From Herbidospora galbida (GTDB taxonomy: Bacteria > Actinomycetota > Actinomycetes > Streptosporangiales > Streptosporangiaceae), in contig NZ_SZQA01000009.1 of assembly GCF_005233835.1 (NCBI RefSeq), positions 1-64,000 of the forward strand: a DNA stretch of 64,000 nt, written 5' to 3'. Shown here in pieces: positions 1-64,000 of this stretch. Within the stretch, counting starts at the first letter, position 1. Every line of letters starts with the position of its first letter. The translations under genes and the position numbers were made by a program. The notes under the pieces were generated by a model. The model did not search any database and was not told where the DNA came from. It saw only the letters and a list, made by a program, of their open reading frames with translations.

Positions 1-609
1 CGCCCAGCCCCACGGCAGGCCCTCGTCCGCGCGCTCCGCCGGTGCGGGAGCCGCCGCGGCGGCCGGGGCCGGGGCGGGGTCGGCCGAGCGTGAGGGGGCC
101 GGGGCCATGGCGGTGGTGCCCGCCTTCACGACGTGCTCGGCGTCCCACGGGAAGCCCGGCGGCTTCACCGGCCCCCAGTAGTCGGTCACGGTCCCGCCGG
201 TCTGGCTCGGGAACGGCGGGGGCGCGACCTCCAGGCCGCCCGGCACGGTCAGCTGACCGAGGTTGTACGGCGCGAAGATCCCCTGCACCCCTTCGAGCTT
301 CCACGTGCCCTCGGGCACCTGGATCGTGGCGGCGTAGTGGGCCGGCTCGGCCAGCCGCGTGCCGGGGAAGTCGAGCACCTTCACCCCGTCGGTGAGGCGC
401 AGCCCCGTCTGCATCTCGGACGCGGGCCCCTCGAAGGGGTGCGTCCCGTGCTGGAGGACCCAGTAGCCGATCGTGTACGTCGCCCCCGGCTCGATCGCCC
501 GGGGGAAGGTGTCGAGTTCCGTCACCGCCCACGCGCCGGCGTTCGCGGGGAGCGCCGGGAGGAAGACGGCGGCGACGACCGCCAGGGCGGCCAGAATTCG
601 TCGTGTCAT
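1..609 (-). CDS. Secreted or membrane-anchored hypothetical protein (C-terminus cut by the window edge)
   Basis: An open frame runs from ATG at 609 to the left edge, giving 203 residues with no stop. The N-terminus (MTRRILAALAVVAAVFLP, then PANA) is a typical signal peptide with an AxA-like cleavage site near residue 25. The mature part contains a motif reading YTIGYWVLQHGTHPFEG, followed by beta-rich sequence and a Pro/Ala-rich linker from about residue 170. That linker usually precedes a C-terminal membrane anchor, which would lie outside the window. I do not recognise a named family. The export call is well supported; the function is unknown. Confidence 0.7.
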   Translation of the reverse strand, partial: MTRRILAALAVVAAVFLPALPANAGAWAVTELDTFPRAIEPGATYTIGYWVLQHGTHPFEGPASEMQTGLRLTDGVKVLDFPGTRLAEPAHYAATIQVPEGTWKLEGVQGIFAPYNLGQLTVPGGLEVAPPPFPSQTGGTVTDYWGPVKPPGFPWDAEHVVKAGTTAMAPAPSRSADPAPAPAAAAAPAPAERADEGLPWGWA

Positions 610-642
610 ACCCCTGCTACCGGCCCGCGCGGGAAAAGGTTC

Positions 643-1215
643 TCAGCGGTGCACGATCAGCCACGTCGCCACGGCGGTCACCTCGGCCGACCGGTTGCCG
701 ATCAGGTGGGGGCGGTCGCACGGGAAGGTGACCGAGTCGCCGGGGCCGAGGGTGACGGTCTCCGACTCGAACTCGACGGTCAGCTCCCCGGCGGTGACCG
801 TGCCGACCTCGTAACCGTCGTGCTTGAGGAACTGGCCGTGCGCGTTGGAGATCGACAGCGGCGGATAGGTCGACTCGAAGAACTCGACGTCGGGGGTGGG
901 CGACGGCGACAGGCGCCGGAACGTGATGCCGCCGCTCAGCAGGATGGGCGCGACCTCCCCGGCCCGCCGGACGGCGAAGGCCACCGGCTTCACGTCGGCG
1001 GGGTCGAACACGTCGGCGAGCGGGACGCCGATCGCGGTCACGTAGGCGATCAGCCGGGAGACCGACGGGCGCATGAGGCCGCGTTCGATCTGCGAGACGG
1101 CCGACGGGGAGATGCCGAGTTCCCTGGCGACGGCGCGCAGGGACAGCCCGGACCGCCGGCGCAGCTCACGTAGCCGGGCCCCGAGCTGTTCTGTTCCGAG
1201 GGCCTCGGCTTCCAT
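643..1215 (-). CDS. XRE-family transcriptional regulator with C-terminal cupin domain
   Basis: This 190-residue protein has an N-terminal helix-turn-helix of the XRE type at about residues 11-66 (LSLRAVARELGISPSAVSQIE is the recognition region). A cupin sensor domain follows at about 110-185, with the usual glycine-rich turn GPGDSVTFP. This architecture matches PuuR/HipB-like regulators that sense small metabolites. It is divergent from the NCS1 permease and racemase genes, so it probably controls that operon; GTTAA repeats lie in the shared intergenic region. The ATG at 1215 is preceded closely by AAGGAG, with unusually short spacing. The ligand cannot be told from sequence. Confidence 0.88.
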   Translation of the reverse strand: MEAEALGTEQLGARLRELRRRSGLSLRAVARELGISPSAVSQIERGLMRPSVSRLIAYVTAIGVPLADVFDPADVKPVAFAVRRAGEVAPILLSGGITFRRLSPSPTPDVEFFESTYPPLSISNAHGQFLKHDGYEVGTVTAGELTVEFESETVTLGPGDSVTFPCDRPHLIGNRSAEVTAVATWLIVHR

Positions 1216-1240
1216 GGCTCCTTACCGATTGTCACAGCGG

Positions 1241-1284
1241 GTTAACAACGGCGAAACGGGTCGAGCGTTAAGTGATTGCTTAAC
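1241..1284. promoter_or_regulatory. Candidate operator: GTTAA repeats between divergent regulator and permease
   Basis: The intergenic region holds the palindrome GTTAAG-6 bp-CTTAAC at 1267-1284 and a further self-complementary GTTAAC at 1241-1246. The position between the divergent XRE-cupin and NCS1 permease starts suits an autoregulatory operator. That role is inferred; only the repeats are seen. Confidence 0.45.
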
Positions 1285-1310
1285 ACCATCACGATACCCC
1301 CGAGGAAGCT

Positions 1311-2777
1311 GTGATGACCGACGTCCAAACAGGCCTCATCAAACCCGGCTACGATCCCCGCCTCGCGAACGAGGACCTCGCTCCGCTGAAGAAGCAGACC
1401 TGGTCGTCCTACAACATCTTCGCCTTCTGGATGTCCGACGTACACAGCGTCGGCGGTTACGTCACCGCCGGTTCGCTGTTCGCGCTCGGACTGGCGTCGT
1501 GGCAGGTGCTGCTCGCCCTGCTCGTCGGCATCGTCATCGTCCAGGTCTTCTGCAACCTGGTCGCCAAGCCCAGCCAGGTCACGGGCGTGCCCTATCCGGT
1601 CATCAACCGGGCGATCTTCGGGGTGCTCGGCGCGAACATCCCCGCCATCGTGCGGGGCGCGATCGCGATCGCCTGGTACGGCGTGCAGACCTACCTCGCC
1701 TCGCAGTCGCTCCTGATCATCTTCCTCAAGTTCTGGCCGTCGACGGCCGCGCTCAACGAGTCGACCTTCCTCGGCCTGTCGCCCCTCGGGTACATCTGCT
1801 ACGCCATCCTCTGGGTAGCCCAGGCGGCGGTGTTCTGGAAAGGCATGGAGGCGATCCGCCGGTTCATCGACTGGGCCGGTCCCGCCGTGTACGTCGTCAT
1901 GGTCGTGCTGGCCGTCTACCTGGTCGGCGAGGCCGGGTGGGAGAACATCTCGCTCGACCTGAGCGCGGGCGAGAGCCTCGGGTTCGCCGAGTCGATCCCG
2001 GTCATGCTGGGCGCGATCGCCCTGGTGGTGTCGTACTTCTCGGGGCCGATGCTGAACTTCGGCGACTTCTCGCGGTACGGCAGGTCGTTCGACGCCGTCA
2101 AGCGCGGCAACCTGCTCGGGCTCCCGGTGAACTTCCTGTTCTTCTCGATCCTGACGGTCATCACCGCCTCGGCGACGGTGCCGGTGTTCGGTGAGCTGAT
2201 CACCGACCCGATCCACACGGTCGAGCGGATCGACACGCCGTTCGCGATCCTGCTCGGCGGGCTGACCTTCGTCATCGCCACGATCGGGATCAACATCGTG
2301 GCCAACTTCATCTCGCCGGCGTTCGACTTCTCCAACGTGTCGCCGCAGAAGATCTCGTGGCGGATGGGCGGCATGATCGCCGCGGTCGGGTCGGTCCTGC
2401 TGACGCCCTGGAACTGGTACAGCAACCCCGACGCCATCCACTACACGCTCGGCGTGCTCGGCGCGCTGATCGGGCCGCTGTTCGGGATCCTGATCGCGGG
2501 CTACTACGTGATCAGCCGGCAGTACGTCGACGTGGACGCCATGTTCACCATGTCGCCGACCGGGCGCTACTACTTCAGCGGCGGCTACAACCCGAACGCG
2601 ATCTACGCGATGCTGGCCAGCGGCATCCCGGCGATCCTGTCGGTGATCGTGCCGAAGCTGATCGGGTCGGGTCTGTGGATCGCCGACTACTCGTGGTTCA
2701 TCGGGTGCGGGCTCGGCTTCGTGGCCTTCATCGCCTTCGAGCGGCGCAGCCCCCGGATCCTGGTGGACGCCGGGTGA
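1311..2777 (+). CDS. NCS1-family nucleobase/hydantoin/allantoin permease
   Basis: The 488-residue product has about twelve hydrophobic segments. Its N-terminal block (LKKQTWSSYNIFAFWMSDVHSV, residues about 26-47) is characteristic of NCS1 cation symporters such as Mhp1 and PucI. Such proteins import cytosine, purines, allantoin or hydantoins with Na+ or H+. The start may be GTG 1311 or ATG 1314; a GAGG ribosome site sits just upstream. The racemase gene begins inside its stop codon (GTGA). Hydantoin or allantoin is therefore a likely substrate, but the substrate is inferred from the neighbour and not from binding residues. Confidence 0.9.
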   Translation: MMTDVQTGLIKPGYDPRLANEDLAPLKKQTWSSYNIFAFWMSDVHSVGGYVTAGSLFALGLASWQVLLALLVGIVIVQVFCNLVAKPSQVTGVPYPVINRAIFGVLGANIPAIVRGAIAIAWYGVQTYLASQSLLIIFLKFWPSTAALNESTFLGLSPLGYICYAILWVAQAAVFWKGMEAIRRFIDWAGPAVYVVMVVLAVYLVGEAGWENISLDLSAGESLGFAESIPVMLGAIALVVSYFSGPMLNFGDFSRYGRSFDAVKRGNLLGLPVNFLFFSILTVITASATVPVFGELITDPIHTVERIDTPFAILLGGLTFVIATIGINIVANFISPAFDFSNVSPQKISWRMGGMIAAVGSVLLTPWNWYSNPDAIHYTLGVLGALIGPLFGILIAGYYVISRQYVDVDAMFTMSPTGRYYFSGGYNPNAIYAMLASGIPAILSVIVPKLIGSGLWIADYSWFIGCGLGFVAFIAFERRSPRILVDAG

Positions 2778-3493
2778 CCCACGTCAAGGTGATCAACCCC
2801 AACACCTCCCGGGACATGACCGAGCTCATCGGCGCGTGCGCCCGGGAGGTGTCGGCCCACGTCACCGCGGTCAGCCCGGCCATGGGCCCGGCCTCGATCG
2901 AGAGCCACTACGACGAGGCGCTGGCCGTGCCGGGGATCCTGACCGAACTGCACGGCGCCGACGCCTACGTGATCGCCTGCTTCGGCGATCCGGGCCTGGA
3001 CGCCGCCCGCGAGGTAGCCGACGGCCCGGTGGTCGGCGTCGCCGAGGCGGCCATGCACGTCGCGACCCTGGTCAGCCGCAGCTTCAGCGTGGTCACGACC
3101 CTGGGCCGGACCGTCCAGCGGGCCCTGGACCTGGCCGACCGCTACGGCTGCGCGCGGGCGTGCCGGGGGGTGCACGCGTGCGAGATCCCGGTCCTCGACC
3201 TCGACGACGAGGCCTGCGACCTGGTCGCGGAGGTCGCCGAGGCCGCGCTGCGGCACGACCGTTCCGAGGCGATCGTGCTCGGGTGCGCGGGGATGGGGGC
3301 GTACACGAAGGAGATCGCGCGCCGGATCGACGCCCCGGTGATCGACGGGGTCCAGGCTGCGGTGACCCTGGCCGAGTCGCTCGTCCGGCTCGGCGTCACC
3401 ACCAGCAGAAAGGGCGAGTACGCCGCTCCCCCGCCGAAGCCCTACGCGGGCCTGCTGAGCGAATTCGCGTTGCGGGCGGAAAGCCCGATATGA
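2774..3493 (+). CDS. Asp/Glu/hydantoin racemase family protein
   Basis: The GTG start overlaps the permease stop by four bases and gives 239 residues. The N-terminal VINPNTS motif (residues 6-12) and two cysteines in the expected settings, Cys69 (ACFGDPG) and Cys171 (LGCAGMG), are the marks of the cofactor-independent two-cysteine racemases. That family includes hydantoin and allantoin racemases. Paired with the NCS1 permease it probably racemises an imported ring compound. No hydantoinase or carbamoylase lies next to it, so the downstream hydrolases must be elsewhere. An Asp or Glu racemase role is less likely in this context. Confidence 0.88.
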   Translation: MTHVKVINPNTSRDMTELIGACAREVSAHVTAVSPAMGPASIESHYDEALAVPGILTELHGADAYVIACFGDPGLDAAREVADGPVVGVAEAAMHVATLVSRSFSVVTTLGRTVQRALDLADRYGCARACRGVHACEIPVLDLDDEACDLVAEVAEAALRHDRSEAIVLGCAGMGAYTKEIARRIDAPVIDGVQAAVTLAESLVRLGVTTSRKGEYAAPPPKPYAGLLSEFALRAESPI

Positions 3494-3505
3494 AGACTGT
3501 GCCGC

Positions 3506-4087
3506 ATGATTCCGCTGCGGCAGATCAGGGCCCGCCACGACGAGCGCACGATCACCGTCTACCAGGCCTACAACCCCGAGATCGGTGAGTACGCCGCCAC
3601 TCACGGCCGGTTCGCGCCCTCCTACAACCGGAACCGGATGACCTGGGTGAAGCCGTCGTTCCTGTGGATGATGTACCGCTCCGGCTGGGCGACCAAGCCC
3701 GGCCAGGAGCGCGTGCTGGCCGTCACGATCACCCGGGAGGGGTTCGAATGGGCGCTGGCCCATTCGGGGCTCAGCCACTTCGACTCGGCCGTCCACCACG
3801 ACCGGGCGGCGTGGACGGCGACCCGGCACCGGCCGGTCCGGATCCAGTGGGATCCGGAGCGCTCGCCCGCCCTGCACGCGCTGCCGCACCGCTCGCTGCA
3901 GATGGGCCTGTCGCGCGAGGCGGTGGACCGGTACGTGGACGAGTGGATCGTCGGGATCGAGGACGTGACCGCCCTCGCCCACCGGATCCACGCGCTCCCG
4001 GCCGACTCCCGTGCGGCCGAACTCCCGGTCGAGCGTCCCTATCCGCTCCCGGCCGGCATCGCCGCCACCTGCGGGCTTTCCTCATGA
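3506..4087 (+). CDS. DUF4291 family protein
   Basis: The 193-residue protein opens with RQIRARHDERTITVYQAYN and contains RMTWVKPSFLWMMYRSGWATK at about residues 45-65. These are hallmark blocks of DUF4291, a widespread family of unknown function. No signal peptide or membrane segment is seen, so it is probably cytoplasmic. It starts 12 bases after the racemase stop, but no strong ribosome site precedes ATG 3506. Whether it belongs to the same transcript is unclear. Confidence 0.85.
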   Translation: MIPLRQIRARHDERTITVYQAYNPEIGEYAATHGRFAPSYNRNRMTWVKPSFLWMMYRSGWATKPGQERVLAVTITREGFEWALAHSGLSHFDSAVHHDRAAWTATRHRPVRIQWDPERSPALHALPHRSLQMGLSREAVDRYVDEWIVGIEDVTALAHRIHALPADSRAAELPVERPYPLPAGIAATCGLSS

Positions 4088-4117
4088 TCGAACAGGTGTT
4101 TGATATCCTGACGGACT

Positions 4118-4750
4118 ATGAGCGCAGTGTTCCAGCCGTCGCTGCTCGACGCGACGGCCGACCACGAAGGGCCGGGGCCGCTCGGCGGCCACGTCCACCG
4201 CACCCTTCTGTCTGACGGCGCCTGGATCGACGTCCGCCCCGGCTGGATCTCCGGGGCCGACGCCCTCTTCACCCGCCTCGCCGACACCGTCCCCTGGCGG
4301 GCCGAACGCCGCCGCCTGTACGACAACGTGGTCGACGTCCCCCGCCTCCTCGCCTTCTACGACGAGGGCGAGCGCCTGCCCGACCCCCTGCTCGACCAGG
4401 CCAAGGCGATGCTCGACGACCACTACCGCGAGGAGCTCGGCGAGCCGTTCCGCACGGCCGGCCTGTGCCTCTACCGCGACGGCCGCGACAGCGTGGCCTG
4501 GCACGGCGACCGCATCGGCCGGGGCTCGACCGAAGACACGATGGTCGCGATCGTCTCGGTCGGCACCCCCCGGGCGCTGCTGCTGCGGCCCCAGGGCGGC
4601 GGCCCGACCATCCGCCACGACCTGGGCCACGGCGATCTGATCGTGATGGGCGGCAGCTGCCAGCGCACGTGGGAACACGCCATCCCGAAGTCGGCGAAGG
4701 CGCGGGGCCCGCGGATCAGCATCCAGTTCCGGGTGAGAGGGGTCCGCTGA
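4118..4750 (+). CDS. AlkB-like 2-oxoglutarate/Fe(II)-dependent dioxygenase
   Basis: The 210-residue protein has the Fe(II) ligands of AlkB enzymes: His129 and Asp131 in WHGD, and His187 in WEH. The 2-oxoglutarate-binding region is RISIQFR near residues 199-205. The family removes alkyl lesions from nucleic-acid bases by oxidative demethylation. Length and motif order are those of the compact bacterial AlkB group. The gene stands 30 bases after the DUF4291 stop. It is more likely a DNA or RNA repair enzyme than a biosynthetic oxygenase, though specificity cannot be read from sequence. Confidence 0.9.
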   Translation: MSAVFQPSLLDATADHEGPGPLGGHVHRTLLSDGAWIDVRPGWISGADALFTRLADTVPWRAERRRLYDNVVDVPRLLAFYDEGERLPDPLLDQAKAMLDDHYREELGEPFRTAGLCLYRDGRDSVAWHGDRIGRGSTEDTMVAIVSVGTPRALLLRPQGGGPTIRHDLGHGDLIVMGGSCQRTWEHAIPKSAKARGPRISIQFRVRGVR

Positions 4751-4788
4751 GAGGTCTCGGCGGACGTCGAGAGAAGGGGACATCGACA

Positions 4789-5232
4789 GTGGACATGAAA
4801 CTCGAGGTCATCGTCCTGCCCGTCGCCGATGTGGACCGGGCGAAGAGCTTCTACGCCGCGCTGGGCTGGCGCGAAGACGCCGACATCGTCACGGGAGACG
4901 ATTTCCGCGTCATCCAGTTCACCCCGCCCGGGTCGCCCTGCTCGATCATCTTCGGCACCGGGGTCACCTCGGCGCCGCCCGGCTCGGCGCGGGGTCTGCA
5001 CCTGATCGTCGACGACATCGAGGCCGCGCGGGCCGAACTGGCCGCCCGGGGTGCGAACCCGAGTGAGGTCTTCCACGACGAGGGCGGGATCTTCCACCAC
5101 GGCGGCGGACAGGCGCGGGTCTCCGGCCCGGCCCCCGGCCGCGCCACCTACGGGTCGTTCCTGTCGTTCGACGACCCCGACGGGAACGGGTGGTATCTCC
5201 AGGAGATCACCACTCGCCTTCCCGGTCGGTAA
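4789..5232 (+). CDS. VOC (glyoxalase/bleomycin resistance) family protein
   Basis: This 147-residue protein has the paired beta-alpha-beta-beta-beta halves of a VOC fold. It begins MKLEVIVLPVADVDRAKSFYA, with a second half around GLHLIVDDIEAARAELAARG and the ending DDPDGNGWYLQEIT. GTG 4789 is preferred over ATG 4795 because AAGGGGA lies eight bases upstream. The substrate is unknown; VOC proteins include glyoxalases, dioxygenases and drug-binding proteins. It sits downstream of AlkB without overlap. Confidence 0.85.
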   Translation: MDMKLEVIVLPVADVDRAKSFYAALGWREDADIVTGDDFRVIQFTPPGSPCSIIFGTGVTSAPPGSARGLHLIVDDIEAARAELAARGANPSEVFHDEGGIFHHGGGQARVSGPAPGRATYGSFLSFDDPDGNGWYLQEITTRLPGR

Positions 5233-5296
5233 TCCTTATTCGTCCGGATAAATAGCGCTAAGATCGTCGCCCTGTCGTCAATAGCCGGGGAATGAC

Positions 5297-6847
5297 GTGT
5301 CCATTCGAATTGCGACGGTAATTGTCGGCATTTATTCCGTCGCCGTGCTCGGCGCTCTCGCGTGGGCGATACTCACCGGGGATTGGCACGTCTTCTTCTT
5401 CGTGACCGTCTGGGAGCACCACGACTCCGCCTCTTCGCTCCTGGTGGTCCTGGTGCTGCTCGCGGCCGGGTTACGCGGCTGGGTGATCTGGACGGTGCTG
5501 GTCCGCCCGCCTTTCCAGGGGCCGCCCTGGACGCGGGTGCTGCGGTTCCTGCTCTATCTGAACGCCGTCCTGTTCGTGCTGGGCCCGGCCGTCTCCCTGG
5601 TCGCCGGATACGCCGCCTACCTGGTGAGTCTTCCGGTGCTCGCGCTGCTGCCCCTGGTATTCCGGCAGGTGCCCCTGGCGGTCCGGGTGGTCGTCGCGGC
5701 CGTCGGGGTGGCCGCGTGCGTCCTGCCGCTCTTGGTGGAGCTGCCGGGCGTGATGCTGGTCTGGCCGATCGCGGTGGTGCTGTTCCAGGTGTTCTGCCGG
5801 TGGAGCCCGGTCACCTGGGGGCTCGGCCTGGCCGCGCTCGTCCACGCCGGCGCGATGAGCCTGCTGCCGGTTCGGTTCACGACGTATGACACGAGCCCCG
5901 CCTGGCTGCTGCTGCTGCTGGACGCCTTCGCGGTGATCCAGGCGCTGTGGCTGGCCCACACCGCCGCCGACCTGGGCCGCGACCACGCGGCCGCACCGGC
6001 CGCGCCGCTCGCGTTCCGGCTGGGCGCGGTCGTGCTGGCCTCGGTGGTGGCGGGGACGGCGGCCGTGGCGGCCCTGCGTCCTCCGGCGGGGGCCGTCGAC
6101 GAGGTGCTGGTCGTCAACGCGCTGACGAGCGGCGAAGAGGACTCCGCCGACCCCGTCGCCGGCTGCGAGCCCTGGACGGTACTCGGGAAGGAGTACGTCA
6201 CCACCCTGCCGCACGACCGGGAGAAGGCCTACCTGTGCCTCACCCGCCACGACGACCGGCGGCCCGACGCGGCCCTGCTGGCGGAGGGGCGGGCCCTCTG
6301 CGCCGCCGAAACGCTCTACGGCGGCACCATGGAGCGACTGGTCTACCTGTGCCCCGAGCGGGTGGCGGCGGTGGCGCCGGGCCTGCTGCTCGGCCGGACC
6401 GTCATCGACGCGCTCCACGCGGCCTGCGCCGATCCCTGGCCGCGCGTCCGGTCAGGCGGGCAGTTCCCCACTGTGCCCCATCTGCTGGAGAAGCCCGGCG
6501 AGGGCTACCGCGTCGTCACCCATCGCCTGCACGACGGCCCGCCCGGCTGGCTCGACGAGGAGCCGGTCGCCGTCGGAGCGGGCGTGCAGGGGGTGTGCCT
6601 GACGTACAAGACGGTGAAGCGGCCGCCGCCCCTGCGGGCCGGCGGGTGGCGCAGCGTCGTCGAGGTCCCGCTGCGCTCCCACGGCTCCGTGGCGCTGCGC
6701 GACGGAAACCTTCTGGACGAGATCGGCGAGGGCCGCCAGCGGATGCGCGTCTACACCCGCGACCTGGCCGTTCCGGGCCTGAAGGCCGAACAGCACCTGA
6801 TCGTGGCCTTCCCCGGCCGCTCTACGGAGCGGGTCGTGCACAAGTGA
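5297..6847 (+). CDS. Polytopic membrane protein with large C-terminal soluble domain, unknown function
   Basis: The 516-residue product has seven or eight hydrophobic segments in its first 260 residues. A soluble region of about 250 residues follows, with several cysteines (for example AGCEPW, YLCLTRHDD, LYLCPERV, VQGVCLTY), which hints at an extracytoplasmic, disulfide-stabilised domain. I recognise no family. It is the first gene of a tightly coupled trio: its TGA overlaps the GTG of the 46-residue micro-ORF. The GTG start at 5297 has only a weak upstream GGGGAA. A surface sensor or assembly role is possible but unsupported. Confidence 0.65.
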   Translation: MSIRIATVIVGIYSVAVLGALAWAILTGDWHVFFFVTVWEHHDSASSLLVVLVLLAAGLRGWVIWTVLVRPPFQGPPWTRVLRFLLYLNAVLFVLGPAVSLVAGYAAYLVSLPVLALLPLVFRQVPLAVRVVVAAVGVAACVLPLLVELPGVMLVWPIAVVLFQVFCRWSPVTWGLGLAALVHAGAMSLLPVRFTTYDTSPAWLLLLLDAFAVIQALWLAHTAADLGRDHAAAPAAPLAFRLGAVVLASVVAGTAAVAALRPPAGAVDEVLVVNALTSGEEDSADPVAGCEPWTVLGKEYVTTLPHDREKAYLCLTRHDDRRPDAALLAEGRALCAAETLYGGTMERLVYLCPERVAAVAPGLLLGRTVIDALHAACADPWPRVRSGGQFPTVPHLLEKPGEGYRVVTHRLHDGPPGWLDEEPVAVGAGVQGVCLTYKTVKRPPPLRAGGWRSVVEVPLRSHGSVALRDGNLLDEIGEGRQRMRVYTRDLAVPGLKAEQHLIVAFPGRSTERVVHK

Positions 6848-6984
6848 CCCGGGTGTGGATCGTCGCTGACGGCCGGCCGGTCTATGTCTTCGTGGCCATG
6901 GACCTGGGCGTCCTGACCCGCTGGTGGCCGCGCACCGCCCGCGAGGCCGATCGCCGCCCGGTGGGAAAGGTCGTGCCCGCGTGA
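6844..6984 (+). CDS. 46-residue micro-protein coupled to flanking membrane-protein genes
   Basis: A GTG codon overlaps the stop of the upstream membrane gene (GTGA at 6844-6847). This frame itself ends in a GTGA overlap (6981-6984) with the next membrane gene. The product reads VTRVWIVADGRPVYVFVAM and so on, 46 residues, with a hydrophobic first half and a basic second half. The double four-base overlap is the main evidence that it is translated. It could be a real small protein or a re-initiation bridge between the two large frames. No family is recognised. Confidence 0.5.
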   Translation: MTRVWIVADGRPVYVFVAMDLGVLTRWWPRTAREADRRPVGKVVPA

Positions 6985-7715
6985 GGCGGCTCCTCGGGTT
7001 CCTCGTGTACGGCCTGGTGGTGGCCGCGACGCTGGACACCCTCGCCCTGCAGGTCGCGGCCTGGAGATCCCTGTGGCCGGAGCTCCCCGTTTACTGGATC
7101 GCCGGTGTCATGTCGGCCCTGCTGCTCGCTTCGCGCGCCCACGTGGCGTGGGAGCTGCTGCGCGCCCGCTGGCCACGAGACGTGCGGCAACGCTGCTTCC
7201 GCGTGGCCGTCTGGCTGGGGTTCGCGAACTTCGTCGAGCTGGACGACCTGCTGCCGCTGCCGCGCGCGGTCGAACCCGCCGTCGAGGTCGTGCTCGAACT
7301 GGCGGTGCCGGTCATGCTGCCGGTCCTGCTGACCTCGGCGCCGCTGGTCGCCCGGGTGTTCCTCGGCCTGGTCGGGGTGGTCGTCTATCCCGCCGAGACG
7401 CCCATCTCGTGGTTCTGGGTGGCGCTGGTGCTGCTGGCCCAGACCATGGACGGGCGGTGGAGCCGTTCGGTGCTGTGGCTCGGCTGGGCCTATAGCGCGG
7501 TGCTGCTCATCGGCGGGGTCTTCGCGCACTCGTGGTTCATCGTGTCGATACCGCTCGACGTCCTGCTGGTCACGCAGATGTGGTGGCTCGTGCGGACGTC
7601 CGTCGAGGCCGATCGCCTGGGTGGCGATCGGCCCGCGCGGTTCAGGCGACCGGCTCCACCGGGGCGGCGACCGCCGTCCGTGGCGCCGTCAGGACCGGGC
7701 GTTCGACCAGGGTGA
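6981..7715 (+). CDS. Polytopic membrane protein of unknown function
   Basis: GTG at 6981 overlaps the micro-ORF stop. The 244-residue product has about six hydrophobic segments, beginning RRLLGFLVYGLVVAATLDTLALQ, and a Pro/Arg-rich C-terminal tail (RPARFRRPAPPGRRPP). That tail overlaps the 3' end of the convergent ABC ATPase gene by 74 bases. Its membrane character and coupling to the upstream gene suggest the two proteins act together. I do not recognise a family. Confidence 0.65.
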   Translation: MRRLLGFLVYGLVVAATLDTLALQVAAWRSLWPELPVYWIAGVMSALLLASRAHVAWELLRARWPRDVRQRCFRVAVWLGFANFVELDDLLPLPRAVEPAVEVVLELAVPVMLPVLLTSAPLVARVFLGLVGVVVYPAETPISWFWVALVLLAQTMDGRWSRSVLWLGWAYSAVLLIGGVFAHSWFIVSIPLDVLLVTQMWWLVRTSVEADRLGGDRPARFRRPAPPGRRPPSVAPSGPGVRPG

Positions 7716-8700
7716 CGTCGACCTTGAGGCCCGGCGCGAGGCGGACGGCCTCGTGGCCCGGGACGTCGGCCAGGACCTCGCCGCCGCTGTCGAGCTGGAC
7801 GCGCAGCCGGGCGATGGAGCCCCGGAACGACGAGGCGAGGATGAACCCGCGACCCTCCTCCGACGGGCTCACCCGCACGGCCTCCGGCCGGACCAGGACG
7901 TCGACCTCCTCGCCGGGGGCGGCGCCGTCGAGCGGGAGGAAATGGCCGAAGACCTCGACCGTCTCCCCGGACACGCGGCCCGGCAGGTGGTTCATCGTGC
8001 CGACGAACTCCGCGACGAACGGGGTCGCCGGGCGGTCGTACACCTCCGCCGGAGGGGCCACCTGCTCCAGGCGGCCCGACTTGAGCACCGCGACCCGGTC
8101 GGCGACCGAGAGGGCCTCCTCCTGGTCGTGGGTGACGAAGATGGTCGTGATGCCGAGTTCGAGCTGGAGGCGGCGGATCTCCTCGCGGAGGTTGACCCGC
8201 ACCTTGGCGTCGAGCGCCGACAGCGGTTCGTCGAGCAGCAGCACCTTGGGCTGGAGGGCCAGGGCGCGGGCCAGGGCCACCCGCTGCTGCTGGCCGCCCG
8301 AGAGCTGGTGCGGGTAGCGCTCGCCGAAGCCGCCGAGGCCGACGAGTTCCAGCAGCTCGGCGGCCCGGCTGTGGCGCTCGGAGGTCGGCCGCCGCCGGAC
8401 CCGCAGCCCGAACGCGACGTTGTCGCGCACGTTCAGGTTGGGGAACAGCGAGTAGCTCTGGAACACCATCCCGGCGTCGCGCCGGTTGGCGGGGACCCGG
8501 GTGACGTCGGCGCCGTCGATGAACACGGCGCCGGTGTCGGGGCGTTCGAACCCGGCCACGCAGCGCAGCGCGGTCGTCTTCCCGCAGCCCGACGGGCCGA
8601 GGAAGGCGATCAGCTCGCCCTGCTCGATGGTCAGGCTGAGGCCGTCGAGGGCGACCGTGCCGCCGAACGAACGGCGCAGCTCACGGAGTTCAACGGTCAT
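7642..8700 (-). CDS. ABC importer ATP-binding protein (PotA/PhnT/FbpC-like)
   Basis: The 352-residue protein has Walker A GPSGCGKTT (35-43), signature LSGGQQQR (133-140), Walker B VLLLDEP (153-159) and the switch His in FVTHDQEEAL. A C-terminal TOBE-like extension follows, as in importers of polyamines, 2-aminoethylphosphonate or Fe3+. ATG 8700 overlaps the stop of the upstream permease by four bases. It energises the two permeases and works with the lipoprotein encoded upstream. The substrate class is ambiguous among these groups. Confidence 0.92.
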   Translation of the reverse strand: MTVELRELRRSFGGTVALDGLSLTIEQGELIAFLGPSGCGKTTALRCVAGFERPDTGAVFIDGADVTRVPANRRDAGMVFQSYSLFPNLNVRDNVAFGLRVRRRPTSERHSRAAELLELVGLGGFGERYPHQLSGGQQQRVALARALALQPKVLLLDEPLSALDAKVRVNLREEIRRLQLELGITTIFVTHDQEEALSVADRVAVLKSGRLEQVAPPAEVYDRPATPFVAEFVGTMNHLPGRVSGETVEVFGHFLPLDGAAPGEEVDVLVRPEAVRVSPSEEGRGFILASSFRGSIARLRVQLDSGGEVLADVPGHEAVRLAPGLKVDVTLVERPVLTAPRTAVAAPVEPVA

Positions 8701-9491
8701 TTCGACTTCCTTCCCGCTCCCGAGAGGGTGAGCAACAGCAGCCAGATCAGGCCGAGGCTGAGCACCGACAGCGCGACCGAGAGCTGGCCGTCGCTGCCGG
8801 AGACGGTGACGATCCACACCGGGAAGGTGCGGTAGCCCATGAGGGCCGCGATGGTGTACTCGCCCATGACGAGCGCCAGGCTGAGGAACGAGGCGCCGGC
8901 CACGGCCGAGCGCAGGTTCGGCAGGATCACCCGGAACAGCACGTACGGCCACGAGGCGCCCAGGTTCCGGGCCGCCTCCACGAGGGTCCGCACGTCGACG
9001 GCCCGCAGGCCGGTGTCCAGCGAACGGTAGGCGAACGGCAGCGCGAGCATGACGTACGCCAGCACCAGGACGACGGGGAAGTCCTCGTCCTGGATGGAGA
9101 TGAGGGTCTGCCAGAACGGCGTGGCCGCCAGGGCGTCGGTGCCGCCGCGCAGGGCGTTGGCGATGCCGACCACGTAGGTGATCGGCGGCACGATGAGCGG
9201 CAGCGTCGTGATGGTCTCCAGCACCGGGCGCAGGCCGGGGGCCCCGAGACGTACGGCCAGCAGGGCCGGCAGCGCCAGGAGCAGGACCAGCACGATCACC
9301 GCGGCGCCCAGCAGCAGCGACTTGAGCAGGCTCTCGCCGAAGCCGGGGGCCGACACGATCCGGCCGTACGCGCCGAGGGAGAAGCCCAGCGACTCGTTGT
9401 AGACGGTGAACCAGACCGCGATGGCCAGCGGCACCAGGAAGTAGACCGCCGCCACGCCCAGCGTCAGACGCCGCCACGTCACGCCAGCCAT
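8697..9491 (-). CDS. ABC transporter permease (second membrane subunit)
   Basis: The product is 264 residues with six hydrophobic segments. The permease coupling motif is EAARNLGASWPYVLFRVILP at about residues 180-199. That motif docks the inner-membrane subunit onto the ATPase. It overlaps the preceding permease gene by 13 bases and the ATPase gene by four, so the set is surely one transcript. It belongs to the PotC/PhnV-type permease family. Confidence 0.9.
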   Translation of the reverse strand: MAGVTWRRLTLGVAAVYFLVPLAIAVWFTVYNESLGFSLGAYGRIVSAPGFGESLLKSLLLGAAVIVLVLLLALPALLAVRLGAPGLRPVLETITTLPLIVPPITYVVGIANALRGGTDALAATPFWQTLISIQDEDFPVVLVLAYVMLALPFAYRSLDTGLRAVDVRTLVEAARNLGASWPYVLFRVILPNLRSAVAGASFLSLALVMGEYTIAALMGYRTFPVWIVTVSGSDGQLSVALSVLSLGLIWLLLLTLSGAGRKSK

Positions 9492-10327
9492 CGGGAGCTC
9501 CTCTTCTGCAGCGGCAGGTAGACGGCCATCACCAGCAGCGCGATCACGATCATGTCGACGGACAGCGCGAGGGCGATGTTCTCGTACCCGATCAGGACGT
9601 TGCCCGTGAGGGCGTCGGCGATCTGCAGCGTCACCAGCGGCACCGACGCGCCGACCATCGCGGCGGCGGTCGCGTAGGCGGCGAACGCGCCGCCGAACAG
9701 CAGCACGCCCCCGCCGAGCAGCGCGGGGCCGAGCACCGGGATGCCGACGTGCCGCCAGAACTGCCAGGTGGACGCGCCGTTGTTCAGCGCGGCCTCCCGC
9801 CACTGCGGCTTGAGCCCGTCGAGCGCGGGGGCGATGACGAGCACCATCAGCGGGATGGAGAAGTAGAGGTACACCAGGGCCAGGCCCCAGAAGTTGTAGA
9901 GCACGCCCGAGCCGAGGCCGAGGGCGGCGGTGACCACGCCGGAGTTGCCCAGCGTGGCGATCCAGATGAAGGCGAGCGGCACGCCGCCGAAGTTGGCCAG
10001 CACCCCGGACGCGGTCAGCACGGCCTCCCGCAGCAGCCCCGACCGCGAGGTCAGCACCGCCTGCGCGAGGAACGCCCCGAGGACGGCGCCGAGGATCGCG
10101 ACGACGGCCGACAGCTTGACGCTGCTCCACAGCGCCCCGATGTACGGCTCCTGCATCGTCGCCGACAGGTTGTCGAACCCGAACCCGCCGCCCTTGACCG
10201 AGAACGCGCCGACGCCCAGCACCACCGTGGGGATGCCGAACGCGATCAGGGTGACGACGAGCAGCGGGGCCGCCGCCAGCCACCCGGCGCCGCCACCGCG
10301 GCGCCGGGAACCCGTGAGACCGGCCAT
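9479..10327 (-). CDS. ABC transporter permease (first membrane subunit)
   Basis: The 282-residue protein has a signal-anchor-like N-terminus and six hydrophobic segments. The coupling segment is EAALNNGASTWQFWRHVGIP in the second half, typical of PotB/PhnU-like permeases. ATG 10327 overlaps the lipoprotein stop (ATGA). It pairs with the downstream permease to form the importer channel. Confidence 0.9.
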   Translation of the reverse strand: MAGLTGSRRRGGGAGWLAAAPLLVVTLIAFGIPTVVLGVGAFSVKGGGFGFDNLSATMQEPYIGALWSSVKLSAVVAILGAVLGAFLAQAVLTSRSGLLREAVLTASGVLANFGGVPLAFIWIATLGNSGVVTAALGLGSGVLYNFWGLALVYLYFSIPLMVLVIAPALDGLKPQWREAALNNGASTWQFWRHVGIPVLGPALLGGGVLLFGGAFAAYATAAAMVGASVPLVTLQIADALTGNVLIGYENIALALSVDMIVIALLVMAVYLPLQKRSSRWLA

Positions 10328-11502
10328 CAGCCCGCGACCGCGGCGCCCCAGCCCGAGGCGACGGCTTCGTTCGCCTTCGTGACCTGGTCGGGCGTCGGGA
10401 AGGCAGGCTCGCCGTCGACCGGCGGGAGGGCGGCGGAGGCGGCCTGGTCGACCGAGCCGTCGGCGATCATCGCGGGCAGCAGGACCGGGCGGGCGAAGCC
10501 CTTCAGGTACAGGTTCTGGCCCTCGGTGCTGTAGAGGAACTCCTGCCACAGCCGCGCGGCGGCCGGGTGGGGGGCGTCCTTGTTGATGGCCTGGGCGTAG
10601 AGCTGGAAGTACTTGCCGTCGCTGGGGATGACGGTCTTCCAGTCGAGGCCCTTGCCGGCCATGATCGGCGCGTAGGCGGCGTTGTTGTAGTCCCAGTCGA
10701 TCGAGATCTGGGTCTCGCCCTTCTCGATGGTCGCCGGGGTGGTCTCGACCGGGTTGAAGTTGCCGGCGTCCTTGAGCTTCTTGAAGAAGTCGATGCCGGG
10801 CTGGATGTCGTCGAACGAACCGCCGTTGGCGAGCGCGGCGGCGTATACGCCGGCGAAGGCCGAGCCCGACTTGGTCGGGTTGCCGTTCATCGCGACCTTG
10901 CCCTTGTACTCGGGCTTGAGCAGGTCGGCGAAGGTCTGCGGGCAGGCGGCGATCTTCTTGGCGTCGCAGCCGATGGAGACGTAGCCGCCGTAGTCGTTGA
11001 ACCAGAGGCCGGTCGACTCCTTCTGGCCCTCGGGGATCTTGTCCCAGTTCTCGACCTTGTACGGCGCGAACAGGCCCTCGGCCGCGCCGCTGATCGCGAA
11101 CGACTGGCCGACGTCCAGGACGTCGGGGGCGCGGTCCTGGCCCTTGCGGGTCTTCACCGCGTTGATCTCGTCGGCGGAGGAGGCGTCGGGGGTCTCCTCC
11201 TCGATCTCGATGCCGGGGTACTTGGCCTTGAACGCGGCCAGGATCTCGCCGTAGTTGGCCCAGTCGGGCGGCAGCGCGATGACGTGCAGTTTGCCCTCGG
11301 CCTTGGCCGCCTCGTACAGCTTGTCGACCCCGCCGAAGTCGGCGGCCGAGGTGGCGGTACGGGCGTCGACCGCGGCGGCGCCACCCGGGGCGGCGGCGGA
11401 GGACGTGGAGGTTGCCTCGGTACCGGGCGCGGACCCACAGGCCGCGACGGCGATCAGCAGACCGGCGGTGAGGCCGGTGAGACGGACTCGGGAAGAGACC
11501 AC
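10327..11502 (-). CDS. Substrate-binding lipoprotein of the ABC importer
   Basis: Starting at GTG 11502 gives 391 residues beginning VVSSRVRLTGLTAGLLIAVAAC. This is a lipoprotein signal peptide with a Cys in a VAAC lipobox; GGGAG lies eight bases before this GTG, so longer upstream starts are unlikely. A Ser/Ala-rich linker follows, then a periplasmic-binding-protein fold of the extracellular solute-binding type used for Fe3+, polyamines, thiamine or 2-aminoethylphosphonate. The divergent GntR gene is a likely regulator. The ligand is not clear from sequence. Confidence 0.88.
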   Translation of the reverse strand: MVSSRVRLTGLTAGLLIAVAACGSAPGTEATSTSSAAAPGGAAAVDARTATSAADFGGVDKLYEAAKAEGKLHVIALPPDWANYGEILAAFKAKYPGIEIEEETPDASSADEINAVKTRKGQDRAPDVLDVGQSFAISGAAEGLFAPYKVENWDKIPEGQKESTGLWFNDYGGYVSIGCDAKKIAACPQTFADLLKPEYKGKVAMNGNPTKSGSAFAGVYAAALANGGSFDDIQPGIDFFKKLKDAGNFNPVETTPATIEKGETQISIDWDYNNAAYAPIMAGKGLDWKTVIPSDGKYFQLYAQAINKDAPHPAAARLWQEFLYSTEGQNLYLKGFARPVLLPAMIADGSVDQAASAALPPVDGEPAFPTPDQVTKANEAVASGWGAAVAG

Positions 11503-11534
11503 GGTGAACTCCCACTGGAGCGATGTGCACAGAA

Positions 11535-11548
11535 CTTGTTCAAACAAG
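11535..11548. promoter_or_regulatory. Inverted repeat upstream of the ABC operon, candidate GntR site
   Basis: CTTGTT-CA-AACAAG is a perfect six-base inverted repeat 33 bases upstream of the lipoprotein start and within the divergent GntR control region. Its role as operator is inferred from size and place only. Confidence 0.4.
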
Positions 11549-11691
11549 CTAGGGACGCCACATCGCCCGCCACCGTCCTGCCGGTGAACAGTCGGAGGCC
11601 ATTCGTCAAATGGCTAAACACCTACTTTTCCGAACGTTTCGTTGACCGTACGGTGAGGGCCGTCCCTGTACGCAGAGAGCTGGGAGCCGCC

Positions 11692-12426
11692 GTGCACCCG
11701 CGTTACGCGCGCATCGCCGACGAGCTCCGGGCGGCCATCCTCGGCGGTGAGCTCCCGGTCGGCGCGCCCCTGCCCTCGGAGACGGTGCTGGCCGCCCGGC
11801 ACAAGGTCGCGCGGGGGACGATCCGCCAGGCCGTCGCGGTGCTGACCGCCGAAGGGCTGGTGGGCTCCCGCCAGGGTGCCAGACGGATCGTGCTGGGCCG
11901 CGAACGCAGCCAGAACTTCGCGGTGCTGCACAGTTTCGCGGAGTGGGCGCGGGCCGCCGGGCACGAGGTGACCGGCCAGGTGATCGACCAGCGCCGCCGC
12001 GTCGCGGGCGCCGCCGAGGCGGCCCGGCTCGGGCTGACCGTCGGCGACACGGTGCTGCAGGTGCTGCGGCTGCGCCGCCTCGACGGCGTCGCGGTGCTGC
12101 TGGAACGGACCGTGTACGCCGGCTGGCTCGCCCCCGCGGTCGAGCGGTTACCCGCTGACTGCGACTCGGTCACGCGGGCCCTCTACGAGTCGAGCGGGCT
12201 GGTGTTCGCGTACGGGGAGCATCTGATCGACGCCGTCGCGGCCGGGACGGAGGACGCCCGCCTGCTCGGAGTGCGGCGGGGCGGGCCGCTGCTGCGGCAG
12301 CGGCGGGTGACGACGACGCGGGAGGGGCGCCCGGCGGAGTGGTCCGACGACCGCTACCGGGCCGGCAGCGTGACGTTCGCGATCCGCAACGCGGCGGGCG
12401 CCCTGGCGGTGCACCCGCAGGACTAG
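11692..12426 (+). CDS. GntR-family transcriptional regulator with UTRA domain
   Basis: The 244-residue protein has the GntR winged helix at about residues 5-70 (PLPSETVLAARHKVARGTIR holds the recognition helix). A UTRA ligand-binding domain follows, as in HutC/PhnF regulators. GTG 11692 is chosen because TGGGAG lies six bases before it; an alternative GTG 39 bases upstream is possible. It is divergent from the ABC importer operon and likely represses it until the substrate or a derivative binds. UTRA-GntR regulators beside this importer type fit phosphonate or amino-sugar uptake, but that is inference. Confidence 0.9.
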   Translation: MHPRYARIADELRAAILGGELPVGAPLPSETVLAARHKVARGTIRQAVAVLTAEGLVGSRQGARRIVLGRERSQNFAVLHSFAEWARAAGHEVTGQVIDQRRRVAGAAEAARLGLTVGDTVLQVLRLRRLDGVAVLLERTVYAGWLAPAVERLPADCDSVTRALYESSGLVFAYGEHLIDAVAAGTEDARLLGVRRGGPLLRQRRVTTTREGRPAEWSDDRYRAGSVTFAIRNAAGALAVHPQD

Positions 12427-13073
12427 CCGTAGTAACCGCTCTCGATGCGCTGCTTGAACACCGACTGGATGCCCTGGTGGGCCATGACGCCCTGCGAGAC
12501 CGTGTAGTCGATCAGCAGGACGCTCGCCTCGAACCTCAGGTTCTCGGTCACCCGGGTCCCGGCCGCGCCGAGGTCCTCGAAGGTGATCGTCTGGTGGGTG
12601 ATGACGTTGGGCAGCGTCCACGAGTCGACCTCGTAGAAGTAGCCGGCCGCGTTGATCCGCTGCTGGGCGTGGGTGTTGATCGGGGTCGCGGGCAGCCCCG
12701 GCTGGAGCGGCGTGTTCTCGATCGCGGTCTGGTTGACGGTGCGGACCCCGCCGGAGGTGGTGTCGGAGTGGACGACCACCCGCTGGAGCAGCGGGTTCGC
12801 GCCGATGTGGTTCTCGAAGTTCGAGTAGATCGCGAAGACCTCGTAGCGCGGGGCGGCGATGTCGACCGAGATGCTCTGCGACCGGGCCGCCCTGCCGAGG
12901 GCGGGGTGGGGGTGGTTCAGGGCCTCGACCAGGGTGTACGTGGTGCGGGCCAGCTCCCACTGGAGGGCGATCAGCGGGTCGGAGTCGGCCCTGGCGGGCG
13001 AGCTCATGACGGACAGGACCATCGTGAGGGCGAGCAGTGGAGCGCTTAACAGCCGGAACGGCTTCTTTCTCAT
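12423..13073 (-). CDS. Secreted SRPBCC (START-like) family protein
   Basis: From ATG 13073 the product is 216 residues. It has a basic, hydrophobic signal peptide (MRKKPFRLLSAPLLALTMVL) and an ARA cleavage site. The mature part contains SISVDIAAPRYEVFAIYSNFE, the first strand and helix of an SRPBCC lipid-binding or cyclase fold. SRPBCC proteins are usually cytoplasmic, so a signal peptide here is unusual. Its stop overlaps the convergent GntR stop by three bases. The ligand is unknown. Confidence 0.75.
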   Translation of the reverse strand: MRKKPFRLLSAPLLALTMVLSVMSSPARADSDPLIALQWELARTTYTLVEALNHPHPALGRAARSQSISVDIAAPRYEVFAIYSNFENHIGANPLLQRVVVHSDTTSGGVRTVNQTAIENTPLQPGLPATPINTHAQQRINAAGYFYEVDSWTLPNVITHQTITFEDLGAAGTRVTENLRFEASVLLIDYTVSQGVMAHQGIQSVFKQRIESGYYG

Positions 13074-13130
13074 GGGCACATCACACCCCAGAAGCCGTTG
13101 GAACGCTCCTGGCAACAACTGCCAGTATTT

Positions 13131-13763
13131 TCAGGGCACCAACCGGTACCCCACTCCGCGCACCGTTTCCACGACATTCGGCTCGCCGAGTTTGGCCCGC
13201 AGATGCGCGATGTGGACGTCGAGAGTGCGCGCCGCCGAGCGGCTCAGGTCCTTCCAGTTCTCCAGCAATAACGTCTGCTTGGTGACGACCTCGCCGGGCG
13301 TCTGCACGAGCCGCCGGAGTAACGCGAACTCCTTCGGCGTGAGCGGCACATTGCGGCCGTCGCGCCAGACCAGATAACGCCGCGCGTCGATCTGGATGTC
13401 GCCCGCCTGCAGCACGTCGGTCTTGCCGCCCCGGGTGCGCCGCAGGACCGCCTCCAGGCGGGCCTCCAGCTCCTCCATGCAGACGGGTTTGACCAGGTAG
13501 TCGTCCGCACCGGCGCGCAGCCCGCGGACCCGTTCGGCCCGGTCGTCGCGGGCCGACAGGACGATGATCGGCACATCGCTGACCCGCCGGATCTCCCGGC
13601 ACGCCTCGGTCCCGTCGTCGCCCCGTACGCCGAGAAAGACGACGTCATATCCGAGTGTCGCCGTCCGGTCGGATCCGACCGTGACCGAATATCCGCTTTT
13701 CGCCAGCGCCGCCTCGATCTCGGCCGCCGTCTGACTATCTTCGTCCACGACGAATACCCGCAT
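13131..13763 (-). CDS. OmpR-type response regulator with an aspartate-less receiver domain
   Basis: The 210-residue protein has a receiver domain (1-115) and a winged-helix DNA-binding domain (about 120-208, ending VRGVGYRLVP). Acidic residues (DED, 7-9), Ser70 and Lys92 are kept. At the site of the phospho-acceptor aspartate the sequence reads DVVFLGVRG, with Gly45 in place of Asp and a shortened following loop. It is therefore probably not controlled by standard phosphorylation. No histidine kinase gene is adjacent. It lies downstream of the encapsulin operon and upstream of the SRPBCC gene on the same strand. Confidence 0.88.
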   Translation of the reverse strand: MRVFVVDEDSQTAAEIEAALAKSGYSVTVGSDRTATLGYDVVFLGVRGDDGTEACREIRRVSDVPIIVLSARDDRAERVRGLRAGADDYLVKPVCMEELEARLEAVLRRTRGGKTDVLQAGDIQIDARRYLVWRDGRNVPLTPKEFALLRRLVQTPGEVVTKQTLLLENWKDLSRSAARTLDVHIAHLRAKLGEPNVVETVRGVGYRLVP

Positions 13764-13853
13764 GTCTCCCCGTGTTTAAAGCTGTGGCCCCCGCCCCGTC
13801 CGGGCAATACTGGTGGGTATCCGTTGACCTGTCAATAATTGCCGAAGAACCAA

Positions 13854-14654
13854 TTACGGACTCGTCAAATGAATGGCGGCCTCAGCCGTGAACGGCAGGA
13901 AGGTGAACGACTCCTGGAGATAGAGCGTCACCGTGGCGTCGGTATGGCTCAGATATCCGATGGAGACGTCCTGCCCGAGGTGCAGGTCGAAGTCGCCGCC
14001 CCGGGTGGTGAGCACGACCGCGCCGCTGATCGCCGGGGCCCAGATGATGTCGCCCGAGACGAACCGCTGGAGGTGCTCCAGCACCGGATAGCCGTGGTCG
14101 GCCGTCTCGGCGACCCCGGTGTAGGCGTCGGCCGACAGCAGCACCGAGTAGGGGCCGTCGACCCCGGCCATGCGCAGGATGCCGAGGGCCTGCGCGATGG
14201 CGTCGGGATAGCCCCGCACGTCGGCCGGGAGCACCAGCGGCGCGTGCGCGCTGAGCGGGATGACGCCGGAGATCTGGCCGGGGCCGTACCCCTCGAAGAC
14301 GGCCCGGTCCTCGGCGATGGCCAGCGCGGCGGCGGCGTCCTTGACGGGCTGCCAGTCGGAGTCGTTGGAGCCGCGCTCGACGTCGTCGACCGCCTCCCGG
14401 TCGAGCTCGAACGGCCGGCGCAGCTCGACCAGCCGGGACACCTCACGCTGCCGGGCCTGGACGCCGGTCGCGGGCGGCTGGATCGGGGTCGTGTGTCCGG
14501 TCGACACGGCCGACAGTTCGGTTCCGTCGGGGCCGTGCACGTCGACCACCCGGCGTCCGGCGATGTGCCGTTTGAAGGTACGGGCGGCCTCCTCCTCGAT
14601 CTGCGCCCAGGCGGCGTCGGAGATCGGGGCCAGCTCCCGATGGAGGTTGTTCAT
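13854..14654 (-). CDS. Encapsulin nanocompartment shell protein (family 1)
   Basis: The 266-residue protein opens MNNLHRELAPISDAAWAQIE and contains RTFKRHIAGRRVVDVHGP and LLSADAYTGVAET. These are typical of family 1 encapsulins (linocin M18/CFP29 type, HK97 fold), and its length is standard. It assembles a protein shell that houses a cargo enzyme. Its ATG overlaps the DyP peroxidase stop (ATGA), and that peroxidase carries a cargo tag, so the cargo is clear. It probably serves oxidative-stress defence. Confidence 0.95.
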   Translation of the reverse strand: MNNLHRELAPISDAAWAQIEEEAARTFKRHIAGRRVVDVHGPDGTELSAVSTGHTTPIQPPATGVQARQREVSRLVELRRPFELDREAVDDVERGSNDSDWQPVKDAAAALAIAEDRAVFEGYGPGQISGVIPLSAHAPLVLPADVRGYPDAIAQALGILRMAGVDGPYSVLLSADAYTGVAETADHGYPVLEHLQRFVSGDIIWAPAISGAVVLTTRGGDFDLHLGQDVSIGYLSHTDATVTLYLQESFTFLPFTAEAAIHLTSP

Positions 14655-15661
14655 ATCTGCGGCACTCCCTTGAGGTCACCGATGATCAGCCGGCCCGACG
14701 ACACGGGCTCCGGCGGGTCTTCCAGGAAGGCACCTGAGGGGACGAAGTAGAGGGAACCGGTCAGCGCGGTGGAGAAGTCGAGGATCCGGTCGTAGTTGCC
14801 GGGCGGGTCCCCGATGAACATGTTGGTCAGCATGCGCTCCAGCAGGCCGGAGGTCCGCGCGTAGCCGATGAAGTAGGTGCCGAACTCGCCCCGCGAGGCG
14901 TTGCCGAACGGCATGTTGTCGCGCAGGATCTTCAGCTCCTTGCCGTCCTCCTCGATGACCGTGAGGGCGTTGTGCGCGTTCGGCGGCTTGACGTCGTCGT
15001 CGAGCTCGACGTTGGAGAGCTTGTGGCGGCCGATGACCTTCTCCTGGTCTTCGGTGGCGAGCCGGTTCCAGGTGGCCAGGTCGTGGACGTACTTCTGGAC
15101 CAGGACGTAGGAGCCGCCCGCGTAGTCGGGGTCCTCGTCGCCGATGAGCACCGAGTCGTAGGCCAGGTTCCCGGTGGGGTTCTCGGTCCCGTCGACGAAG
15201 CCGAGCAGGTCGCGGGCGTCGAAGTAGCGGAAGCCGTGCACCTCGTCGGCGCTCGCGACCGCGTCCCTGAGCCGGTCCATGATCAGCCCGGCCAGCTCGA
15301 AGCAGAGGTCGTGACGGTTGGCCCTGATGTGGATCAGCAGGTCGCCCGGCGTCGAGGGCGCGTAGTGGGCGCCCCGGATCTCCTGGAACGGGTGCAGCCC
15401 CGCGGGCTTCGGCAGCCCCGGGAAGAGCCGGTCCCAGAACTCTGAGCCGAGGCCCAGCACGCACGACAGCCCGGGGTCCAGCGACCGGAACCCGACCGTC
15501 CGCAGCAGCCCGGCCAGGTCTTCGCCCAGCTCCCTGACCGCCTGGTGCCCCGTCGGCTTGATCGTGGCCACGATGAAGATGGCCGCCGGGCTGAGCGAGC
15601 CCAGGACCGCCTGCACACCGCTCCGATGGTCGTCCACCCCGTAAGGCGTCGCCGGTGACAT
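14651..15661 (-). CDS. DyP-type peroxidase, encapsulin cargo
   Basis: From ATG 15661, with AGGAGG upstream, the product has 336 residues. It has the DyP motif GFVDGTENP with distal Asp157, Arg247 in LRDNMPFG, and probable proximal heme ligand His230 in PNAH. The C-terminal tail (SSGRLIIGDLKG, 321-332) matches the consensus encapsulin targeting peptide with its hydrophobic-G-x-L-K-G core. The enzyme uses H2O2 to oxidise dyes, phenols or other donors inside the shell. The natural substrate is unknown. Its overlap with the shell gene favours coupled synthesis. Confidence 0.95.
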   Translation of the reverse strand: MSPATPYGVDDHRSGVQAVLGSLSPAAIFIVATIKPTGHQAVRELGEDLAGLLRTVGFRSLDPGLSCVLGLGSEFWDRLFPGLPKPAGLHPFQEIRGAHYAPSTPGDLLIHIRANRHDLCFELAGLIMDRLRDAVASADEVHGFRYFDARDLLGFVDGTENPTGNLAYDSVLIGDEDPDYAGGSYVLVQKYVHDLATWNRLATEDQEKVIGRHKLSNVELDDDVKPPNAHNALTVIEEDGKELKILRDNMPFGNASRGEFGTYFIGYARTSGLLERMLTNMFIGDPPGNYDRILDFSTALTGSLYFVPSGAFLEDPPEPVSSGRLIIGDLKGVPQI

Positions 15662-15695
15662 GGTCGATGAACCTCCTGATCCGGTACGGGTTCGG

Positions 15696-16310
15696 CTATG
15701 CCCGGTAGTGGGAGACGACGGCCGGCTGGCCGGTGTAGTTGGGCCCGGCCGTGTCGTCGGCGCCCAGGTATTCGTAGGGCAGCTCGACCACGGCGGGGCC
15801 GGTGCGCGAGACGCGCTTGTTCCTGGGGTCGTAGACGAACCCCCGGCTTCTGAGCGCGGCCAGCAGCTTCCGGCGCGATCCGGCCTCGACGGAGGCGACG
15901 TCGAAGTTGGCCACGAATCTGCCGTGCTCGGTGAGCCATCCGGCGATGTCGGTGAGCGCCCTGAGCTTGTCGCCGAGGTAGTGGAGGCCGTGGACGACGG
16001 TGACGAGGTCGTATCGCTTTTCTGGCCGCCAGCCGGGAATGGACGCGACGACCAGTTCCAGGCCCTTTCCGGGAGGCACGGCGAAATGGCCGACCAGGTC
16101 GACCCCGGTGACGTCGGCGCCGAGCATCGCGGCCTCGGCCAGCGCGTGGCCCTCACCGCAGCACAGGTCCAGCCACGTCTTCCCGCTGACGGCTTCGGGC
16201 AGGTTCAGGCCCAGCTCACGGGAGTAGGCGCGCAGCCGGCGGCCCCGGTTCATGGCGTTGTTGGCGACGACGGAGGAGGCGTCGAGCTCGGCCGGCCCCA
16301 GCAGCCTCAT
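15696..16310 (-). CDS. Class I SAM-dependent methyltransferase
   Basis: The 204-residue product from ATG 16310 has the SAM-binding motif WLDLCCGEGHAL at about residues 40-51, then GADVTGVDLVG as the acidic loop. That is a class I Rossmann methyltransferase. Its start overlaps the stop of the small upstream gene (ATGA), so the two are translated together. The substrate is unknown. It lies 34 bases upstream of the DyP start, but a link to the nanocompartment is not shown. Confidence 0.85.
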   Translation of the reverse strand: MRLLGPAELDASSVVANNAMNRGRRLRAYSRELGLNLPEAVSGKTWLDLCCGEGHALAEAAMLGADVTGVDLVGHFAVPPGKGLELVVASIPGWRPEKRYDLVTVVHGLHYLGDKLRALTDIAGWLTEHGRFVANFDVASVEAGSRRKLLAALRSRGFVYDPRNKRVSRTGPAVVELPYEYLGADDTAGPNYTGQPAVVSHYRA

Positions 16311-16654
16311 GCGGCGCGGAACTCGTGGACGACCTCGATCAGGCCCACGATGTGCCGGTTGAACTCGTCGAGGTCCTCGGCCGGGACCCACAGTTCGAGG
16401 ATCGTCTCGCCGCCGGCCTGCTGAACCGGGTAGCGCTCGGCGAACTCGGCGTCCACCTCGAATCGGGTGACGTAGCCGACGCCGGAGGCCGCGACGTTCC
16501 AGTCACGGGCGATCCTGACGGCGTAGTCCTCGTTGAGGACCGGATAGAAGATCGGCTGCTCGGGCAGCCTCGGGGGCCACGCGGTGAAGCCCGACCGGCG
16601 GACCAGCTCCAGTTCCTCGGGGCCGGTGGGACGCCACAGCGTCATTGTGCGCAT
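16307..16654 (-). CDS. Small conserved protein (often labelled ADP-ribosylation/crystallin J1)
   Basis: The 115-residue protein contains TLWRPTGPEELELV near the start and QPIFYPVLNEDYAVRIARDW in the middle. I recall this as a small conserved family often given the name ADP-ribosylation/crystallin J1. Nothing in it looks like an ADP-ribosylglycohydrolase, so the label should not be trusted. The start may be ATG 16654 or ATG 16645. It overlaps the methyltransferase start and follows the DUF72 gene by five bases, suggesting one operon. Confidence 0.75.
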   Translation of the reverse strand: MRTMTLWRPTGPEELELVRRSGFTAWPPRLPEQPIFYPVLNEDYAVRIARDWNVAASGVGYVTRFEVDAEFAERYPVQQAGGETILELWVPAEDLDEFNRHIVGLIEVVHEFRAA

Positions 16655-16659
16655 ACGTC

Positions 16660-17364
16660 CTATTTTGTCGCCAACTGCAGAAACCGGCGGGCATTTCGCA
16701 CCGCCGCGCCGGTGGGGTCGTTGTTGAAGTAGACGTAGCCGTCTTCGGGAAGCCTTTCGAGCCAGGTCTTCATCGCCCGGTCGCCGTATTCGGGCGGGTG
16801 CTTCTTCGACGTTCCCTCGTGAAAGCGCACATAGGTCCAGGTCGTCGTCCGCCACAGCGGCCCCTGGAGCCGGCCGAGCCGGTCGCTCCAGACCAGGGCG
16901 GCCGACCGCCTTTCCAGAATTCGCCGCACGTCGTCGTTCCACCACGATTCGTGGCGCGGTTCGACGGCCAGCTCGACGCCTTTCGGAAAACATTTCAGGC
17001 AGTCGTCGAGGGCGTCTTCCTCATAGCGCAGAGTGGGCGGCAGCTGGATGAGGATCGGCCCGAGTTTGTCGCCGAGCCCCTCGGCCACTCCCATCAGACG
17101 CCCCACCGGTTCCTTCGGGTCTCTGAGTCGTCTGACATGAGTCAGATAGCGACTCGCCTTGACCGCCATGACGAAATCGTCGGGCGTGCGGTCGTGCCAT
17201 TCTTCGAAGGTCTCGCGCCGGGGCAGCCGATAGAAGGCGCCGTTGTTCTCGACGGTGCCGAATTCCTCGCCGTAGTGTTCCAGCCAGCGTTTCTGCGGCA
17301 GGCCGGGCGGATAGAGCACTCCGCGCCAGTCGGCGTACTGCCAGCCGGACGTCCCCACCACCAT
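16660..17364 (-). CDS. DUF72 family protein (YecE-like TIM barrel)
   Basis: The 234-residue protein begins VVGTSGWQYADWRGVLYP and has FGTVENNGAFYRLP and ILIQLPPTLRY. These blocks are diagnostic of DUF72, a TIM-barrel family of unknown activity. It contains no signal peptide. It is the first gene of the minus-strand set running to the methyltransferase and is divergent from the NTF2-like gene 23 bases away. Confidence 0.9.
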   Translation of the reverse strand: MVVGTSGWQYADWRGVLYPPGLPQKRWLEHYGEEFGTVENNGAFYRLPRRETFEEWHDRTPDDFVMAVKASRYLTHVRRLRDPKEPVGRLMGVAEGLGDKLGPILIQLPPTLRYEEDALDDCLKCFPKGVELAVEPRHESWWNDDVRRILERRSAALVWSDRLGRLQGPLWRTTTWTYVRFHEGTSKKHPPEYGDRAMKTWLERLPEDGYVYFNNDPTGAAVRNARRFLQLATK

Positions 17365-17387
17365 TCCCTCAGCTTAGGCTTCGGCGG

Positions 17388-17759
17388 GTGAACACCAGGG
17401 AGATCGCCCGCCGCTTCGCCCAGACCTGGCAGACCGGCTGGGCCGCCCACGACGTCGACCTTCTTCTCTCCCTGTACGCCCCGGGCATCGTCCACCGCTC
17501 GATGCCCTTCCGCGAGCCGCACCGGGGCCTCGACGCGCTCAGGGACTATCTGACGTGGTCGTTCTCCGAAGAAGACGTGCTGGCCGTGGAGTTCGGGGAG
17601 CCGCTGGTCGACGGCGACACCGCGGTCGTCGAGTTCCGGGTGCGCGCCCGCGAGGGCGACCTGGCGGGGTGCGTGTTCGTGACGTTCGACGAGGCGGGAT
17701 TGGCCGTCGCGACCCGCGACTATTGGCATATGTCAAACGATTCCGAATTATCACCATGA
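17388..17759 (+). CDS. SnoaL/NTF2-like domain protein
   Basis: The 123-residue product has the cone-shaped NTF2-like pattern: helix ARRFAQTWQTGWAAHDVDLL, then LYAPGIVHRS and a strand-rich second half with DGDTAVVEFRVRA. Such proteins act as small-molecule isomerases, cyclases or simple binding folds. The GTG start is 23 bases from the divergent DUF72 start. Its stop overlaps the lipoprotein start (ATGA). The function is unknown. Confidence 0.78.
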   Translation: MNTREIARRFAQTWQTGWAAHDVDLLLSLYAPGIVHRSMPFREPHRGLDALRDYLTWSFSEEDVLAVEFGEPLVDGDTAVVEFRVRAREGDLAGCVFVTFDEAGLAVATRDYWHMSNDSELSP

Positions 17760-18424
17760 AGCGATTCCTGCCGGCCCTCCTGCTCGTGGCCGGGTGCGGC
17801 GCCCCCGAACCCACCCACGCCTACGCCTACGCCTGCAACGGACATCCCGTCCCCCTGGCCCAGCTGACCGGCCCGCCGGCGACGCGACTGGGGCCTGACG
17901 GCAGGGCCGCGCTGCAAGGGCAGGAGGTCGGGCGGGTCGAAGAACTGGAGAAGTGGCACATCGTCGAGGAGAGCGCCGATCGGGTGGCCCTGATCCGCGA
18001 GATCGACGAGCCCGTCCGCGCGGACTCCGGCGACAGCACCCACCAGTACCTGTCGATCGAGCGCCGGCTCCCGGGCGGCGGGTGGATGCTGAACACCTCC
18101 ACCCGCTGCGACCTGAAGCGGGTCGTCCCCGGCCTGGGGCCCGCCGACGTCGCCCTCGGATCGGCGTCGGGCACCCGCCTGAACCTGCTGGTCACCGAGC
18201 GGGCGTGCGCGAGCGGCCAGTCGGCGGCGGGGCGGATCGAACTGGTCGAGCTGGAGGAGACCGACGAGGAGGTCCGGCTGACCGTGGCGGTCCGGGAAGG
18301 ACAGTGGGGCGAAATCGTGACATGCCAGGGCAATCCACCCACGCCGTTCACCGTCGAACTCTCCCGGCCGCTGGATGACAGGGCCGTGCTGAACGTCGGG
18401 GTCCATCCCGCCCGGCGGCTGTAG
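17756..18424 (+). CDS. Putative lipoprotein of unknown function
   Basis: From ATG 17756 the 222-residue product begins MKRFLPALLLVAGCGAPEP. That is a short lipoprotein signal with the lipobox LVAGC, cysteine near residue 14. The rest has four further cysteines (YACNG, TRCD, RACAS, VTCQ), likely two disulfides outside the membrane. No family is recognised. It overlaps the NTF2-like gene by four bases, implying co-expression. Confidence 0.72.
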   Translation: MKRFLPALLLVAGCGAPEPTHAYAYACNGHPVPLAQLTGPPATRLGPDGRAALQGQEVGRVEELEKWHIVEESADRVALIREIDEPVRADSGDSTHQYLSIERRLPGGGWMLNTSTRCDLKRVVPGLGPADVALGSASGTRLNLLVTERACASGQSAAGRIELVELEETDEEVRLTVAVREGQWGEIVTCQGNPPTPFTVELSRPLDDRAVLNVGVHPARRL

Positions 18425-18433
18425 CATCGCCCG

Positions 18434-18970
18434 GTGAATCTCCCCGCGTGGTACGCCGCCCTCCCGGTCGCCATCTCCGCCGCCGGTGTGCTCTTCACCG
18501 ACGACGACGGCAGGGTGCTGCTGGTGCGGACGACGTACAAGAACGACTGGGACATCCCCGGCGGGGTGATCGAGGTCGGCGGCGGCGAGACACCCGCGGC
18601 GGCGGCCCGCCGGGAACTCCGCGAGGAGCTCGGCCTCGACCGCCCGGTGGGTGACCTGCTCAGCATCGACGTCCGCCCGGCCCGCCCCGACCGCCGCCCG
18701 CTGCTGGCCTTCCTCTTCGACGGTGGCGTCCTGAACCCCGACGACGTGGCCGCGATCCGCTTCGTCGACGAGGAGATCGCCGAAGTCCGCTTCGTCGCCC
18801 TCGATGAGATCGGCGGCCTGACCGAGGCGGCGCTGGCCCGCCGCATCCGCGCCACCCTCCGGCACCCCGGCACGGGCCTGCTGTTCCTGTCGGACGGCGA
18901 GCCGACCGGGGATGATCGTGCCCATGGATCACATGACCGCCCTGATCGACCAGAACGCCCGCTTCGCTGA
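18434..18970 (+). CDS. NUDIX hydrolase
   Basis: The 178-residue protein has a Nudix box: GG near residue 43, then GGGET, RRELREELGL. The loop between the first glycines and the first glutamate is about two residues longer than the strict consensus. The Glu residues that bind Mg2+ are present. It probably hydrolyses a nucleoside diphosphate linked to another moiety, or a damaged nucleotide. GTG 18434 lies nine bases after the lipoprotein stop. Its C-terminus overlaps the next gene. Confidence 0.87.
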   Translation: MNLPAWYAALPVAISAAGVLFTDDDGRVLLVRTTYKNDWDIPGGVIEVGGGETPAAAARRELREELGLDRPVGDLLSIDVRPARPDRRPLLAFLFDGGVLNPDDVAAIRFVDEEIAEVRFVALDEIGGLTEAALARRIRATLRHPGTGLLFLSDGEPTGDDRAHGSHDRPDRPERPLR

Positions 18971-19640
18971 CCTGCTCGCCGACGCCGACGAGACGACGGA
19001 AGTCCCGACCTGCCCCGGCTGGACCCTCAAGCAGCTCTTCCGCCACGTAGGCCGGGGCGACCGCTGGTCGGCCCAGATCATCAGCGACCGGGTCGGCGAG
19101 TACCTCGACCCGCGCGAGGTCCGCGACGGCAAACCCCCGGCTGACCTCGAGGGCGCGTTGGCCTGGTTCGCCGAAGGCCCCCGCATCCTGCAGAGCGCCG
19201 TCGACGCGATCGGCCCGGACACGTACGTGTGGACGTTCTCGGGCCCCCGCCCGGCCGAGTGGTGGGTACGCCGCCGCCTCCACGAGGCGACGATGCACCG
19301 CGCCGACGCCGCCTTCGCCCTCGGCCTGCCCTACGACCTCGCACCCGAACTGGCCGCCGACGGCATCGAAGAGTGGATCGACACCGTCGCCTCGACCCGG
19401 CCGACCCTCGACCCGGGGGTGACCGTCCACCTGCACACGACCGACGTGCCCGGCGAGTGGATGCTGCGCGGCGAGGAGGACCGGGTGGTCTGGGGGCTGG
19501 GGCATGGGAAGGGCGACCTGGCGGTGAGGGGGCCTGCGACCGACCTGTTCCTGGCACTGCTGAACCGGCGCGAGGGCGACCTGGAGATCTTCGGGGACAA
19601 GGGGATCTGGACGTCGTGGCGGGAACGCGCCCGCTTCTGA
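18924..19640 (+). CDS. Maleylpyruvate isomerase family, mycothiol-dependent enzyme
   Basis: The 238-residue protein begins MDHMTALIDQNARFADLLAD, a start usual for this family, so ATG 18924 is chosen over ATG 18912. It has a DinB-like four-helix bundle with likely metal ligands in LFRHVGRGD and RRRLHEATMHRADA. The family includes mycothiol-dependent isomerases and S-transferases typical of actinobacteria. The exact reaction is unknown. It overlaps the NUDIX gene by 47 bases. Confidence 0.85.
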   Translation: MDHMTALIDQNARFADLLADADETTEVPTCPGWTLKQLFRHVGRGDRWSAQIISDRVGEYLDPREVRDGKPPADLEGALAWFAEGPRILQSAVDAIGPDTYVWTFSGPRPAEWWVRRRLHEATMHRADAAFALGLPYDLAPELAADGIEEWIDTVASTRPTLDPGVTVHLHTTDVPGEWMLRGEEDRVVWGLGHGKGDLAVRGPATDLFLALLNRREGDLEIFGDKGIWTSWRERARF

Positions 19641-20321
19641 CTGCTGGGGAACGACCACGGCACGAGACCGACCGACTTCCTCACCAATCACGGTGCCGCC
19701 GACGCCTTTCTGGACGAGTGCGGCGCCCCCGAGGAGGTCTGGTCGGCGGGCCTGCTGCACGCCGCCTACGGCTTTCTCGACCGGTCAGAGCGCGCCATCC
19801 TGCGAGCCGCCATCGGCGATGACGCGGAACGGCTCGTGTACGCATACGCCTCCTGCGACCGCGCCGCCACCTACTTCGACCTGACCCGGTTCCGCGACCG
19901 CTTCACCGGCCAGATCACCCATCCTGACCGGCGGGCATTCCTCTTCGTGCTGACGGTGGCCGACATTCCCCGGACCATCGCCTTCTACCGCGACGTCCTG
20001 GGCATGGACGCGGTCACCTTCGGCGAGGGCCGCGACGCCCTGGTCTTCGGCCGCAACAAAATCAACCTTCACCGGGCGGGCGCGAGTTCAGCCCGCACGC
20101 ACTGCACCCGGCCCCGGGCACGGCCGACCTGTGCCTGATCACCACGAGCCCGCTGGAGCGGGTGGCGGCCCGACTGACGGTGAAGGGGTGCCGATCGAGG
20201 GCCGGTCGAGAAGACGAGTGCTCTGGGGCTCATGACCAGCGTCTACGTCCGCGACCCCGACGGGAACCTCATCGAGATCGCCTCGTACGGCTATACCTCG
20301 AAGACCATCGACGCGTCATAG
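19641..20321 (+). pseudogene. Decayed DUF6817-like plus VOC gene with three frameshifts
   Basis: In one frame TDFLTNHGAADAFLDE and VWSAGLLHAAYGFLDR resemble a DUF6817-type domain with an internal loss. It runs directly into VLTVADIPRTIAFYRDVLGM, the start of a VOC protein. The VOC then shifts frame near 20080 (REFSPHALHPAPGTADLCLI continues one frame over). Two more shifts near 20190-20205 lead to MTSVYVRDPDGNLIEIASYG and a stop at 20319-20321. Each shift fits a single missing base in a GC run. No start codon is evident. Assembly errors are a possible alternative explanation. Confidence 0.7.
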
Positions 20322-20488
20322 AACCGGCTGCGAGACGTTCTCCCTACGACGGCGACTCGCTTCAGGCGAACTTTCACCGAGCCCCACAACAAATTCCTGG
20401 CGAACGCCGAACCAACTGTCCTTTGTCATAGAGTCGCTTCCGTCAAAGGATCGACCGTCGAGTCCCTCTTGTGAGGAGTGCAGTCCAC

Positions 20489-22267
20489 ATGGGTTTTCTC
20501 CCTGCGATGACCATCGCCGAGGCTCTCAAGAGAATCCACAAAGGGGCCTGGGTGCTGCCGGCCATCCAGCGAGAGTTCGTATGGAACACCAACCAGATCA
20601 GAAGCCTGTTCGACAGCCTCATGCGCGGCTACCCCGTGGGGTCGTTCCTCTTGTGGGGCCTTGAGAAAGAGCAGGTCGAAAAATTCACCTTCTACGACTT
20701 CCTCACTGACTACCACGAGAAGAACCAGCCCTATGCCCCCACGGCCAACGTTGCCCATGGAGAATCCGTCATCGCCGTACTCGATGGCCAGCAACGCCTC
20801 ACGGCAATCAACATCGGCCTTTATGGAAGCTACGCCGAGCGCCTCAAGTACAAACAAGCCAACAACCCGGAAAACTACCCCCGGAAGTGGCTCTATCTGA
20901 ACCTGCTCGGCTCCGGCGGCGACGATGAATTAGGGCTCAAATATGACCTGCGATTCCTCACGAGCGCAAAGGCGGCTGAGCCGACGACTGACGGCAAGCG
21001 TCCCTGGTTCAAGGTCGCGGAGGTGCTCAAGTTTCCTGACGGCGGTCCGGCGATCATGGATGCGGTGGGAGCCCGAGGCTTGGACGTGGCTGAATTCCAC
21101 TACGCCTACAAGCAGCTTTATGAGCTCTACCAGGCCATCCACACACAGCAGGTGATCAACGCCTTCCAAGAGGACTCCCAAGACCCTGACCGCGTCCTGG
21201 ACATCTTCGTGCGCGTCAACAGCGGCGGGACCAAACTGTCCAACTCCGATCTGCTCCTGTCCATGGCCACCAATCAGTGGAAGGAGCTGGACGCGCGAGA
21301 GGAAGTCCGGTCTCTGGAGACGGAATTCACCGCCGGGCCGGGTCAGTTCAGATTCAGCAAAGACCTCATCCTCAAGGCCGGACTGATGCTGACGGAAGCG
21401 CCGGACTTTCAGTTCAAGATCTCGAACTTCACGCAGACGAACATGAGTCGCCTTGAACACGGCTGGGCGGAAATCCGAAGCAGCCTACTGAGGGCGGCCA
21501 ACCTGCTCGCTTCGTTCGGGTTGTCCGCGAACAACCTCACAGCCGACAGCGTCGTCATCCCCGTCGCTTATTACCTCCACCGCCACGGACTCGGCGACAA
21601 ATACCTGACGGCCTCCACCTTCGCCACCGATCGAGCCCTCGTTCGCCGATGGGTGTTCAAAAGCCTCATCAAGCGGGGGGTGTGGGGCTCAGGCCTCGAC
21701 ACCCTGCTGCGCTCCATCCAGGCAGTGATCCGTAGTTCGGCAACACCGGAATTCCCGGTGGATGCTCTGGAGTCTGCGATGGCCAGCCGCGGCAAGGGCT
21801 TGTCGTTCACCGACGAGGAAATCGACGGCGTCCTGGAGCTGCAGTACGGCAAGCCCCAGACCTTCCCGGTCTTGGCCATGCTCTATCCCGGGCTGGATCT
21901 CACCCAGCAGTTCCATGAAGACCACGTCTTCGCCCGCTCGCGTCTCACTCCTCAAGCGCTCCGCAAATCGGGCATTTCTCGTGAGCAGCACGAGGACTAC
22001 ACCAGCCGCGCCAATGGACTGCCCAACCTTCAGCTGCTGGCCGGCCTGCCGAACATCGCCAAGGGAGACGCCTGGCCCTGGGAGTGGCTCGACGGCCCGC
22101 ACTTCACGTCCGACGCGGCGCGGGAGAACCATCTGGCGCAGAACGACCTGGACCTGCTGCCGCACGACCTAGCCGGCTTCGTCGACTTCTACGACGCCCG
22201 GAAGAAGCGCATGGCGGAGAGACTCTCGAAGCTGCTTGGGCTTCGGGCCGAAGTTCCCGAGACGTGA
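20489..22267 (+). CDS. DUF262 domain protein with HNH-like C-terminus (GmrSD-type)
   Basis: The 592-residue protein has the DUF262 signature: IQREFVWNTNQIRSLFDSL near residue 30, DGQQRLTAIN near 97, and RVNSGGTKLSNSDLLLS near 250. The C-terminal part carries FHEDHVFARSRL and ANGLPNLQLLAGLPNIAKG, an HNH-like nuclease pattern of the DUF1524 kind. Such proteins include the GmrSD enzymes that cut modified phage DNA. ATG 20489 is preferred for its GAGGAG site. Its base composition looks less GC-rich than its neighbours, and it sits between a pseudogene and a tRNA gene, which suggests acquisition. A defence role is inferred. Confidence 0.85.
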   Translation: MGFLPAMTIAEALKRIHKGAWVLPAIQREFVWNTNQIRSLFDSLMRGYPVGSFLLWGLEKEQVEKFTFYDFLTDYHEKNQPYAPTANVAHGESVIAVLDGQQRLTAINIGLYGSYAERLKYKQANNPENYPRKWLYLNLLGSGGDDELGLKYDLRFLTSAKAAEPTTDGKRPWFKVAEVLKFPDGGPAIMDAVGARGLDVAEFHYAYKQLYELYQAIHTQQVINAFQEDSQDPDRVLDIFVRVNSGGTKLSNSDLLLSMATNQWKELDAREEVRSLETEFTAGPGQFRFSKDLILKAGLMLTEAPDFQFKISNFTQTNMSRLEHGWAEIRSSLLRAANLLASFGLSANNLTADSVVIPVAYYLHRHGLGDKYLTASTFATDRALVRRWVFKSLIKRGVWGSGLDTLLRSIQAVIRSSATPEFPVDALESAMASRGKGLSFTDEEIDGVLELQYGKPQTFPVLAMLYPGLDLTQQFHEDHVFARSRLTPQALRKSGISREQHEDYTSRANGLPNLQLLAGLPNIAKGDAWPWEWLDGPHFTSDAARENHLAQNDLDLLPHDLAGFVDFYDARKKRMAERLSKLLGLRAEVPET

Positions 22268-22332
22268 CGTCAAGACGGACCCGGACAACAGCCGAGGACT
22301 CCAGATGCGTCGGAGCGCCTGCCCTAGGCATG

Positions 22333-22372
22333 AAAAAATCCCAGGCCAGAACAGCTCTGACCTGGGATTTTC
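22333..22372. terminator. Bidirectional Rho-independent terminator between DUF262 gene and tRNA-Lys
   Basis: An 11-base perfect stem, AAAATCCCAGG with CCTGGGATTTT (22335-22345 and 22361-22371), encloses a further CAGA/TCTG pairing. A-runs on one side and T-runs on the other let it act in both directions. It would end the DUF262 transcript and the minus-strand tRNA transcript. Confidence 0.85.
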
Positions 22373-22376
22373 GCTG

Positions 22377-22450
22377 TGCGCCGCCAGGGACTCGAACCCC
22401 GGACCCGCTGATTAAGAGTCAGCTGCTCTAACCAACTGAGCTAGCGGCGC
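22377..22450 (-). tRNA. tRNA-Lys (anticodon CUU)
   Basis: The minus strand folds as a standard tRNA. The acceptor arms are GCGCCGC and GCGGCGC, the D-arm AGCTCAGTTGGTTAGAGC, the anticodon loop CTCTTAA with anticodon CTT, and the T-loop GGTTCGAGTCC. The discriminator is A and the CCA end is not encoded. It reads AAG lysine codons. Confidence 0.97.
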
Positions 22451-22540
22451 TTGAAGCCCTTGTAGGTTACCGCGACTCCGAACCCCCACCAAATCGGGCT
22501 ACAGTAGAACATCATTCGGTACGCCCAAGGGGAAGCCCAC

Positions 22541-23386
22541 GTGACCTGGTTCGCCTCACCGTCGGAAGCCGTCACCCGTCTCCGCCAGACCGGATACCTC
22601 TCCGACGACGCCATCGCCACCTCGGTCTTCCTGGCCGGCGTACTGGAGAAACCCCTCCTGGCGGAGGGCCCGGCAGGCGTGGGCAAGACCCAGCTGGCCA
22701 AGGCGATAGCCGAAGCCACAGGCGCAGACCTGGTCAGGCTCCAGTGCTACGAGGGCCTCGACGAGGCCAGGGCCCTCTACGAGTGGAACTACAAGAAGCA
22801 GCTGCTCCGGATCCAGGCCGACGACGACGCCTGGGACGACATCTTCGCCGAGGAGTTCCTCCTGGAGCGGCCCCTCCTCAAGGCGATCAGGTCAGACCGC
22901 CCCACCGTCCTGCTGATCGACGAGACCGACAAGGCCGACGTCGAGGTCGAGGGCCTCCTGCTGGAGATCCTCTCGGACTTTCAGATCACCATCCCCGAGC
23001 TCGGCACCGTCGCCGCCACGAGGAAACCGTTCGTGGTGCTGACCTCGAACGCCACGCGAGAACTCAGCGAGGCCCTCAAACGCCGCTGTCTCTACCTCCA
23101 CCTCGACTACCCCACCCCCGAACGCGAGCGCGACATCGTCCTCGCCCAGGTCCCGGGCATCGCCGAGACGGTCGCCGAGCAGCTCGCGCGGACGGCCGCC
23201 ACGCTGCGCGCCCTGGAGCTGAAGAAGTCGCCGAGCATCGCCGAGACCGTCGACTGGGCGCACACCCTGCTCGCGCTGGGCCGTGAGGTGCTCGACGAGC
23301 AGACCATCGCCGAGACGCTGGGTGTCGTCCTGAAGCACCATTCCGACCAGCAGAGGGCCGCCAAGGAACTGGGCCTGCGGGCATGA
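22541..23386 (+). CDS. MoxR-family AAA+ ATPase
   Basis: The 281-residue protein has Walker A AEGPAGVGKT (41-50), Walker B VLLIDETDKAD near 124-134, and the sensor region VVLTSNATRELSEALKRRC. It matches the MoxR/CoxD-like chaperone ATPases. These act with a VWA-domain partner to insert metals or remodel protein complexes. Its last codons overlap the VWA gene start (ATGA), as is usual for such pairs. The client is not identified; no oxidoreductase gene adjoins it. Confidence 0.9.
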   Translation: MTWFASPSEAVTRLRQTGYLSDDAIATSVFLAGVLEKPLLAEGPAGVGKTQLAKAIAEATGADLVRLQCYEGLDEARALYEWNYKKQLLRIQADDDAWDDIFAEEFLLERPLLKAIRSDRPTVLLIDETDKADVEVEGLLLEILSDFQITIPELGTVAATRKPFVVLTSNATRELSEALKRRCLYLHLDYPTPERERDIVLAQVPGIAETVAEQLARTAATLRALELKKSPSIAETVDWAHTLLALGREVLDEQTIAETLGVVLKHHSDQQRAAKELGLRA

Positions 23387-24702
23387 TCGACCGGCACATC
23401 GGCTTCGTCCACGCCCTGAGGGAGACCGGCCTGCCCGTCTCCCTGGCCGAGGGGCTCGACGCCGCCCGCGCCCTCCGGCACATCGACCTCGCCGACCGGG
23501 AGATCCTCCGCCAGGCCTACGCCGTGACGCTCGTGAAGCGGCCCCAGCACCGGGAGGGCTTCGACGTCCTGTTCGACCTCTGGTTCCCGTCCACGACGCA
23601 GGGGCCGCCGAAGCACCGAGCCGAAGATCCCGAAGACCTGAGAACCGAACTCGCCGAACTGCTCGGGGGAGATCCCGCCGCCCCCGAATTCCGTGCGTTC
23701 GCGCAGGCCATGGTCGAGCGGTTCGGCCGGGTCCAGGCCGGGCCCGGACGCCAGTCGTGGTTCTCCTATCCGGTCATGCGCGCCCTTTCCCCGCAGACCC
23801 TGATCGCCCGCCTGCTCGGTGAACGCGGCGGGCTGGCCGAGAAACTGGCCCGTCAGCGCGTCACCGCGAACATCGCCGCCTTCGAAGCCGAAGTGGCCTC
23901 AGACGTCAGACGCAGGATCGCCGAGGAACAGGGGCGCGAACGCATCACCAGATCGGCGGTGAGACCCCCGATCGACCGCCGCGACTTCCTCCGCGTCACC
24001 AAGGCGGAACTCGCCGAGATGCGCAGAGAGATCCATCCGCTCGCCAGGAGGCTGGCCACCCGTCTTTCGATGAAACACAAGAAGGGCGACCGGGGGCGCC
24101 TCGACTTCCGCCGGACGGTCCGCGCGTCGCTGCAGTCGGGCGGCGTGCCGCTGACCACCCATCTGAAGCCGCGACGCCCGCACAAGCCGGAACTGGTCGT
24201 CGTCACCGACGCCAGCGACTCCGTCGCCGGCTTCGCCCAGTTCACCCTGCTGCTCACCTTCGCGCTGCGGGAGCAGTTCACCAAGGTCAGGGCGTTCGCC
24301 TTCGTCGACACCGTCGACGAGATCACCAGGTATTTCGCGCCGGGAACCGACGTCCTCGACGCCATCACCCGCATGACCAGTGAGGCCGACATCTCGCGGT
24401 TCGGGCGCACCGATTACGGCCACGTCCTGAAGACCTTCGAGGAACGCCATACGAGCGTCCTCACCCCGAAAACGAGCCTGCTGATCCTCGGCGACGCCAG
24501 GTCCAACCACCAGCCGCCGAACACCGAGACCCTGAAACGCCTCGCCGGAAAGGTGCGGCACGCCTACTGGCTCAACCCCGAACCGCGAGACCAATGGGAC
24601 ACCGGCGACTCGGTGGCGAGCGGCTACGCCGCCATAATCCCGATGTATGAATGCAGGAACGTCCGGCAACTCGCCGCCTTCATCGAAGAGACCGTCGGCT
24701 GA
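23383..24702 (+). CDS. VWA-domain protein (CoxE-like partner of MoxR ATPase)
   Basis: The 439-residue protein has a helical N-terminal half and a von Willebrand A domain in the C-terminal half. The MIDAS motif is DASDS within VVVTDASDSVAGFAQF. No signal peptide or membrane segment is seen, so it works in the cytoplasm with the MoxR ATPase encoded just upstream. Such pairs deliver or activate metal centres in carbon monoxide dehydrogenase-like or other complexes. Its target here is unknown. Confidence 0.88.
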   Translation: MIDRHIGFVHALRETGLPVSLAEGLDAARALRHIDLADREILRQAYAVTLVKRPQHREGFDVLFDLWFPSTTQGPPKHRAEDPEDLRTELAELLGGDPAAPEFRAFAQAMVERFGRVQAGPGRQSWFSYPVMRALSPQTLIARLLGERGGLAEKLARQRVTANIAAFEAEVASDVRRRIAEEQGRERITRSAVRPPIDRRDFLRVTKAELAEMRREIHPLARRLATRLSMKHKKGDRGRLDFRRTVRASLQSGGVPLTTHLKPRRPHKPELVVVTDASDSVAGFAQFTLLLTFALREQFTKVRAFAFVDTVDEITRYFAPGTDVLDAITRMTSEADISRFGRTDYGHVLKTFEERHTSVLTPKTSLLILGDARSNHQPPNTETLKRLAGKVRHAYWLNPEPRDQWDTGDSVASGYAAIIPMYECRNVRQLAAFIEETVG

Positions 24703-25141
24703 GCTCAGGCTGGTCGTTCCCATCTGGAACGGCACCCTTCTCCTGGCGGACGTCGAGGCCATCGACGGTTCGGGGCCACTCAAGGAGGCATTCGTCGCTC
24801 CCGGCCGATTCGCGGGCGCGACCGACAACAGTCTCACCGCGCTGAGTGACTTCAACACCCGTCATTCCGACCTCATCCTTCAGCGCTGGAGCGAAGAACC
24901 GCCCCTCGACGTCGACTCCGACTCCGACTCCGCCGAACTGTCCGTTCGGCTGGCCTCGGGAAAAGTCGCACCCCATCTCCCCGTCGGCGGCGCGGTCCAC
25001 GAGCACATCGATCTTGGCGCGCCCGGCCTGACCTGGCGACTGCGCGTCTTGCGACATCCCACCGGCGTGCCAGATGACTACGACGACGACGAAGACGACC
25101 CGATAGACGAGACGTTCGTCTTCCAGTTCTGGCCTGCGTAA
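24647..25141 (+). CDS. Acidic hypothetical protein downstream of the MoxR/VWA pair
   Basis: The 164-residue frame from ATG 24647 overlaps the VWA gene by 56 bases; no later ATG or GTG fits well. It has an acidic stretch DVDSDSDSAEL and a strongly acidic near-C-terminal run DDYDDDEDDP, ending FVFQFWPA. No family is recognised. Position suggests it is the third gene of the MoxR/VWA operon, perhaps a client or a regulatory partner. The long overlap leaves some doubt about the start. Confidence 0.55.
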   Translation: MNAGTSGNSPPSSKRPSAELRLVVPIWNGTLLLADVEAIDGSGPLKEAFVAPGRFAGATDNSLTALSDFNTRHSDLILQRWSEEPPLDVDSDSDSAELSVRLASGKVAPHLPVGGAVHEHIDLGAPGLTWRLRVLRHPTGVPDDYDDDEDDPIDETFVFQFWPA

Positions 25142-25200
25142 GCCGTTCCGTCACGGCGCAGCCACAACGGGCGCAGGCGCACCCGGCACCCCTGGCTACT

Positions 25201-26400
25201 ATGCGGTCCATGCCCTGGAAGACCGGGATGGTCGCCCGTGACCCATCCGAACCACACCGCACCGCCACGCCCCTTGAGCTGCTGTTCGACCTGGTCTTCG
25301 TGACCGCGGTCGCCCAGGTCGCCCTGCAGCTCGACCACGCCCTCCTCGAAGGGCACACCGCCGAGGGGATCGTCAGCTATCTGATGCTCTTCGGCGCGAT
25401 CTGGTGGGCCTGGATCTCGTTCACGTGGTTCGCCAGCGCCTTCGACCCCGACGACGGGCCCTACCGCATCTTGGCGTTCGTGCAGATCGCCGGGTCGCTC
25501 GTGCTGGCCGCGGGGGTGCCGGCGGCGTTCAACGACCTCGACTTCCGCTGGACCGTCCTCGGCTACGTGATCATGCGCATCGGCTACGTCGCCCAGTGGC
25601 TGCGGGCCGGGCGGGAGCATCCGGCGGTCCGGACGCTGGCGATCAAGCTGGCGGCGGGGACGACGGCCGTGCAGGTCCTCTGGGTGCTGCAGCTGCTGCT
25701 GCCGGACGACTACCGGATCTTGGCCTTCATCGTCCTGTTCCTGGTCGACCTGTCGGTGCCGTGGTTCGCGGGCTGGAACGCCGACCAGGGCGGCTATCAC
25801 GCGCACCACATCGCCGAGCGGTTCGGCCTGTTCACCCTGATCGTCATCGGCGAGTCGATCACCGCGGCGACGCTGGCCATCCAGTCGGCGTTCGAGGCGC
25901 AGGGCCACGTCGTCGAACTGCTGGTGCTGGCCGTGGCGGCGCTGCTGATCTCGCTGTCGATCTGGTGGCTCTACTTCGGCTACATGGACCACAAGGCGCT
26001 GACGACCAACCCCAGGACCACCTACATCTGGTCGTACGGCCACTACTTCATCCTCGCCGCCATCGCGGCCGGGGGCGCGGGGGTGGCGGTGATGGCCGGG
26101 TCGGTCGGGGGGCACGGCGCGCACCTGCCCGAGTGGGGGGCCGCACTGGCGGTCACCGCTCCGGTCGCGGTGTTCCTCTTCGCGTACGCCGCCATCGACG
26201 CACTGGGGAACGGCAGGCGGGACCTGAAGCCGGTCGTGTTCGCCGTCACCGGGGTGATCGTGCTGGCGCTCACGCCGCTGGCGACGGTGATCGGGGGGCC
26301 GTGGACGACGCTGGTCACGGCCCTGATCGTGGTCGCCCTGCTGGCGAAGGAGCTGCTAGCGCATCCGTCGGAGGATGCGCGCAGCCGTGCGGCCGAGTAG
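25201..26400 (+). CDS. Low temperature requirement protein A (LtrA) family membrane protein
   Basis: The 399-residue protein has about eleven hydrophobic segments. Its N-terminal HRTATPLELLFDLVFVTAVA is the hallmark of LtrA proteins, and HHIAERFGLFTLIVIGESI lies in the middle. LtrA proteins are multi-pass membrane proteins of unclear function, named for a Listeria mutant. The start may be ATG 25201 or ATG 25210. The last 45 bases overlap the convergent NERD gene. Confidence 0.88.
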   Translation: MRSMPWKTGMVARDPSEPHRTATPLELLFDLVFVTAVAQVALQLDHALLEGHTAEGIVSYLMLFGAIWWAWISFTWFASAFDPDDGPYRILAFVQIAGSLVLAAGVPAAFNDLDFRWTVLGYVIMRIGYVAQWLRAGREHPAVRTLAIKLAAGTTAVQVLWVLQLLLPDDYRILAFIVLFLVDLSVPWFAGWNADQGGYHAHHIAERFGLFTLIVIGESITAATLAIQSAFEAQGHVVELLVLAVAALLISLSIWWLYFGYMDHKALTTNPRTTYIWSYGHYFILAAIAAGGAGVAVMAGSVGGHGAHLPEWGAALAVTAPVAVFLFAYAAIDALGNGRRDLKPVVFAVTGVIVLALTPLATVIGGPWTTLVTALIVVALLAKELLAHPSEDARSRAAE

Positions 26401-27123
26401 CTCGACCTGCTCGGCCGTCAGCTCCGCCGTCGGGTTGCGCCGGATGAAGCCGGGGATCCGCCTCGGGTAGGCCACGGTCAAGCCCTCGCCGCTGACCACG
26501 CCTGCCCTGTTGGCGATCGTGCACCCGTGCAACGCGAGCACCGGGCTGATGGTGACCGGGATGCCGGTCTCCTTCGACAGCACCTCGGCCAGGTCGGTCG
26601 CGGCCCCGATGAGGCCCTTGGCGACGCTGGTGCCGTACTTCTCGTCGAAGAAGAGGCGCTTGCCGTGCTTGGCCACGATCGTGTCGGGTGAGTAGGCCTC
26701 GTTGTCGACGATCCACAGGCCGCCCGGCCCGATGATCAGATGGTCGACCGAGGCCTTGCCCGGCACGGCGCGGCCGTCCATCACGTGGTAGCCGCGACGG
26801 CGGAGCATCGCCCGCAGGAGGCGGCCGGTGCGGACCTCGCCCCGGCGTTTCCCCCGCCAGACGGCGGTGCGTTCGTGGGACCGCCAGGCGATGAAGGCGT
26901 CGGTGCCGCCCGCCAGTCCGGCGAGGACGATCCCGGTGGCGACGACGTTCCAGCCGAATCTGCCGGCGAGGAGGCTTCCGGCGATGAGCCCGGCGACCGC
27001 GTAGGCGGCCCGGAGCCGGAGACGGTTCTTCCGGCCGGCGAGCCAGAAGGTCAAGTACAGGTTCTGCGGCGACGAACCGGTGAACTTGTCGTCGCGCGGG
27101 ACATAGATGGACCCGTTGGGCAC
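26356..27123 (-). CDS. NERD (nuclease-related domain) membrane protein
   Basis: The 255-residue protein from GTG 27123 has two hydrophobic segments at about residues 38-75. A NERD domain follows, with VDHLIIGPGGLWIVDNEAY near 125-143 and residues resembling a PD-(D/E)XK fold. NERD proteins are predicted nucleases or DNA-processing proteins of uncertain role. Its tail overlaps the LtrA gene in the convergent direction. No other defence genes adjoin it. Confidence 0.82.
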   Translation of the reverse strand: MPNGSIYVPRDDKFTGSSPQNLYLTFWLAGRKNRLRLRAAYAVAGLIAGSLLAGRFGWNVVATGIVLAGLAGGTDAFIAWRSHERTAVWRGKRRGEVRTGRLLRAMLRRRGYHVMDGRAVPGKASVDHLIIGPGGLWIVDNEAYSPDTIVAKHGKRLFFDEKYGTSVAKGLIGAATDLAEVLSKETGIPVTISPVLALHGCTIANRAGVVSGEGLTVAYPRRIPGFIRRNPTAELTAEQVELLGRTAARILRRMR

Positions 27124-27140
27124 CCTGCACTCCCGGTTAG

Positions 27141-27159
27141 TTAGGACTGCTTTGCCTAA
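27141..27159. promoter_or_regulatory. 19-base palindromic site resembling an actinobacterial iron box
   Basis: TTAGG-9 bp-CCTAA forms a 19-base site upstream of the NERD start. The outer five bases on each side equal the DmdR/IdeR iron-box consensus, but only three of the nine inner bases agree. The assignment is tentative. Confidence 0.3.
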
Positions 27160-27169
27160 GGCGTACCCG

Positions 27170-27192
27170 ATCGGGGATTCCAGATCCCCGAT
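27170..27192. repeat. Inverted repeat, 9-base arms
   Basis: ATCGGGGAT and ATCCCCGAT flank a five-base loop in the spacer between the NERD and TetR genes. It may be a second operator or a hairpin in a leader. No regulator is assigned. Confidence 0.45.
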
Positions 27193-27245
27193 GGTGAGGG
27201 AACTAGCACACTTACGCCACCACCGCCGGAAACGACCTCGTCTTG

Positions 27246-27261
27246 ACCGACCAGTCGGTAT
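27246..27261. promoter_or_regulatory. TetR operator, site 1 (upstream of the TetR gene)
   Basis: ACCGACCAGTCGGTAT contains the perfect palindrome ACCGAC-CA-GTCGGT (27246-27259). It lies about 30 bases before the TetR start. A near-identical 16-base string occurs at 32537-32552 before the phosphotransferase/acyl-CoA dehydrogenase operon. The shared motif argues that this TetR controls both units. Confidence 0.6.
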
Positions 27262-27288
27262 GCTGGTCGTCGATCAGAGGAGGCCGGC

Positions 27289-27888
27289 ATGGCGCGTTTG
27301 GGCACGTCCGTCGAAGAACCGGTACGCCAGCGGTTGCTGTCGGCGGCGACGCGCCTGTTCGCCGAGAAGGGCTTCGAGAGCACTTCCGTCCAGGAAATCG
27401 TAGCGGCCGCCGGCGTCACAAAAGGGGCGATGTACCACTATTTCGACTCGAAAGATGATCTTCTTCAGGAGATCTACGGACGGGTCCTGCGCATGCAGAT
27501 GGACCGCCTGCAGCGTTTCGCCGACGGTGAGGGGACCGTCGCGGAGCGCCTGCACGCGGCAGCCGCCGATGTGATCAATACCACAGTCGACAACCTGGAC
27601 GATTCGAAGATCTTTTTCAGGTCCAATCATCAGCTGGCCCCCGACACCCGCAAGATCGTCCGCGCCGAACGCCGCCGCTACCACGAACGCTTCCGCGACC
27701 TTGTGATCGAGGGCCAGCAAGAGGGCGTGTTCCGCGACGACGTCCCGGCCGAGATGGTGGTCGACTTCTTCTTCGGCTCCGTCCACCACCTCGGCACCTG
27801 GTACCACCCCGACGGCCCGCTCACGGGCGGCGAGGTCGGCCGCTACTTCGCCGACCTCCTCCTCCGCTCGCTCACGCCGGCGAGCTGA
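27289..27888 (+). CDS. TetR-family regulator of the adjacent acyl-CoA dehydrogenase operon
   Basis: The 199-residue protein has a TetR helix-turn-helix at about residues 14-60, with VQEIVAAAGVTKGAMYHYFD. A C-terminal domain of the kind found in FadR/KstR2-like lipid regulators follows. AGAGGAGG precedes the ATG. A palindrome just upstream recurs before the convergent operon's first gene at 32523, so autoregulation plus control of acyl-CoA catabolism is likely. The ligand is probably an acyl-CoA, by family analogy. Confidence 0.9.
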   Translation: MARLGTSVEEPVRQRLLSAATRLFAEKGFESTSVQEIVAAAGVTKGAMYHYFDSKDDLLQEIYGRVLRMQMDRLQRFADGEGTVAERLHAAAADVINTTVDNLDDSKIFFRSNHQLAPDTRKIVRAERRRYHERFRDLVIEGQQEGVFRDDVPAEMVVDFFFGSVHHLGTWYHPDGPLTGGEVGRYFADLLLRSLTPAS

Positions 27889-28052
27889 CCCGCCGACCGT
27901 CTGCTCCGGCCGCTCACACCGTCAGGCTCGCCCGTTCTCATTCTCCGTTACGGCTCCGCCCACCCGACCCCGCCCGCCGCCCCGCCTTGCGCCGCGACCG
28001 GCGCTGACCGGCCGCACCCACCGCGCCGGGTGACGACCCCCGGCCGTGCCGA

Positions 28053-29144
28053 CTACTCCGGTCCCGGCAGGCCGACCAAGGGCGCGAGAGCAGTCCGATG
28101 GTCGCCGGGGGTGCCGAAGGCGATCGCGTCGGCCTTGGCGCGCTTCAGGTAGAGGTGGATGGGATGCTCCCAGGTCATCCCGATGCCTCCATGAAGCTGC
28201 AGGGCCTCCTCCGCGGCCCGTACCGCGACCTCGCCGCAGTGGGCGGCGGCGACCGCCACGGCCACGCGGGCATCGCCCCCGGCGGCGAGCTGGTCGGCGG
28301 CGTTGCGCGCCGCCGCCCGGGCGCCCGCGACTTCCAGCCACAGGTCGGCGAGCCGGTGCTTGAGCGCCTGGAACGACCCGACGGGCCGCGCGAACTGCCG
28401 CCGCTCCTTCAGGTAGCCCACTGTGGCGGCGAGACACCACTCCGCGATCCCCACCTGCTCGGACGCGAGCAACCCGGCCGCGAACAACAGCGCGTCCGGC
28501 ACCGACCCCCCGTCGAGCACCATGGCGGGAGCCCGCTCGAACGTGACCGTGGCCAGCGGCCGCGTCACGTCGAGGGACACCACCGGCTCGATCCGCGCGT
28601 GCGCGCTTTCGACCAGGGCCACCAGGCCGCCGTCGCCCGGCACCACGAGCAGGTCTGCGCCGAGGGCGCCGGCGACCCCGGTGAACCGGCCGCTCACCCT
28701 CTCGTTCTCCAGGATCACCGCGGCGGCGACCGCCGATTGCCCTGCGGCCGGGTCGGCGTCGACCACGGCAGCCGGGACGTCGCGATAGGGCGACGCGGCC
28801 AGGGACACGCACAAGGCCGCCGTAGCCTCGCCAGACGCCAGCCGGGAGATATCGGCATATCCCGCGTCGACCAGCACCCGGGTCGCCAGCACCGACGAGG
28901 TCAGGAACGGCACGGGGGTGCCCGCCCGCCCCAGCTCCTCCAGCACGACCGCGACCTCGCGGGCCGACGCGCCGGCGCCGCCCAGGTCCTCGGGCACCAG
29001 CAGGCCCGCCACGCCGATGTCGCGGGCCAGCCCGTGCCAGGCCGCCGGGTTCTCGCCCTCGGCGGCGACGGGGGCCTTGTCGGCGAGGAGGTCGCGGACG
29101 GCGGTCCGCAGTTCCTCCTCGACCTCCGTGTAGAGCAGGGTCAT
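28053..29144 (-). CDS. Acyl-CoA dehydrogenase family protein (small subunit type)
   Basis: The 363-residue protein has acyl-CoA dehydrogenase N-terminal, middle and C-terminal domains, with LLVPEDLGGAGASAREVAVV and EEALQLHGGIGMTWEHPIHLY. The short length and weak catalytic-base region resemble the partner subunits of heteromeric FadE pairs in actinobacterial sterol and branched-chain catabolism. ATG 29144 overlaps the upstream dehydrogenase stop (ATGA), supporting a heteromer with it. The substrate is unknown. Confidence 0.85.
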   Translation of the reverse strand: MTLLYTEVEEELRTAVRDLLADKAPVAAEGENPAAWHGLARDIGVAGLLVPEDLGGAGASAREVAVVLEELGRAGTPVPFLTSSVLATRVLVDAGYADISRLASGEATAALCVSLAASPYRDVPAAVVDADPAAGQSAVAAAVILENERVSGRFTGVAGALGADLLVVPGDGGLVALVESAHARIEPVVSLDVTRPLATVTFERAPAMVLDGGSVPDALLFAAGLLASEQVGIAEWCLAATVGYLKERRQFARPVGSFQALKHRLADLWLEVAGARAAARNAADQLAAGGDARVAVAVAAAHCGEVAVRAAEEALQLHGGIGMTWEHPIHLYLKRAKADAIAFGTPGDHRTALAPLVGLPGPE

Positions 29145-30313
29145 CGAGGCAGGTCCTTCCAGGGCGCGGCGACGTCGGTGCGGGGTTCCGCCGGCAGCCC
29201 GAGCACCCGCTCGGCCACGATGTTGCGGAGGATCTCGGAGGTGCCGCCCTCGATCGAGTTGCCCTTGGCCCGCAGGTAGCGGTAGCCCGCCCCGCGGCCG
29301 AGGAAGTCGACCCCGTCGGCGCGGCGGAAGGTCCAGTCGTCGTAGGTCAGGCCGTCTTCGCGCAGGAACTCGACCTCCAGGGCCGAGACCTCCTGGTGGT
29401 GCCGGGCGAACAGCAGCTTCATGCCCGACCCCTCGGGGCCGGGGTGCCCGGCGAGGAGCTGCTCGCGCAGGCGCTGCCCGGTCAGCCGCATCACCTCGCC
29501 CTGCACCCACAGCTCCAGCGCCCGCCGGTGCAGGTCGTGGCTGCGCAGGTCGGGGCGGGCCTGCCAGGCCTCGGTGAAGACACCCATCATGGTCCGGCGC
29601 GGCGAGCCGGACGCGCCGATGGCCACCCGCTCGTTCATCAGCGTCGTCTGGGCCACCCGCCAGCCGTCGCCGACCTCGCCGAGCCGCAGGTCGTCGCCGA
29701 GCCGGACGCCGGTCAGGAAGACCTCGTTGAACTCGGCCTCGCCGGTGATCTGGCGCAGCGGCCGGACCTCCACGCCGGGGTCTTCCATGTCACACACGAA
29801 GTAGGTCAGGCCCCGGTGTTTGGGCAGGTCGGGGTCGTGCCGGGCGACCAGGATGCCCCAGCGGGCGAGGTGCGCGCTGGACGTCCAGACCTTCTGGCCG
29901 TCGACGATCCAGTCGTCGCCGTCGCGGACCGCCCGGGTCGCCAGCCCGGCCAGGTCGGAACCGGCGCCCGGCTCGGAGAAGAGCTGGCACCAGACCTCCT
30001 CCCCGGTCCAGAGGGGGCGCAGGAAGCGCTTCTTCTGCTCCTCGGTGCCGTAGGCGAGGATCGTCGGCGCGGCCATGCCGAGGCCGATGCCGATGCGGCC
30101 GGGATTGTTGTCGGGCGTGCCCCGGAACAGCTGGTCGACGACCCCCTGGAGGTCGCGCGGGGCGCCCAGGCCGCCCAGCCCTTCGGGAAAGTGCACCCAG
30201 GCCAGCCCGGCGTCGAACCTGGCCCTCAGCCAGTCGAGCGGGCTCAGCCCGGAAGGGTCGTGCTCGGCCAGGAACGCCTCCGCGCGCTGCCTGACCGTGG
30301 TCGCGTCCACCAC
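29141..30313 (-). CDS. Acyl-CoA dehydrogenase family protein
   Basis: GTG 30313, with AGGGGA upstream, gives 390 residues (GTG 30310 is the alternative). The FAD-binding blocks WCQLFSEPGAGSDLAG and DDWIVDGQKVWTSSAH and the C-terminal SIEGGTSEILRNIVAERVLG are typical of acyl-CoA dehydrogenases. It probably forms a complex with the product of the overlapping downstream gene. It oxidises an acyl-CoA at the alpha-beta bond, passing electrons to ETF. The chain type is not deducible. Confidence 0.88.
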   Translation of the reverse strand: MVDATTVRQRAEAFLAEHDPSGLSPLDWLRARFDAGLAWVHFPEGLGGLGAPRDLQGVVDQLFRGTPDNNPGRIGIGLGMAAPTILAYGTEEQKKRFLRPLWTGEEVWCQLFSEPGAGSDLAGLATRAVRDGDDWIVDGQKVWTSSAHLARWGILVARHDPDLPKHRGLTYFVCDMEDPGVEVRPLRQITGEAEFNEVFLTGVRLGDDLRLGEVGDGWRVAQTTLMNERVAIGASGSPRRTMMGVFTEAWQARPDLRSHDLHRRALELWVQGEVMRLTGQRLREQLLAGHPGPEGSGMKLLFARHHQEVSALEVEFLREDGLTYDDWTFRRADGVDFLGRGAGYRYLRAKGNSIEGGTSEILRNIVAERVLGLPAEPRTDVAAPWKDLPR

Positions 30314-30381
30314 GTGATTCCCCTGTCTGATGCCGTGCCAAAGTCGTACCGCACCGGGTCGTTGATCCGGTATCGGTGGAA

Positions 30382-31575
30382 TCACGTGTGCTTCTTCAGC
30401 TCCCGGTACGCCAGGGAGCGCTTGTGGACCTCGTCGGGGCCGTCGGCGAAGCGCAGGCTGCGGGCGCCCGCCCACAGCGCGGCCAGCGGGAAGTCCTGGC
30501 TGACGCCGCCCGCGCCGTGAACCTGGACGGCCTTGTCGAGGATCCACTCGACCGCGATCGGCGTGGCGATCTTGATGGCCTGGATCTCGGTGTGCGCGCC
30601 CTGGTTGCCGACGGTGTCCATCAGCCAGGCCGTCTTCAGCACGAGCAGCCGCAGCTGCTCGACCTTGACCCGCGACTCGGCGATCCAGTCCTGGACGACC
30701 CCCTGCTGCGCCACCGGCTTCCCGAAGGCGGTCCGGGCGAGTGCCCGCCGGCACATCATCTCGATGGCCCGTTCGGCCATGCCGATGAGGCGCATGCAGT
30801 GGTGGATGCGGCCCGGCCCCAGACGCGCCTGGGCGATGGCGAACCCGCCGCCCTCCTCGCCGATCAGGTTCGCCGCCGGGACCCGGACGTCCTCGAAGAT
30901 CACTTCGGCGTGGCCGCCGTGGTCGTTGTCGGTGTAGCCGAAGACCGACATGCCGCGCTTGACGGTCAGGCCGGGGGTGTCGCGCGGGACCAGGATCTGG
31001 CTCTGCTGCCGGTGCTTGGGCGCCTCGGGGTCGGTCTTGCCCATCACGATGAAGACCGCGCAGTTCGGGTTCATCGCCCCGGTGATGAACCACTTGCGGC
31101 CATTGATGACGTACTCGTCGCCGTCGCGGACGATCGAGGTGGCGATGTTGGTCGCGTCGGAGGAGGCCACGTCGGGTTCGGTCATCGCGAACGCCGAGCG
31201 GATCTCGCCGTTCAGCAGCGGTTCGAGCCACCGTTTGCGCTGGTCGTCGGTGCCGAACTGGTGCAGCACCTCCATGTTCCCGGTGTCGGGGGCGGCGCAG
31301 TTGGTCGCGACCGGCGCGATGGCCGGAGATCGGCCCATGATCTCGGCGAGGGGGGCGTACTGGAGGTTGGTGAGGCCCTCGCCCGGCAGGAACAGGTTCC
31401 AGAGGCCGCGTCTCCTGGCCTCGGCCTTCAGCTCCTCGATGATCGGCGGGGCGCTCCAGCCCGAGTCGCGGGCCTGCTCCTCGAAGAGCGGTTCGGCCGG
31501 GTAGACGTGCTCTTCCATGAACGCCTCGAGCTTCTCGCGGTGTTCATGAGTGGTCGCGTCGAAGGCGAAATCCAT
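30382..31575 (-). CDS. Acyl-CoA dehydrogenase family protein (ACAD10/11-like)
   Basis: The 397-residue protein contains [19 protein letters not shown] and [19 protein letters not shown], the FAD and substrate-binding regions, and ends with [14 protein letters not shown]. These sequences are typical of the ACAD10/11-like group. Genes of this group commonly stand beside an aminoglycoside-phosphotransferase-like gene, as here with a three-base gap. In ACAD10/11 systems the kinase part phosphorylates a 4-hydroxyacyl-CoA before dehydration. That activity is an inference for this pair. Confidence 0.88.
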
Positions 31576-31578
31576 CTG

Positions 31579-32523
31579 TCAGACCTCCCGAAGGCCGCGC
31601 TCGACGAGCGGCGCGACGATGTCCCCGATGTCGGCGAACCCGTCGCCGACGGTCAGCCCCTGGGTGAAGCGGAAGTGGATGCCCTCGGTGATGACCGCGA
31701 GCTTGAAGCAGGCCAGCCCGACGTACCAGCCCAGCCGCGACACGTCGCGCCCGGATTCGGCGGCGTAGCGGGCGGCCAGCGCGGCGATGTCGACCTCGCC
31801 GCCGAGCCCGCCGACGTCGAGGTGCGGGAAGTCGGAGTAGAGCAGGAACAGCGCCACGTCGGTGAGGGGGTCGCCGAGGGTCGACATCTCCCAGTCGAGC
31901 ACCGCCGCGACCCGCCCGTCGCGGATCAGCGTGTTCCCGAGCTTGAAGTCGCCGTGGACGATCGCCGGCGCCCCCGACGCCGGCACGTCCTTGGCGAGCC
32001 GGGCGAACAGCTCGTCGATCCCGCCGACCTCGCGGCTGCGCGAGGCATCGAGCTGCCGCTTCCAGCGCTTGACCTGCCGGTCGAGGAACCCGTCGGGCCG
32101 CCCGAAGTCGCCCAGGCCCACCTCGCCCGGGTCGATCACGTGCAGCCGCGCCAGTACGCCGACCAGATGCTCCCCCACCTCGGGGGTGAGGCGGGTGGGC
32201 GTGCCCTCGACGTACTCCATGACGTAGAAGGGGGCGCCGACCACCTCGACGTCGTCGCAGAAGTGGTACATGCGCGGCACCGGCACGTCGGTGTCCTGGA
32301 GGGCGCCCATCACGCGGAACTCCCGCCCCATGTCGTGGGCGGTGGCCAGCACGTGGCCGAGCGGCGGCCGGCGCACCACGACCGTGCGGTCGGCGTCGCG
32401 GACGACGTAGGTGAGGTTCGACTTGCCGCCCTCGATCAGTTCGGCGGTCAGCGGGCCACGGGTGACACCGGCCTCAGAGAGGCGGGCGGCGAGACGGTCG
32501 AGGTCGAGTCCGGGCACTGTCAC
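31579..32523 (-). CDS. APH/choline-kinase-like phosphotransferase (ACAD10/11 partner)
   Basis: From GTG 32523 (or GTG 32517) the product is 314 residues. Kinase features are IVHGDFKLGNTLI (catalytic Asp and Asn) and VLDWEMSTLGDPLTDV (metal-binding Asp). It resembles the N-terminal kinase domain of ACAD10/11 and is the first gene of the operon with three acyl-CoA dehydrogenases. No ribosome site is evident and the candidate operator is only 12 bases upstream, so the mRNA may be leaderless. Antibiotic phosphorylation is unlikely in this context. Confidence 0.85.
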   Translation of the reverse strand: MTVPGLDLDRLAARLSEAGVTRGPLTAELIEGGKSNLTYVVRDADRTVVVRRPPLGHVLATAHDMGREFRVMGALQDTDVPVPRMYHFCDDVEVVGAPFYVMEYVEGTPTRLTPEVGEHLVGVLARLHVIDPGEVGLGDFGRPDGFLDRQVKRWKRQLDASRSREVGGIDELFARLAKDVPASGAPAIVHGDFKLGNTLIRDGRVAAVLDWEMSTLGDPLTDVALFLLYSDFPHLDVGGLGGEVDIAALAARYAAESGRDVSRLGWYVGLACFKLAVITEGIHFRFTQGLTVGDGFADIGDIVAPLVERGLREV

Positions 32524-32534
32524 AGCTCGCGAGC

Positions 32535-32552
32535 ATACCGACCAGCCGGTAT
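32535..32552. promoter_or_regulatory. TetR operator, site 2 (upstream of the phosphotransferase/ACAD operon)
   Basis: ATACCGACCAGCCGGTAT is an inverted repeat with eight-base arms and one mismatch. It matches the site before the TetR gene at 15 of 16 shared positions. It overlaps the expected promoter of the minus-strand operon. Confidence 0.6.
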
Positions 32553-32679
32553 GAGTGTCGACGACACTCGGGGGTGACAGAGGCAACCGAAAGGATTTTT
32601 CTGGATATATCAGGACATGGACCTATCAGGTCTCGGTGCTTTGACCGGACCGGCCCCCACGACCCTAGGGTGACCCCCC

Positions 32680-33255
32680 ATGGAACCGACGTTCTTCGAG
32701 CATCCCGACGAGTTCTACGCCTGGCTGGCCGCCAACCACGCCGCCGAGACGGAGTTGTGGGTCGGCTTCCACAAGCGTTCCACCGGCAGGCCGAGCCTCA
32801 CCTGGCCCGAGTCGGTCGACCAGGCGCTCTGCTTCGGCTGGATCGACGGCGTGCGCAAGAGCCTCGGTCCCGAGTCCTACGTGATCCGCTTCACCCCCAG
32901 GAAGCCGCGCAGCACGTGGAGCTCGGTGAACATCAACCGCATCCGCGAGCTGATCGACCTGGGGGTCGTCCACCAGGCGGGGCTGGCGGCCTTCGAGTCC
33001 CGCAGTGAGGACCGTTCGGAGATCTACAGCTACGAGCAGCGCCAAGCCGCCGAGCTGCCCGAGGAGTACGCCGCCCGGTTCCAGGAGGACAAGGCCGCCT
33101 GGGACTGGTTCGAGGGTCAGGCCCCCTGGTACCGCCGGACCGCCATCTACTGGGTGATCAGCGCCAAGAAGGAGGAGACCCGGCTGCGCCGCCTGGCCAC
33201 CCTGATCGAGGACTCGGGGGCCGGCCGCCGCATCAAGTCGCTGACCCGCCCTTGA
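32680..33255 (+). CDS. YdeI/OmpD-associated family protein
   Basis: The 191-residue protein has VDQALCFGWIDGVRKSLG near residue 47 and RFTPRKPRSTWSSVNINRI near 70. These are signature blocks of the YdeI/OmpD-associated family, in which some members affect bacteriocin or peptide resistance. No signal peptide is seen. Its 3' end overlaps the convergent TetR gene by 23 bases. The molecular role is unknown. Confidence 0.87.
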   Translation: MEPTFFEHPDEFYAWLAANHAAETELWVGFHKRSTGRPSLTWPESVDQALCFGWIDGVRKSLGPESYVIRFTPRKPRSTWSSVNINRIRELIDLGVVHQAGLAAFESRSEDRSEIYSYEQRQAAELPEEYAARFQEDKAAWDWFEGQAPWYRRTAIYWVISAKKEETRLRRLATLIEDSGAGRRIKSLTRP

Positions 33256-33817
33256 ACACGGCCGACAGGTATTCGGCGAAGGCGGCCCGCAGGTCGTCGA
33301 GCGTGGGAGTGCCCCCGGCGCCGACGACCGCGTCGAACAGCAGGCCCTCGGTGAAGGCGACCAGCTGGCGGCCGTGGCGGGCGGGGTCGGACGTGCCGGC
33401 GGCGGCGAACATGGCGGCGGCCGGTTCGCGGTAGCGGCGGCCGATGTCGTCGTAGACGGCGCGCAGTTCCGGCCGCCGGGTGGCCTCCAGGGCCAGTTCG
33501 TAGCGGGCGACGCTGCGCCGCCGGTCAGGGCCGATCATCTTGTGCGTCGAGACGGCCAGCAGCTCGACCATGGCCTCCCGCCGGTCGACCGGCAGCGGGT
33601 CGACAAGCAGGCTGCCGAAGTGCTCGTCTTCGAGCTCGGTCAGCCGGGCCAGGGCCAGCTCCAGCAGTGCGGCACGGCTGCGGGCGACGTTGGACGTCGA
33701 TCCGGGCGGCAGCCCGGCCGCCGCGTCGACCGCCCGGTGGGTCAGGCCGCGCATGCCCAGGTCGGCGAGGATCCCGATCGCGGCGTCCCCGATGAGTCGT
33801 GCCCGCTCAGTGCTCAC
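33233..33817 (-). CDS. TetR-family regulator divergent from a flavin monooxygenase
   Basis: The 194-residue protein has a TetR helix-turn-helix at about residues 8-52, with GLTHRAVDAAAGLPPGSTSN, and a ligand-binding helical C-terminus. It is transcribed away from the monooxygenase gene; two identical-type palindromes lie between the starts. It is therefore the likely repressor of that gene and of itself. Ligand unknown. Confidence 0.9.
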   Translation of the reverse strand: MSTERARLIGDAAIGILADLGMRGLTHRAVDAAAGLPPGSTSNVARSRAALLELALARLTELEDEHFGSLLVDPLPVDRREAMVELLAVSTHKMIGPDRRRSVARYELALEATRRPELRAVYDDIGRRYREPAAAMFAAAGTSDPARHGRQLVAFTEGLLFDAVVGAGGTPTLDDLRAAFAEYLSAVFKGGSAT

Positions 33818-33825
33818 TTTCGCAG

Positions 33826-33857
33826 ACTACACATGTAGTGCATACTACAGATGTAGT
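33826..33857. promoter_or_regulatory. Twin palindromic operators between TetR and monooxygenase
   Basis: ACTACA-CA-TGTAGT (33826-33839) and ACTACA-GA-TGTAGT (33844-33857) have perfect six-base arms and lie 18 bases apart. This spacing places two dimers along one helix region, as in QacR-type cooperative binding. They fill most of the 56-base divergent spacer. Confidence 0.75.
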
Positions 33858-33873
33858 TTCCCAAGGAGGCATC

Positions 33874-34980
33874 ATGAGACACGCCGTCGTGGTCGGCGCC
33901 GGGATCGGCGGGCTGACCGCAGCAGCCGCACTGCACCAGCAGGGATGGGCGGTGACCGTGCTGGAGCGGGCCGCATCGATCGAACCGGTCGGCGCGGGGC
34001 TGGCGATGGCGCCCAACGCGCTGCGCGCGCTCGACGTGATCGGGGTGGGCGACCAGGTGCGGAAGCTGTCGGCCCTCCAGGGGTCGGCCGGCATCCGGAC
34101 CAAGACCGGCAAGTGGCTCTCGCGCACTAGCGCCGAGGCCGCCGAGGCGCGCTACGGCGACCCGACCGTGCTCCTCCACCGGGCGGTGCTGGCTGAGCTG
34201 CTCGCGGAGCGGGCCCCGGAGATCCAGCTGAACACCCCGGTCGAGTCGGTCACCCCCGAGGGCGTGGTCACCACCGCGAAGGGCGACCTCGAAGCCGACC
34301 TGGTGGTGGCCGCCGACGGCATCCGCTCCCGCATTCGGCAGGCCCTGTTCCCGGCGCTGCCCGGCCCGGTCTACGCGGGCGTGACGAGCTGGCGGGTGAT
34401 CGTCGACGGCACGGCCCTGTCATCGGAGTCGTGGGGCGACGGGCAGGTCTTCGGCATGGCCCCCCTCGCCGGAGACCGGGTCTACGCCTACGCCACCGCG
34501 CCCTCCCCGCCCGGTCTGACCAGCCCCGACGAGCTGGCCGAGCTCAGGCGCCTGTTCGCCGGCTGGCACGACCCCATCCCGGCCCTGCTCGCCCGCGCCG
34601 ACCCGGCGAAGGTCATCCGCACCGACATCCACAGCCTGGAGACCGCTCCCCCGGCCTTCCACTCGGGCCGGGTCGCGCTGCTCGGCGACGCCGCCCACGC
34701 CATGACCCCGAACCTCGGCCAGGGGGCCTGCCAGGCGATCGAGGACGCCGTCACGCTGGCGTACGCGAAGGATCTGGAGAGCTATTCGGCGGCGCGGATG
34801 CCGCGCACGGCGACGATCGTGCAGCGGTCGCGGACCATCGCCCGGATCACCTCCTGGCGCAACCCGGTCGCGACTGCGGCGCGGAACACGATGATCGGCC
34901 TCGCCGGCCGGCTCGGCACCACGGCGATGCTGCGTCAGATGGACGCGGTCCTCGCCTGGGAACCGCCCGTCAGACCGTGA
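33874..34980 (+). CDS. FAD-dependent monooxygenase (class A flavoprotein)
   Basis: From ATG 33874, preceded by AAGGAGG, the product is 368 residues. It has VVVGAGIGGLTAAAAL (FAD Rossmann), the DG motif VVAADGIRSRIR near residue 150, and the GD motif LLGDAAHAMTPNLGQGACQ near 270. This is the aromatic-hydroxylase type group, including salicylate, tetracycline and rifampicin hydroxylases. Control by the divergent TetR suggests induction by its substrate. Drug inactivation or aromatic catabolism are both possible. Confidence 0.9.
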   Translation: MRHAVVVGAGIGGLTAAAALHQQGWAVTVLERAASIEPVGAGLAMAPNALRALDVIGVGDQVRKLSALQGSAGIRTKTGKWLSRTSAEAAEARYGDPTVLLHRAVLAELLAERAPEIQLNTPVESVTPEGVVTTAKGDLEADLVVAADGIRSRIRQALFPALPGPVYAGVTSWRVIVDGTALSSESWGDGQVFGMAPLAGDRVYAYATAPSPPGLTSPDELAELRRLFAGWHDPIPALLARADPAKVIRTDIHSLETAPPAFHSGRVALLGDAAHAMTPNLGQGACQAIEDAVTLAYAKDLESYSAARMPRTATIVQRSRTIARITSWRNPVATAARNTMIGLAGRLGTTAMLRQMDAVLAWEPPVRP

Positions 34981-35833
34981 CCGGCTCGGGCTTGGCCTCG
35001 GGCGCCGGCGAGTGGTCGGGCGCGAGCCGGCTGAGCGTGATGGTGCCCCAGACGAGGATCGCGGTCGCGACGAGCGCCGGGACGACCTGGCCGACCCCGG
35101 CCGGCAGGGGTTCGCCGAGCAGGACGGTCCCGGCGGTGATCGAGGTGATGGGGTCGACGATCTGCACGGTCGCGTAGGCGATGCCGAAGTAGCCGACCTC
35201 GTAGGACTTCTGCAGCAGCACCACGGCCGCGATCAGCAGGAGGGGGATCGCGAAGGCGAACCAGTGCAGCAGGCCGCCCCACGCCCCGTCGAAGTTGGCG
35301 CCCACGACACGGACGAACGTCGACACGGTCGCGGTCACCGCCCCGGCGCCGATCGACATCCAGATGGCCTTGCCGGGCCCCGTGAAGAACCGCGCCGACA
35401 CGAAGCTCGCGGCGGCGATCAGGGCGACCACGAGGATCATCCCGACGCCCTCGCCGGTGGACATCGACGGTCGCACGTTGTGGGCCGGGACCAGCAGCAT
35501 CAGCCACAGCAGCCCGACCGCCACGGCCAGCGACCCCAGGTATTCGGCCCGCTTGGCCTTGCGCCCGTGCAGCCAGGCCGCGAGCGGCACCGCGAACACC
35601 AGCGTGGCGACGCTGATCGGCTGGACGATGATGAGCGGCGCGAAACTGAGCGCGACCGCGTGGAGACAGGCGCCGCTGAAACTGATGACCCCGCCGATCC
35701 ACCAGCGCGGCCGGCGGACCAGCCGTAGGGTGGCTCCCTGGGCGACCGCCTCGAACTGCTGGAGGGCCGCCCCCAGCGCGTATCCGAGCGCGCCCAGCAG
35801 GGCGATGGTGAACCCCAGCCAGGTCATGGGCAT
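34970..35833 (-). CDS. DMT/EamA-like multi-pass transporter
   Basis: The 287-residue protein has nine or ten hydrophobic segments, starting MTWLGFTIALLGALGYALG. It has the internal two-fold repeat typical of drug/metabolite transporters, with VDPITSITAGTVLLGEPL in the second half. It resembles the DMT-type proteins common in actinobacteria. The ATG may be 35833 or 35827. Its 3' end overlaps the monooxygenase gene by 11 bases. The substrate is unknown. Confidence 0.82.
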   Translation of the reverse strand: MPMTWLGFTIALLGALGYALGAALQQFEAVAQGATLRLVRRPRWWIGGVISFSGACLHAVALSFAPLIIVQPISVATLVFAVPLAAWLHGRKAKRAEYLGSLAVAVGLLWLMLLVPAHNVRPSMSTGEGVGMILVVALIAAASFVSARFFTGPGKAIWMSIGAGAVTATVSTFVRVVGANFDGAWGGLLHWFAFAIPLLLIAAVVLLQKSYEVGYFGIAYATVQIVDPITSITAGTVLLGEPLPAGVGQVVPALVATAILVWGTITLSRLAPDHSPAPEAKPEPVTV

Positions 35834-35872
35834 GCTCCGGAGAAGTCGAGGGTGTGGGTCACCCGATCCAGC

Positions 35873-37444
35873 TTAGGGACATTCACCTGTTCCCCGGGTC
35901 GAGTCTCCCATATCTACCAGAACGGCCATTGCGGCATTCCGCCCATTGAGGGCGATCACACTGCCCCCCGGATGCGTCGCCGCGCCGCACAGATAGACCC
36001 CTTCCACGGGGGTCCGAGGGGTCAGCCGCCGGTCCCACATCTGGTCCGGCCGCACCTCCCCCTGGAAGATGTGGCCCCCCGTGAGCCCGACGCGCGCCTC
36101 GATGTCGGGCGGCCCGAGCACCTCGTAATGGGCCAGGCAGTCGGCGAAGTCGGGGGCGTACCGGCTGATGAGGTCGATGAACTGGCGGGCCACCTCGTCG
36201 CGGCGCGCCTCCCAGCCGCCCTTCAGGGCGTAGGGGGCGTACTGCCCGAAGACGCTCATCAGGCCGTCCTGTACGTAGATCTCCCCGAACCCCACCGCCG
36301 GTTCGCCGGCCTGGCACCGTTCGAAGGCGCGCTGGGCCTCGTCGAGGCCGGTCGTCACGTCGACCACGCCATGGGCCATGAAGGTCTGGCCGGGGGCGGC
36401 CGTCCAGGAGGGCAGGCGGCGCAGGGCGGCGTTGAACTTGACCACGGGGCTGCGGACGTCCCATTCGGCGATCCGCAGCCGGTAGTCGTCCGGCGCGTCG
36501 ACCATGGTCATCAAGCGCTTGGGGTCGGCGTTGGAGACCACCCGGTCGGCGGCGATGAAGGTGCCGTCGTCGAGGCAGACCCCCTCACCCGGGAGCACCC
36601 GCGCCACCGGCACCCCGGCGGCCAGCACGGCCCCGGCCTCGCGGGCGGCGTCGGCGATGGCGAAGCTCACCATCCCCATGCCGCCCTTCACGTAGCCCCA
36701 GACCGCGCCGACGCCGTCGAGCTCGCCGATGAAGTGCATCAGCTTGACGGCGGCGGTGCCGGGGTCGCGCGGTCCGGCGTAGGTGCCGATGATCCCCTGG
36801 CCGAACAGGGCGTCCTTGAGGCGCTGGTCGGTGACGAAGTCGTCGATCACGTCCGCGATCGAGGCGTGGAAGAGGACGTCGGACATATAGGTGTCGCCGA
36901 GGATCTCGCCGAGCTCCTCGCGGGTGGGCGAGTCGCCCATCCAGGTGTCCCTGGCGCCCTTGCGGAGCTTGATCCGCATGCGGTCGAACAGGTCCTCGTA
37001 CGCGAAGTAGCCGTCGATCTCCTTCTGGGGCAGGCCGAGATCGCGCAGCCCCCGCAGGGTGCGGTCGTGGTCGAGCCACTGGGCGAAGGCGGTGCCGTCG
37101 TCGTAGGGGATCCAGAGCTGGGGGTCGGCGATCGTGAAATCGAGGCCCCGTCGTTTCAGGTCGAGTTCGCGGATGACCGTCTCGTCGAGGAGCCCGACGA
37201 CGTAGGCGCAGGGGCTCACGACGTACTGCTGATCTTCGAACGGGCGTTCCAGGGTGCACGCGCCGCCGAGCCGCTCCCGGGCCTCCAGCACCAGCACCCG
37301 CTTGCCCGCCCGTGCCAGGTAGGCGGCGCAGGTGAGGCCGTTGTGGCCGCCGCCGACCACGACCACGTCCCAGCGGCGACGCGCCAGGTCTTCCACGGGT
37401 TCGGGAAGGCCCACCCGGCCTAGCTGGACGGCGATCTCGTTCAT
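35873..37444 (-). CDS. NAD(P)/FAD oxidoreductase of the phytoene desaturase/PYROXD2 type
   Basis: The 523-residue protein has the FAD motif WDVVVVGGGHNGLTCAAYLA at about residues 25-44 and ARERLGGACTLERPFED. The C-terminal FAD segment is GVYLCGAATHPGGSVIALNG. This places it with carotenoid-desaturase-like oxidoreductases, the PYROXD2 branch, not with a carotenoid cluster, as no crt genes are near. A perfect palindrome stands just upstream. The substrate is unknown. Confidence 0.87.
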   Translation of the reverse strand: MNEIAVQLGRVGLPEPVEDLARRRWDVVVVGGGHNGLTCAAYLARAGKRVLVLEARERLGGACTLERPFEDQQYVVSPCAYVVGLLDETVIRELDLKRRGLDFTIADPQLWIPYDDGTAFAQWLDHDRTLRGLRDLGLPQKEIDGYFAYEDLFDRMRIKLRKGARDTWMGDSPTREELGEILGDTYMSDVLFHASIADVIDDFVTDQRLKDALFGQGIIGTYAGPRDPGTAAVKLMHFIGELDGVGAVWGYVKGGMGMVSFAIADAAREAGAVLAAGVPVARVLPGEGVCLDDGTFIAADRVVSNADPKRLMTMVDAPDDYRLRIAEWDVRSPVVKFNAALRRLPSWTAAPGQTFMAHGVVDVTTGLDEAQRAFERCQAGEPAVGFGEIYVQDGLMSVFGQYAPYALKGGWEARRDEVARQFIDLISRYAPDFADCLAHYEVLGPPDIEARVGLTGGHIFQGEVRPDQMWDRRLTPRTPVEGVYLCGAATHPGGSVIALNGRNAAMAVLVDMGDSTRGTGECP

Positions 37445-37454
37445 CCATCAACAC

Positions 37455-37472
37455 TGACTGGATAACCAGTCA
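37455..37472. promoter_or_regulatory. Palindrome TGACTGG-ATAA-CCAGTCA upstream of the oxidoreductase
   Basis: A perfect seven-base inverted repeat lies 10 bases upstream of the oxidoreductase start on the minus strand. Such sites usually bind TetR-type dimers. It differs in spacing from the site at 27246 and may serve another regulator. Confidence 0.5.
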
Positions 37473-37571
37473 AAGCGCAAGGCCCGCCCTTGGGTCTAGC
37501 ATCGGTGATTCCGGGGTTTTTCCTACGGGGTGCCCTGGAACGACCTACTCGTGCGGCGCGTTGGAGCGGGC

Positions 37572-39824
37572 GTGGCCTCTCTATCCCAGATGATCCGGCG
37601 TTTCCTGGAGAAGCCCGGCAGCGTCGACATCGCGCCTTTCGAGCGCACCGTCGCCGCCGCCGGGGCGCTCGCCGACCGCGCGCGCGACCTCTCTCTTGAG
37701 GAGTTGCGCGAGATGGCCGCGGCGAACGTCGGCTCGGCCGAGTTCTGCGCGGCGGTCCGGGAGGTCGCCGACCGCACCCTCGGTGAACGCCCGTTCGACG
37801 TGCAGCTCGTCGGCACGCTCGCCATGCTGTCGGGGAACGTCGTCGAGATGGCCACCGGCGAGGGCAAGACCCTCGCGGGCGCGCTCGCAGCCGCGGGATT
37901 CGCGCTGCGCGGCAAGTCGGTGCACGCCATCTCGGTCAACGACTACCTGGCCCGCCGCGACGCCGAGTGGATGGCGCCCTTCTACACGGCGATGAACCTC
38001 ACGGTCGGCTGGATCGCCGAGGCGTCCACGGCCGAGGAGCGCCGCGCCGCCTACGCGTGCGACATCACCTACGCCAACGTCAGCGAGATCGGCTTCGACC
38101 TGCTGCGCGACCGCCTGGCCACCGACCCCGAGGCGACCGTCCAGCCGGTCCCCCAGGTCGCCCTGGTCGACGAGGCCGACTCGGTGCTCGTCGACGAGGC
38201 CCGCGTGCCGCTCGTGCTGGCCGGCGCCACCGACGCGGGCGCGGCGGTCCCCGAGATGGCCGCGCTGGTCCGCCGCCTCTCGCGCGGTTACCACTTCGAG
38301 CTCGACGACGAGGGCCGCAACGTCTTCCTGACCGCCAAGGGCACCGACACCGTCGAGAGCGCCCTCGGCATCTCCCTGTACGACCACCCCGGCACCGTCA
38401 CCGAGGTCAACCTCGCCCTCCACGCCCACGCGCTGCTGGTCCGCGACGTCGACTACATCGTGCGCGACGGCCGGGTCCAGCTCGTGAACCCCTCGCGCGG
38501 CCGGGTCGCCCAGCTCCAGCGCTGGCCCGACGGCCTGCAGGCGGCGGTGGAGGCCAAAGAGAAGCTGGCCCCCTCCGACACCGGCGAGATCCTCGACTCG
38601 ATCACCATCCAGGGCCTGCTGACGCGCTACCCCGAGATCTGCGGCATGACCGGCACCGCCGTCGCCGTCGGCGAGAACCTGCGCGAGTTCTACCAGCTCA
38701 AGGTCGCCGTGATCGCGCCGAACCGGCCGTGCGTCCGGGAAGACGAGCCCGACCGCATCTACCCGTCGCTGATCGACAAGGAACTGGCCCTGGCCGACGA
38801 GATCGTCGCCCAGCACGCCACCGGCCGCCCGATCCTGATCGGCACGCTCGACGTGGCCGAGTCGGAGTCGCTGGCCAAGGAGCTGCGCTCGCGGGGGCTG
38901 GAGCCGGTCGTACTGAACGCCAAGAACGACGCCGAGGAGGCGGCCATCATCGCCCGCGCGGGCGAGCTGGGCGCGCTGACGGTGTCGACCCAGATGGCCG
39001 GACGCGGCACCGACATCCGCCTCGGCTCGCCGGAGGTCGCCGAGCTGGGCGGCCTGCTGGTCATCGGCACGGGCCGCCACCCGTCGAGCCGCCTCGACGA
39101 CCAGCTGCGCGGCCGGTCCGGCCGCCAGGGCGACCCCGGCCGGTCGGTGTTCTTCGTCAGCGGCGAAGACGACCTGCTCAAGGCCTACCTGCCGGAAGAG
39201 ACCCTGCCGAAGGCCGAGAAGGACGGCCGCATCCGCGACAAGCAGGCCGCCTACCTGGTCGGCCACGCCCAGCGGATCGCCGAGGGCGTCAACACCGAGA
39301 TCCACCGCAACACCTGGCGCTACACGCGCGTCCTGGAGGAGCAGCGCACCCGCCTGCTCGACCACCGCGACCGCATCCTGTACGGCGACGCGGGCGCCGA
39401 GGCCCTCCGTGACGCCCGTCCCGAGCGCTACCAGGAGCTGGTCGAACAGTCGTCGGAGGAGGCCGTCGCCGCGGCGGCCCGCCAGATCGTGCTGTTCCAC
39501 CTCGACCGCTGCTGGACCGACCACCTGGGCTACTTCGCCGACCTGCGCGAGGGCATCCACCTGCGGGCCCTGGGGCGGCTCAGCCCGATCGACGAGTTCA
39601 ACCGGGAGGCGCTCCCGGCGTACCGGAAACTCCTCGAGGAGATCGAGAAGCGCTCGACGGCGAGCTTCGACGCCCTCGACCTGTCGGCGCCCCTGGCCGA
39701 GCAGGGCATGAAGCGGCCCTCGGCGACGTGGACCTATCTGGTGTCGGAGAACCCGTTCGGCAGCGACTGGGACCGCGTGCTGCGACGCGTCTCCTCGGCG
39801 CTGCGCGGCCGCAAGAAAGGCTAG
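37572..39824 (+). CDS. secA2: Accessory secretion ATPase SecA2
   Basis: GTG 37572, with GGAG five bases before it, gives 750 residues; an upstream GTG at 37530 has no ribosome site. It has the SecA Walker A EMATGEGKT near residues 92-100, the DEAD-type VDEADSVLVDEA, TQMAGRGTDI in the second nucleotide fold, and RGRSGRQGDPG. It lacks the C-terminal zinc-binding tail of SecA1 and has the size of actinobacterial SecA2. It powers export of a subset of proteins through the SecYEG channel. No SecY2 or obvious client gene is adjacent. Confidence 0.92.
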   Translation: MASLSQMIRRFLEKPGSVDIAPFERTVAAAGALADRARDLSLEELREMAAANVGSAEFCAAVREVADRTLGERPFDVQLVGTLAMLSGNVVEMATGEGKTLAGALAAAGFALRGKSVHAISVNDYLARRDAEWMAPFYTAMNLTVGWIAEASTAEERRAAYACDITYANVSEIGFDLLRDRLATDPEATVQPVPQVALVDEADSVLVDEARVPLVLAGATDAGAAVPEMAALVRRLSRGYHFELDDEGRNVFLTAKGTDTVESALGISLYDHPGTVTEVNLALHAHALLVRDVDYIVRDGRVQLVNPSRGRVAQLQRWPDGLQAAVEAKEKLAPSDTGEILDSITIQGLLTRYPEICGMTGTAVAVGENLREFYQLKVAVIAPNRPCVREDEPDRIYPSLIDKELALADEIVAQHATGRPILIGTLDVAESESLAKELRSRGLEPVVLNAKNDAEEAAIIARAGELGALTVSTQMAGRGTDIRLGSPEVAELGGLLVIGTGRHPSSRLDDQLRGRSGRQGDPGRSVFFVSGEDDLLKAYLPEETLPKAEKDGRIRDKQAAYLVGHAQRIAEGVNTEIHRNTWRYTRVLEEQRTRLLDHRDRILYGDAGAEALRDARPERYQELVEQSSEEAVAAAARQIVLFHLDRCWTDHLGYFADLREGIHLRALGRLSPIDEFNREALPAYRKLLEEIEKRSTASFDALDLSAPLAEQGMKRPSATWTYLVSENPFGSDWDRVLRRVSSALRGRKKG

Positions 39825-39916
39825 CCCCGGCCGAACCCGGCGGAACGGCCACTGACCCGACTAGCGGCCCCGAGTGCCCGAAAAAGCGCGGAAAGGCTGA
39901 CGGGAGTGGTGGCGTG

Positions 39917-39949
39917 AAAAAGGCCCGGCCCTTGCGGGCCGGACCTTTT
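39917..39949. terminator. Bidirectional terminator between secA2 and the small secreted-peptide gene
   Basis: AAAAGGCCCGGCCC and GGGCCGGACCTTTT flank a TTGC loop, with one mismatch. The A-run and T-run make it usable from both convergent genes. Confidence 0.85.
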
Positions 39950-39965
39950 CATCGTTTTCGGGGAT

Positions 39966-40181
39966 TTACCGCCACGCGGTGAAATGCCACTTGTTGGGGA
40001 CCGAGTAGGTGCACGACGACACCTGCCACCCGGCCGCCTTCACGGCGGACCGCCAGTAATTGCAGTTACCCGAGTCGGGGTAACCGTAGTAGAACTTGCT
40101 TTCCGCGTGGGCGGTTCCCGACATGGAGAAAACCGCTCCGGCGATGGCGAGACCGACGAACGCCCTTTTCAGAACTTTCAT
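39966..40181 (-). CDS. Small secreted peptide with two cysteines
   Basis: The 71-residue product has a signal peptide (MKVLKRAFVGLAIAGAVFSM, cleavage at AHA near residue 26). The mature peptide of about 45 residues is rich in aromatic residues and has two cysteines, in GNCNYW and SSCTY, that could form one disulfide. GGAAAGG precedes the ATG. No family is recognised. Its strong terminator and independent position suggest a highly expressed extracellular peptide. Confidence 0.7.
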   Translation of the reverse strand: MKVLKRAFVGLAIAGAVFSMSGTAHAESKFYYGYPDSGNCNYWRSAVKAAGWQVSSCTYSVPNKWHFTAWR

Positions 40182-40361
40182 GGTGTTGCCTTTCCTGTGG
40201 CTGCGCGGGGAAATTGCCGCTACTCGGTCATCCTCAACCGGAGATCACCGGCACGCAAGGCCGGTAAGGGCGTGGAACGCGCCATTGGCAGAAATAGGCA
40301 AATCGCCGGAACATTTCGAGTGGCTCGAAAATTCAACGCGAATTCAGCGCCGTACACAGGA

Positions 40362-40396
40362 CGATCCGCGCCCCCTGGGAGACGGGGCGCGGATCG
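40362..40396. terminator. Strong hairpin downstream of the CHAP gene
   Basis: CGATCCGCGCCCC and GGGGCGCGGATCG form a perfect 13-base stem with a nine-base loop. It starts 23 bases past the CHAP gene stop. It lacks a T-run, so it may end transcription as an I-shaped actinobacterial hairpin or protect the mRNA end. Confidence 0.65.
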
Positions 40397-40419
40397 CCGG
40401 TTCGGGGCCCGCTTCTTCC

Positions 40420-41631
40420 TTATGCCCCGGTCTTCTCGTGCCTGCCCTTCCTCGCCTGGACGATCAGGAAGCGCAGGCCGACCGCGACCAGCGCGCAGGC
40501 CACCAGCCCGGAGGCGATGACCGGCACGGGCGTCTCCGGCCGCGGAGTCATGGTGTCGGCGGCCACGTGGCTCGCCGACGGGATGGCGATGGTCTTCGGC
40601 TTCGGCGCCGCCGACGGCAGCACCGCGACCTTCTTCTGGGGGGCCTTGTGCGGGACGGCCTTCTGCGCCGCGATGGGCGCCTCGTCGGGGGTGCAGGTGA
40701 CGTCCTGGACGCTCGACGGCTTGAAGGTGACCGGCGGCGCGTCGTCCGGACCGCTGCTCGAGTTGTACGCGCCGGACGAGAACGGCTCCGGGGCGCCCTT
40801 CTTGCCCAGGCCCTCACCCCACTTGGTGATGACGTAGTCGATGTCGATGTGGCCGGCGCCGCCGTTGCCCTCGACGGTCAGGCTGCCGTCGTTCCAGGAG
40901 CCGCCGGTGAGTTCGGCGAAGGTCTTGCCGTCGAGGTCGAGCATGACGCCGTCGCTCGACGGCCCGCCCGGTCCTCGGTCGCCGACGAAGAAGGGGGCCT
41001 TCTTGCCGTCGTGCATGACGTAACCTTCGGTGCCCATGGGCCAGCTCGGACTGGCCGCCAGTCCTTTCTGCATGGGCTTGCCCGACGCGGGGGCGCCGGT
41101 GTCTCCGTTGCGGCCCGAACCGTCGTCCCAGAAGTAGGACGCGGTGGTCGAGCCTTCGTACACGGGATGGACGACCAGGTCTGGCACGCCATACCCGGAG
41201 AAATCGGACGTGGACCGGGTCACCCGCTGGACCGAGCCGTTGAGGGCCTCGATCGTGGTGACCTTGCCGTCGGTGGTCTTCTCGACCACGCCGACCTGGC
41301 CGTGGTCCTTGAGGAAGGCGACCGCGCCGGGCTGGGGCTCGGAGGTCCAGGCGCCCTTCGACTTGAACCACTTGGCGTGGTCGGCGGAGGCGGCGAAGCT
41401 GCCGACCTGCTTCAGGACTCCGGCCGAGTGGCCGGCGTACGAGACGAACGTGTCGCACCAGGGGGCGGAGGCGAGGCCGGAGTCTTTGCCCTCGCCATAC
41501 CAGGCGCCGTACTTGCTCTGCGTGCCCGCCTGCGCGGTGTAGCCCAGCTCCTGCCGGGCCGCGTCGAGCAGCGAGTCTGTGATGGGGGAAATGGGGGAAT
41601 CTCCTTTGGTCACATCGAAGTAACCGGACAT
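40420..41631 (-). CDS. CHAP-domain protein with C-terminal membrane anchor
   Basis: From ATG 41631 the product is 403 residues. A CHAP amidase-like domain occupies about residues 20-140, with catalytic Cys in APWCDTFVSYAGHSAG and His in KDHGQVGVVEK. A middle domain and a Pro/Lys/Ala-rich linker follow, then a hydrophobic segment IASGLVACALVAVGLRFLIV and a basic tail. No N-terminal signal peptide is visible, which is odd for a wall hydrolase. It could be tail-anchored or exported by another route. A longer start at 41670 adds no signal. Confidence 0.8.
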   Translation of the reverse strand: MSGYFDVTKGDSPISPITDSLLDAARQELGYTAQAGTQSKYGAWYGEGKDSGLASAPWCDTFVSYAGHSAGVLKQVGSFAASADHAKWFKSKGAWTSEPQPGAVAFLKDHGQVGVVEKTTDGKVTTIEALNGSVQRVTRSTSDFSGYGVPDLVVHPVYEGSTTASYFWDDGSGRNGDTGAPASGKPMQKGLAASPSWPMGTEGYVMHDGKKAPFFVGDRGPGGPSSDGVMLDLDGKTFAELTGGSWNDGSLTVEGNGGAGHIDIDYVITKWGEGLGKKGAPEPFSSGAYNSSSGPDDAPPVTFKPSSVQDVTCTPDEAPIAAQKAVPHKAPQKKVAVLPSAAPKPKTIAIPSASHVAADTMTPRPETPVPVIASGLVACALVAVGLRFLIVQARKGRHEKTGA

Positions 41632-41739
41632 TAGGCCCCATTTACGACAGACCGTAAGAGAACACGACAAAACTTTGCCTTGGGTTTACTGATCGCCCTG
41701 GAAGGCAGAGGGGGTCCAGCCACAACGAAGGGACCTCCC

Positions 41740-42546
41740 ATGACGACCACGGAGACGGTCGGCGGCGCCGCCCGCAGGGCCGCACAGCACCCCCTGCTCG
41801 ACAAGCTGGCGAAGGTCGGATTCGCCGCCCGCGGCGTGCTTTACGCGCTGATCGGACTGGTCGCGCTGCAGATCGCCTTCGGCGGATCCGGCGGGGAAGA
41901 AGCCGACAAGTCAGGTGCGATCCACATGGTGGCCGCGCAGCCCTTCGGCTCGGTGCTGCTCTGGATCATGGCCGTCGGCCTGGCGGGCCTGGCCCTCTGG
42001 CAGATCGGCGAAGCCATCTGGGGCCGCCCGAAGCTGCGTGAGCGCGTCGAGTCGGTAGCCCGAGCGGTGGTGTACGTGACCCTGGTGGTCTCCATCACCA
42101 GCCTCCTGCTCAAGGGCAAGGAGGCGGCCAGCACCGACTCGCAGTCGCAGGACGCCACCCGCGCCCTGTTCGAACTCCCCGGCGGGCAGTTCCTGGTCGG
42201 CCTGTTCGCGCTCGGCCTCATGGCCCTCGGCGTGTACTGGATCCACGAGGGCTGGACCGAGAAGTTCATGCGCGACATGCACGTGACCGAGCCCAAGGCC
42301 CGGACCACGGTCGTCCGCCTCGGCAAGGCCGGCTACATCGCCCGCGGCGTCGTCGCCATCGCGGCCGGCGTCCTGGTCGGCCAGGCCGCCCTGACCTACG
42401 ACCCCGACAAGGCGGCCGGCATCGACGACGCCCTCAAGTCCCTGTCGGAGACCCCGATGGGCCCGTGGCTCCTCGCCGCGGTCGCGATCGGCCTGATCCT
42501 CTTCGCCGCCTACTGCTTCGCCGAGAGCCGCTGGCACCGCACCTGA
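41740..42546 (+). CDS. DUF1206 family membrane protein
   Basis: The 268-residue protein has six hydrophobic segments arranged as three pairs, each beginning with a G-x-x-A-R-G-V-like motif: VGFAARGVLYALIGLVAL, then VESVARAVVYVTLVV, then AGYIARGVVAIAAGVLV. Three such repeats define DUF1206. The family is common in actinobacteria and has no assigned function. It is divergent from the CHAP gene and convergent with the NCS2 permease gene. Confidence 0.88.
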   Translation: MTTTETVGGAARRAAQHPLLDKLAKVGFAARGVLYALIGLVALQIAFGGSGGEEADKSGAIHMVAAQPFGSVLLWIMAVGLAGLALWQIGEAIWGRPKLRERVESVARAVVYVTLVVSITSLLLKGKEAASTDSQSQDATRALFELPGGQFLVGLFALGLMALGVYWIHEGWTEKFMRDMHVTEPKARTTVVRLGKAGYIARGVVAIAAGVLVGQAALTYDPDKAAGIDDALKSLSETPMGPWLLAAVAIGLILFAAYCFAESRWHRT

Positions 42547-42561
42547 TCCAGGGCGGAAAAA

Positions 42562-42596
42562 GAGGGACCTCCCGACCGGCCGGCGGGAGGTCCCTC
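42562..42596. terminator. Terminator between DUF1206 and NCS2 permease genes
   Basis: GAGGGACCTCCC and GGGAGGTCCCTC form a perfect 12-base stem around an 11-base loop. It is preceded by a run of A residues (42557-42561), so it would work best for the convergent minus-strand transcript. Confidence 0.75.
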
Positions 42597-42619
42597 GCTC
42601 TGTGTCAGGCGCTCTGTGT

Positions 42620-44170
42620 TCAGGCCTCGACCGGAGACTCCTCCTTGGGTTCGTGGGCCGGCTCCGGGGTGCGGGCGCGCCAGAGGCCGAAGCCCGCCAG
42701 GACCAACGCGGCGAAGACGTAGCCCAGGGCTATCTGGCCGCCGACGTTCCAGCCGACCTTCTCCGCGTGGACCAGGCCGATGAACGACAGCAGCGCGCCG
42801 AACAGCGCGTACCCGGCCGCCCAGTAGAAGTTGCGGTCGATGATGAACGCCACGATCGCGCCGAGCACCAGTCCGGCCAGGATCGCGCCGCCGCCCAGCA
42901 GGACCGTGCCGTGGTAGACCGAGCCCGCCGCGGCGATCTGCTCGCTCGTGACGGCCACGCCCGAGGCCGCGATGACGTTGTTCATCTGGCCGGCCGCCCA
43001 GGCGGCGATGTTGGGGATGATGGCCATCACGACCGCGACCGCGTGGACGCGGGGCACCGCCTGGAAGGCCTGGGCGCCGATGAGCAGGCCGATGTAGAGC
43101 AGGATCGGCACGATCGCGGGCGTCGGGAGCAGGGTCGACAGGACGCTGAACAGGCCCAGGAAGCAGAACAGGGCGATCACCACGCCGCTGGCCATCGAGT
43201 AGCCGGCCCGGCCGCCGGCCTCCTTCCAGCCCGGGTGGCCGATGTAGACGGCGGGCGGGAACGGGGAGCCCAGGGCCGAGCCGACGACCGCGCCGGCGCC
43301 GTCGGCGAGCAGGACGGAGCGGAGGTTGTACTTGTCGCCCGCCACGGCGGCCGACTCGACGTTGGTCATGCCCTCGGTGAAGTTGTAGATGCCCAGCGGG
43401 ATGGCCGTCGCCAGCAGGGGCGCGACCTCGCTGAGTCCGCTGATCAGCAGGTCGATCTTCAACGTCGGCAGGCCGACCGCGATGTCGCTGATCGCCGCGC
43501 CGACGGCGGCGGGCTCCATGTAGCCGCCGATCCAGCCGATGGCCGAGCCGACCAGCAGGGCGGCCAGGCCGACCGGGATGTTGCCCGGCAGCTTCAGGTC
43601 GGTGAAGAAGCCGACCAGGATGATGACCAGCACCGGCAGCGCGATCCAGAGCGCCTCCCACATCTGGGCGGCCGGGCGCATCGAGATGAACGCGATCGAG
43701 ATGCCGGCCAGGGTGCCGAGCATGGCCGCCTGCGGGGTGTACTTCCTGATCACCGGGCCGACGAACGCGCCCAGCAGGACGATCAGGCCGATGATGAAGC
43801 ACCACGCCAGACCGGCCTGCCAGGCGGCGATCGGGTCGTTGGTGGCCAGGTACGTCGGCAACATGATCACGAACACGACGATGAACATGTGCGGGACCGA
43901 CGGACCGTACGGCATCGCGCAGACGTCGAGGCGGTTCTCCTTCTTCGCCAGCCGTCTGGCCAGGTAGGTGTAGTAGACGTTGCCGATCAGCAGCTGGATG
44001 CCGAGGGCCGGGAGGATCACGCCGTACACGTCGCCCTCGGCGATGTGCACCACGCCGACGCACAGGGCCGTGAGGGTCAGGACGTTGACCAGGACGTTGA
44101 AGCCCAGGCCGAAGAAGGCGTTGGTGTCGCCGGGCACCCACCAGGGCACCTTCACCGCGGGAGTGGTCAT
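42620..44170 (-). CDS. NCS2-type purine/pyrimidine permease
   Basis: The 516-residue protein has 12-14 hydrophobic segments. It opens with PWWVPGDTNAFFGLGFNVLVN and includes IPLGIYNFTEGMTNVESAA and GSPFPPAVYIGHPGWK. It fits the xanthine/uracil and AzgA-like NCS2 permeases. Its ATG shares a base with the stop of the upstream cysteine hydrolase gene (TGATG). The set with the hydrolase suggests uptake of a ring-opened or cyclic nitrogen compound. The substrate is inferred. Confidence 0.88.
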   Translation of the reverse strand: MTTPAVKVPWWVPGDTNAFFGLGFNVLVNVLTLTALCVGVVHIAEGDVYGVILPALGIQLLIGNVYYTYLARRLAKKENRLDVCAMPYGPSVPHMFIVVFVIMLPTYLATNDPIAAWQAGLAWCFIIGLIVLLGAFVGPVIRKYTPQAAMLGTLAGISIAFISMRPAAQMWEALWIALPVLVIILVGFFTDLKLPGNIPVGLAALLVGSAIGWIGGYMEPAAVGAAISDIAVGLPTLKIDLLISGLSEVAPLLATAIPLGIYNFTEGMTNVESAAVAGDKYNLRSVLLADGAGAVVGSALGSPFPPAVYIGHPGWKEAGGRAGYSMASGVVIALFCFLGLFSVLSTLLPTPAIVPILLYIGLLIGAQAFQAVPRVHAVAVVMAIIPNIAAWAAGQMNNVIAASGVAVTSEQIAAAGSVYHGTVLLGGGAILAGLVLGAIVAFIIDRNFYWAAGYALFGALLSFIGLVHAEKVGWNVGGQIALGYVFAALVLAGFGLWRARTPEPAHEPKEESPVEA

Positions 44171-44892
44171 CACAGCACCTCGATCAGGTTCTCGGAGGGG
44201 GCGACCCAGCCGAAGATGCCGCCCTGGGCGGCGATCATGGCGAGTCCCGCTTCCTGGAACTCGTCGAAGTACGACCCGACGCAGTCGGAGACGACGAGGC
44301 ACTCGAAGCCCCGGTCGTTGGCCTCCCGCACGGTCGTGTGGACGCAGACCTCGGTCGTGACGCCGGTCACGACGAGCGAGGTGACGCCCTTCTCGGCCAG
44401 CAGTTCACCGAGGTCGGTGGCGTAGAACGAGCCCTTGCCGGGTTTGTCGATGACCGGCTCCTCGCCGAGGGGCTTGAGGTCGTCGACGATGTCGTGACCG
44501 TACTCACCCCTGATCAGGATCCGGCCCTTCGGGCCGGGATCCCCGATGCGCATCGACGGCGCGCCGCGGTTGAGCTTCGCGGGCGGGCAGTCGGAGAGAT
44601 CCGGGAGGTGGCCCTCCCGCGTGTGGACGACCAGCAGCCCGGCCGCGCGGGCCGCGCCGAGCAGCCGCGCCAGTGGCGGGATGACCTTCTGCAGCTTGCC
44701 GACGTCGTTCCCGAGGGTCTCTCCGAAACCGCCGGGTTCGACGAAGTCGCGCTGCATGTCGATGACCAGCAGCGCGGTTGACTCGGGCTCGAACGTGAAC
44801 GAATAGGGGGACGCGTCGACAGTGGGCACGACCGGCTCCTCGATTTCCAAGGCCGGTACGTCCCCCGACGCCGGACCGGCCGGGCGGTCCAT
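44170..44892 (-). CDS. Isochorismatase-like cysteine hydrolase (biuret/ureidoacrylate amidohydrolase type)
   Basis: The 240-residue protein has the catalytic triad of the family: Asp45 in LVIDMQRDF, Lys150 in [10 protein letters not shown] and Cys183 in TTEVCVHTT. Members hydrolyse amides such as biuret, ureidoacrylate, nicotinamide or N-carbamoyl compounds. Neighbouring NCS2 permease and GntR/FCD regulator genes suggest it degrades an imported amide of purine or pyrimidine origin. The N-terminal 30 residues are an extension beyond the core. Confidence 0.87.
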
Positions 44893-44948
44893 ATCGTCGA
44901 TTGTCGACAGATTTGTATCGACTACCGGCCCGCCCGGTTAACGGCCGG

Positions 44949-45584
44949 TTACCCGATGTACGTCCGGGCCCCGTGGGAGGCCAGCGCGGCCAGCACGGTC
45001 GGCGCGTCCTGGCTCACGACGGCGTCGAGGAGCTTGCGGTGCCGGCGCACCCCGTCGCCCGGGTCGCCGACGTGCTCGACCTCCCGGCGCAGGTTGGCGG
45101 CCATGTAGAGCTGGAGCTTGCGGATGACGGGCCGGTAGGCGAGCAGCAGCTGACGCTGCCCGGCCAGCGCGACCATCGCGATGTGGAACCGGCAGTGGGC
45201 GTCGTTCTCCTCGCGCAGGTCGCCCTTGCGGGCGGCGACGTCCATGGCGTGCAGCGCGTCTTCCAACTCGCCCACGTGGGTGCCCTCGACGAGGGGCGTG
45301 GAGAGCGAGACGGCGTACTGTTCGAGCACGTCGCGCAGGCCGAACAGCTCGTCGACGTCGCGGTCGGACAGCTGCGCCACCCGCACCCCGCGCCTCGGCA
45401 GGTGCTCCACGAGCCCCTGCTCGTCGAGCAGCCGCAGAGCCTCGCGCAGCGGCGCCCGGCTGATGCCGAAGCGCCGCGTGAGCTGCTCCTCGATCAGGCG
45501 CTCCCCCGGCTGGAGCGCGCCACTCAGAATGTCCTCGCGGAGCTGGTTCATCGACAGCTCGACGAGGCTGGCCGCTTCGAGCAC
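44949..45584 (-). CDS. GntR-family regulator with FCD domain
   Basis: From GTG 45584, five bases after GAGGAGG, the product is 211 residues. The winged helix has RRFGISRAPLREALRLLDEQG, and the all-helical FCD domain has the histidines of its metal site (NDAHCRFHIAMVALAG). FCD-GntR proteins sense carboxylates or related metabolites. It precedes the hydrolase/permease genes by 56 bases on the same strand and probably controls them. Confidence 0.88.
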   Translation of the reverse strand: MLEAASLVELSMNQLREDILSGALQPGERLIEEQLTRRFGISRAPLREALRLLDEQGLVEHLPRRGVRVAQLSDRDVDELFGLRDVLEQYAVSLSTPLVEGTHVGELEDALHAMDVAARKGDLREENDAHCRFHIAMVALAGQRQLLLAYRPVIRKLQLYMAANLRREVEHVGDPGDGVRRHRKLLDAVVSQDAPTVLAALASHGARTYIG

Positions 45585-45653
45585 GCCCACCTCCTCAGAC
45601 CCCAACTCTGGCAGATCATGCGCTGCTGCGGGCAGACCTTCCCACCAGCCCAA

Positions 45654-45685
45654 AAAGGCACTTCTGTACCATTAGAAGTGCCTTT
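45654..45685. promoter_or_regulatory. Perfect 12-base inverted repeat abutting the ribosome site of the EEP gene
   Basis: AAAGGCACTTCT and AGAAGTGCCTTT flank an eight-base loop. The right arm ends where GGGGGAGG, the ribosome site of the EEP gene at 45700, begins. In mRNA it would form a hairpin next to the ribosome site; in DNA it may be an operator shared with the divergent GntR gene. Confidence 0.6.
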
Positions 45686-45699
45686 GGGGGAGGTAAAGC

Positions 45700-46554
45700 G
45701 TGATAACACGAGTAATTACCATAATGGGGCTTTTGTCGACTCCGGCGTCGACACCCACACCGCCACCACCCGTGCCCGTCGCGCCCGCGCCGGCACCGGT
45801 ACCGGCACCGGCGCCCGTGACCACGCCGGTTCCCGTCCCCGAGCCCGCCGGCGATCCGCTCAGGTTCCTCACCTTCAACGTCTGCGGAGGCCTGTGCGAA
45901 ACGGGCTTCTCCCTGGCGAGGTGGACGTCGGTCCTCCTGCGCGAGACCAAGGACGCCGACGCCTTCTTCCTCCAGGAACTGTGCGGCCGGCAGTTCGACG
46001 CCCTCCGCAACCGCCTTTCCGGGCAATATCACGCCGAATACGTGGTGACCGTCCGCAAGAACAGGTCGTGCGGCCGGAACTGGGGCGACCGCCGTTTCGG
46101 CATCGCCGTCTTCGTGAAGGGCCCGGCGCTGGCCCGGGGGGTGTGGGCGCTGCCGAACCCGCACCGCGACGAACCCCGCGCCCTCCTCTGCGTGGACGCC
46201 GTCCTGGCCCACCGCCCGACCCGGCTGTGCACGACGCACGTCGACTACAAGGGCCACAACCGGGAGATGCACGTCAACTTCATCGACACCGTCATCCGGG
46301 GCTGGACCGGCCCGCTCGTCATCGGCGGCGACCTCAACCTGAGCCCGGGGACCCTGCCGATCCGCAACCTCTACCGCCGGTTCCGTGAGATCGACCCGAT
46401 GGCGCGGGTGACCTTCCCCGAGCAGGATCTGAAGATCGACTACATCCTGCTGAGCAACCACTTCTCGCGCTTCACGGCAAGTGGCAGGGGCTGGCTGCCC
46501 TGGCTGTCCGACCACCGCGTCCTGCGCGGCTCGGCGCGCCCCAGTGACATGTGA
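45700..46554 (+). CDS. Endonuclease/exonuclease/phosphatase (EEP) family protein with Pro-rich N-terminus
   Basis: The 284-residue product has a short N-terminal hydrophobic start, a Pro/Ala/Val-rich linker at about residues 15-50, then an EEP fold. Motifs are RFLTFNVCGG, FLQELCG (metal Glu), LVIGGDLNLSPGT, KIDYILLSN and WLSDHRVL (catalytic Asp-His). Activity could be nuclease, phosphodiesterase or lipid phosphatase. The linker suggests cell-surface placement, though the signal peptide is weak. Cysteine pairs in the domain support an extracytoplasmic home. Confidence 0.82.
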   Translation: MITRVITIMGLLSTPASTPTPPPPVPVAPAPAPVPAPAPVTTPVPVPEPAGDPLRFLTFNVCGGLCETGFSLARWTSVLLRETKDADAFFLQELCGRQFDALRNRLSGQYHAEYVVTVRKNRSCGRNWGDRRFGIAVFVKGPALARGVWALPNPHRDEPRALLCVDAVLAHRPTRLCTTHVDYKGHNREMHVNFIDTVIRGWTGPLVIGGDLNLSPGTLPIRNLYRRFREIDPMARVTFPEQDLKIDYILLSNHFSRFTASGRGWLPWLSDHRVLRGSARPSDM

Positions 46555-46635
46555 ATACTTGCTCAGACGTTTGATCGATGGGCGAAACGTCGATAACTCT
46601 CCGTAACCATCATCGTTCAGACGGAGGGGACATCG

Positions 46636-46749
46636 ATGAACGACCACCCGCATCACGACCACGAGGACGCCGACCACGAGCACGAGCTCGACTGCGGCGC
46701 CGAGGCCGCCTGTGGTCCCGGCCACTGTCACGACCACTCGGCCCACTAG
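46636..46749 (+). CDS. His/Cys-rich 37-residue peptide, possible metal binder
   Basis: ATG 46636 follows GGAGGGG at a good distance and reads MNDHPHHDHEDADHEHELD, then cysteines at 20, 26 and 31, ending HCHDHSAH. It has ten histidines, three cysteines and ten acidic residues in 37 positions. A strong terminator begins eight bases after the stop, so it is a complete small transcription unit. The composition suggests Zn, Ni, Co or Cu binding. It is too short for routine gene calling. Confidence 0.72.
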   Translation: MNDHPHHDHEDADHEHELDCGAEAACGPGHCHDHSAH

Positions 46750-46756
46750 GAAGGAC

Positions 46757-46799
46757 GCGTCCGGGCGGGCCGGCGCAGGCTCGCCCGGACGCGGGTTTT
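46757..46799 (+). terminator. Rho-independent terminator after the His-rich peptide gene
   Basis: GCGTCCGGGCG and CGCCCGGACGC form an 11-base stem, followed by GGGTTTTC. It ends the plus-strand transcript; the NRPS operon ends at 46802 on the other strand and may share the hairpin. Confidence 0.85.
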
Positions 46800-46801
46800 C
46801 G

Positions 46802-46975
46802 TCAGGCCGGACGGGCGCTCTTGGGGCGCATGTCCGTCCAGACCTCCTCGATGTGGGTCAGGCACTCCTCCCGGGTGCCCTCGAAACCGTCCGGGTGCCA
46901 GCCGTCGGGGATCTCCCGTCCGGCGGGCCAGAGGGAGTACTGCTCCTCGTCGTTGCGGACGACCAGGTGGGTCAC
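46802..46975 (-). CDS. MbtH-like protein
   Basis: From GTG 46975, with AAGGAG six bases upstream, the product has 57 residues. It carries the MbtH signature [10 protein letters not shown] near 8-17, a GWHPDG turn, and [10 protein letters not shown] near the end. MbtH proteins bind adenylation domains and are often required for their solubility and activity. The N-terminus is shorter than usual. It is the last gene of the NRPS operon and overlaps the methyltransferase by four bases. Confidence 0.93.
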
Positions 46976-47901
46976 GACGTGCTCCTTGCGGTGATGAGGG
47001 TGTGCGTGGGGGAACGGGTCAGATCGGTTCGGGTGACGTCGGCGGCGCCCGCCTCGCGGAGCCAGCCCTCCAGTTCGCCGGCCGTGTAGAGGCGGCCTCC
47101 CTGGGTGAGCCACAGGTTCAGGGCGAAGCCCTCGGTGAAGGCCTGGTCGGCCACGCCGCCGCGCGGGGTCGTCGTGGTCTCCAGGATGTGGACGTCGGCT
47201 CCCGACGCCACCGCCTCCCGCACCAGCCCCCGGGCCCGGTCGCGGGAGAAGCCGTGGACGACGTTGAACAGCAGCACGTGGTCGTAGCCCTCCAGCACCA
47301 GCGGCTCCGACAGGTCGGCCGCCACCAGCGGGACCGCGCTGGGCGTGCCCGGCAGGTCGACGACGACCGCCTCCAGGCCAGGCGTGGCGTCCTGGAAGGC
47401 CTGGGCGAAGACGCCGTGGCCGCCGCCGACGTCGGCCAGCCGGCCGGGGCTCATCGGGACCAGGCCGACGACCTCCTCGGCGAGCCAGCCCGCCAGGCCC
47501 GACTGCAACCGGTGGAAGACGGCCAGGGGCTCGGGCCGGGACGACAGCCAGTGGTAGAAGTCGGCGCGCGGGCGGCCGGTGGCCAGGCCGTCGTACAGGT
47601 CCCGCCAGAACTCGCCGATGATGGCTCCCCACAGGCGCAGCGGGGTGGCGTATCCGGCGTCGGTCCACATCGGCGACGCGCTGAAGACGTCGTCGGACCG
47701 GACGAGATAGCCGGTCGTCGTCAGCAGGTCGAGCAGGAGGGTGAGGCCCTCCTCGTCGGCGCCGGTCGCCTTGGCCAGGTCGGCAGGCGTGCCGGGGAGC
47801 GCGTTGAAGACGCCCAGCCGGACCGCCGCGTCGGCGGCGTAGAAGGACATCGCGCCGACGAGGTCGGTCGACGGGCCGGGGTCATGCGGTGGCAACGGCA
47901 T
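46972..47901 (-). CDS. SAM-dependent methyltransferase of the O-methyltransferase (acetylserotonin-type) fold
   Basis: The 309-residue protein has the helical dimerisation region ([19 protein letters not shown]) and the SAM motif [14 protein letters not shown] near 155-168. A His in the [11 protein letters not shown] region is in the place of the usual catalytic base. This fold includes O-methyltransferases and the C-methyltransferases that act on 3-hydroxykynurenine in sibiromycin-type pathways. Its place with kynurenine 3-monooxygenase in one operon makes an aryl target plausible. O- versus C-methylation cannot be told by eye. Confidence 0.87.
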
Positions 47902-49180
47902 CGGGCACCTCCTCGGTCTTCTTCGGGGCGGGTTCGCGCAGGAACAGCACGCGGACCGCGACCAGCAGCAGGATCACGGCGTCGGCCAGGATGACGAACG
48001 CGATCCCCCGGCCCTCGCCGGTGCCGATCAGCGAACCCACGCTGGAGGCGAGCGCGCCGTCGGGCTGCAGCAGCGGCCCGGCCACGTGCTCGGCCAGCGG
48101 CCCGGCGAGCAGGTAGGCGAACGGGGAGGCGATGCCGCCGATCGAGTGGACCGTCCCGAGGACCCGGCCGAGGCTGTCGGGTTCGATGCCCGACTGCAGC
48201 ACCGCGTTGCCCGAGCCCTGCACGACCGGCAGCGTGAACAGGAACGCCGCCGCCGCGAAGGCCACCACCCACGGGTCGGGGCGCACCGTGTGCAGCACCA
48301 GGAAGAGCGAGCCGAGCAACATGAACACGCCCATGCCGCGGATGCGCTTCTTCGGGCCGCCCCACACGCCCATCACCAGGCCGCCGAGGAACACCCCGGA
48401 CCCTCCGGCGAACATCAGCGCGCCCAGCACCGCCGGGGAGCCGAACGACAGGATCAGCGGCTGCACCAGCACCCCGGCCACGGCGAAGCAGAAGTTGTAC
48501 GCCGTGAACGTCAGCGTCAGCGACATCAGGTCGCGCCGCCGCCGCAGGTAGTGCCAGCCGTACGACAGGTCGGCCAGCGGCGCCTTCGCCGACCCGGCCC
48601 CGGGGGCCTTCACCACCGAGGCGGGCAGCTTCACGACCAGCAGCGTGGTCACCGCTATGGCGAAGGTCACCAGGTCGAGGACCAGCACGCCGGTCATGCC
48701 GATCGCGCCGAGCAGCGCGCCGGCCGCCAGCGGGGCGGCGATCTGGGTGGCCACGGTGATCTGCATGAGGCCGTTGGCGCGGGCGAGGTGGCGTTCGGGG
48801 ATGAGCAGCGGGGTCATCGCCTGGTAGGTCGTCATGTGCAGCGTCCCGCAGACGGCGCCCACGAGCGACCCGAGGCAGATGTGCCACACCTGCAGCGCGT
48901 CGTTGTAGAGCAGCAGCGCCTGCACGCCGGTGCTGACCGCCACGACGCAGTCGCTGATGATCAGGACGCGGCGCCGGTCGAACCGGTCGACGATCACCCC
49001 GGCGAACGGGCCGACCAGGATCGCCGGCAGCAGCCCCGACAGCATGACCAGCGCGAACAGGGTGGTCGACTCGGTGTTCTGGTAGACCCAGACGCCCAGC
49101 ACGAAGCCCGTCAGGCTCGACCCGACGCCGGAGACCAGCGACGACAGCCAGACGATGCCGAATCTCACGAGGTCAGGCAC
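47882..49180 (-). CDS. MFS exporter (EntS-like)
   Basis: The 432-residue protein from GTG 49180 (GGAGG just upstream) has about twelve hydrophobic segments. Between segments it has the MFS signature region PFAGVIVDRFDRRRVLII. It resembles the MFS exporters found with siderophore and peptide clusters. It overlaps the NRPS gene upstream and the methyltransferase downstream, so it likely exports the product and confers self-protection. Confidence 0.88.
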   Translation of the reverse strand: MPDLVRFGIVWLSSLVSGVGSSLTGFVLGVWVYQNTESTTLFALVMLSGLLPAILVGPFAGVIVDRFDRRRVLIISDCVVAVSTGVQALLLYNDALQVWHICLGSLVGAVCGTLHMTTYQAMTPLLIPERHLARANGLMQITVATQIAAPLAAGALLGAIGMTGVLVLDLVTFAIAVTTLLVVKLPASVVKAPGAGSAKAPLADLSYGWHYLRRRRDLMSLTLTFTAYNFCFAVAGVLVQPLILSFGSPAVLGALMFAGGSGVFLGGLVMGVWGGPKKRIRGMGVFMLLGSLFLVLHTVRPDPWVVAFAAAAFLFTLPVVQGSGNAVLQSGIEPDSLGRVLGTVHSIGGIASPFAYLLAGPLAEHVAGPLLQPDGALASSVGSLIGTGEGRGIAFVILADAVILLLVAVRVLFLREPAPKKTEEVPDAVATA

Positions 49181-52100
49181 ATCGCCTCCACGTAACGCCG
49201 GATGAGCGCCCGGTCGGCGGGCGGGCAGGTGATCCCGGCGGCGGTCAGCGTCCGCCGGGTGCGCGAACAGTCGAACCACGGCCGGGGGAAGACCGGCCGC
49301 TCCTCGGGGAGTTCGGTGACGAACGCCGCGAGCGGCAGGTCGGGCAGCCCGTCGTGGACGGCGGCCCGCCACTCCGGCCAGGCCACCAGCCGCACCCCGA
49401 GGGCCTCGGCGATCTCCGCGTAGGTGATCGTCGCCTCGTTGAAGTAGTGGTGGTCCTCCCCCGCGCCGTGCAGCACGTGGTGGACGATGCCGTCGGCGAC
49501 GTGGTCGACCGGGGAGACGTCCTCGTCGTAGGGCATGTCGGGGGCCATCCCGAGCCGCGTCATCGTGGCCAGCAGGCGGCTGAAGTAGTCGCCGTCGTTG
49601 CCCCAGCCGGTCCGGCTGTCGCCGCCGATCCGGGCCGGGCGGTGGATCGAGACCGGAATGCCGCGCTCCCGTGCCTGCGCGGCCAGCCGGTCGGCGACCC
49701 ACTTGGTCTGGTTGTAGCCGCCGCCCAGGCCGGCCGGGTCTTCCGGCACGTCGGCCTCGGTGATCCGGCGGCTCTGGTAGGCCTTGCCGAGATGGACCCC
49801 GAGCGTCGAGACGTGGTGGACGGGGACGCCCCCGCCCAGCGCCGACAGCCGCAGGACCTCCAGGGTGCCGCCGACGTTGACGTCCTTCAGCCGGTGGTAC
49901 GGCTCCGCGAAGTTGATCAGCCCGCCGTTGTGGCAGATCACGTCGACCCGCTCGGCGAGTTCGGCGAACTCCTCCTCCGACAGGCCGAGCCGGGGCGCGC
50001 CGAGGTCGCCGGGGATGCCGACGACCCGCGCCTCGGGCAGCCCTTGGGCGGCGAGCGCGGCCCGCACCCGGGCCTCGGCGGCGGCGGGGGTGTCGGCCCG
50101 GACGAGACAGAGCAGTTCCGAGACGGGGGCCAGCCGGGCGGCGAGGTGCGCCCCGAGGAAGCCGGTCGCGCCGGTAAGCAGGACCGTCGTCCCCGACCGC
50201 CTCCTCGGGACGGCCACCCGGATGTCGGCGGGCAGCACCGCCTCGGCGAGCAGGTCGGGTTCGTCCGAGGTCGCGTGGGTGCCCTCGATCGTGGCGGCGA
50301 GTTCGGCCAGGTCGGCGGTCTCGAACAGGGCGCGCAGCGGGAGGGCGACGCCGATCCGGTCCTTCAGGGCCGCCAGCACGCGGGCCGCGAGGAGCGAGTG
50401 GCCGCCGAGCTCGAAGAAGTTGTCCCGCCGCCCGACCCGCCGGTCGCCCGCGACGACGACCGACCAGACGTCGGCCACCGCCTGCTCGACCGGGGTCCGC
50501 GGGGCCTCGTACGGGGCCGACACGGTGACCTCGGGCAGGGCGGCCGTGTCGACCTTGCCGTGGCTGGTCCGCGGGACCGTCTCCAGCGCCACGAACACGT
50601 CGGGCACGAGGTAGTCGGGCAGCCGTTCCCGCAGGTGGGCACGGAGGTCGGAGTCCCCGGCGACGAACGCGACCAGGCGGTCGCCGACCGAGGTCACGTG
50701 GGCGTCGCGGACGCCGGGGTGCGCGGTCAGCGCCGCCTCGACCTCGCCCGGTTCGATGCGGTGGCCGCGCACCTTGAGCTGGCGGTCCTTGCGCCCCGCG
50801 AACTCGAAGCTCCCGTCGAGACGCCGCCGGACCAGGTCGCCGGTCCGGTACATGCGCGCCCCGGGCACTCCGGAGAACGGGTCGGGCCCGAACCGGTCGG
50901 CGGTCATGGCCGGCTGCCCCAGGTACCCCCAGGCCAGGCAGTCGCCCGCGAGGTGGAGTTCGCCGTAGACGTTGTCGGGGGCGAGCCCGCCGTGGCTGTC
51001 GACGACGTAGGCCCGCACGTGCGGCAGCTCGGTCCCGATGGGCAGGTGCAGCAGGCCGGTGGGCTCGGCCGCCGTGTGCGTGGTCGCGCACACCGTCGCC
51101 TCGGTCGGGCCGTAGTGGTTGACCAGCGGGGTGCCGGTCGCGGCCAGCCAGGTCTCCAGCGCCGAGGCGGGCACCGACTCGCCGCCGACCATCATCAGCC
51201 GGACCGGCCACTCGACCTTCCGCCCGGCCAGCTCGCCGGCCCAGCGCCGCCAGAGCGAGGCCGCCGTGTCGACGGCGGTGATCCCGTGGCGCTCGACGAA
51301 GGCCAGCAGCGCGTCCGCGTCGAGACGGGCCGGTTCGTCGTGCAGGACCAGCGCGCCGCCGGTGGCGAGCACCGGGAACAGGTCGCCGACGGACGCGTCG
51401 AAGGTGAGCGGCGGGATCATCAGCACCCGGTCGGCGGCCGTGAACCCGTGGACGTCCACGAACGCCTTCGTGAACCGCCGCAGCGACTCGTGGCCGACGG
51501 CGACGCCCTTGGGGGTGCCGGTCGAGCCCGAGGTGAAGATGACGTAGGCCAGCGAACTCGGCTCCACCGGAGCGTGGTCCCGGGGGTGGAAACCCTCGTG
51601 GTCGACGACGCCCACGGCGTTGGCCGCGTCGAGCAGCCGCGCCACGCGTTCGTCGGGGTGACCGGGGTCGAGCGGCAGGTAGGCGCAGCCCGCCCGGAGG
51701 ATGCCCACGATGGCGGCGACGGCGTCGGGTCCGGCGGGGAGGCGTACCCCGACGACACTGCCCCGGGTCAGCCCGGTCAGGTCGAGGGCGTCGGCCCGGC
51801 GCAGCAGCTCGCGATAGGTCACCGTCTCGGTGTCGGTGATCACGGCGGGTGCGTCGGTGGGGGTGATCTCCCAGGCCGGCGCTTCGCCGGAGAGCGCGCC
51901 GGCGGGGCGGGTCCGCAGCGGGACGTCCCAGATGCCCTGGTCGGCGTCGTCGACGGTCGCGCGCAGGACGGCGACCATGTGGTGGCCGATCGCGTCGATC
52001 GAGGCGGCGTCGAACAGGTCGGTCGCGTAGTCGATGTGGACGCCGTCGCCCTCGACCACGACCGTCAGGTCGAACCGGGCCGGCGGCGCGGACAGGTCGT

Positions 52101-53211
52101 AGGCCCGGCCGGTCAGCCCCGGCGCGACCTCGATCGCCCCGCCCGGCTCGCCGGTCACCAGCATGACCTGGAAGATCGGGTTGTGGCTGAGGTCGCGCCG
52201 CCCGCCGGTGAGCTCGACGACCGAGTCGAACGGCAGCGTGCGGTGGTCGAGCGCGGTCATGGTCGTCTCGCGGGCGAGCCGGACCACCTCCCGCAGCGTC
52301 GGGTTCCCGGTGAGGCGGGTGCGCAGCGCCACGGTGTTGACGAACATCCCGGCCGTGCGCTCCAGCTCGGGCAGCTCGCGGTCGCTGACGGGGGTGCCGA
52401 TGACGACGTCGTCGGTGTCGGCCATCCGGGCCAGCACGACGTTCAGCGCGGCCAGCACGACCATGAAGACGGTCGTCCGGTTGGCCTGCGCCCACGCCCG
52501 CAGCTCGCCGGCGAACCCGCCGGGGTAGACGACCGAGCGGCGGACGCCGTCGAAGGTCGGCCGGGCCGGGCGCGGCCGGTCGAGGGGCAGGTCGAGCAGG
52601 CCGCTGACGCCGTCGAGCCGCTGCGCCCAGAAGGCCCGGTCGGCCGCGCCGGTGTCGCGGGTCGCCAGCCACGCCGCGTAGTCGGGGTACTGCACCTGTA
52701 CGGGCGGCAGGCGCTCCCCCCGGTAGAGGGCGTAGAGCTCGTCGAACAGGATGCCGGTGGTCTCACCGTCGCACACGATGTGGTGCCAGCACATCGCCAG
52801 CACGTGCCCGTCGCCGTGGGGGATCAGCAGGACGCGCATCAGCGGGGCGCGGGCGAGGTCGAACCCGTACGAGAGGAACTCCTCGATGGTGCCCTCGGTG
52901 AAGAAGGGCACCTCGGCGGCCGGGACGACGTGCTGGTGGGGCACCCCGTCACGCACCACGATCGCGGTGCGCAGGGACTCGTGCCGGGCCACCAGCGCGT
53001 CGATCGCCCGGTGCATCCGGGGCACGTCGAGGTCGCCGGTCAGCTCGTGGGCCGCCCAGCACAGGTAGCGGTCGCCGTCGAACCCCGCCTGGTCGAGGAA
53101 CCACAGCCGTTCCTGCGACGGGGCGAGCGGCGCGTCGGAGCCCGGGGCGCGGCGCGGGATCCCGGACCGCTGCGCCGCGACCCGCGCCATGCGTTCGGAC
53201 AGTCTGCTCAC
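49165..53211 (-). CDS. NRPS, condensation-adenylation-thiolation-reductase (terminal module)
   Basis: The 1348-residue protein has a C domain (about 30-440, HHIVCDG active site) and an A domain (about 465-920: [38 protein letters not shown]). A T domain follows ([11 protein letters not shown], Ser near 975). A C-terminal thioester reductase has NADP motif LLTGATGFLGAHLAARL and YNQTKW. My eye-read A-domain code is D-A-G-D-M-G-H-V-C-K; I cannot assign a residue. The reductase replaces a thioesterase, so the chain is released as an aldehyde or, after a second reduction, an alcohol. Confidence 0.93.
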   Translation of the reverse strand: MSRLSERMARVAAQRSGIPRRAPGSDAPLAPSQERLWFLDQAGFDGDRYLCWAAHELTGDLDVPRMHRAIDALVARHESLRTAIVVRDGVPHQHVVPAAEVPFFTEGTIEEFLSYGFDLARAPLMRVLLIPHGDGHVLAMCWHHIVCDGETTGILFDELYALYRGERLPPVQVQYPDYAAWLATRDTGAADRAFWAQRLDGVSGLLDLPLDRPRPARPTFDGVRRSVVYPGGFAGELRAWAQANRTTVFMVVLAALNVVLARMADTDDVVIGTPVSDRELPELERTAGMFVNTVALRTRLTGNPTLREVVRLARETTMTALDHRTLPFDSVVELTGGRRDLSHNPIFQVMLVTGEPGGAIEVAPGLTGRAYDLSAPPARFDLTVVVEGDGVHIDYATDLFDAASIDAIGHHMVAVLRATVDDADQGIWDVPLRTRPAGALSGEAPAWEITPTDAPAVITDTETVTYRELLRRADALDLTGLTRGSVVGVRLPAGPDAVAAIVGILRAGCAYLPLDPGHPDERVARLLDAANAVGVVDHEGFHPRDHAPVEPSSLAYVIFTSGSTGTPKGVAVGHESLRRFTKAFVDVHGFTAADRVLMIPPLTFDASVGDLFPVLATGGALVLHDEPARLDADALLAFVERHGITAVDTAASLWRRWAGELAGRKVEWPVRLMMVGGESVPASALETWLAATGTPLVNHYGPTEATVCATTHTAAEPTGLLHLPIGTELPHVRAYVVDSHGGLAPDNVYGELHLAGDCLAWGYLGQPAMTADRFGPDPFSGVPGARMYRTGDLVRRRLDGSFEFAGRKDRQLKVRGHRIEPGEVEAALTAHPGVRDAHVTSVGDRLVAFVAGDSDLRAHLRERLPDYLVPDVFVALETVPRTSHGKVDTAALPEVTVSAPYEAPRTPVEQAVADVWSVVVAGDRRVGRRDNFFELGGHSLLAARVLAALKDRIGVALPLRALFETADLAELAATIEGTHATSDEPDLLAEAVLPADIRVAVPRRRSGTTVLLTGATGFLGAHLAARLAPVSELLCLVRADTPAAAEARVRAALAAQGLPEARVVGIPGDLGAPRLGLSEEEFAELAERVDVICHNGGLINFAEPYHRLKDVNVGGTLEVLRLSALGGGVPVHHVSTLGVHLGKAYQSRRITEADVPEDPAGLGGGYNQTKWVADRLAAQARERGIPVSIHRPARIGGDSRTGWGNDGDYFSRLLATMTRLGMAPDMPYDEDVSPVDHVADGIVHHVLHGAGEDHHYFNEATITYAEIAEALGVRLVAWPEWRAAVHDGLPDLPLAAFVTELPEERPVFPRPWFDCSRTRRTLTAAGITCPPADRALIRRYVEAMCLTS

Positions 53212-53855
53212 GAGGGCACCACGTCCCGCAGATGGGCGGGGACACGGTCGCCGAAGATCGCCCGGTACGCCGACACGTGCTGCTCGCGCGAGGTGAGGAA
53301 CGGCAGGTCGGTGCTGACCATGTGCCGCACGACCAGCATCGGGACCGGCGCCTCCAGCGGGCGCAGCAGCGGGTTCCACAGCCCGCCCTTGTCCGGCGGG
53401 CCGTCGTGGAACTCGCCGACCATGACCCCGGCGGGCACGTGCCGGTCCTTGAGGACCTCCTGGGCGGCGTCGATCAGGTCGAGCCGCCGGCCCGCGTCGG
53501 GGAACAGCACCAGCACCGCCGTGTGCATCGAGTCGGCGATCGACCGGGGGGCGAGCTCGCCGAACCACTGCCGGTACGGCTCCACGGCGGCGACCACCTC
53601 CTCGACGGTCTCCGGCCGTCCAGGGCGGATGGCGAGCAGGAACCGCCCCCGGTCGATGGAGCCCTGGGCGTACGGGCAGACCGGGCCGCGGCGGCCCAGT
53701 TCCGGGTGGGGGCGGCACAGGTACTCGCGCGCCCACGTGGTCACGGTGCGGAGCTGGCGGATGTACATGGCGCCCAGCGGGTGCAGCGGGCGGCCGCTCT
53801 CGACGTCCTTGACGTCGAAGAGGCGTAAGGTCGGCTCGTCGGGGTGGGTGATCAC
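53208..53855 (-). CDS. DUF6875-like protein within the NRPS operon
   Basis: From GTG 53855 the product is 215 residues. It contains REYLCRPHPELGRRGPVCPY near residues 40-59 and MVGEFHDGPPDKGGLWNPL near 150. I recognise this pattern, with lower certainty, as the DUF6875 family seen in natural-product clusters. It has two conserved cysteines and no signal peptide. Four-base overlaps on both sides tie it to the monooxygenase and the terminal NRPS. No biochemical role is known to me. Confidence 0.68.
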   Translation of the reverse strand: MITHPDEPTLRLFDVKDVESGRPLHPLGAMYIRQLRTVTTWAREYLCRPHPELGRRGPVCPYAQGSIDRGRFLLAIRPGRPETVEEVVAAVEPYRQWFGELAPRSIADSMHTAVLVLFPDAGRRLDLIDAAQEVLKDRHVPAGVMVGEFHDGPPDKGGLWNPLLRPLEAPVPMLVVRHMVSTDLPFLTSREQHVSAYRAIFGDRVPAHLRDVVPS

Positions 53856-55138
53856 TTCGGGTGCCTCCTGTCGCGGCGCCAGAGGAGGGCGGCCGCCAGC
53901 CCCACGGCCGCCGTCATCCCTCCCGCGCGGACGATCCGGTCCTGCTTTCGCGCACGCCGCAGCGCTTCGCCGTACGGCATGGTGGTGTGGCTGACCATCG
54001 TGTAGAGCGGTCGCCACATGTCGGGCAGCAGCCGGCTGAGCACGGTGTCCACCTGCTTGCGGGCCAGGTGGAGCGGGGAGCGCAGCCGGTCGCGGAGTTC
54101 CAGGAAGTTGTCGGCCGACAGGTCGGCCAGCACGTCGGTGTGCGGTTTCCTGCGCCGCTGGTACGCGGCGAACGCCGCGCCGAGATCGTCGGGGCGGGCC
54201 TCCACGCACTCGGCGAGGACGACGCAGTCCTCGAACGCCGAGTTCATGCCCTGGCCGTAGAAGGGGTAGACGGCGTGGCAGGCGTCGCCGATCAGCACCG
54301 CCCGGCCGTCCTCGTGCCACTTCGAGGTCCGCACCGTCACCAGGTGGCCGACCGGGTTGCGGGCCAGCTGCCCCGCCAGGTCGGGCAGGTCGGCGGCCGG
54401 GAGCACGCTCTTCACGAACGCGGCCAGGTCGGGCCGGGCGAGATCGTGGTGGTCCATGAACAACGTGCAGGTCAGCGACCCGTCGACGTTGGGGTGGGCG
54501 ACCATCAGGCCCTGGTCGCCGGGCCACACGTGCAGCGCCTCCAGCCGTTCGGTGTACGGCAGGTGCAGCTCCTTGTAGCCCCACGGCAGGAACTCCTGCC
54601 GGAAGTCGGCCGGCCGGCCGCGCAGGAGTTCGGCACGCACCGCGGAGAACGCTCCATCGGCGCCGACGATCACGTCGGGGGTGACGGTCTCGCCGCCCGC
54701 CCGGAACGACGGGGCGTCGCGGTCGATCGCGGTCACCGGGGTGCCGAAGAAGAACCGCACCCCCTGGAGCTTCTCCGCGTGCTCGACCAGGGTCCGGCTG
54801 AGGGCGTCGCGCCGGATCGAGTGGAGGATCTCGCCGGGGTCGCGCCCGTACGGGTGGAAGAACGGGCGGCCCTCCCTAGGGTGGACGTACCGGCCGCGCA
54901 TCGGGACGGTGTGGGTGCGCACCGCGTCCCACAGCCCGGCCTTGCGGAGGGCGCCGATCCCCCGGGCCGACAGGCCCAGGTTGATCGAACGGCCCTCGTC
55001 GGGGGGCGCGACCCGGGGGTCGGCCCGGCGTTCGTAGACGTCGACGCGGTGGCCCTGCCCGGCCAGGTACACGGCCAGCAGGGAACCCGCCAGCCCCGCA
55101 CCGACCACCGCGAAATGGATGCTCAGGTCGTCGCGCAT
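53852..55138 (-). CDS. Kynurenine 3-monooxygenase-like FAD enzyme
   Basis: The 428-residue protein has VVGAGLAGSLLAVYLAGQG at the start and EGRSINLGLSARGIGALR near 48-65. It also has GDACHAVYPFYGQGMNSAFED near 285-305 and NFLELRDR near 345. These are the hallmark blocks of kynurenine 3-monooxygenase, which makes 3-hydroxykynurenine from kynurenine with NADPH and O2. The C-terminus has a short hydrophobic segment MTAAVGLAAALLW before a basic tail. Within an NRPS operon it likely supplies a hydroxylated building block. Kynurenine-forming and kynureninase genes are not in view. Confidence 0.9.
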   Translation of the reverse strand: MRDDLSIHFAVVGAGLAGSLLAVYLAGQGHRVDVYERRADPRVAPPDEGRSINLGLSARGIGALRKAGLWDAVRTHTVPMRGRYVHPREGRPFFHPYGRDPGEILHSIRRDALSRTLVEHAEKLQGVRFFFGTPVTAIDRDAPSFRAGGETVTPDVIVGADGAFSAVRAELLRGRPADFRQEFLPWGYKELHLPYTERLEALHVWPGDQGLMVAHPNVDGSLTCTLFMDHHDLARPDLAAFVKSVLPAADLPDLAGQLARNPVGHLVTVRTSKWHEDGRAVLIGDACHAVYPFYGQGMNSAFEDCVVLAECVEARPDDLGAAFAAYQRRRKPHTDVLADLSADNFLELRDRLRSPLHLARKQVDTVLSRLLPDMWRPLYTMVSHTTMPYGEALRRARKQDRIVRAGGMTAAVGLAAALLWRRDRRHPK

Positions 55139-58032
55139 CAGCGCTCGGCCTCCTCCAGGATCTCGTCGACCGCGGCCGCGAACTCGGCGACCGTACGGCT
55201 GGCGAACAGGGTGCGCACCGGGACGACCAGGTCGACGGCCCGGCGGATGCGCGCCACCACGCGGGTGGCGAGCAGCGAATGCCCCCCGAGGGCGAAGAAG
55301 TCGTCGGTGGCCCCCACGCGCGGGGCCCCGAGCACTTCGCCGAATATCTGTGCGACCAGCTCCTCGGCGTCGGTCCGGGGGGCGACGTACGCCTCTCCGG
55401 CCGTGCCGGGGGCGGGCAGCGCCGTCCGGTCGAGCTTGCCGTTCCGGGTCAGCGGCAGCTCGGGCAGCGGCACGATGTGGCCCGGCACGAGGTGCTCGGG
55501 CAGGGTGCGCCGCAGGTGGGCGCGGAGACCGTCACGGTCGGGGTCGCCCGTCACGTAGGCGACCAGGGAGCCGTCGAGCGCGATCACGGCGGCGCTCCGG
55601 ACCGAGGGGAAGGCGGTCAGCGCGGCCTCGACCTCGGCGGGCTCTATGCGTACACCCCTGATCTTGACCTGGTCGTCGAGGCGGCCCAGGAACTCCAGGT
55701 CCCCGTCGGCCCGGACGCGGGCGCGGTCGCCGGTGAGGTAGAGGCGGCCGTTCGGGGCGGGGACGAACCGTTCGGCGGTCAGGCGCGGCCGGTTCAGGTA
55801 GCCCCACGCGACGCCCGCGCCGCCGATGGCCAGCTCGCCGGGAACGCCCGGCGGCACTTCACGTCCGGAGGGGTCGAGGACGGCGACCGTGGTGCCCGCG
55901 ACCGGGCGGCCGATCGACGGCCTGCCCGCGCCGAGGTCGGCGGCCGTGGCGATCACGGTGGCCTCGGTGGGGCCGTAGGTGTTGACCAGGCGGATGCGAT
56001 CGCCGAATCGGCTGCGCCAGCGCTTGACCGCCGAGGCGGCGACGGGGTCGCCGCCGAGGATGACGAGCCGAAGATTCGGCGGCCAGGCGATCTCGTCGAT
56101 CTCCTCGACGAGGGCATGCCAAAAGGAGGTCGGCAAATCGAGCACGGTTACTCGAGCCCCTTCGGAAGTGGTCAGGAAATCCGGCAGGGTGCGCCCGCCA
56201 TTGGGCAGCATCACGACCGTAGCCCCCGCTTCCAAGGATGGGAAGATCTCTTCCACGTGGGCGTCGAATCCCAGTTCAGAAAACTGCGCCACGCGGTCGC
56301 CGGGCTGCAGGTCATAGGCCGTGCGCATCCAGGAAACGCGTTCCGATACGCTTTGGCGATCGATCACGACACCTTTTGGCAGACCGGTTGACCCCGACGT
56401 GTAAAGCACATACGCCGGTAAGGAATTGTCGGAGATTTCTGTCAGAAAAGGCCCGCTCAAATCCCCGGGCCGCACCGCCGCAATTCCCGGTACGAAGCCC
56501 GCGCCACCCACCAGAATGCGCGCGCCGCCGTCACTGAGCAAGGTCGAGACGCGGGCGGCGGGAAGGCCCGGGTCGACCGGCAGATAGGCGGCTCCGGCCC
56601 GCCAGACGGCCAGCAGGACCGGCACGAGATCGAGGTTCCGCCGCAGGCTCACCCCCACGACGTCGCCGGGCCGCACCCCCCGCGCGACCAGCCCGGACGC
56701 CATCCGCGCGACGCGTTCGCCCAGCTCCCCGTAGGTGAGCTCGACGCCGTCGCAGGCGACCGCCGGGGAGGCGGGGTCGATCTCCGGTGGAGGCGTCTCG
56801 ACGTGTGACCCGACCGGCCGCGTGTCGAGGGCGCAGAACAGGTCGAGATCGCCGCAGCTCCGATGGGGGTGCGCCGCGACGTCGTCCAGGAGAACCCGGA
56901 ACCGCGCCGCGAACCGCTCCGCCGTCGCCCGGTCGAAGCGGCCCTTGTCGTAGGTGAGGACGAGCCCGGTCTCGGTGGGGCCCTGGTAGACGTCCAGGGA
57001 CAGGTCGCACTTGGCCGAGGCCAGCCCCGAGTCGTAGATCTCGACGTCGAGGTCGCCGAGGCGGGGGCGTTCGGTGGTGGTCCGGGTGTACTGGAACATC
57101 GCCTGGAACCGCACCCCGCCGGGCACCCCGTCCGGCACCGGGCCGTGGTCGAACGAGCGCACCACGGCCCCCCGCGCCCGGCGCAGCGCCTCGGTGAACG
57201 GCGGGTCGTCGCCCAGGTCGGTGCGGAGCATCGCCAGACCGGTGAAGTAGCCGACCAGGGGTTCGGTGTCGACGCGGTCGCGGCCGAGCACCGGAACGGC
57301 GACGCAGACGTCGTGCTGGGCGGCGTGCCGGGCCAGGAACACCTGGAAGGCGGCCAGCAGCACCATGAACAGGGTGCCGCGCTCCCTCCTGGCCAGGGCC
57401 TCCAGCCCGCCGACCAGCTCCGGTGGCAGGGCGGCGAAGATCTGGCCGCCCTGCCCGGTCGCCCGGGGCCGGTCGCCGGGCAGGTCGAGGACCGGCAGGC
57501 AGCGCAGCTCCTCGGCCCAGTAGCCGGGGTGCGAGCGGTCGCCGCGCGCGACGTGGTCGGCGAAGGTGATCGGCAGCGGCGGGAGCGCGCCGCCCCGGTA
57601 GAGGACGTCGAGCTCGCGCAGCAGCACGTCGACCGACCAGCCGTCGGCGGCGATGTGGTGGACGACGAGGCAGAGCACGTGGTCGTCGGGGCCGACCTCG
57701 ATCAGGGTGAACCGGGCGACCGGGCCGGCGGCCAGGTCGAACGGCCGGTTGGCGCGTTCGGCCACGGCCGCCAGGGGGTCGCCGGTCTCGATCCTCTCCA
57801 GGGCCGGCCCGGCCGGGGTGACCAGCCGGACCGGGTTCCCGTCGTCGTCTTCGGCGTACCTGCCGCGCAGCACGTCGTGCCGCAGGGTGATCGCGGTGAG
57901 CGCGGCCTCCAGCGCCGCCTCGTCGAGGCGGCCCCTGATCCGCAGGGCCACCGGCATGTTGTACGACGCGTCGGCCGGGTCGAGGCGCTGCAGGAACCAG
58001 AGCCGCCGCTGCCCGGCCGACAGCGCACTCAC
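55138..58032 (-). CDS. NRPS, condensation-adenylation-thiolation module
   Basis: The 964-residue protein has a C domain (1-410, HHIAADGWS), an A domain (about 425-850: [45 protein letters not shown]) and a T domain ([12 protein letters not shown]). Residues read by eye for the pocket are D-A-E-D-I-G-T-V-I-K. The Glu and Asp suggest a basic side chain such as lysine or ornithine; this is tentative. The stretch around 56090-56500, which covers the pocket, uses unlike codons, including a TTA leucine codon. GTG 58032 overlaps the upstream NRPS stop. Confidence 0.93.
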
Positions 58033-61031
58033 GAACCGGCCCGGCGATCGGCCACGTCGGCGGCGATCCCGGCCACGGTCGGCACGTCGAAGAACACGTA
58101 GAACGGGACGTCGACGCCGAGCCGGTCGTGGATGCGGGCGGCGATCCGCGCGATGGTCAGCGAGTGGCCGCCGAGCTCGAACAGGCTCTCGTCGTCGCCG
58201 ATGTGGTCGAGCCCGAGGACCTCCTCCCAGATCTCCCGGACGACCTCGGCCGTCTCATCGGACGCGGTCCCTGTTTCGTCGCCGAGAGACAGGTCGGGCG
58301 CGGGCAGCGCCGCCCGGTCGAGCTTGCCGTTCGGGGTCAGCGGCATCCGGTCCAGCGCCACGAACGCGCTGGGCACCATGTAGGCGGGCAGCACCCGCGC
58401 CGCCTCCCGCCGCAGGTCGCCGGCGGCGCCGACCGTGTAGGCGACGAGCTCCTCGTCGTGTACGGCCACCGCCGCCTCCCGGGCGTGACCGAGCAGCACC
58501 GCCTCGATCTCGCCCAGCTCGATGCGGTGCCCCCGGACCTTGACCTGGTCGTCGGTCCGCCCGAGGAACTCCAGCCCGCCGTCCCTGACGCGGACCCGGT
58601 CGCCGGTCCGGTACATCCGCGCCCCTTCGGCGCCGAACGGGCACGGCAGGAACCGCTCGGCCGTCAGCGCCGGCCTGCCCAGGTAGCCCCGGGCCAGCCC
58701 GGCCCCGGTGATGTACAGCTCCCCCGGCACCCCGGTCGGCACCGGCCGCAGGTCGTCGTCGAGCACCAGCAGCCCGGTCGCGGCCAGCGGCCCCCCGATC
58801 GAGATCCGGTCCGGGTCGGGCGGCACCTCCGCGACGGCCGACCAGATCGTCGTCTCGGTCGGCCCGTAGACATTGAGCAGCCGCGCCACCCTCGGACGCA
58901 ACCGCGTGGCCAGCGGCAACGGCAGCGCCTCCCCGCCGACCAGCGCGGTGACGGGCGCCTCGAACCCGGCGTCGGCCAGCAGCCGCCAGGTCGAGGGCGT
59001 GGCCTGGACGTGGGTGACCCCGTGGGCCGACACGAGCGCCCGGAGCGCCTCGCCGTCGGCGGCCTGCGCCTCGGTCGCCACCACGACCCGGCCACCGGTG
59101 ATCAGCGGCAGCCACAGTTCCAGGCCGGAGATGTCGAACGACAACGACGTGACCGCCAGCCACGTGGCCGAGGGGCCCGACCTGGTCTCGTCGCGCATGG
59201 ACAGCAGCAGGTTGGTCAGCGCGGCATGCCCGACCTCGACCCCCTTGGGACGGCCGGTGGACCCGGACGTGTAGATCACGTAGGCCCGGTCACCGAGGAC
59301 GCCGCCGTGACCGGCCGACCGGTCCGAGCCGTCGATGGCGGGCGCGGGCAGGTCGAGGGGGACTCTGACCGGACCGGACAGGTCGCTGCCCGCGTCGGCC
59401 AGCAGCGCCGTCGCGCCGCTGTCGGCGAGGACGTAGTCGAGGCGTTCGGCCGGATAGGCCGGGTCGAGCGGCAGGTAGGACGCGCCCGCCCGCCAGATGC
59501 CCAGCACGCCCGTGACCAGCCGCTCCGACCGGGAGGCCGAGATGGCCACCAGGTCGCCGGGGCGTACCCCCGCCCGCCTGAGGCGGTCGGCCACCGCGTC
59601 GGACCGCTCGATCAGCTCGCGGTAGGTGAGCCGGTTCTCGCCGACGACCGCGACGGCGTCCGGGGTCCGGGTGGCCTGGGCCGCCACCAGGTCGGGCACC
59701 GCCGACGCGCCCGGGTAGGCCCGGGTGGACCACAGGCCCGCCGGCTCTTCGGCCACGGGCAGCGCGGCGAGCGGTGCGGCCGGGTCGTCGGTGACGTGCC
59801 GCAGCACGTCGAGCAGGTGGGCGGCGACGCGCTCGGCGTCCTGGCGGGGCATCGACGCGGGCGGGAACTGGAGCATCACGCCGAGCCCGTCGGGGCCGTC
59901 GACCAGGTGGAACCGCAGGGCGTTGCGGGCGACGTGGTTGAACGCCACCCACGTCACCTCGGTCCGCAGGCCCGGGAACTCCGGGGGCGCGATCCGCCGC
60001 CGGTAGGTGAGGGAGACGGGGGCCAGCGCGATGCCGGGCCGCGTGCCGGGGGCGGCCCGGCCGAGGGGGACCTCGCGGACCCGGTAGAGCTCGCGCAGCC
60101 CGGCCCTGACCTGCCGGGCGTAATCGGTGAAGGTCAGGTCGGCCCGGGGGTCCGAGGTGAACGGCAGTTCGTTGACGTGGACGCCGATGCGCTCGCCCGC
60201 CCCTGCCTGGCGGGTGCCGAGGTCGAGGGCGGTGACGGGGTGGGCGTTGCCGTACCGGAACAGCATCGCGTGCACCGAGGCCACGACCAGCTCGAACCGG
60301 GTCACCCCGAGCTGGGCGGCGGCCTTCTCCAGGATCGGCTCGGTCAGGAAGAACTCGACCGACTCCCCCGGCTGGACCGCGTCGTCGGGCCGGTCGAGGC
60401 CCGGCAGCACGACGTCGGGGAACTCGGTCGGCCGCCCCGACCAGTAGGCCCGCGCGGCCGTCAGCCCCTCGGCGACCCGGCGGGCCTCGGCGGCGACGTC
60501 GAACGGCTCCGGCGCGGTCACCGGGACGGCCTGCCCGTAGAGCCGGGCCAGGTCGGCGACGAAGACGTCGGTCGAATGGCCGTCGAAGACCAGGTGGTGG
60601 GCCACGACCAGCAGCTCGTGCTCGGCCGGGCCGAGCCGGAACAGCGTGATCCGGGTCAGCGGCCCGGCGGCCAGGTCGAAGGGCCGCAGGATCGCCTCCC
60701 GCCGCGCGCCGGCCAATCGGTCGGGATCGGTCTCGATGATCTCGAAGGGCACCGGTGGCCCTTCGACCTGGTAGGGAGCGCCGGCCTCCTCGCGGACCGC
60801 CGCTCGCAAGGCGGGATGCAGGGTGACCACGCCCGCGCAGGCGTGGCGCAGCGCGTCCACATCGAGGTCACCGGAGAACCGGATCGCGAAAGGCATGTGG
60901 TGGACGGCCCCCGCGCCGCCGAGACGTTCGTTGAACCAGATGCCGCTCTGCGGCACCGAAAGTGGTACTCGTGACATTGCCTGCCCCAACGCTTCGCTTA
61001 TTTCGTGAGTATGACCAGAAATTGCATTCAC
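58029..61031 (-). CDS. NRPS, condensation-adenylation-thiolation module, predicted glycine
   Basis: The 1000-residue protein has a C domain (about 20-440, HHLVFDGHS), an A domain (about 460-890: IYTSGSTGRPKG, VYGPTETTIW, YRTGDRV, GRTDDQVKVRG) and a T domain (LFELGGHSLTIA). The pocket residues read D-I-L-Q-L-G-V-I-W-K, one change from the known glycine code DILQLGLIWK, so glycine is predicted. The start may be ATG 61031 or ATG 60977; the first 18 codons are AT-rich. It is the first gene of the eight-gene minus-strand operon. Confidence 0.93.
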   Translation of the reverse strand: MNAISGHTHEISEALGQAMSRVPLSVPQSGIWFNERLGGAGAVHHMPFAIRFSGDLDVDALRHACAGVVTLHPALRAAVREEAGAPYQVEGPPVPFEIIETDPDRLAGARREAILRPFDLAAGPLTRITLFRLGPAEHELLVVAHHLVFDGHSTDVFVADLARLYGQAVPVTAPEPFDVAAEARRVAEGLTAARAYWSGRPTEFPDVVLPGLDRPDDAVQPGESVEFFLTEPILEKAAAQLGVTRFELVVASVHAMLFRYGNAHPVTALDLGTRQAGAGERIGVHVNELPFTSDPRADLTFTDYARQVRAGLRELYRVREVPLGRAAPGTRPGIALAPVSLTYRRRIAPPEFPGLRTEVTWVAFNHVARNALRFHLVDGPDGLGVMLQFPPASMPRQDAERVAAHLLDVLRHVTDDPAAPLAALPVAEEPAGLWSTRAYPGASAVPDLVAAQATRTPDAVAVVGENRLTYRELIERSDAVADRLRRAGVRPGDLVAISASRSERLVTGVLGIWRAGASYLPLDPAYPAERLDYVLADSGATALLADAGSDLSGPVRVPLDLPAPAIDGSDRSAGHGGVLGDRAYVIYTSGSTGRPKGVEVGHAALTNLLLSMRDETRSGPSATWLAVTSLSFDISGLELWLPLITGGRVVVATEAQAADGEALRALVSAHGVTHVQATPSTWRLLADAGFEAPVTALVGGEALPLPLATRLRPRVARLLNVYGPTETTIWSAVAEVPPDPDRISIGGPLAATGLLVLDDDLRPVPTGVPGELYITGAGLARGYLGRPALTAERFLPCPFGAEGARMYRTGDRVRVRDGGLEFLGRTDDQVKVRGHRIELGEIEAVLLGHAREAAVAVHDEELVAYTVGAAGDLRREAARVLPAYMVPSAFVALDRMPLTPNGKLDRAALPAPDLSLGDETGTASDETAEVVREIWEEVLGLDHIGDDESLFELGGHSLTIARIAARIHDRLGVDVPFYVFFDVPTVAGIAADVADRRAGS

Positions 61032-61111
61032 TTGCTAGATACTTGTGAGGATTCGTCTGGTCTGATTTACTCCCCTTCCGACCGTCTGCTGTACGCGGAA
61101 GAGGTGGGCCC
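61032..61111. promoter_or_regulatory. Divergent promoter region of the NRPS cluster
   Basis: These 80 bases separate the two NRPS transcription units and are visibly AT-richer than their surroundings. I see no convincing -35/-10 pair or strong palindrome. Promoters for both directions must lie here or inside the 5' ends. No regulatory gene is seen beside it. Confidence 0.6.
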
Positions 61112-64000
61112 ATGACCGCGACCCTCCCCCACTTACTTCGAGCGAGGGCCGCCGAACAACCCGGAAGAACTGCGCTGATCAGCACAGACGGCCGGGAGCT
61201 GACGTTCGGCGAATGGGACGCGGGGGCCGACTCCGGGGCACACGCCCTGCTCGGCAAGGGCTTGCAACGAGGCGATCGGGTCGGTCTGCTCTTCGAAAAC
61301 GATCGGTGGTTGGATTTCGCCATCGCCTGCATGGCTGTTTTGCGGGCCGGTGGCGTCGCCGTGCCACTGCCCGTCCGGCAGTCGGCGGCGACCCTGAAGG
61401 TGATGACCGACGACTGCGCGGCACGGTGGGTGCTGACCGAGACACCATCGGGGGCACCGTCGGGGGCGCCGTCGGGCTCGGGGGTGCCCGACGTCGGCCT
61501 CTCCCCCGACGATCCCGCCCAGATCCTCTACACCTCGGGCACGACCGGGACGCCGAAGGGCGTCATGGCCACCCACGCCAACCTGGCCTGGGGGCACTCC
61601 GAGAAGCCCGCCTTCCGGGCGTTCGGCCACTCGGAGCACTTCGTGCACGCGTTCCCGATCGGCACCAACGCCGGGCAGATGATGCTGGTCAACACCCTGA
61701 CCGCGCACCCGGCGGCGGTGGTGGCGGGCCGCTTCGACGCGGCGGAGTTCTGCGGCCTGATCGAGAGGTTCCGCGCCGGGACGGTGTTCGTGGTGCCCGC
61801 GATGGCGACCGAACTCCTCGACTCGGGCGCCTGGCGCGGCCACGACCTGTCGAGCGTGGTACTGCTGAGCTCGTCGGCCGACGCGCTGCCGCCCCGGGTG
61901 GCGGCCGGCCTGCCGGAGGCCTTCCCGAAGGCCACGATCGTCAACTACTACACCTCGACCGAGGCGGTCCCCGCCCAGACGACGATGATCGTCGACCCCC
62001 GCCGCCCCGACTCGGTCGGCCGCGCGACCGCCCGCGGCGACCTGATGATCGCCGACGAGCAGGGCACGCCGCTCGCCCCCGGCGAGGTCGGCGAAGTGTG
62101 GCTGCGCGCCCCCGCCGCCCAGCGGACCTACTACGGCGACCCCGGCACCAGCGCGAAGACCTTCAAGAACGGCTGGACCCGCATGGGCGACCTGGGCCGC
62201 CTCGACGCCGACGGCTACTTGTACCTGGTCGGCCGCGAGAGCGACGTGGTCAAGTCGGGTGGCCTCAAGATCTCCCTGCCCCAGGTCGAGACGGCCGTCC
62301 GCGAACACCCGGCGGTAGCCGACGCGGCCGTCGTCGGCCTGCCACACCCCACGATGGGCCAGATGATCGCCGCCGCGGTGGTCAGAAAGCCGGCACGAAT
62401 CTTTTTGGAAGCGCTCACATCAGGGGGCGAGGTCCTCACCGCAGACGGGTTGCGCACTTTTCTTCATCAGCGGCTTGCCCGTAACGAGGTGCCCTCCCGT
62501 TTTGTCTTCGTCGACGCGCTGCCCCGCAACGAGCTCGGGAAGGTCGTCAAGGCCGAGGTCCGGGCGCTGTTCGCGGTCGCCGGGCCCGCCGGTCGGCCCT
62601 TGGAGAGCGCGGAGGAGCGGGCCCTGGGCCGGTTGTGGACCGGTGTGCTCGGGGTGCCCGCGACCAGTGCGGACGACGACTTCTTCGCCCTCGGCGGGGA
62701 CTCCCTCCGGGCCGCCCAGCTCGCCGCACGGGTGGCCGAACGGTTCGGGGTTCCCGTCGAGGGGACGTTCGCGTTCGATCGGCCCGTGCTGGCTGAGCAG
62801 GCCGGCCAGATCCGAGCCGCGGTCGCGACCGTCTCCCACGCCGGCGGCGCGGCGGCGGAGGACGGCGCCCTCTCCGGAGTGCAGGCCCACTGGTGGCGGT
62901 GGATGCACGCCTCCGGAGAGCGGCGTCACATGCCGCCCGTGCACGTCGCGGTGCGGGTCCCGGGTGGGCTCGATCTCGGCGTGCTGGGCCGGGCGGTGGC
63001 GGAGCTCGTCCGGCGGCACGACAGTCTCCGGACGGTGTTCCGCGATCCGGGGGTGGGGCCGGTGCTGGCCTCCCTCGACGTCCCGATCGCCGTCCACCGG
63101 CGGGAGAGCGAGGCCGAGGCTGCGCTGCTGGCGGCCGAGCGGGTGCGGGCGCCGTTCGACGTCGAGAACGGGCCGCTGCTGCGGGTCGAGGTGATCGAGC
63201 TGCCTCAGGGGTGTGTGCTGGTCGTCTCCGTCCACCACCTGGTGTTCGACGGCGGGTCGGCCACAGTGCTGCTGCGGGAGCTCGGCGTCCTCTACTCCGC
63301 CTTCCGGCACGGTGCGCCGTCGCCGCTGCCGCCCGCCGTCTCCTACGGCGACGTCGTCGCGTGGGAACGCCTCGAATGGGCGCGGCACCGGCCCTGGTGG
63401 GAGGCCACCCTGGAGGGCGCTCCGGCGTCTCTGGAGCGGCTTCCCGGGCGGGCCCGAGACGTCCGGCTCTACCTGGCCGACGCGCATCGGTTCGCGGTCC
63501 CGGACGTCCGGGAGCTGGCCCGCTCGCGGGGGGCCACGGTGTCGATGACGCTGGCGGCGGCCTGGGCGCTGACCCTCGGCGCGTGGGCGCGGGCCCCCGA
63601 GCTCGTGGTCGCCACCCCGGTCAGCGGGCGGTCGAAGCCCGGGTTCGAGAACGCGGTGGGCTGCCTGTTCCGGTGGAACCTCATCACCGTCCCGGGAACG
63701 GGCGCGCTGCCCGACGTGGTCGACCACGTCAGGCGGGAGTCGCTCGCGGCCGCCGAGCGGCAGTTCCACGACTGGGGCCACCTGCACGCGGCGGTGCCGT
63801 TCCCGGCGTACTTCCGGTTCGAGAGCTGGGGACACCCGGCCCACCTGCCGGGAGTGCCGTCGGAGGAGTTCGACGTACCGGCCGGGCCGATCATGGAGTG
63901 GACGATGCCCGACGACGACCCCGACCTGCACCCGCCGGAGATCCTGATCAGCGAGTCGCACGACGGGACGCTGCGCGGCCAGCTCATCTACAACCGGCAC
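61112..64000 (+). CDS. NRPS loading protein: acyl-ligase-type adenylation, thiolation, condensation (continues past the window)
   Basis: From ATG 61112 an open frame of 963 codons runs off the right edge. Residues about 1-500 form an acyl-AMP ligase domain (LYTSGTTGTPKGV, NYYTSTEA, MGDLGRLD, RESDVVKSGGLKISLPQVE, RNELGKVVK). A T domain follows (FFALGGDSLRAA, Ser near 531), then a C domain (VHHLVFDGGS near 706). At the site of the Asp that binds alpha-amino groups the sequence reads AFPIGTNAG, so it probably activates a carboxylic acid without an alpha-amine. This protein should start the chain. Confidence 0.9.
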   Translation, partial: MTATLPHLLRARAAEQPGRTALISTDGRELTFGEWDAGADSGAHALLGKGLQRGDRVGLLFENDRWLDFAIACMAVLRAGGVAVPLPVRQSAATLKVMTDDCAARWVLTETPSGAPSGAPSGSGVPDVGLSPDDPAQILYTSGTTGTPKGVMATHANLAWGHSEKPAFRAFGHSEHFVHAFPIGTNAGQMMLVNTLTAHPAAVVAGRFDAAEFCGLIERFRAGTVFVVPAMATELLDSGAWRGHDLSSVVLLSSSADALPPRVAAGLPEAFPKATIVNYYTSTEAVPAQTTMIVDPRRPDSVGRATARGDLMIADEQGTPLAPGEVGEVWLRAPAAQRTYYGDPGTSAKTFKNGWTRMGDLGRLDADGYLYLVGRESDVVKSGGLKISLPQVETAVREHPAVADAAVVGLPHPTMGQMIAAAVVRKPARIFLEALTSGGEVLTADGLRTFLHQRLARNEVPSRFVFVDALPRNELGKVVKAEVRALFAVAGPAGRPLESAEERALGRLWTGVLGVPATSADDDFFALGGDSLRAAQLAARVAERFGVPVEGTFAFDRPVLAEQAGQIRAAVATVSHAGGAAAEDGALSGVQAHWWRWMHASGERRHMPPVHVAVRVPGGLDLGVLGRAVAELVRRHDSLRTVFRDPGVGPVLASLDVPIAVHRRESEAEAALLAAERVRAPFDVENGPLLRVEVIELPQGCVLVVSVHHLVFDGGSATVLLRELGVLYSAFRHGAPSPLPPAVSYGDVVAWERLEWARHRPWWEATLEGAPASLERLPGRARDVRLYLADAHRFAVPDVRELARSRGATVSMTLAAAWALTLGAWARAPELVVATPVSGRSKPGFENAVGCLFRWNLITVPGTGALPDVVDHVRRESLAAAERQFHDWGHLHAAVPFPAYFRFESWGHPAHLPGVPSEEFDVPAGPIMEWTMPDDDPDLHPPEILISESHDGTLRGQLIYNRH

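Follow-up and report, generated by a model that had tools for sequence, protein, structure and literature searches.

NRPS lines for saframycin-type tetrahydroisoquinolines start with an acyl ligase, contain few elongation modules, end in a C-A-T-R module and use an aromatic amino acid that is tailored before loading. The unit in these lines is tyrosine-derived, and they contain a Pictet-Spengler C domain. Kynurenine 3-monooxygenase (KMO), an enzyme of well-known chemistry, is found together with a methyltransferase and a reductase (R) domain in pyrrolobenzodiazepine clusters, which encode an in-cluster kynureninase for the anthranilate unit and a two-module A-T / C-A-T-R line.

Within Herbidospora, Komaki (2015) listed an NRPS skeleton, nrps-2, in all five type strains, with the domains A/T-C; C/A-gly/T; C/A(lys)/T; C/A/T-last and the presumed sequence x-Gly-Lys-x (PMC4599437). 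In the available text of that paper the last domain is called TE, the table holds no tailoring genes, and neither a prediction for the last residue nor a product is given (PMC4599437). For H. daliensis, the available text of another report names coumarins, other aromatics and seco-triterpenes as metabolites and mentions neither tryptophan nor kynurenine (PMC8951269). DUF6875 proteins are reported to be heme-binding tryptophan oxidases, 'cytochrome P422' (PMC13307353, citing Ma et al.). In zigralone formation the methoxy group requires the DUF6875 gene (ZigI), and C-7 hydroxylation followed by O-methylation was proposed, with gene deletions as backing (PMC13307353). For BE-13793C, the accessible text states that a tryptophan hydroxylase gene was not found by its authors (PMC7024260).

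Organization of the gene cluster

The window, a stretch of 64,000 nucleotides from Herbidospora galbida, contains a plus-strand ligase-T-C gene and an operon of eight overlapping minus-strand genes (Table 1). Both had been claimed in the preliminary description, and Pfam and NCBIfam searches found them in place, with the families as named there. Overlaps between adjoining minus-strand genes measure 1 to 20 nt, the starts of the DUF6875, C-A-T-R, MFS and MbtH genes being chosen positions within longer open frames, and the starter gene overruns the window end (64000) by 60 nt. A role of the MFS protein in export or self-protection is probable.

Table 1. Coordinates of the cluster genes in the window.
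Feature	Position	Strand	Basis	Remarks
Starter protein, acyl ligase-T-C	61112-64060	+	Pfam	982 aa
NRPS module 1, C-A-T	58029-61031	-	Pfam	code DILQLGVIWK, Gly predicted
NRPS module 2, C-A-T	55138-58032	-	Pfam	code DAEDIGTVIK, Lys/other basic residue predicted
KMO homologue, DUF6875-linked clade	53852-55138	-	PDB sequence matches, tree	
DUF6875 protein	53208-53855	-	Pfam	PF21780
NRPS module 3, C-A-T-R	49165-53211	-	Pfam, NCBIfam	code DAGDMGHVCK
MFS transporter	47882-49168	-	Pfam, NCBIfam	
SAM methyltransferase	46972-47901	-	Pfam	Methyltransf_2 + Dimerisation
MbtH-like protein	46802-46990	-	Pfam	A-domain chaperone

KMO and DUF6875 genes are present in 7/7 Herbidospora genomes searched, and six named relatives were shown by mapping to carry the eight-gene operon together with some or all of the starter gene; this recurrence places the gene grouping far beyond chance. 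Domain order, Gly and Lys predictions and genus all agree with nrps-2 as given in the available text (PMC4599437). The earlier view of the cluster as apparently undescribed therefore stands for the tailoring genes and the product, which that text does not give, but not for the NRPS skeleton, listed in 2015 (PMC4599437). A search of the open-licence PubMed Central literature matched no product to the cluster.

NRPS modules and predicted substrates

The HHxxxDG motif is intact in 4/4 C domains and the Ser in 4/4 T domains. The R domain retains its NADPH motif (TGATGFLG) and YxxxK motif (YNQTK) and matches the thioester reductase model TIGR01746 with 247.7 bits (cut-off 213.35, NCBIfam), which bears out the reductive release proposed earlier. 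The three extending modules, one of them carrying a Gly code, are likewise as first described; readings of the substrate codes are based on homology.

The A domain preceding the reductase carries the unusual code DAGDMGHVCK, observed in 39 of the 40 R-module loci read, and the single deviating locus (G196) has DAGDTGHVCK. Since Asp235 is present, the substrate of this domain would be an alpha-amino acid. Because Asp235 and the unusual code travel with the KMO, DUF6875 and methyltransferase genes, it is the last residue, not the starter, that is most likely tryptophan-derived.

Absence of the amino-anchoring Asp from the starter A domain, noted at the outset, agrees with the H. solisilvae orthologue, which has Asn at position 235 (code NAMFSSYPA) and shares the motif PIGTNAGQ with the starter ligase of the window. 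The top PDB matches are the fatty-acyl ligases FadD5 (6.1e-54) and FadD8 (9.8e-50), and the starter ligase is probably of the fatty-acyl type. Aryl ligases follow closely, with feruloyl-CoA synthetase at 3.4e-48 and salicylate-AMP ligase at 1.5e-44, so that the ligase comparison alone is a weak argument against an aryl starter.

Such a starter, 3-hydroxy-4-methylanthranilate made by KMO and methyltransferase as in pyrrolobenzodiazepine or actinomycin-type pathways, would account for the joint presence of KMO, methyltransferase and R domain, and the methyltransferase has a weak relative in the PDB, SibL. It is nevertheless highly improbable here: none of the 41 neighbourhoods of related KMO genes described below yielded a kynureninase match, the conserved code with Asp235 sits in the last module, and a ligase-T-C protein with three C-A-T modules replaces the two-module pyrrolobenzodiazepine line. 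Missing kynureninase and last-module Asp235 thus disfavour the anthranilate starter, for which the ligase comparison leaves room. Of the tryptophan-derived aryl starter suggested in the preliminary description, a likely tryptophan-derived unit and the methyltransferase remain, but not the starter position.

The KMO homologue and its conserved cassette

Identification of the KMO homologue was upheld, as KMO accounts for all of the top 10 PDB matches (lowest E 1.6e-75). The protein contains a FAD_binding_3 domain (Pfam), and its top NCBIfam model, VioC, scores far below the cut-off (143.5 vs 760 bits). In the alignment with P. fluorescens 6fox, the protein keeps the counterparts of R83, Y97, N368 and Y403, which we take to be substrate-pocket residues. 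KMOs of primary metabolism belong to the same sequence family and share these aligned residues. However, the DUF6875-linked KMOs form one side of a 100/100 branch, with ordinary KMOs on the opposite side, and those listed are 44-49% identical to the KMO of the window. Within the clade, R83 and Y97 are observed in 41/41 and N368 and Y403 in 40/41 sequences.

The 41 clade loci define a cassette of KMO, DUF6875, C-A-T-R, MFS and methyltransferase genes, which occurs in several gene orders. DUF6875 adjoins the KMO gene in 40/41 loci at a distance of at most 318 bp; within 10 kb of the KMO gene, an R domain and a methyltransferase are found in 38/41 loci each and an MFS homologue in 37/41. Neither R domain nor methyltransferase lies within this distance at G008 and G010, both cut by a contig edge, or at G305:C16. 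Among 20 ordinary KMO loci, picked non-randomly from listed rows for genus spread, DUF6875 is adjacent in none, TDO in nine and TDO or kynureninase in 11; the nine loci with neither make neighbours an imperfect guide. TDO lies near only one clade KMO (1/41), that of G305:C16, which is nested within the clade on a long branch and is the sole clade KMO without DUF6875. TDO and Trp_halogenase genes near this KMO suggest that a clade member acts on kynurenine-type substrates.

Absence of kynureninase from all 41 neighbourhoods indicates that the cluster encodes neither an anthranilate route nor removal of the amino-acid side chain. Elsewhere in the genome, kynureninase and TDO were each found in 28 of 29 searched genomes with the cassette, out of 34 carrying a clade KMO; TDO is also present in the other five. 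Kynurenine could accordingly come from primary metabolism, which counts against the scheme proposed below. The exception, G022, has the cassette in an assembly 98% complete and gave no match to TDO, IDO or kynureninase.

Two further DUF6875 clusters (L178; L180 and L055, the latter from N. endophytica) include a same-code C-A-T-R and an MFS gene, with no KMO in the fetched stretch. The lack of a KMO there also weighs against the proposed scheme, although their genomes have clade KMOs elsewhere, making supply in trans possible. These two cassettes, and the fact that operons may hold passengers, leave some room for KMO and DUF6875 being accessory or degradative genes unrelated to the peptide, which would then be an aldehyde of the form acyl-Gly-Lys-(ordinary amino acid), such as a protease inhibitor. 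This is very improbable, given that uncut DUF6875 loci have R domain and methyltransferase in 38/38 and MFS in 37/38 cases (within 10 kb), and that the linkage holds across several gene orders with one near-invariant code.

The DUF6875 protein and the methyltransferase

The gene first annotated as DUF6875-like encodes a clear member of the family (PF21780, E 8.3e-62, 208.9 bits vs cut-off 24.5). Cys60 is present in 65/65 aligned DUF6875 sequences. His178, present in 14/14 sequences of the initial set, was rejected as universal heme ligand, since it occurs in 39/42 cassette sequences but only 9/23 other DUF6875 sequences; Cys60 is thus the preferred candidate for the axial ligand. A Foldseek search with the DUF6875 model gave chains of AglA as the top three matches, which are weak (best E 1.9e-3; TM-score 0.37, rmsd >8 Å), and a search of the PDB with the sequence yielded nothing meaningful and no match to AglA. 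AglA is described in the accessible text as a YqcI/YcgG thiolate-heme arginine hydroxylase (PMC12866846); its substrate differs from that of DUF6875, and the conserved Cys of DUF6875 may be an axial thiolate of the same kind. An apparent frameshift in the H. sakaeratensis DUF6875 gene was ruled out, the difference being an in-frame insertion of 20 residues.

Comparison by family, not pairwise, relates the protein to ZigI of zigralone, with which it shares the Pfam family, a partner methyltransferase and a tryptophan-derived substrate (PMC13307353). In contrast to the zigralone system, DUF6875 is here linked to KMO and to a reductase-bearing NRPS module. KMO-linked proteins cluster in one region of the DUF6875 tree but are not a single clade (3 changes needed), that of G210b grouping with four unlinked proteins. 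For comparison, 20 further loci were taken from matches that have no clade KMO at their locus, leaving out G261, G312, G186, the second G241 match and two Herbidospora paralogues; these paralogues were mapped and then added to the tree. A class-wide DUF6875 search matched 3/394 genomes at E 1e-40, one of them the genome under study, and was uninformative.

The presence of DUF6875 beside 40/41 clade and 0/20 ordinary KMOs, the opposite distribution of TDO, and the G022 cassette tentatively point to DUF6875 as a TDO substitute: a thiolate-heme enzyme that may open tryptophan to (formyl)kynurenine and hand it directly to KMO, giving a methylated 3-hydroxykynurenine with a dedicated code and aldehyde release. 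However, a natural DUF6875-TDO fusion argues that the two act in sequence; together with the KMO-less cassettes and the tree, it weakens a simple exchange of one for the other.

A rather unlikely alternative, modelled on zigralone, is that tryptophan receives a C-7 hydroxyl from DUF6875 and becomes 7-methoxytryptophan through the methyltransferase, and that the KMO homologue carries out a second oxidation on this indole and not on kynurenine, X being an oxidised 7-methoxytryptophan. The role of ZigI fits this sequence of events (PMC13307353), as do the fusion, which suits hydroxylation followed by opening, and the methyltransferase, in which His216, at the aligned position of the HDW-type His in AlpH and other O-methyltransferases, is kept in 39/39 aligned homologues. 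On the other side stand the retained KMO pocket positions, the clade KMO near TDO and tryptophan halogenase genes, and the tree, whose midpoint-rooted first split, among long branches, separates TDO-fused from KMO-linked DUF6875s. Improbable, too, is a dihydroxykynurenine, in which C-7 hydroxylation by DUF6875 and opening by the TDO of the genome would give 3-hydroxykynurenine and the cluster KMO would add a second ring hydroxyl; the fusion and the 28/29 genomes with TDO agree with it, but G022 does not.

Proposed product and significance

We regard it as an even call that the cluster makes an N-acylated tripeptide aldehyde with X, a methylated 3-hydroxykynurenine-type residue, in last position; its product would most likely be acyl-Gly-Lys-X-aldehyde, or a cyclic imine or alcohol. 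In this scheme, of which substrates, tailoring order, position of X and final structure are what we infer from domains, linkage, conserved code and conserved KMO residues observed in the sequence, the ligase-T-C protein would start the chain by activating a simple carboxylic acid, fatty or otherwise, followed by Gly from module 1 and Lys or another basic residue from module 2. The heme oxidase DUF6875, by indole opening or ring hydroxylation, and the KMO homologue would take tryptophan along the kynurenine branch by oxidation; methylation of the new phenol (O or C) by the methyltransferase would give the alpha-amino acid X. The last module would select X, and the reductase domain would free the peptide as an aldehyde, which could cyclise to an imine or be reduced to an alcohol before export by the MFS protein; chemistry would allow a kynurenine aldehyde to form a seven-membered benzazepinone. 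Counting against this scheme are the number of C domains, four where three condensations are needed, and the weak structural relatives of the methyltransferase (MmcR 8.5e-7, SibL 3.7e-4, PDB).

The line resembles the saframycin type in its acyl-ligase start, few modules, C-A-T-R ending and tailoring of an aromatic amino acid before loading, but the unit is probably tryptophan-derived instead of tyrosine-derived, and the last code is DAGDMGHVCK.

The cassette represents a natural test of DUF6875 heme-enzyme function, given its partner KMO, with test cases in the locus where TDO takes the place of DUF6875, the fusion found in another, and the cassette genome lacking TDO. Recurrence of the core genes in related soil bacteria points to an uncharacterised natural-product family. 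From the unusual code, almost invariant across 40 loci, both a novel monomer and a new group of reactive peptides (aldehydes or imines) can be predicted for the family to which Herbidospora belongs.

Gene organization and relation to a published NRPS skeleton

The window is situated on a 200,631-base contig of the 8.3 Mb genome of H. galbida. Domains, coordinates and intact motifs confirm the gene anatomy proposed in the preliminary description, a plus-strand ligase-T-C gene and an overlapping eight-gene minus-strand operon, in which neighbouring genes share 1 to 20 nt. All NRPS motifs are undamaged, comprising four HHxxxDG motifs, four carrier serines, and TGATGFLG and YNQTK of the thioester reductase (R) domain. 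The DUF6875 protein of the window is 89–98% identical to those of six Herbidospora species. Homologues of the ABC-transporter-like genes to the right adjoin the same cluster in two further genomes (G008 and G010), which may be ordinary synteny, since a sugar gene beyond them is also common there.

Features of the cluster and of related loci (G, genome, G000 being that of the window; C, contig; L, locus stretch; plain numbers refer to the window's contig)
Feature	Position	Strand	Remarks
Operon C-A-T, C-A-T, KMO, DUF6875, C-A-T-R, MFS, methyltransferase, MbtH	61031 down to 46802	minus	
Starter protein, ligase-T-C	61112-64060	plus	982 aa
Three ABC-transporter-like genes (two permeases, one ATPase)	64178-66846	minus	right of starter gene, sugar-related genes beyond; all named from first residues alone
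TDO-kynureninase-KMO operon, ordinary type	L120 (G000:C1:400602-403970)		separate from the cluster, same genome
Indoleamine-dioxygenase-like match	G000:C84:230527-231114		E 1.2e-26, within a 1242-codon open frame
DUF6875 protein of H. sakaeratensis	L057:10001-10705		20-residue insertion, in frame
DUF6875-TDO fusion	L196:6282-7766 (G236)		494 aa, one open frame, both Pfam domains
Second DUF6875-TDO fusion	L192 (G123)		open frame and tblastn only

The specificity codes DILQLGVIWK and DAEDIGTVIK are read as Gly and Lys-like, respectively, assignments that draw in part on one published cluster. Both readings agree with the predictions for that cluster, nrps-2, for which Komaki et al. 2015 describe four NRPS genes with the same domain order, kept in five of five type strains, and x-Gly-Lys-x as presumed product (PMC4599437). 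The final domain is labelled TE there, whereas that of the window is an R domain, and words starting with kynurenine or reductase are absent from the available text of the paper (PMC4599437). The NRPS skeleton of the cluster, initially regarded as undescribed, is thus already published; no matching product was found in the searches made of open-licence PubMed Central papers.

A conserved cassette around a distinct KMO clade

A search of 341 family genomes for the kynurenine 3-monooxygenase (KMO) gave matches at E 1e-60 in 127. The best 41 share at least 54% identity with the window KMO; seven of them are from Herbidospora and the other 34 come from 27 genomes. Beyond these, identity is at most 49% among the matches listed. 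A maximum-likelihood tree divides the 41 clade KMOs from 21 ordinary KMOs by a 100/100 branch. The best alignments of the window KMO are to true KMOs, and the equivalents of P. fluorescens R83, Y97, N368 and Y403 are kept in 41, 41, 40 and 40 of the 41 clade members and in 21/21 ordinary KMOs.

Within the clade neighbourhoods, whose flanks measured between 1.9 and 21 kb and for which a script set the thresholds, DUF6875 adjoins KMO by at most 318 bp in 40 of 41 loci, and an R domain (38/41), a methyltransferase (38/41) and an MFS gene (37/41) lie within 10 kb. An acyl ligase and a Gly-type A domain each occur in 22/41, a Lys-type A domain in 13/41. As the order of the cassette differs among loci, the association goes beyond synteny. 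In G008 and G010 the contig stops 1.9 to 2.5 kb away from KMO, which accounts for the missing R domain and methyltransferase. The third such locus, G305:C16 (L106), carries a clade KMO with TDO at 2.9 kb, Trp_halogenase, TauD dioxygenase and MbtH, DUF6875 being absent; its product is perhaps a halogenated hydroxykynurenine. Conversely, L178 (G176:C8) and L180/L055 (G150:C20, Nonomuraea endophytica) hold DUF6875, a C-A-T-R protein of the same code and MFS, with KMO absent from the stretch examined.

TDO (tryptophan 2,3-dioxygenase) is found in 1/41 clade neighbourhoods and kynureninase in none. The absence of kynureninase is one ground on which the initial reading of a tryptophan-derived aryl starter is corrected. 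Twenty ordinary KMO loci, picked by the analyst, contain TDO in nine, kynureninase in five, either in 11, neither in nine and DUF6875 in none.

The DUF6875 protein and the methyltransferase

DUF6875 proteins are described in PMC13307353, which cites a preprint for this, as heme-binding L-tryptophan oxidisers that include C-7 hydroxylases. The AlphaFold model of the window protein (pLDDT 83, pTM 0.84) gave no Foldseek match at E 0.001; the top three matches are chains of AglA (E 1.9e-3, 2.0e-3 and 1.9e-2; probability 0.97, 0.97 and 0.82), with a TM of 0.37 and an rmsd above 8 Å. AglA belongs to the thiolate-heme enzymes, its ligand being Cys44 (PMC12866846). Cys60 of DUF6875 is present in 65/65 sequences, whereas His178 is found in 39/42 cassette sequences and 9/23 others. 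Two Herbidospora genomes (L121, G001:C5; L122, G003:C9) encode a second, distant DUF6875 (28–34% identity) within a different NRPS cluster.

Opening of the tryptophan ring by the cassette DUF6875 can be put forward tentatively, as a possible rather than a probable activity. The clade KMO, if a true KMO, requires kynurenine, and its DUF6875 partner sits where ordinary KMOs often have TDO; the single locus devoid of DUF6875 has TDO, and its KMO is nested inside the clade, albeit on a long branch. Moreover, G022 harbors the cassette while matches to TDO, kynureninase and indoleamine dioxygenase are absent, and G020 and G021 of the same genus likewise have no TDO. However, 28 of the 29 cassette genomes searched have a TDO at another site, and the existence of a DUF6875-TDO fusion suggests a hydroxylation step that precedes ring opening. 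Published work, too, names C-7 hydroxylation as the activity, proposed for ZigI of the zigralone pathway, where deletion of zigI (DUF6875) or zigH (methyltransferase) yields a demethoxylated product (PMC13307353). In the midpoint-rooted DUF6875 tree, which has many long branches, TDO-fused forms lie opposite the KMO-linked ones at the first split; the latter are not a single clade (three changes), with G210b joining four unlinked sequences at 94/87.

His216 of the methyltransferase is kept in 39/39 sequences. The enzyme may act on either O or C, a choice set by the position of the substrate in the enzymes studied (PMC13109631).

The last module and the product

Among 40 distinct R-module loci (24 plus 16 more, the union counted by hand, the cut-off G008 and G010 left out), the A domain preceding the reductase carries DAGDMGHVCK in 39, among them L116, whose cassette diverges most, and the KMO-less L178 and L180, and DAGDTGHVCK in one (G196). 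DAGDMGHVCK is not known to specify any assigned residue, and Asp235 within it indicates an alpha-amino acid substrate. The tryptophan unit, formerly assigned to the starter, is therefore most likely the last residue, selected by this conserved code.

The NRPS line contains one C domain more than needed. Orphan C-like proteins recur among relatives, one gene family occurring in 9/22 clustered genomes; the N. endophytica orphan scores slightly under the Pfam cut-off for Condensation (27.2 vs 30.6 bits). Upstream in L055 are an orphan C-like gene and a gene resembling an aldolase. The last C domain has a cyclising role in saframycin lines, and by analogy the product might be cyclised in the same way.

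Upstream, relatives differ in using acyl ligase and Gly modules, C-T proteins without an A domain, or orphan C domains. The constant chemistry is thus that of the last residue and reductive release, not of the N-terminal part, and the cluster is a variant of the reductase-released peptide clusters with a monomer of no known code assignment.
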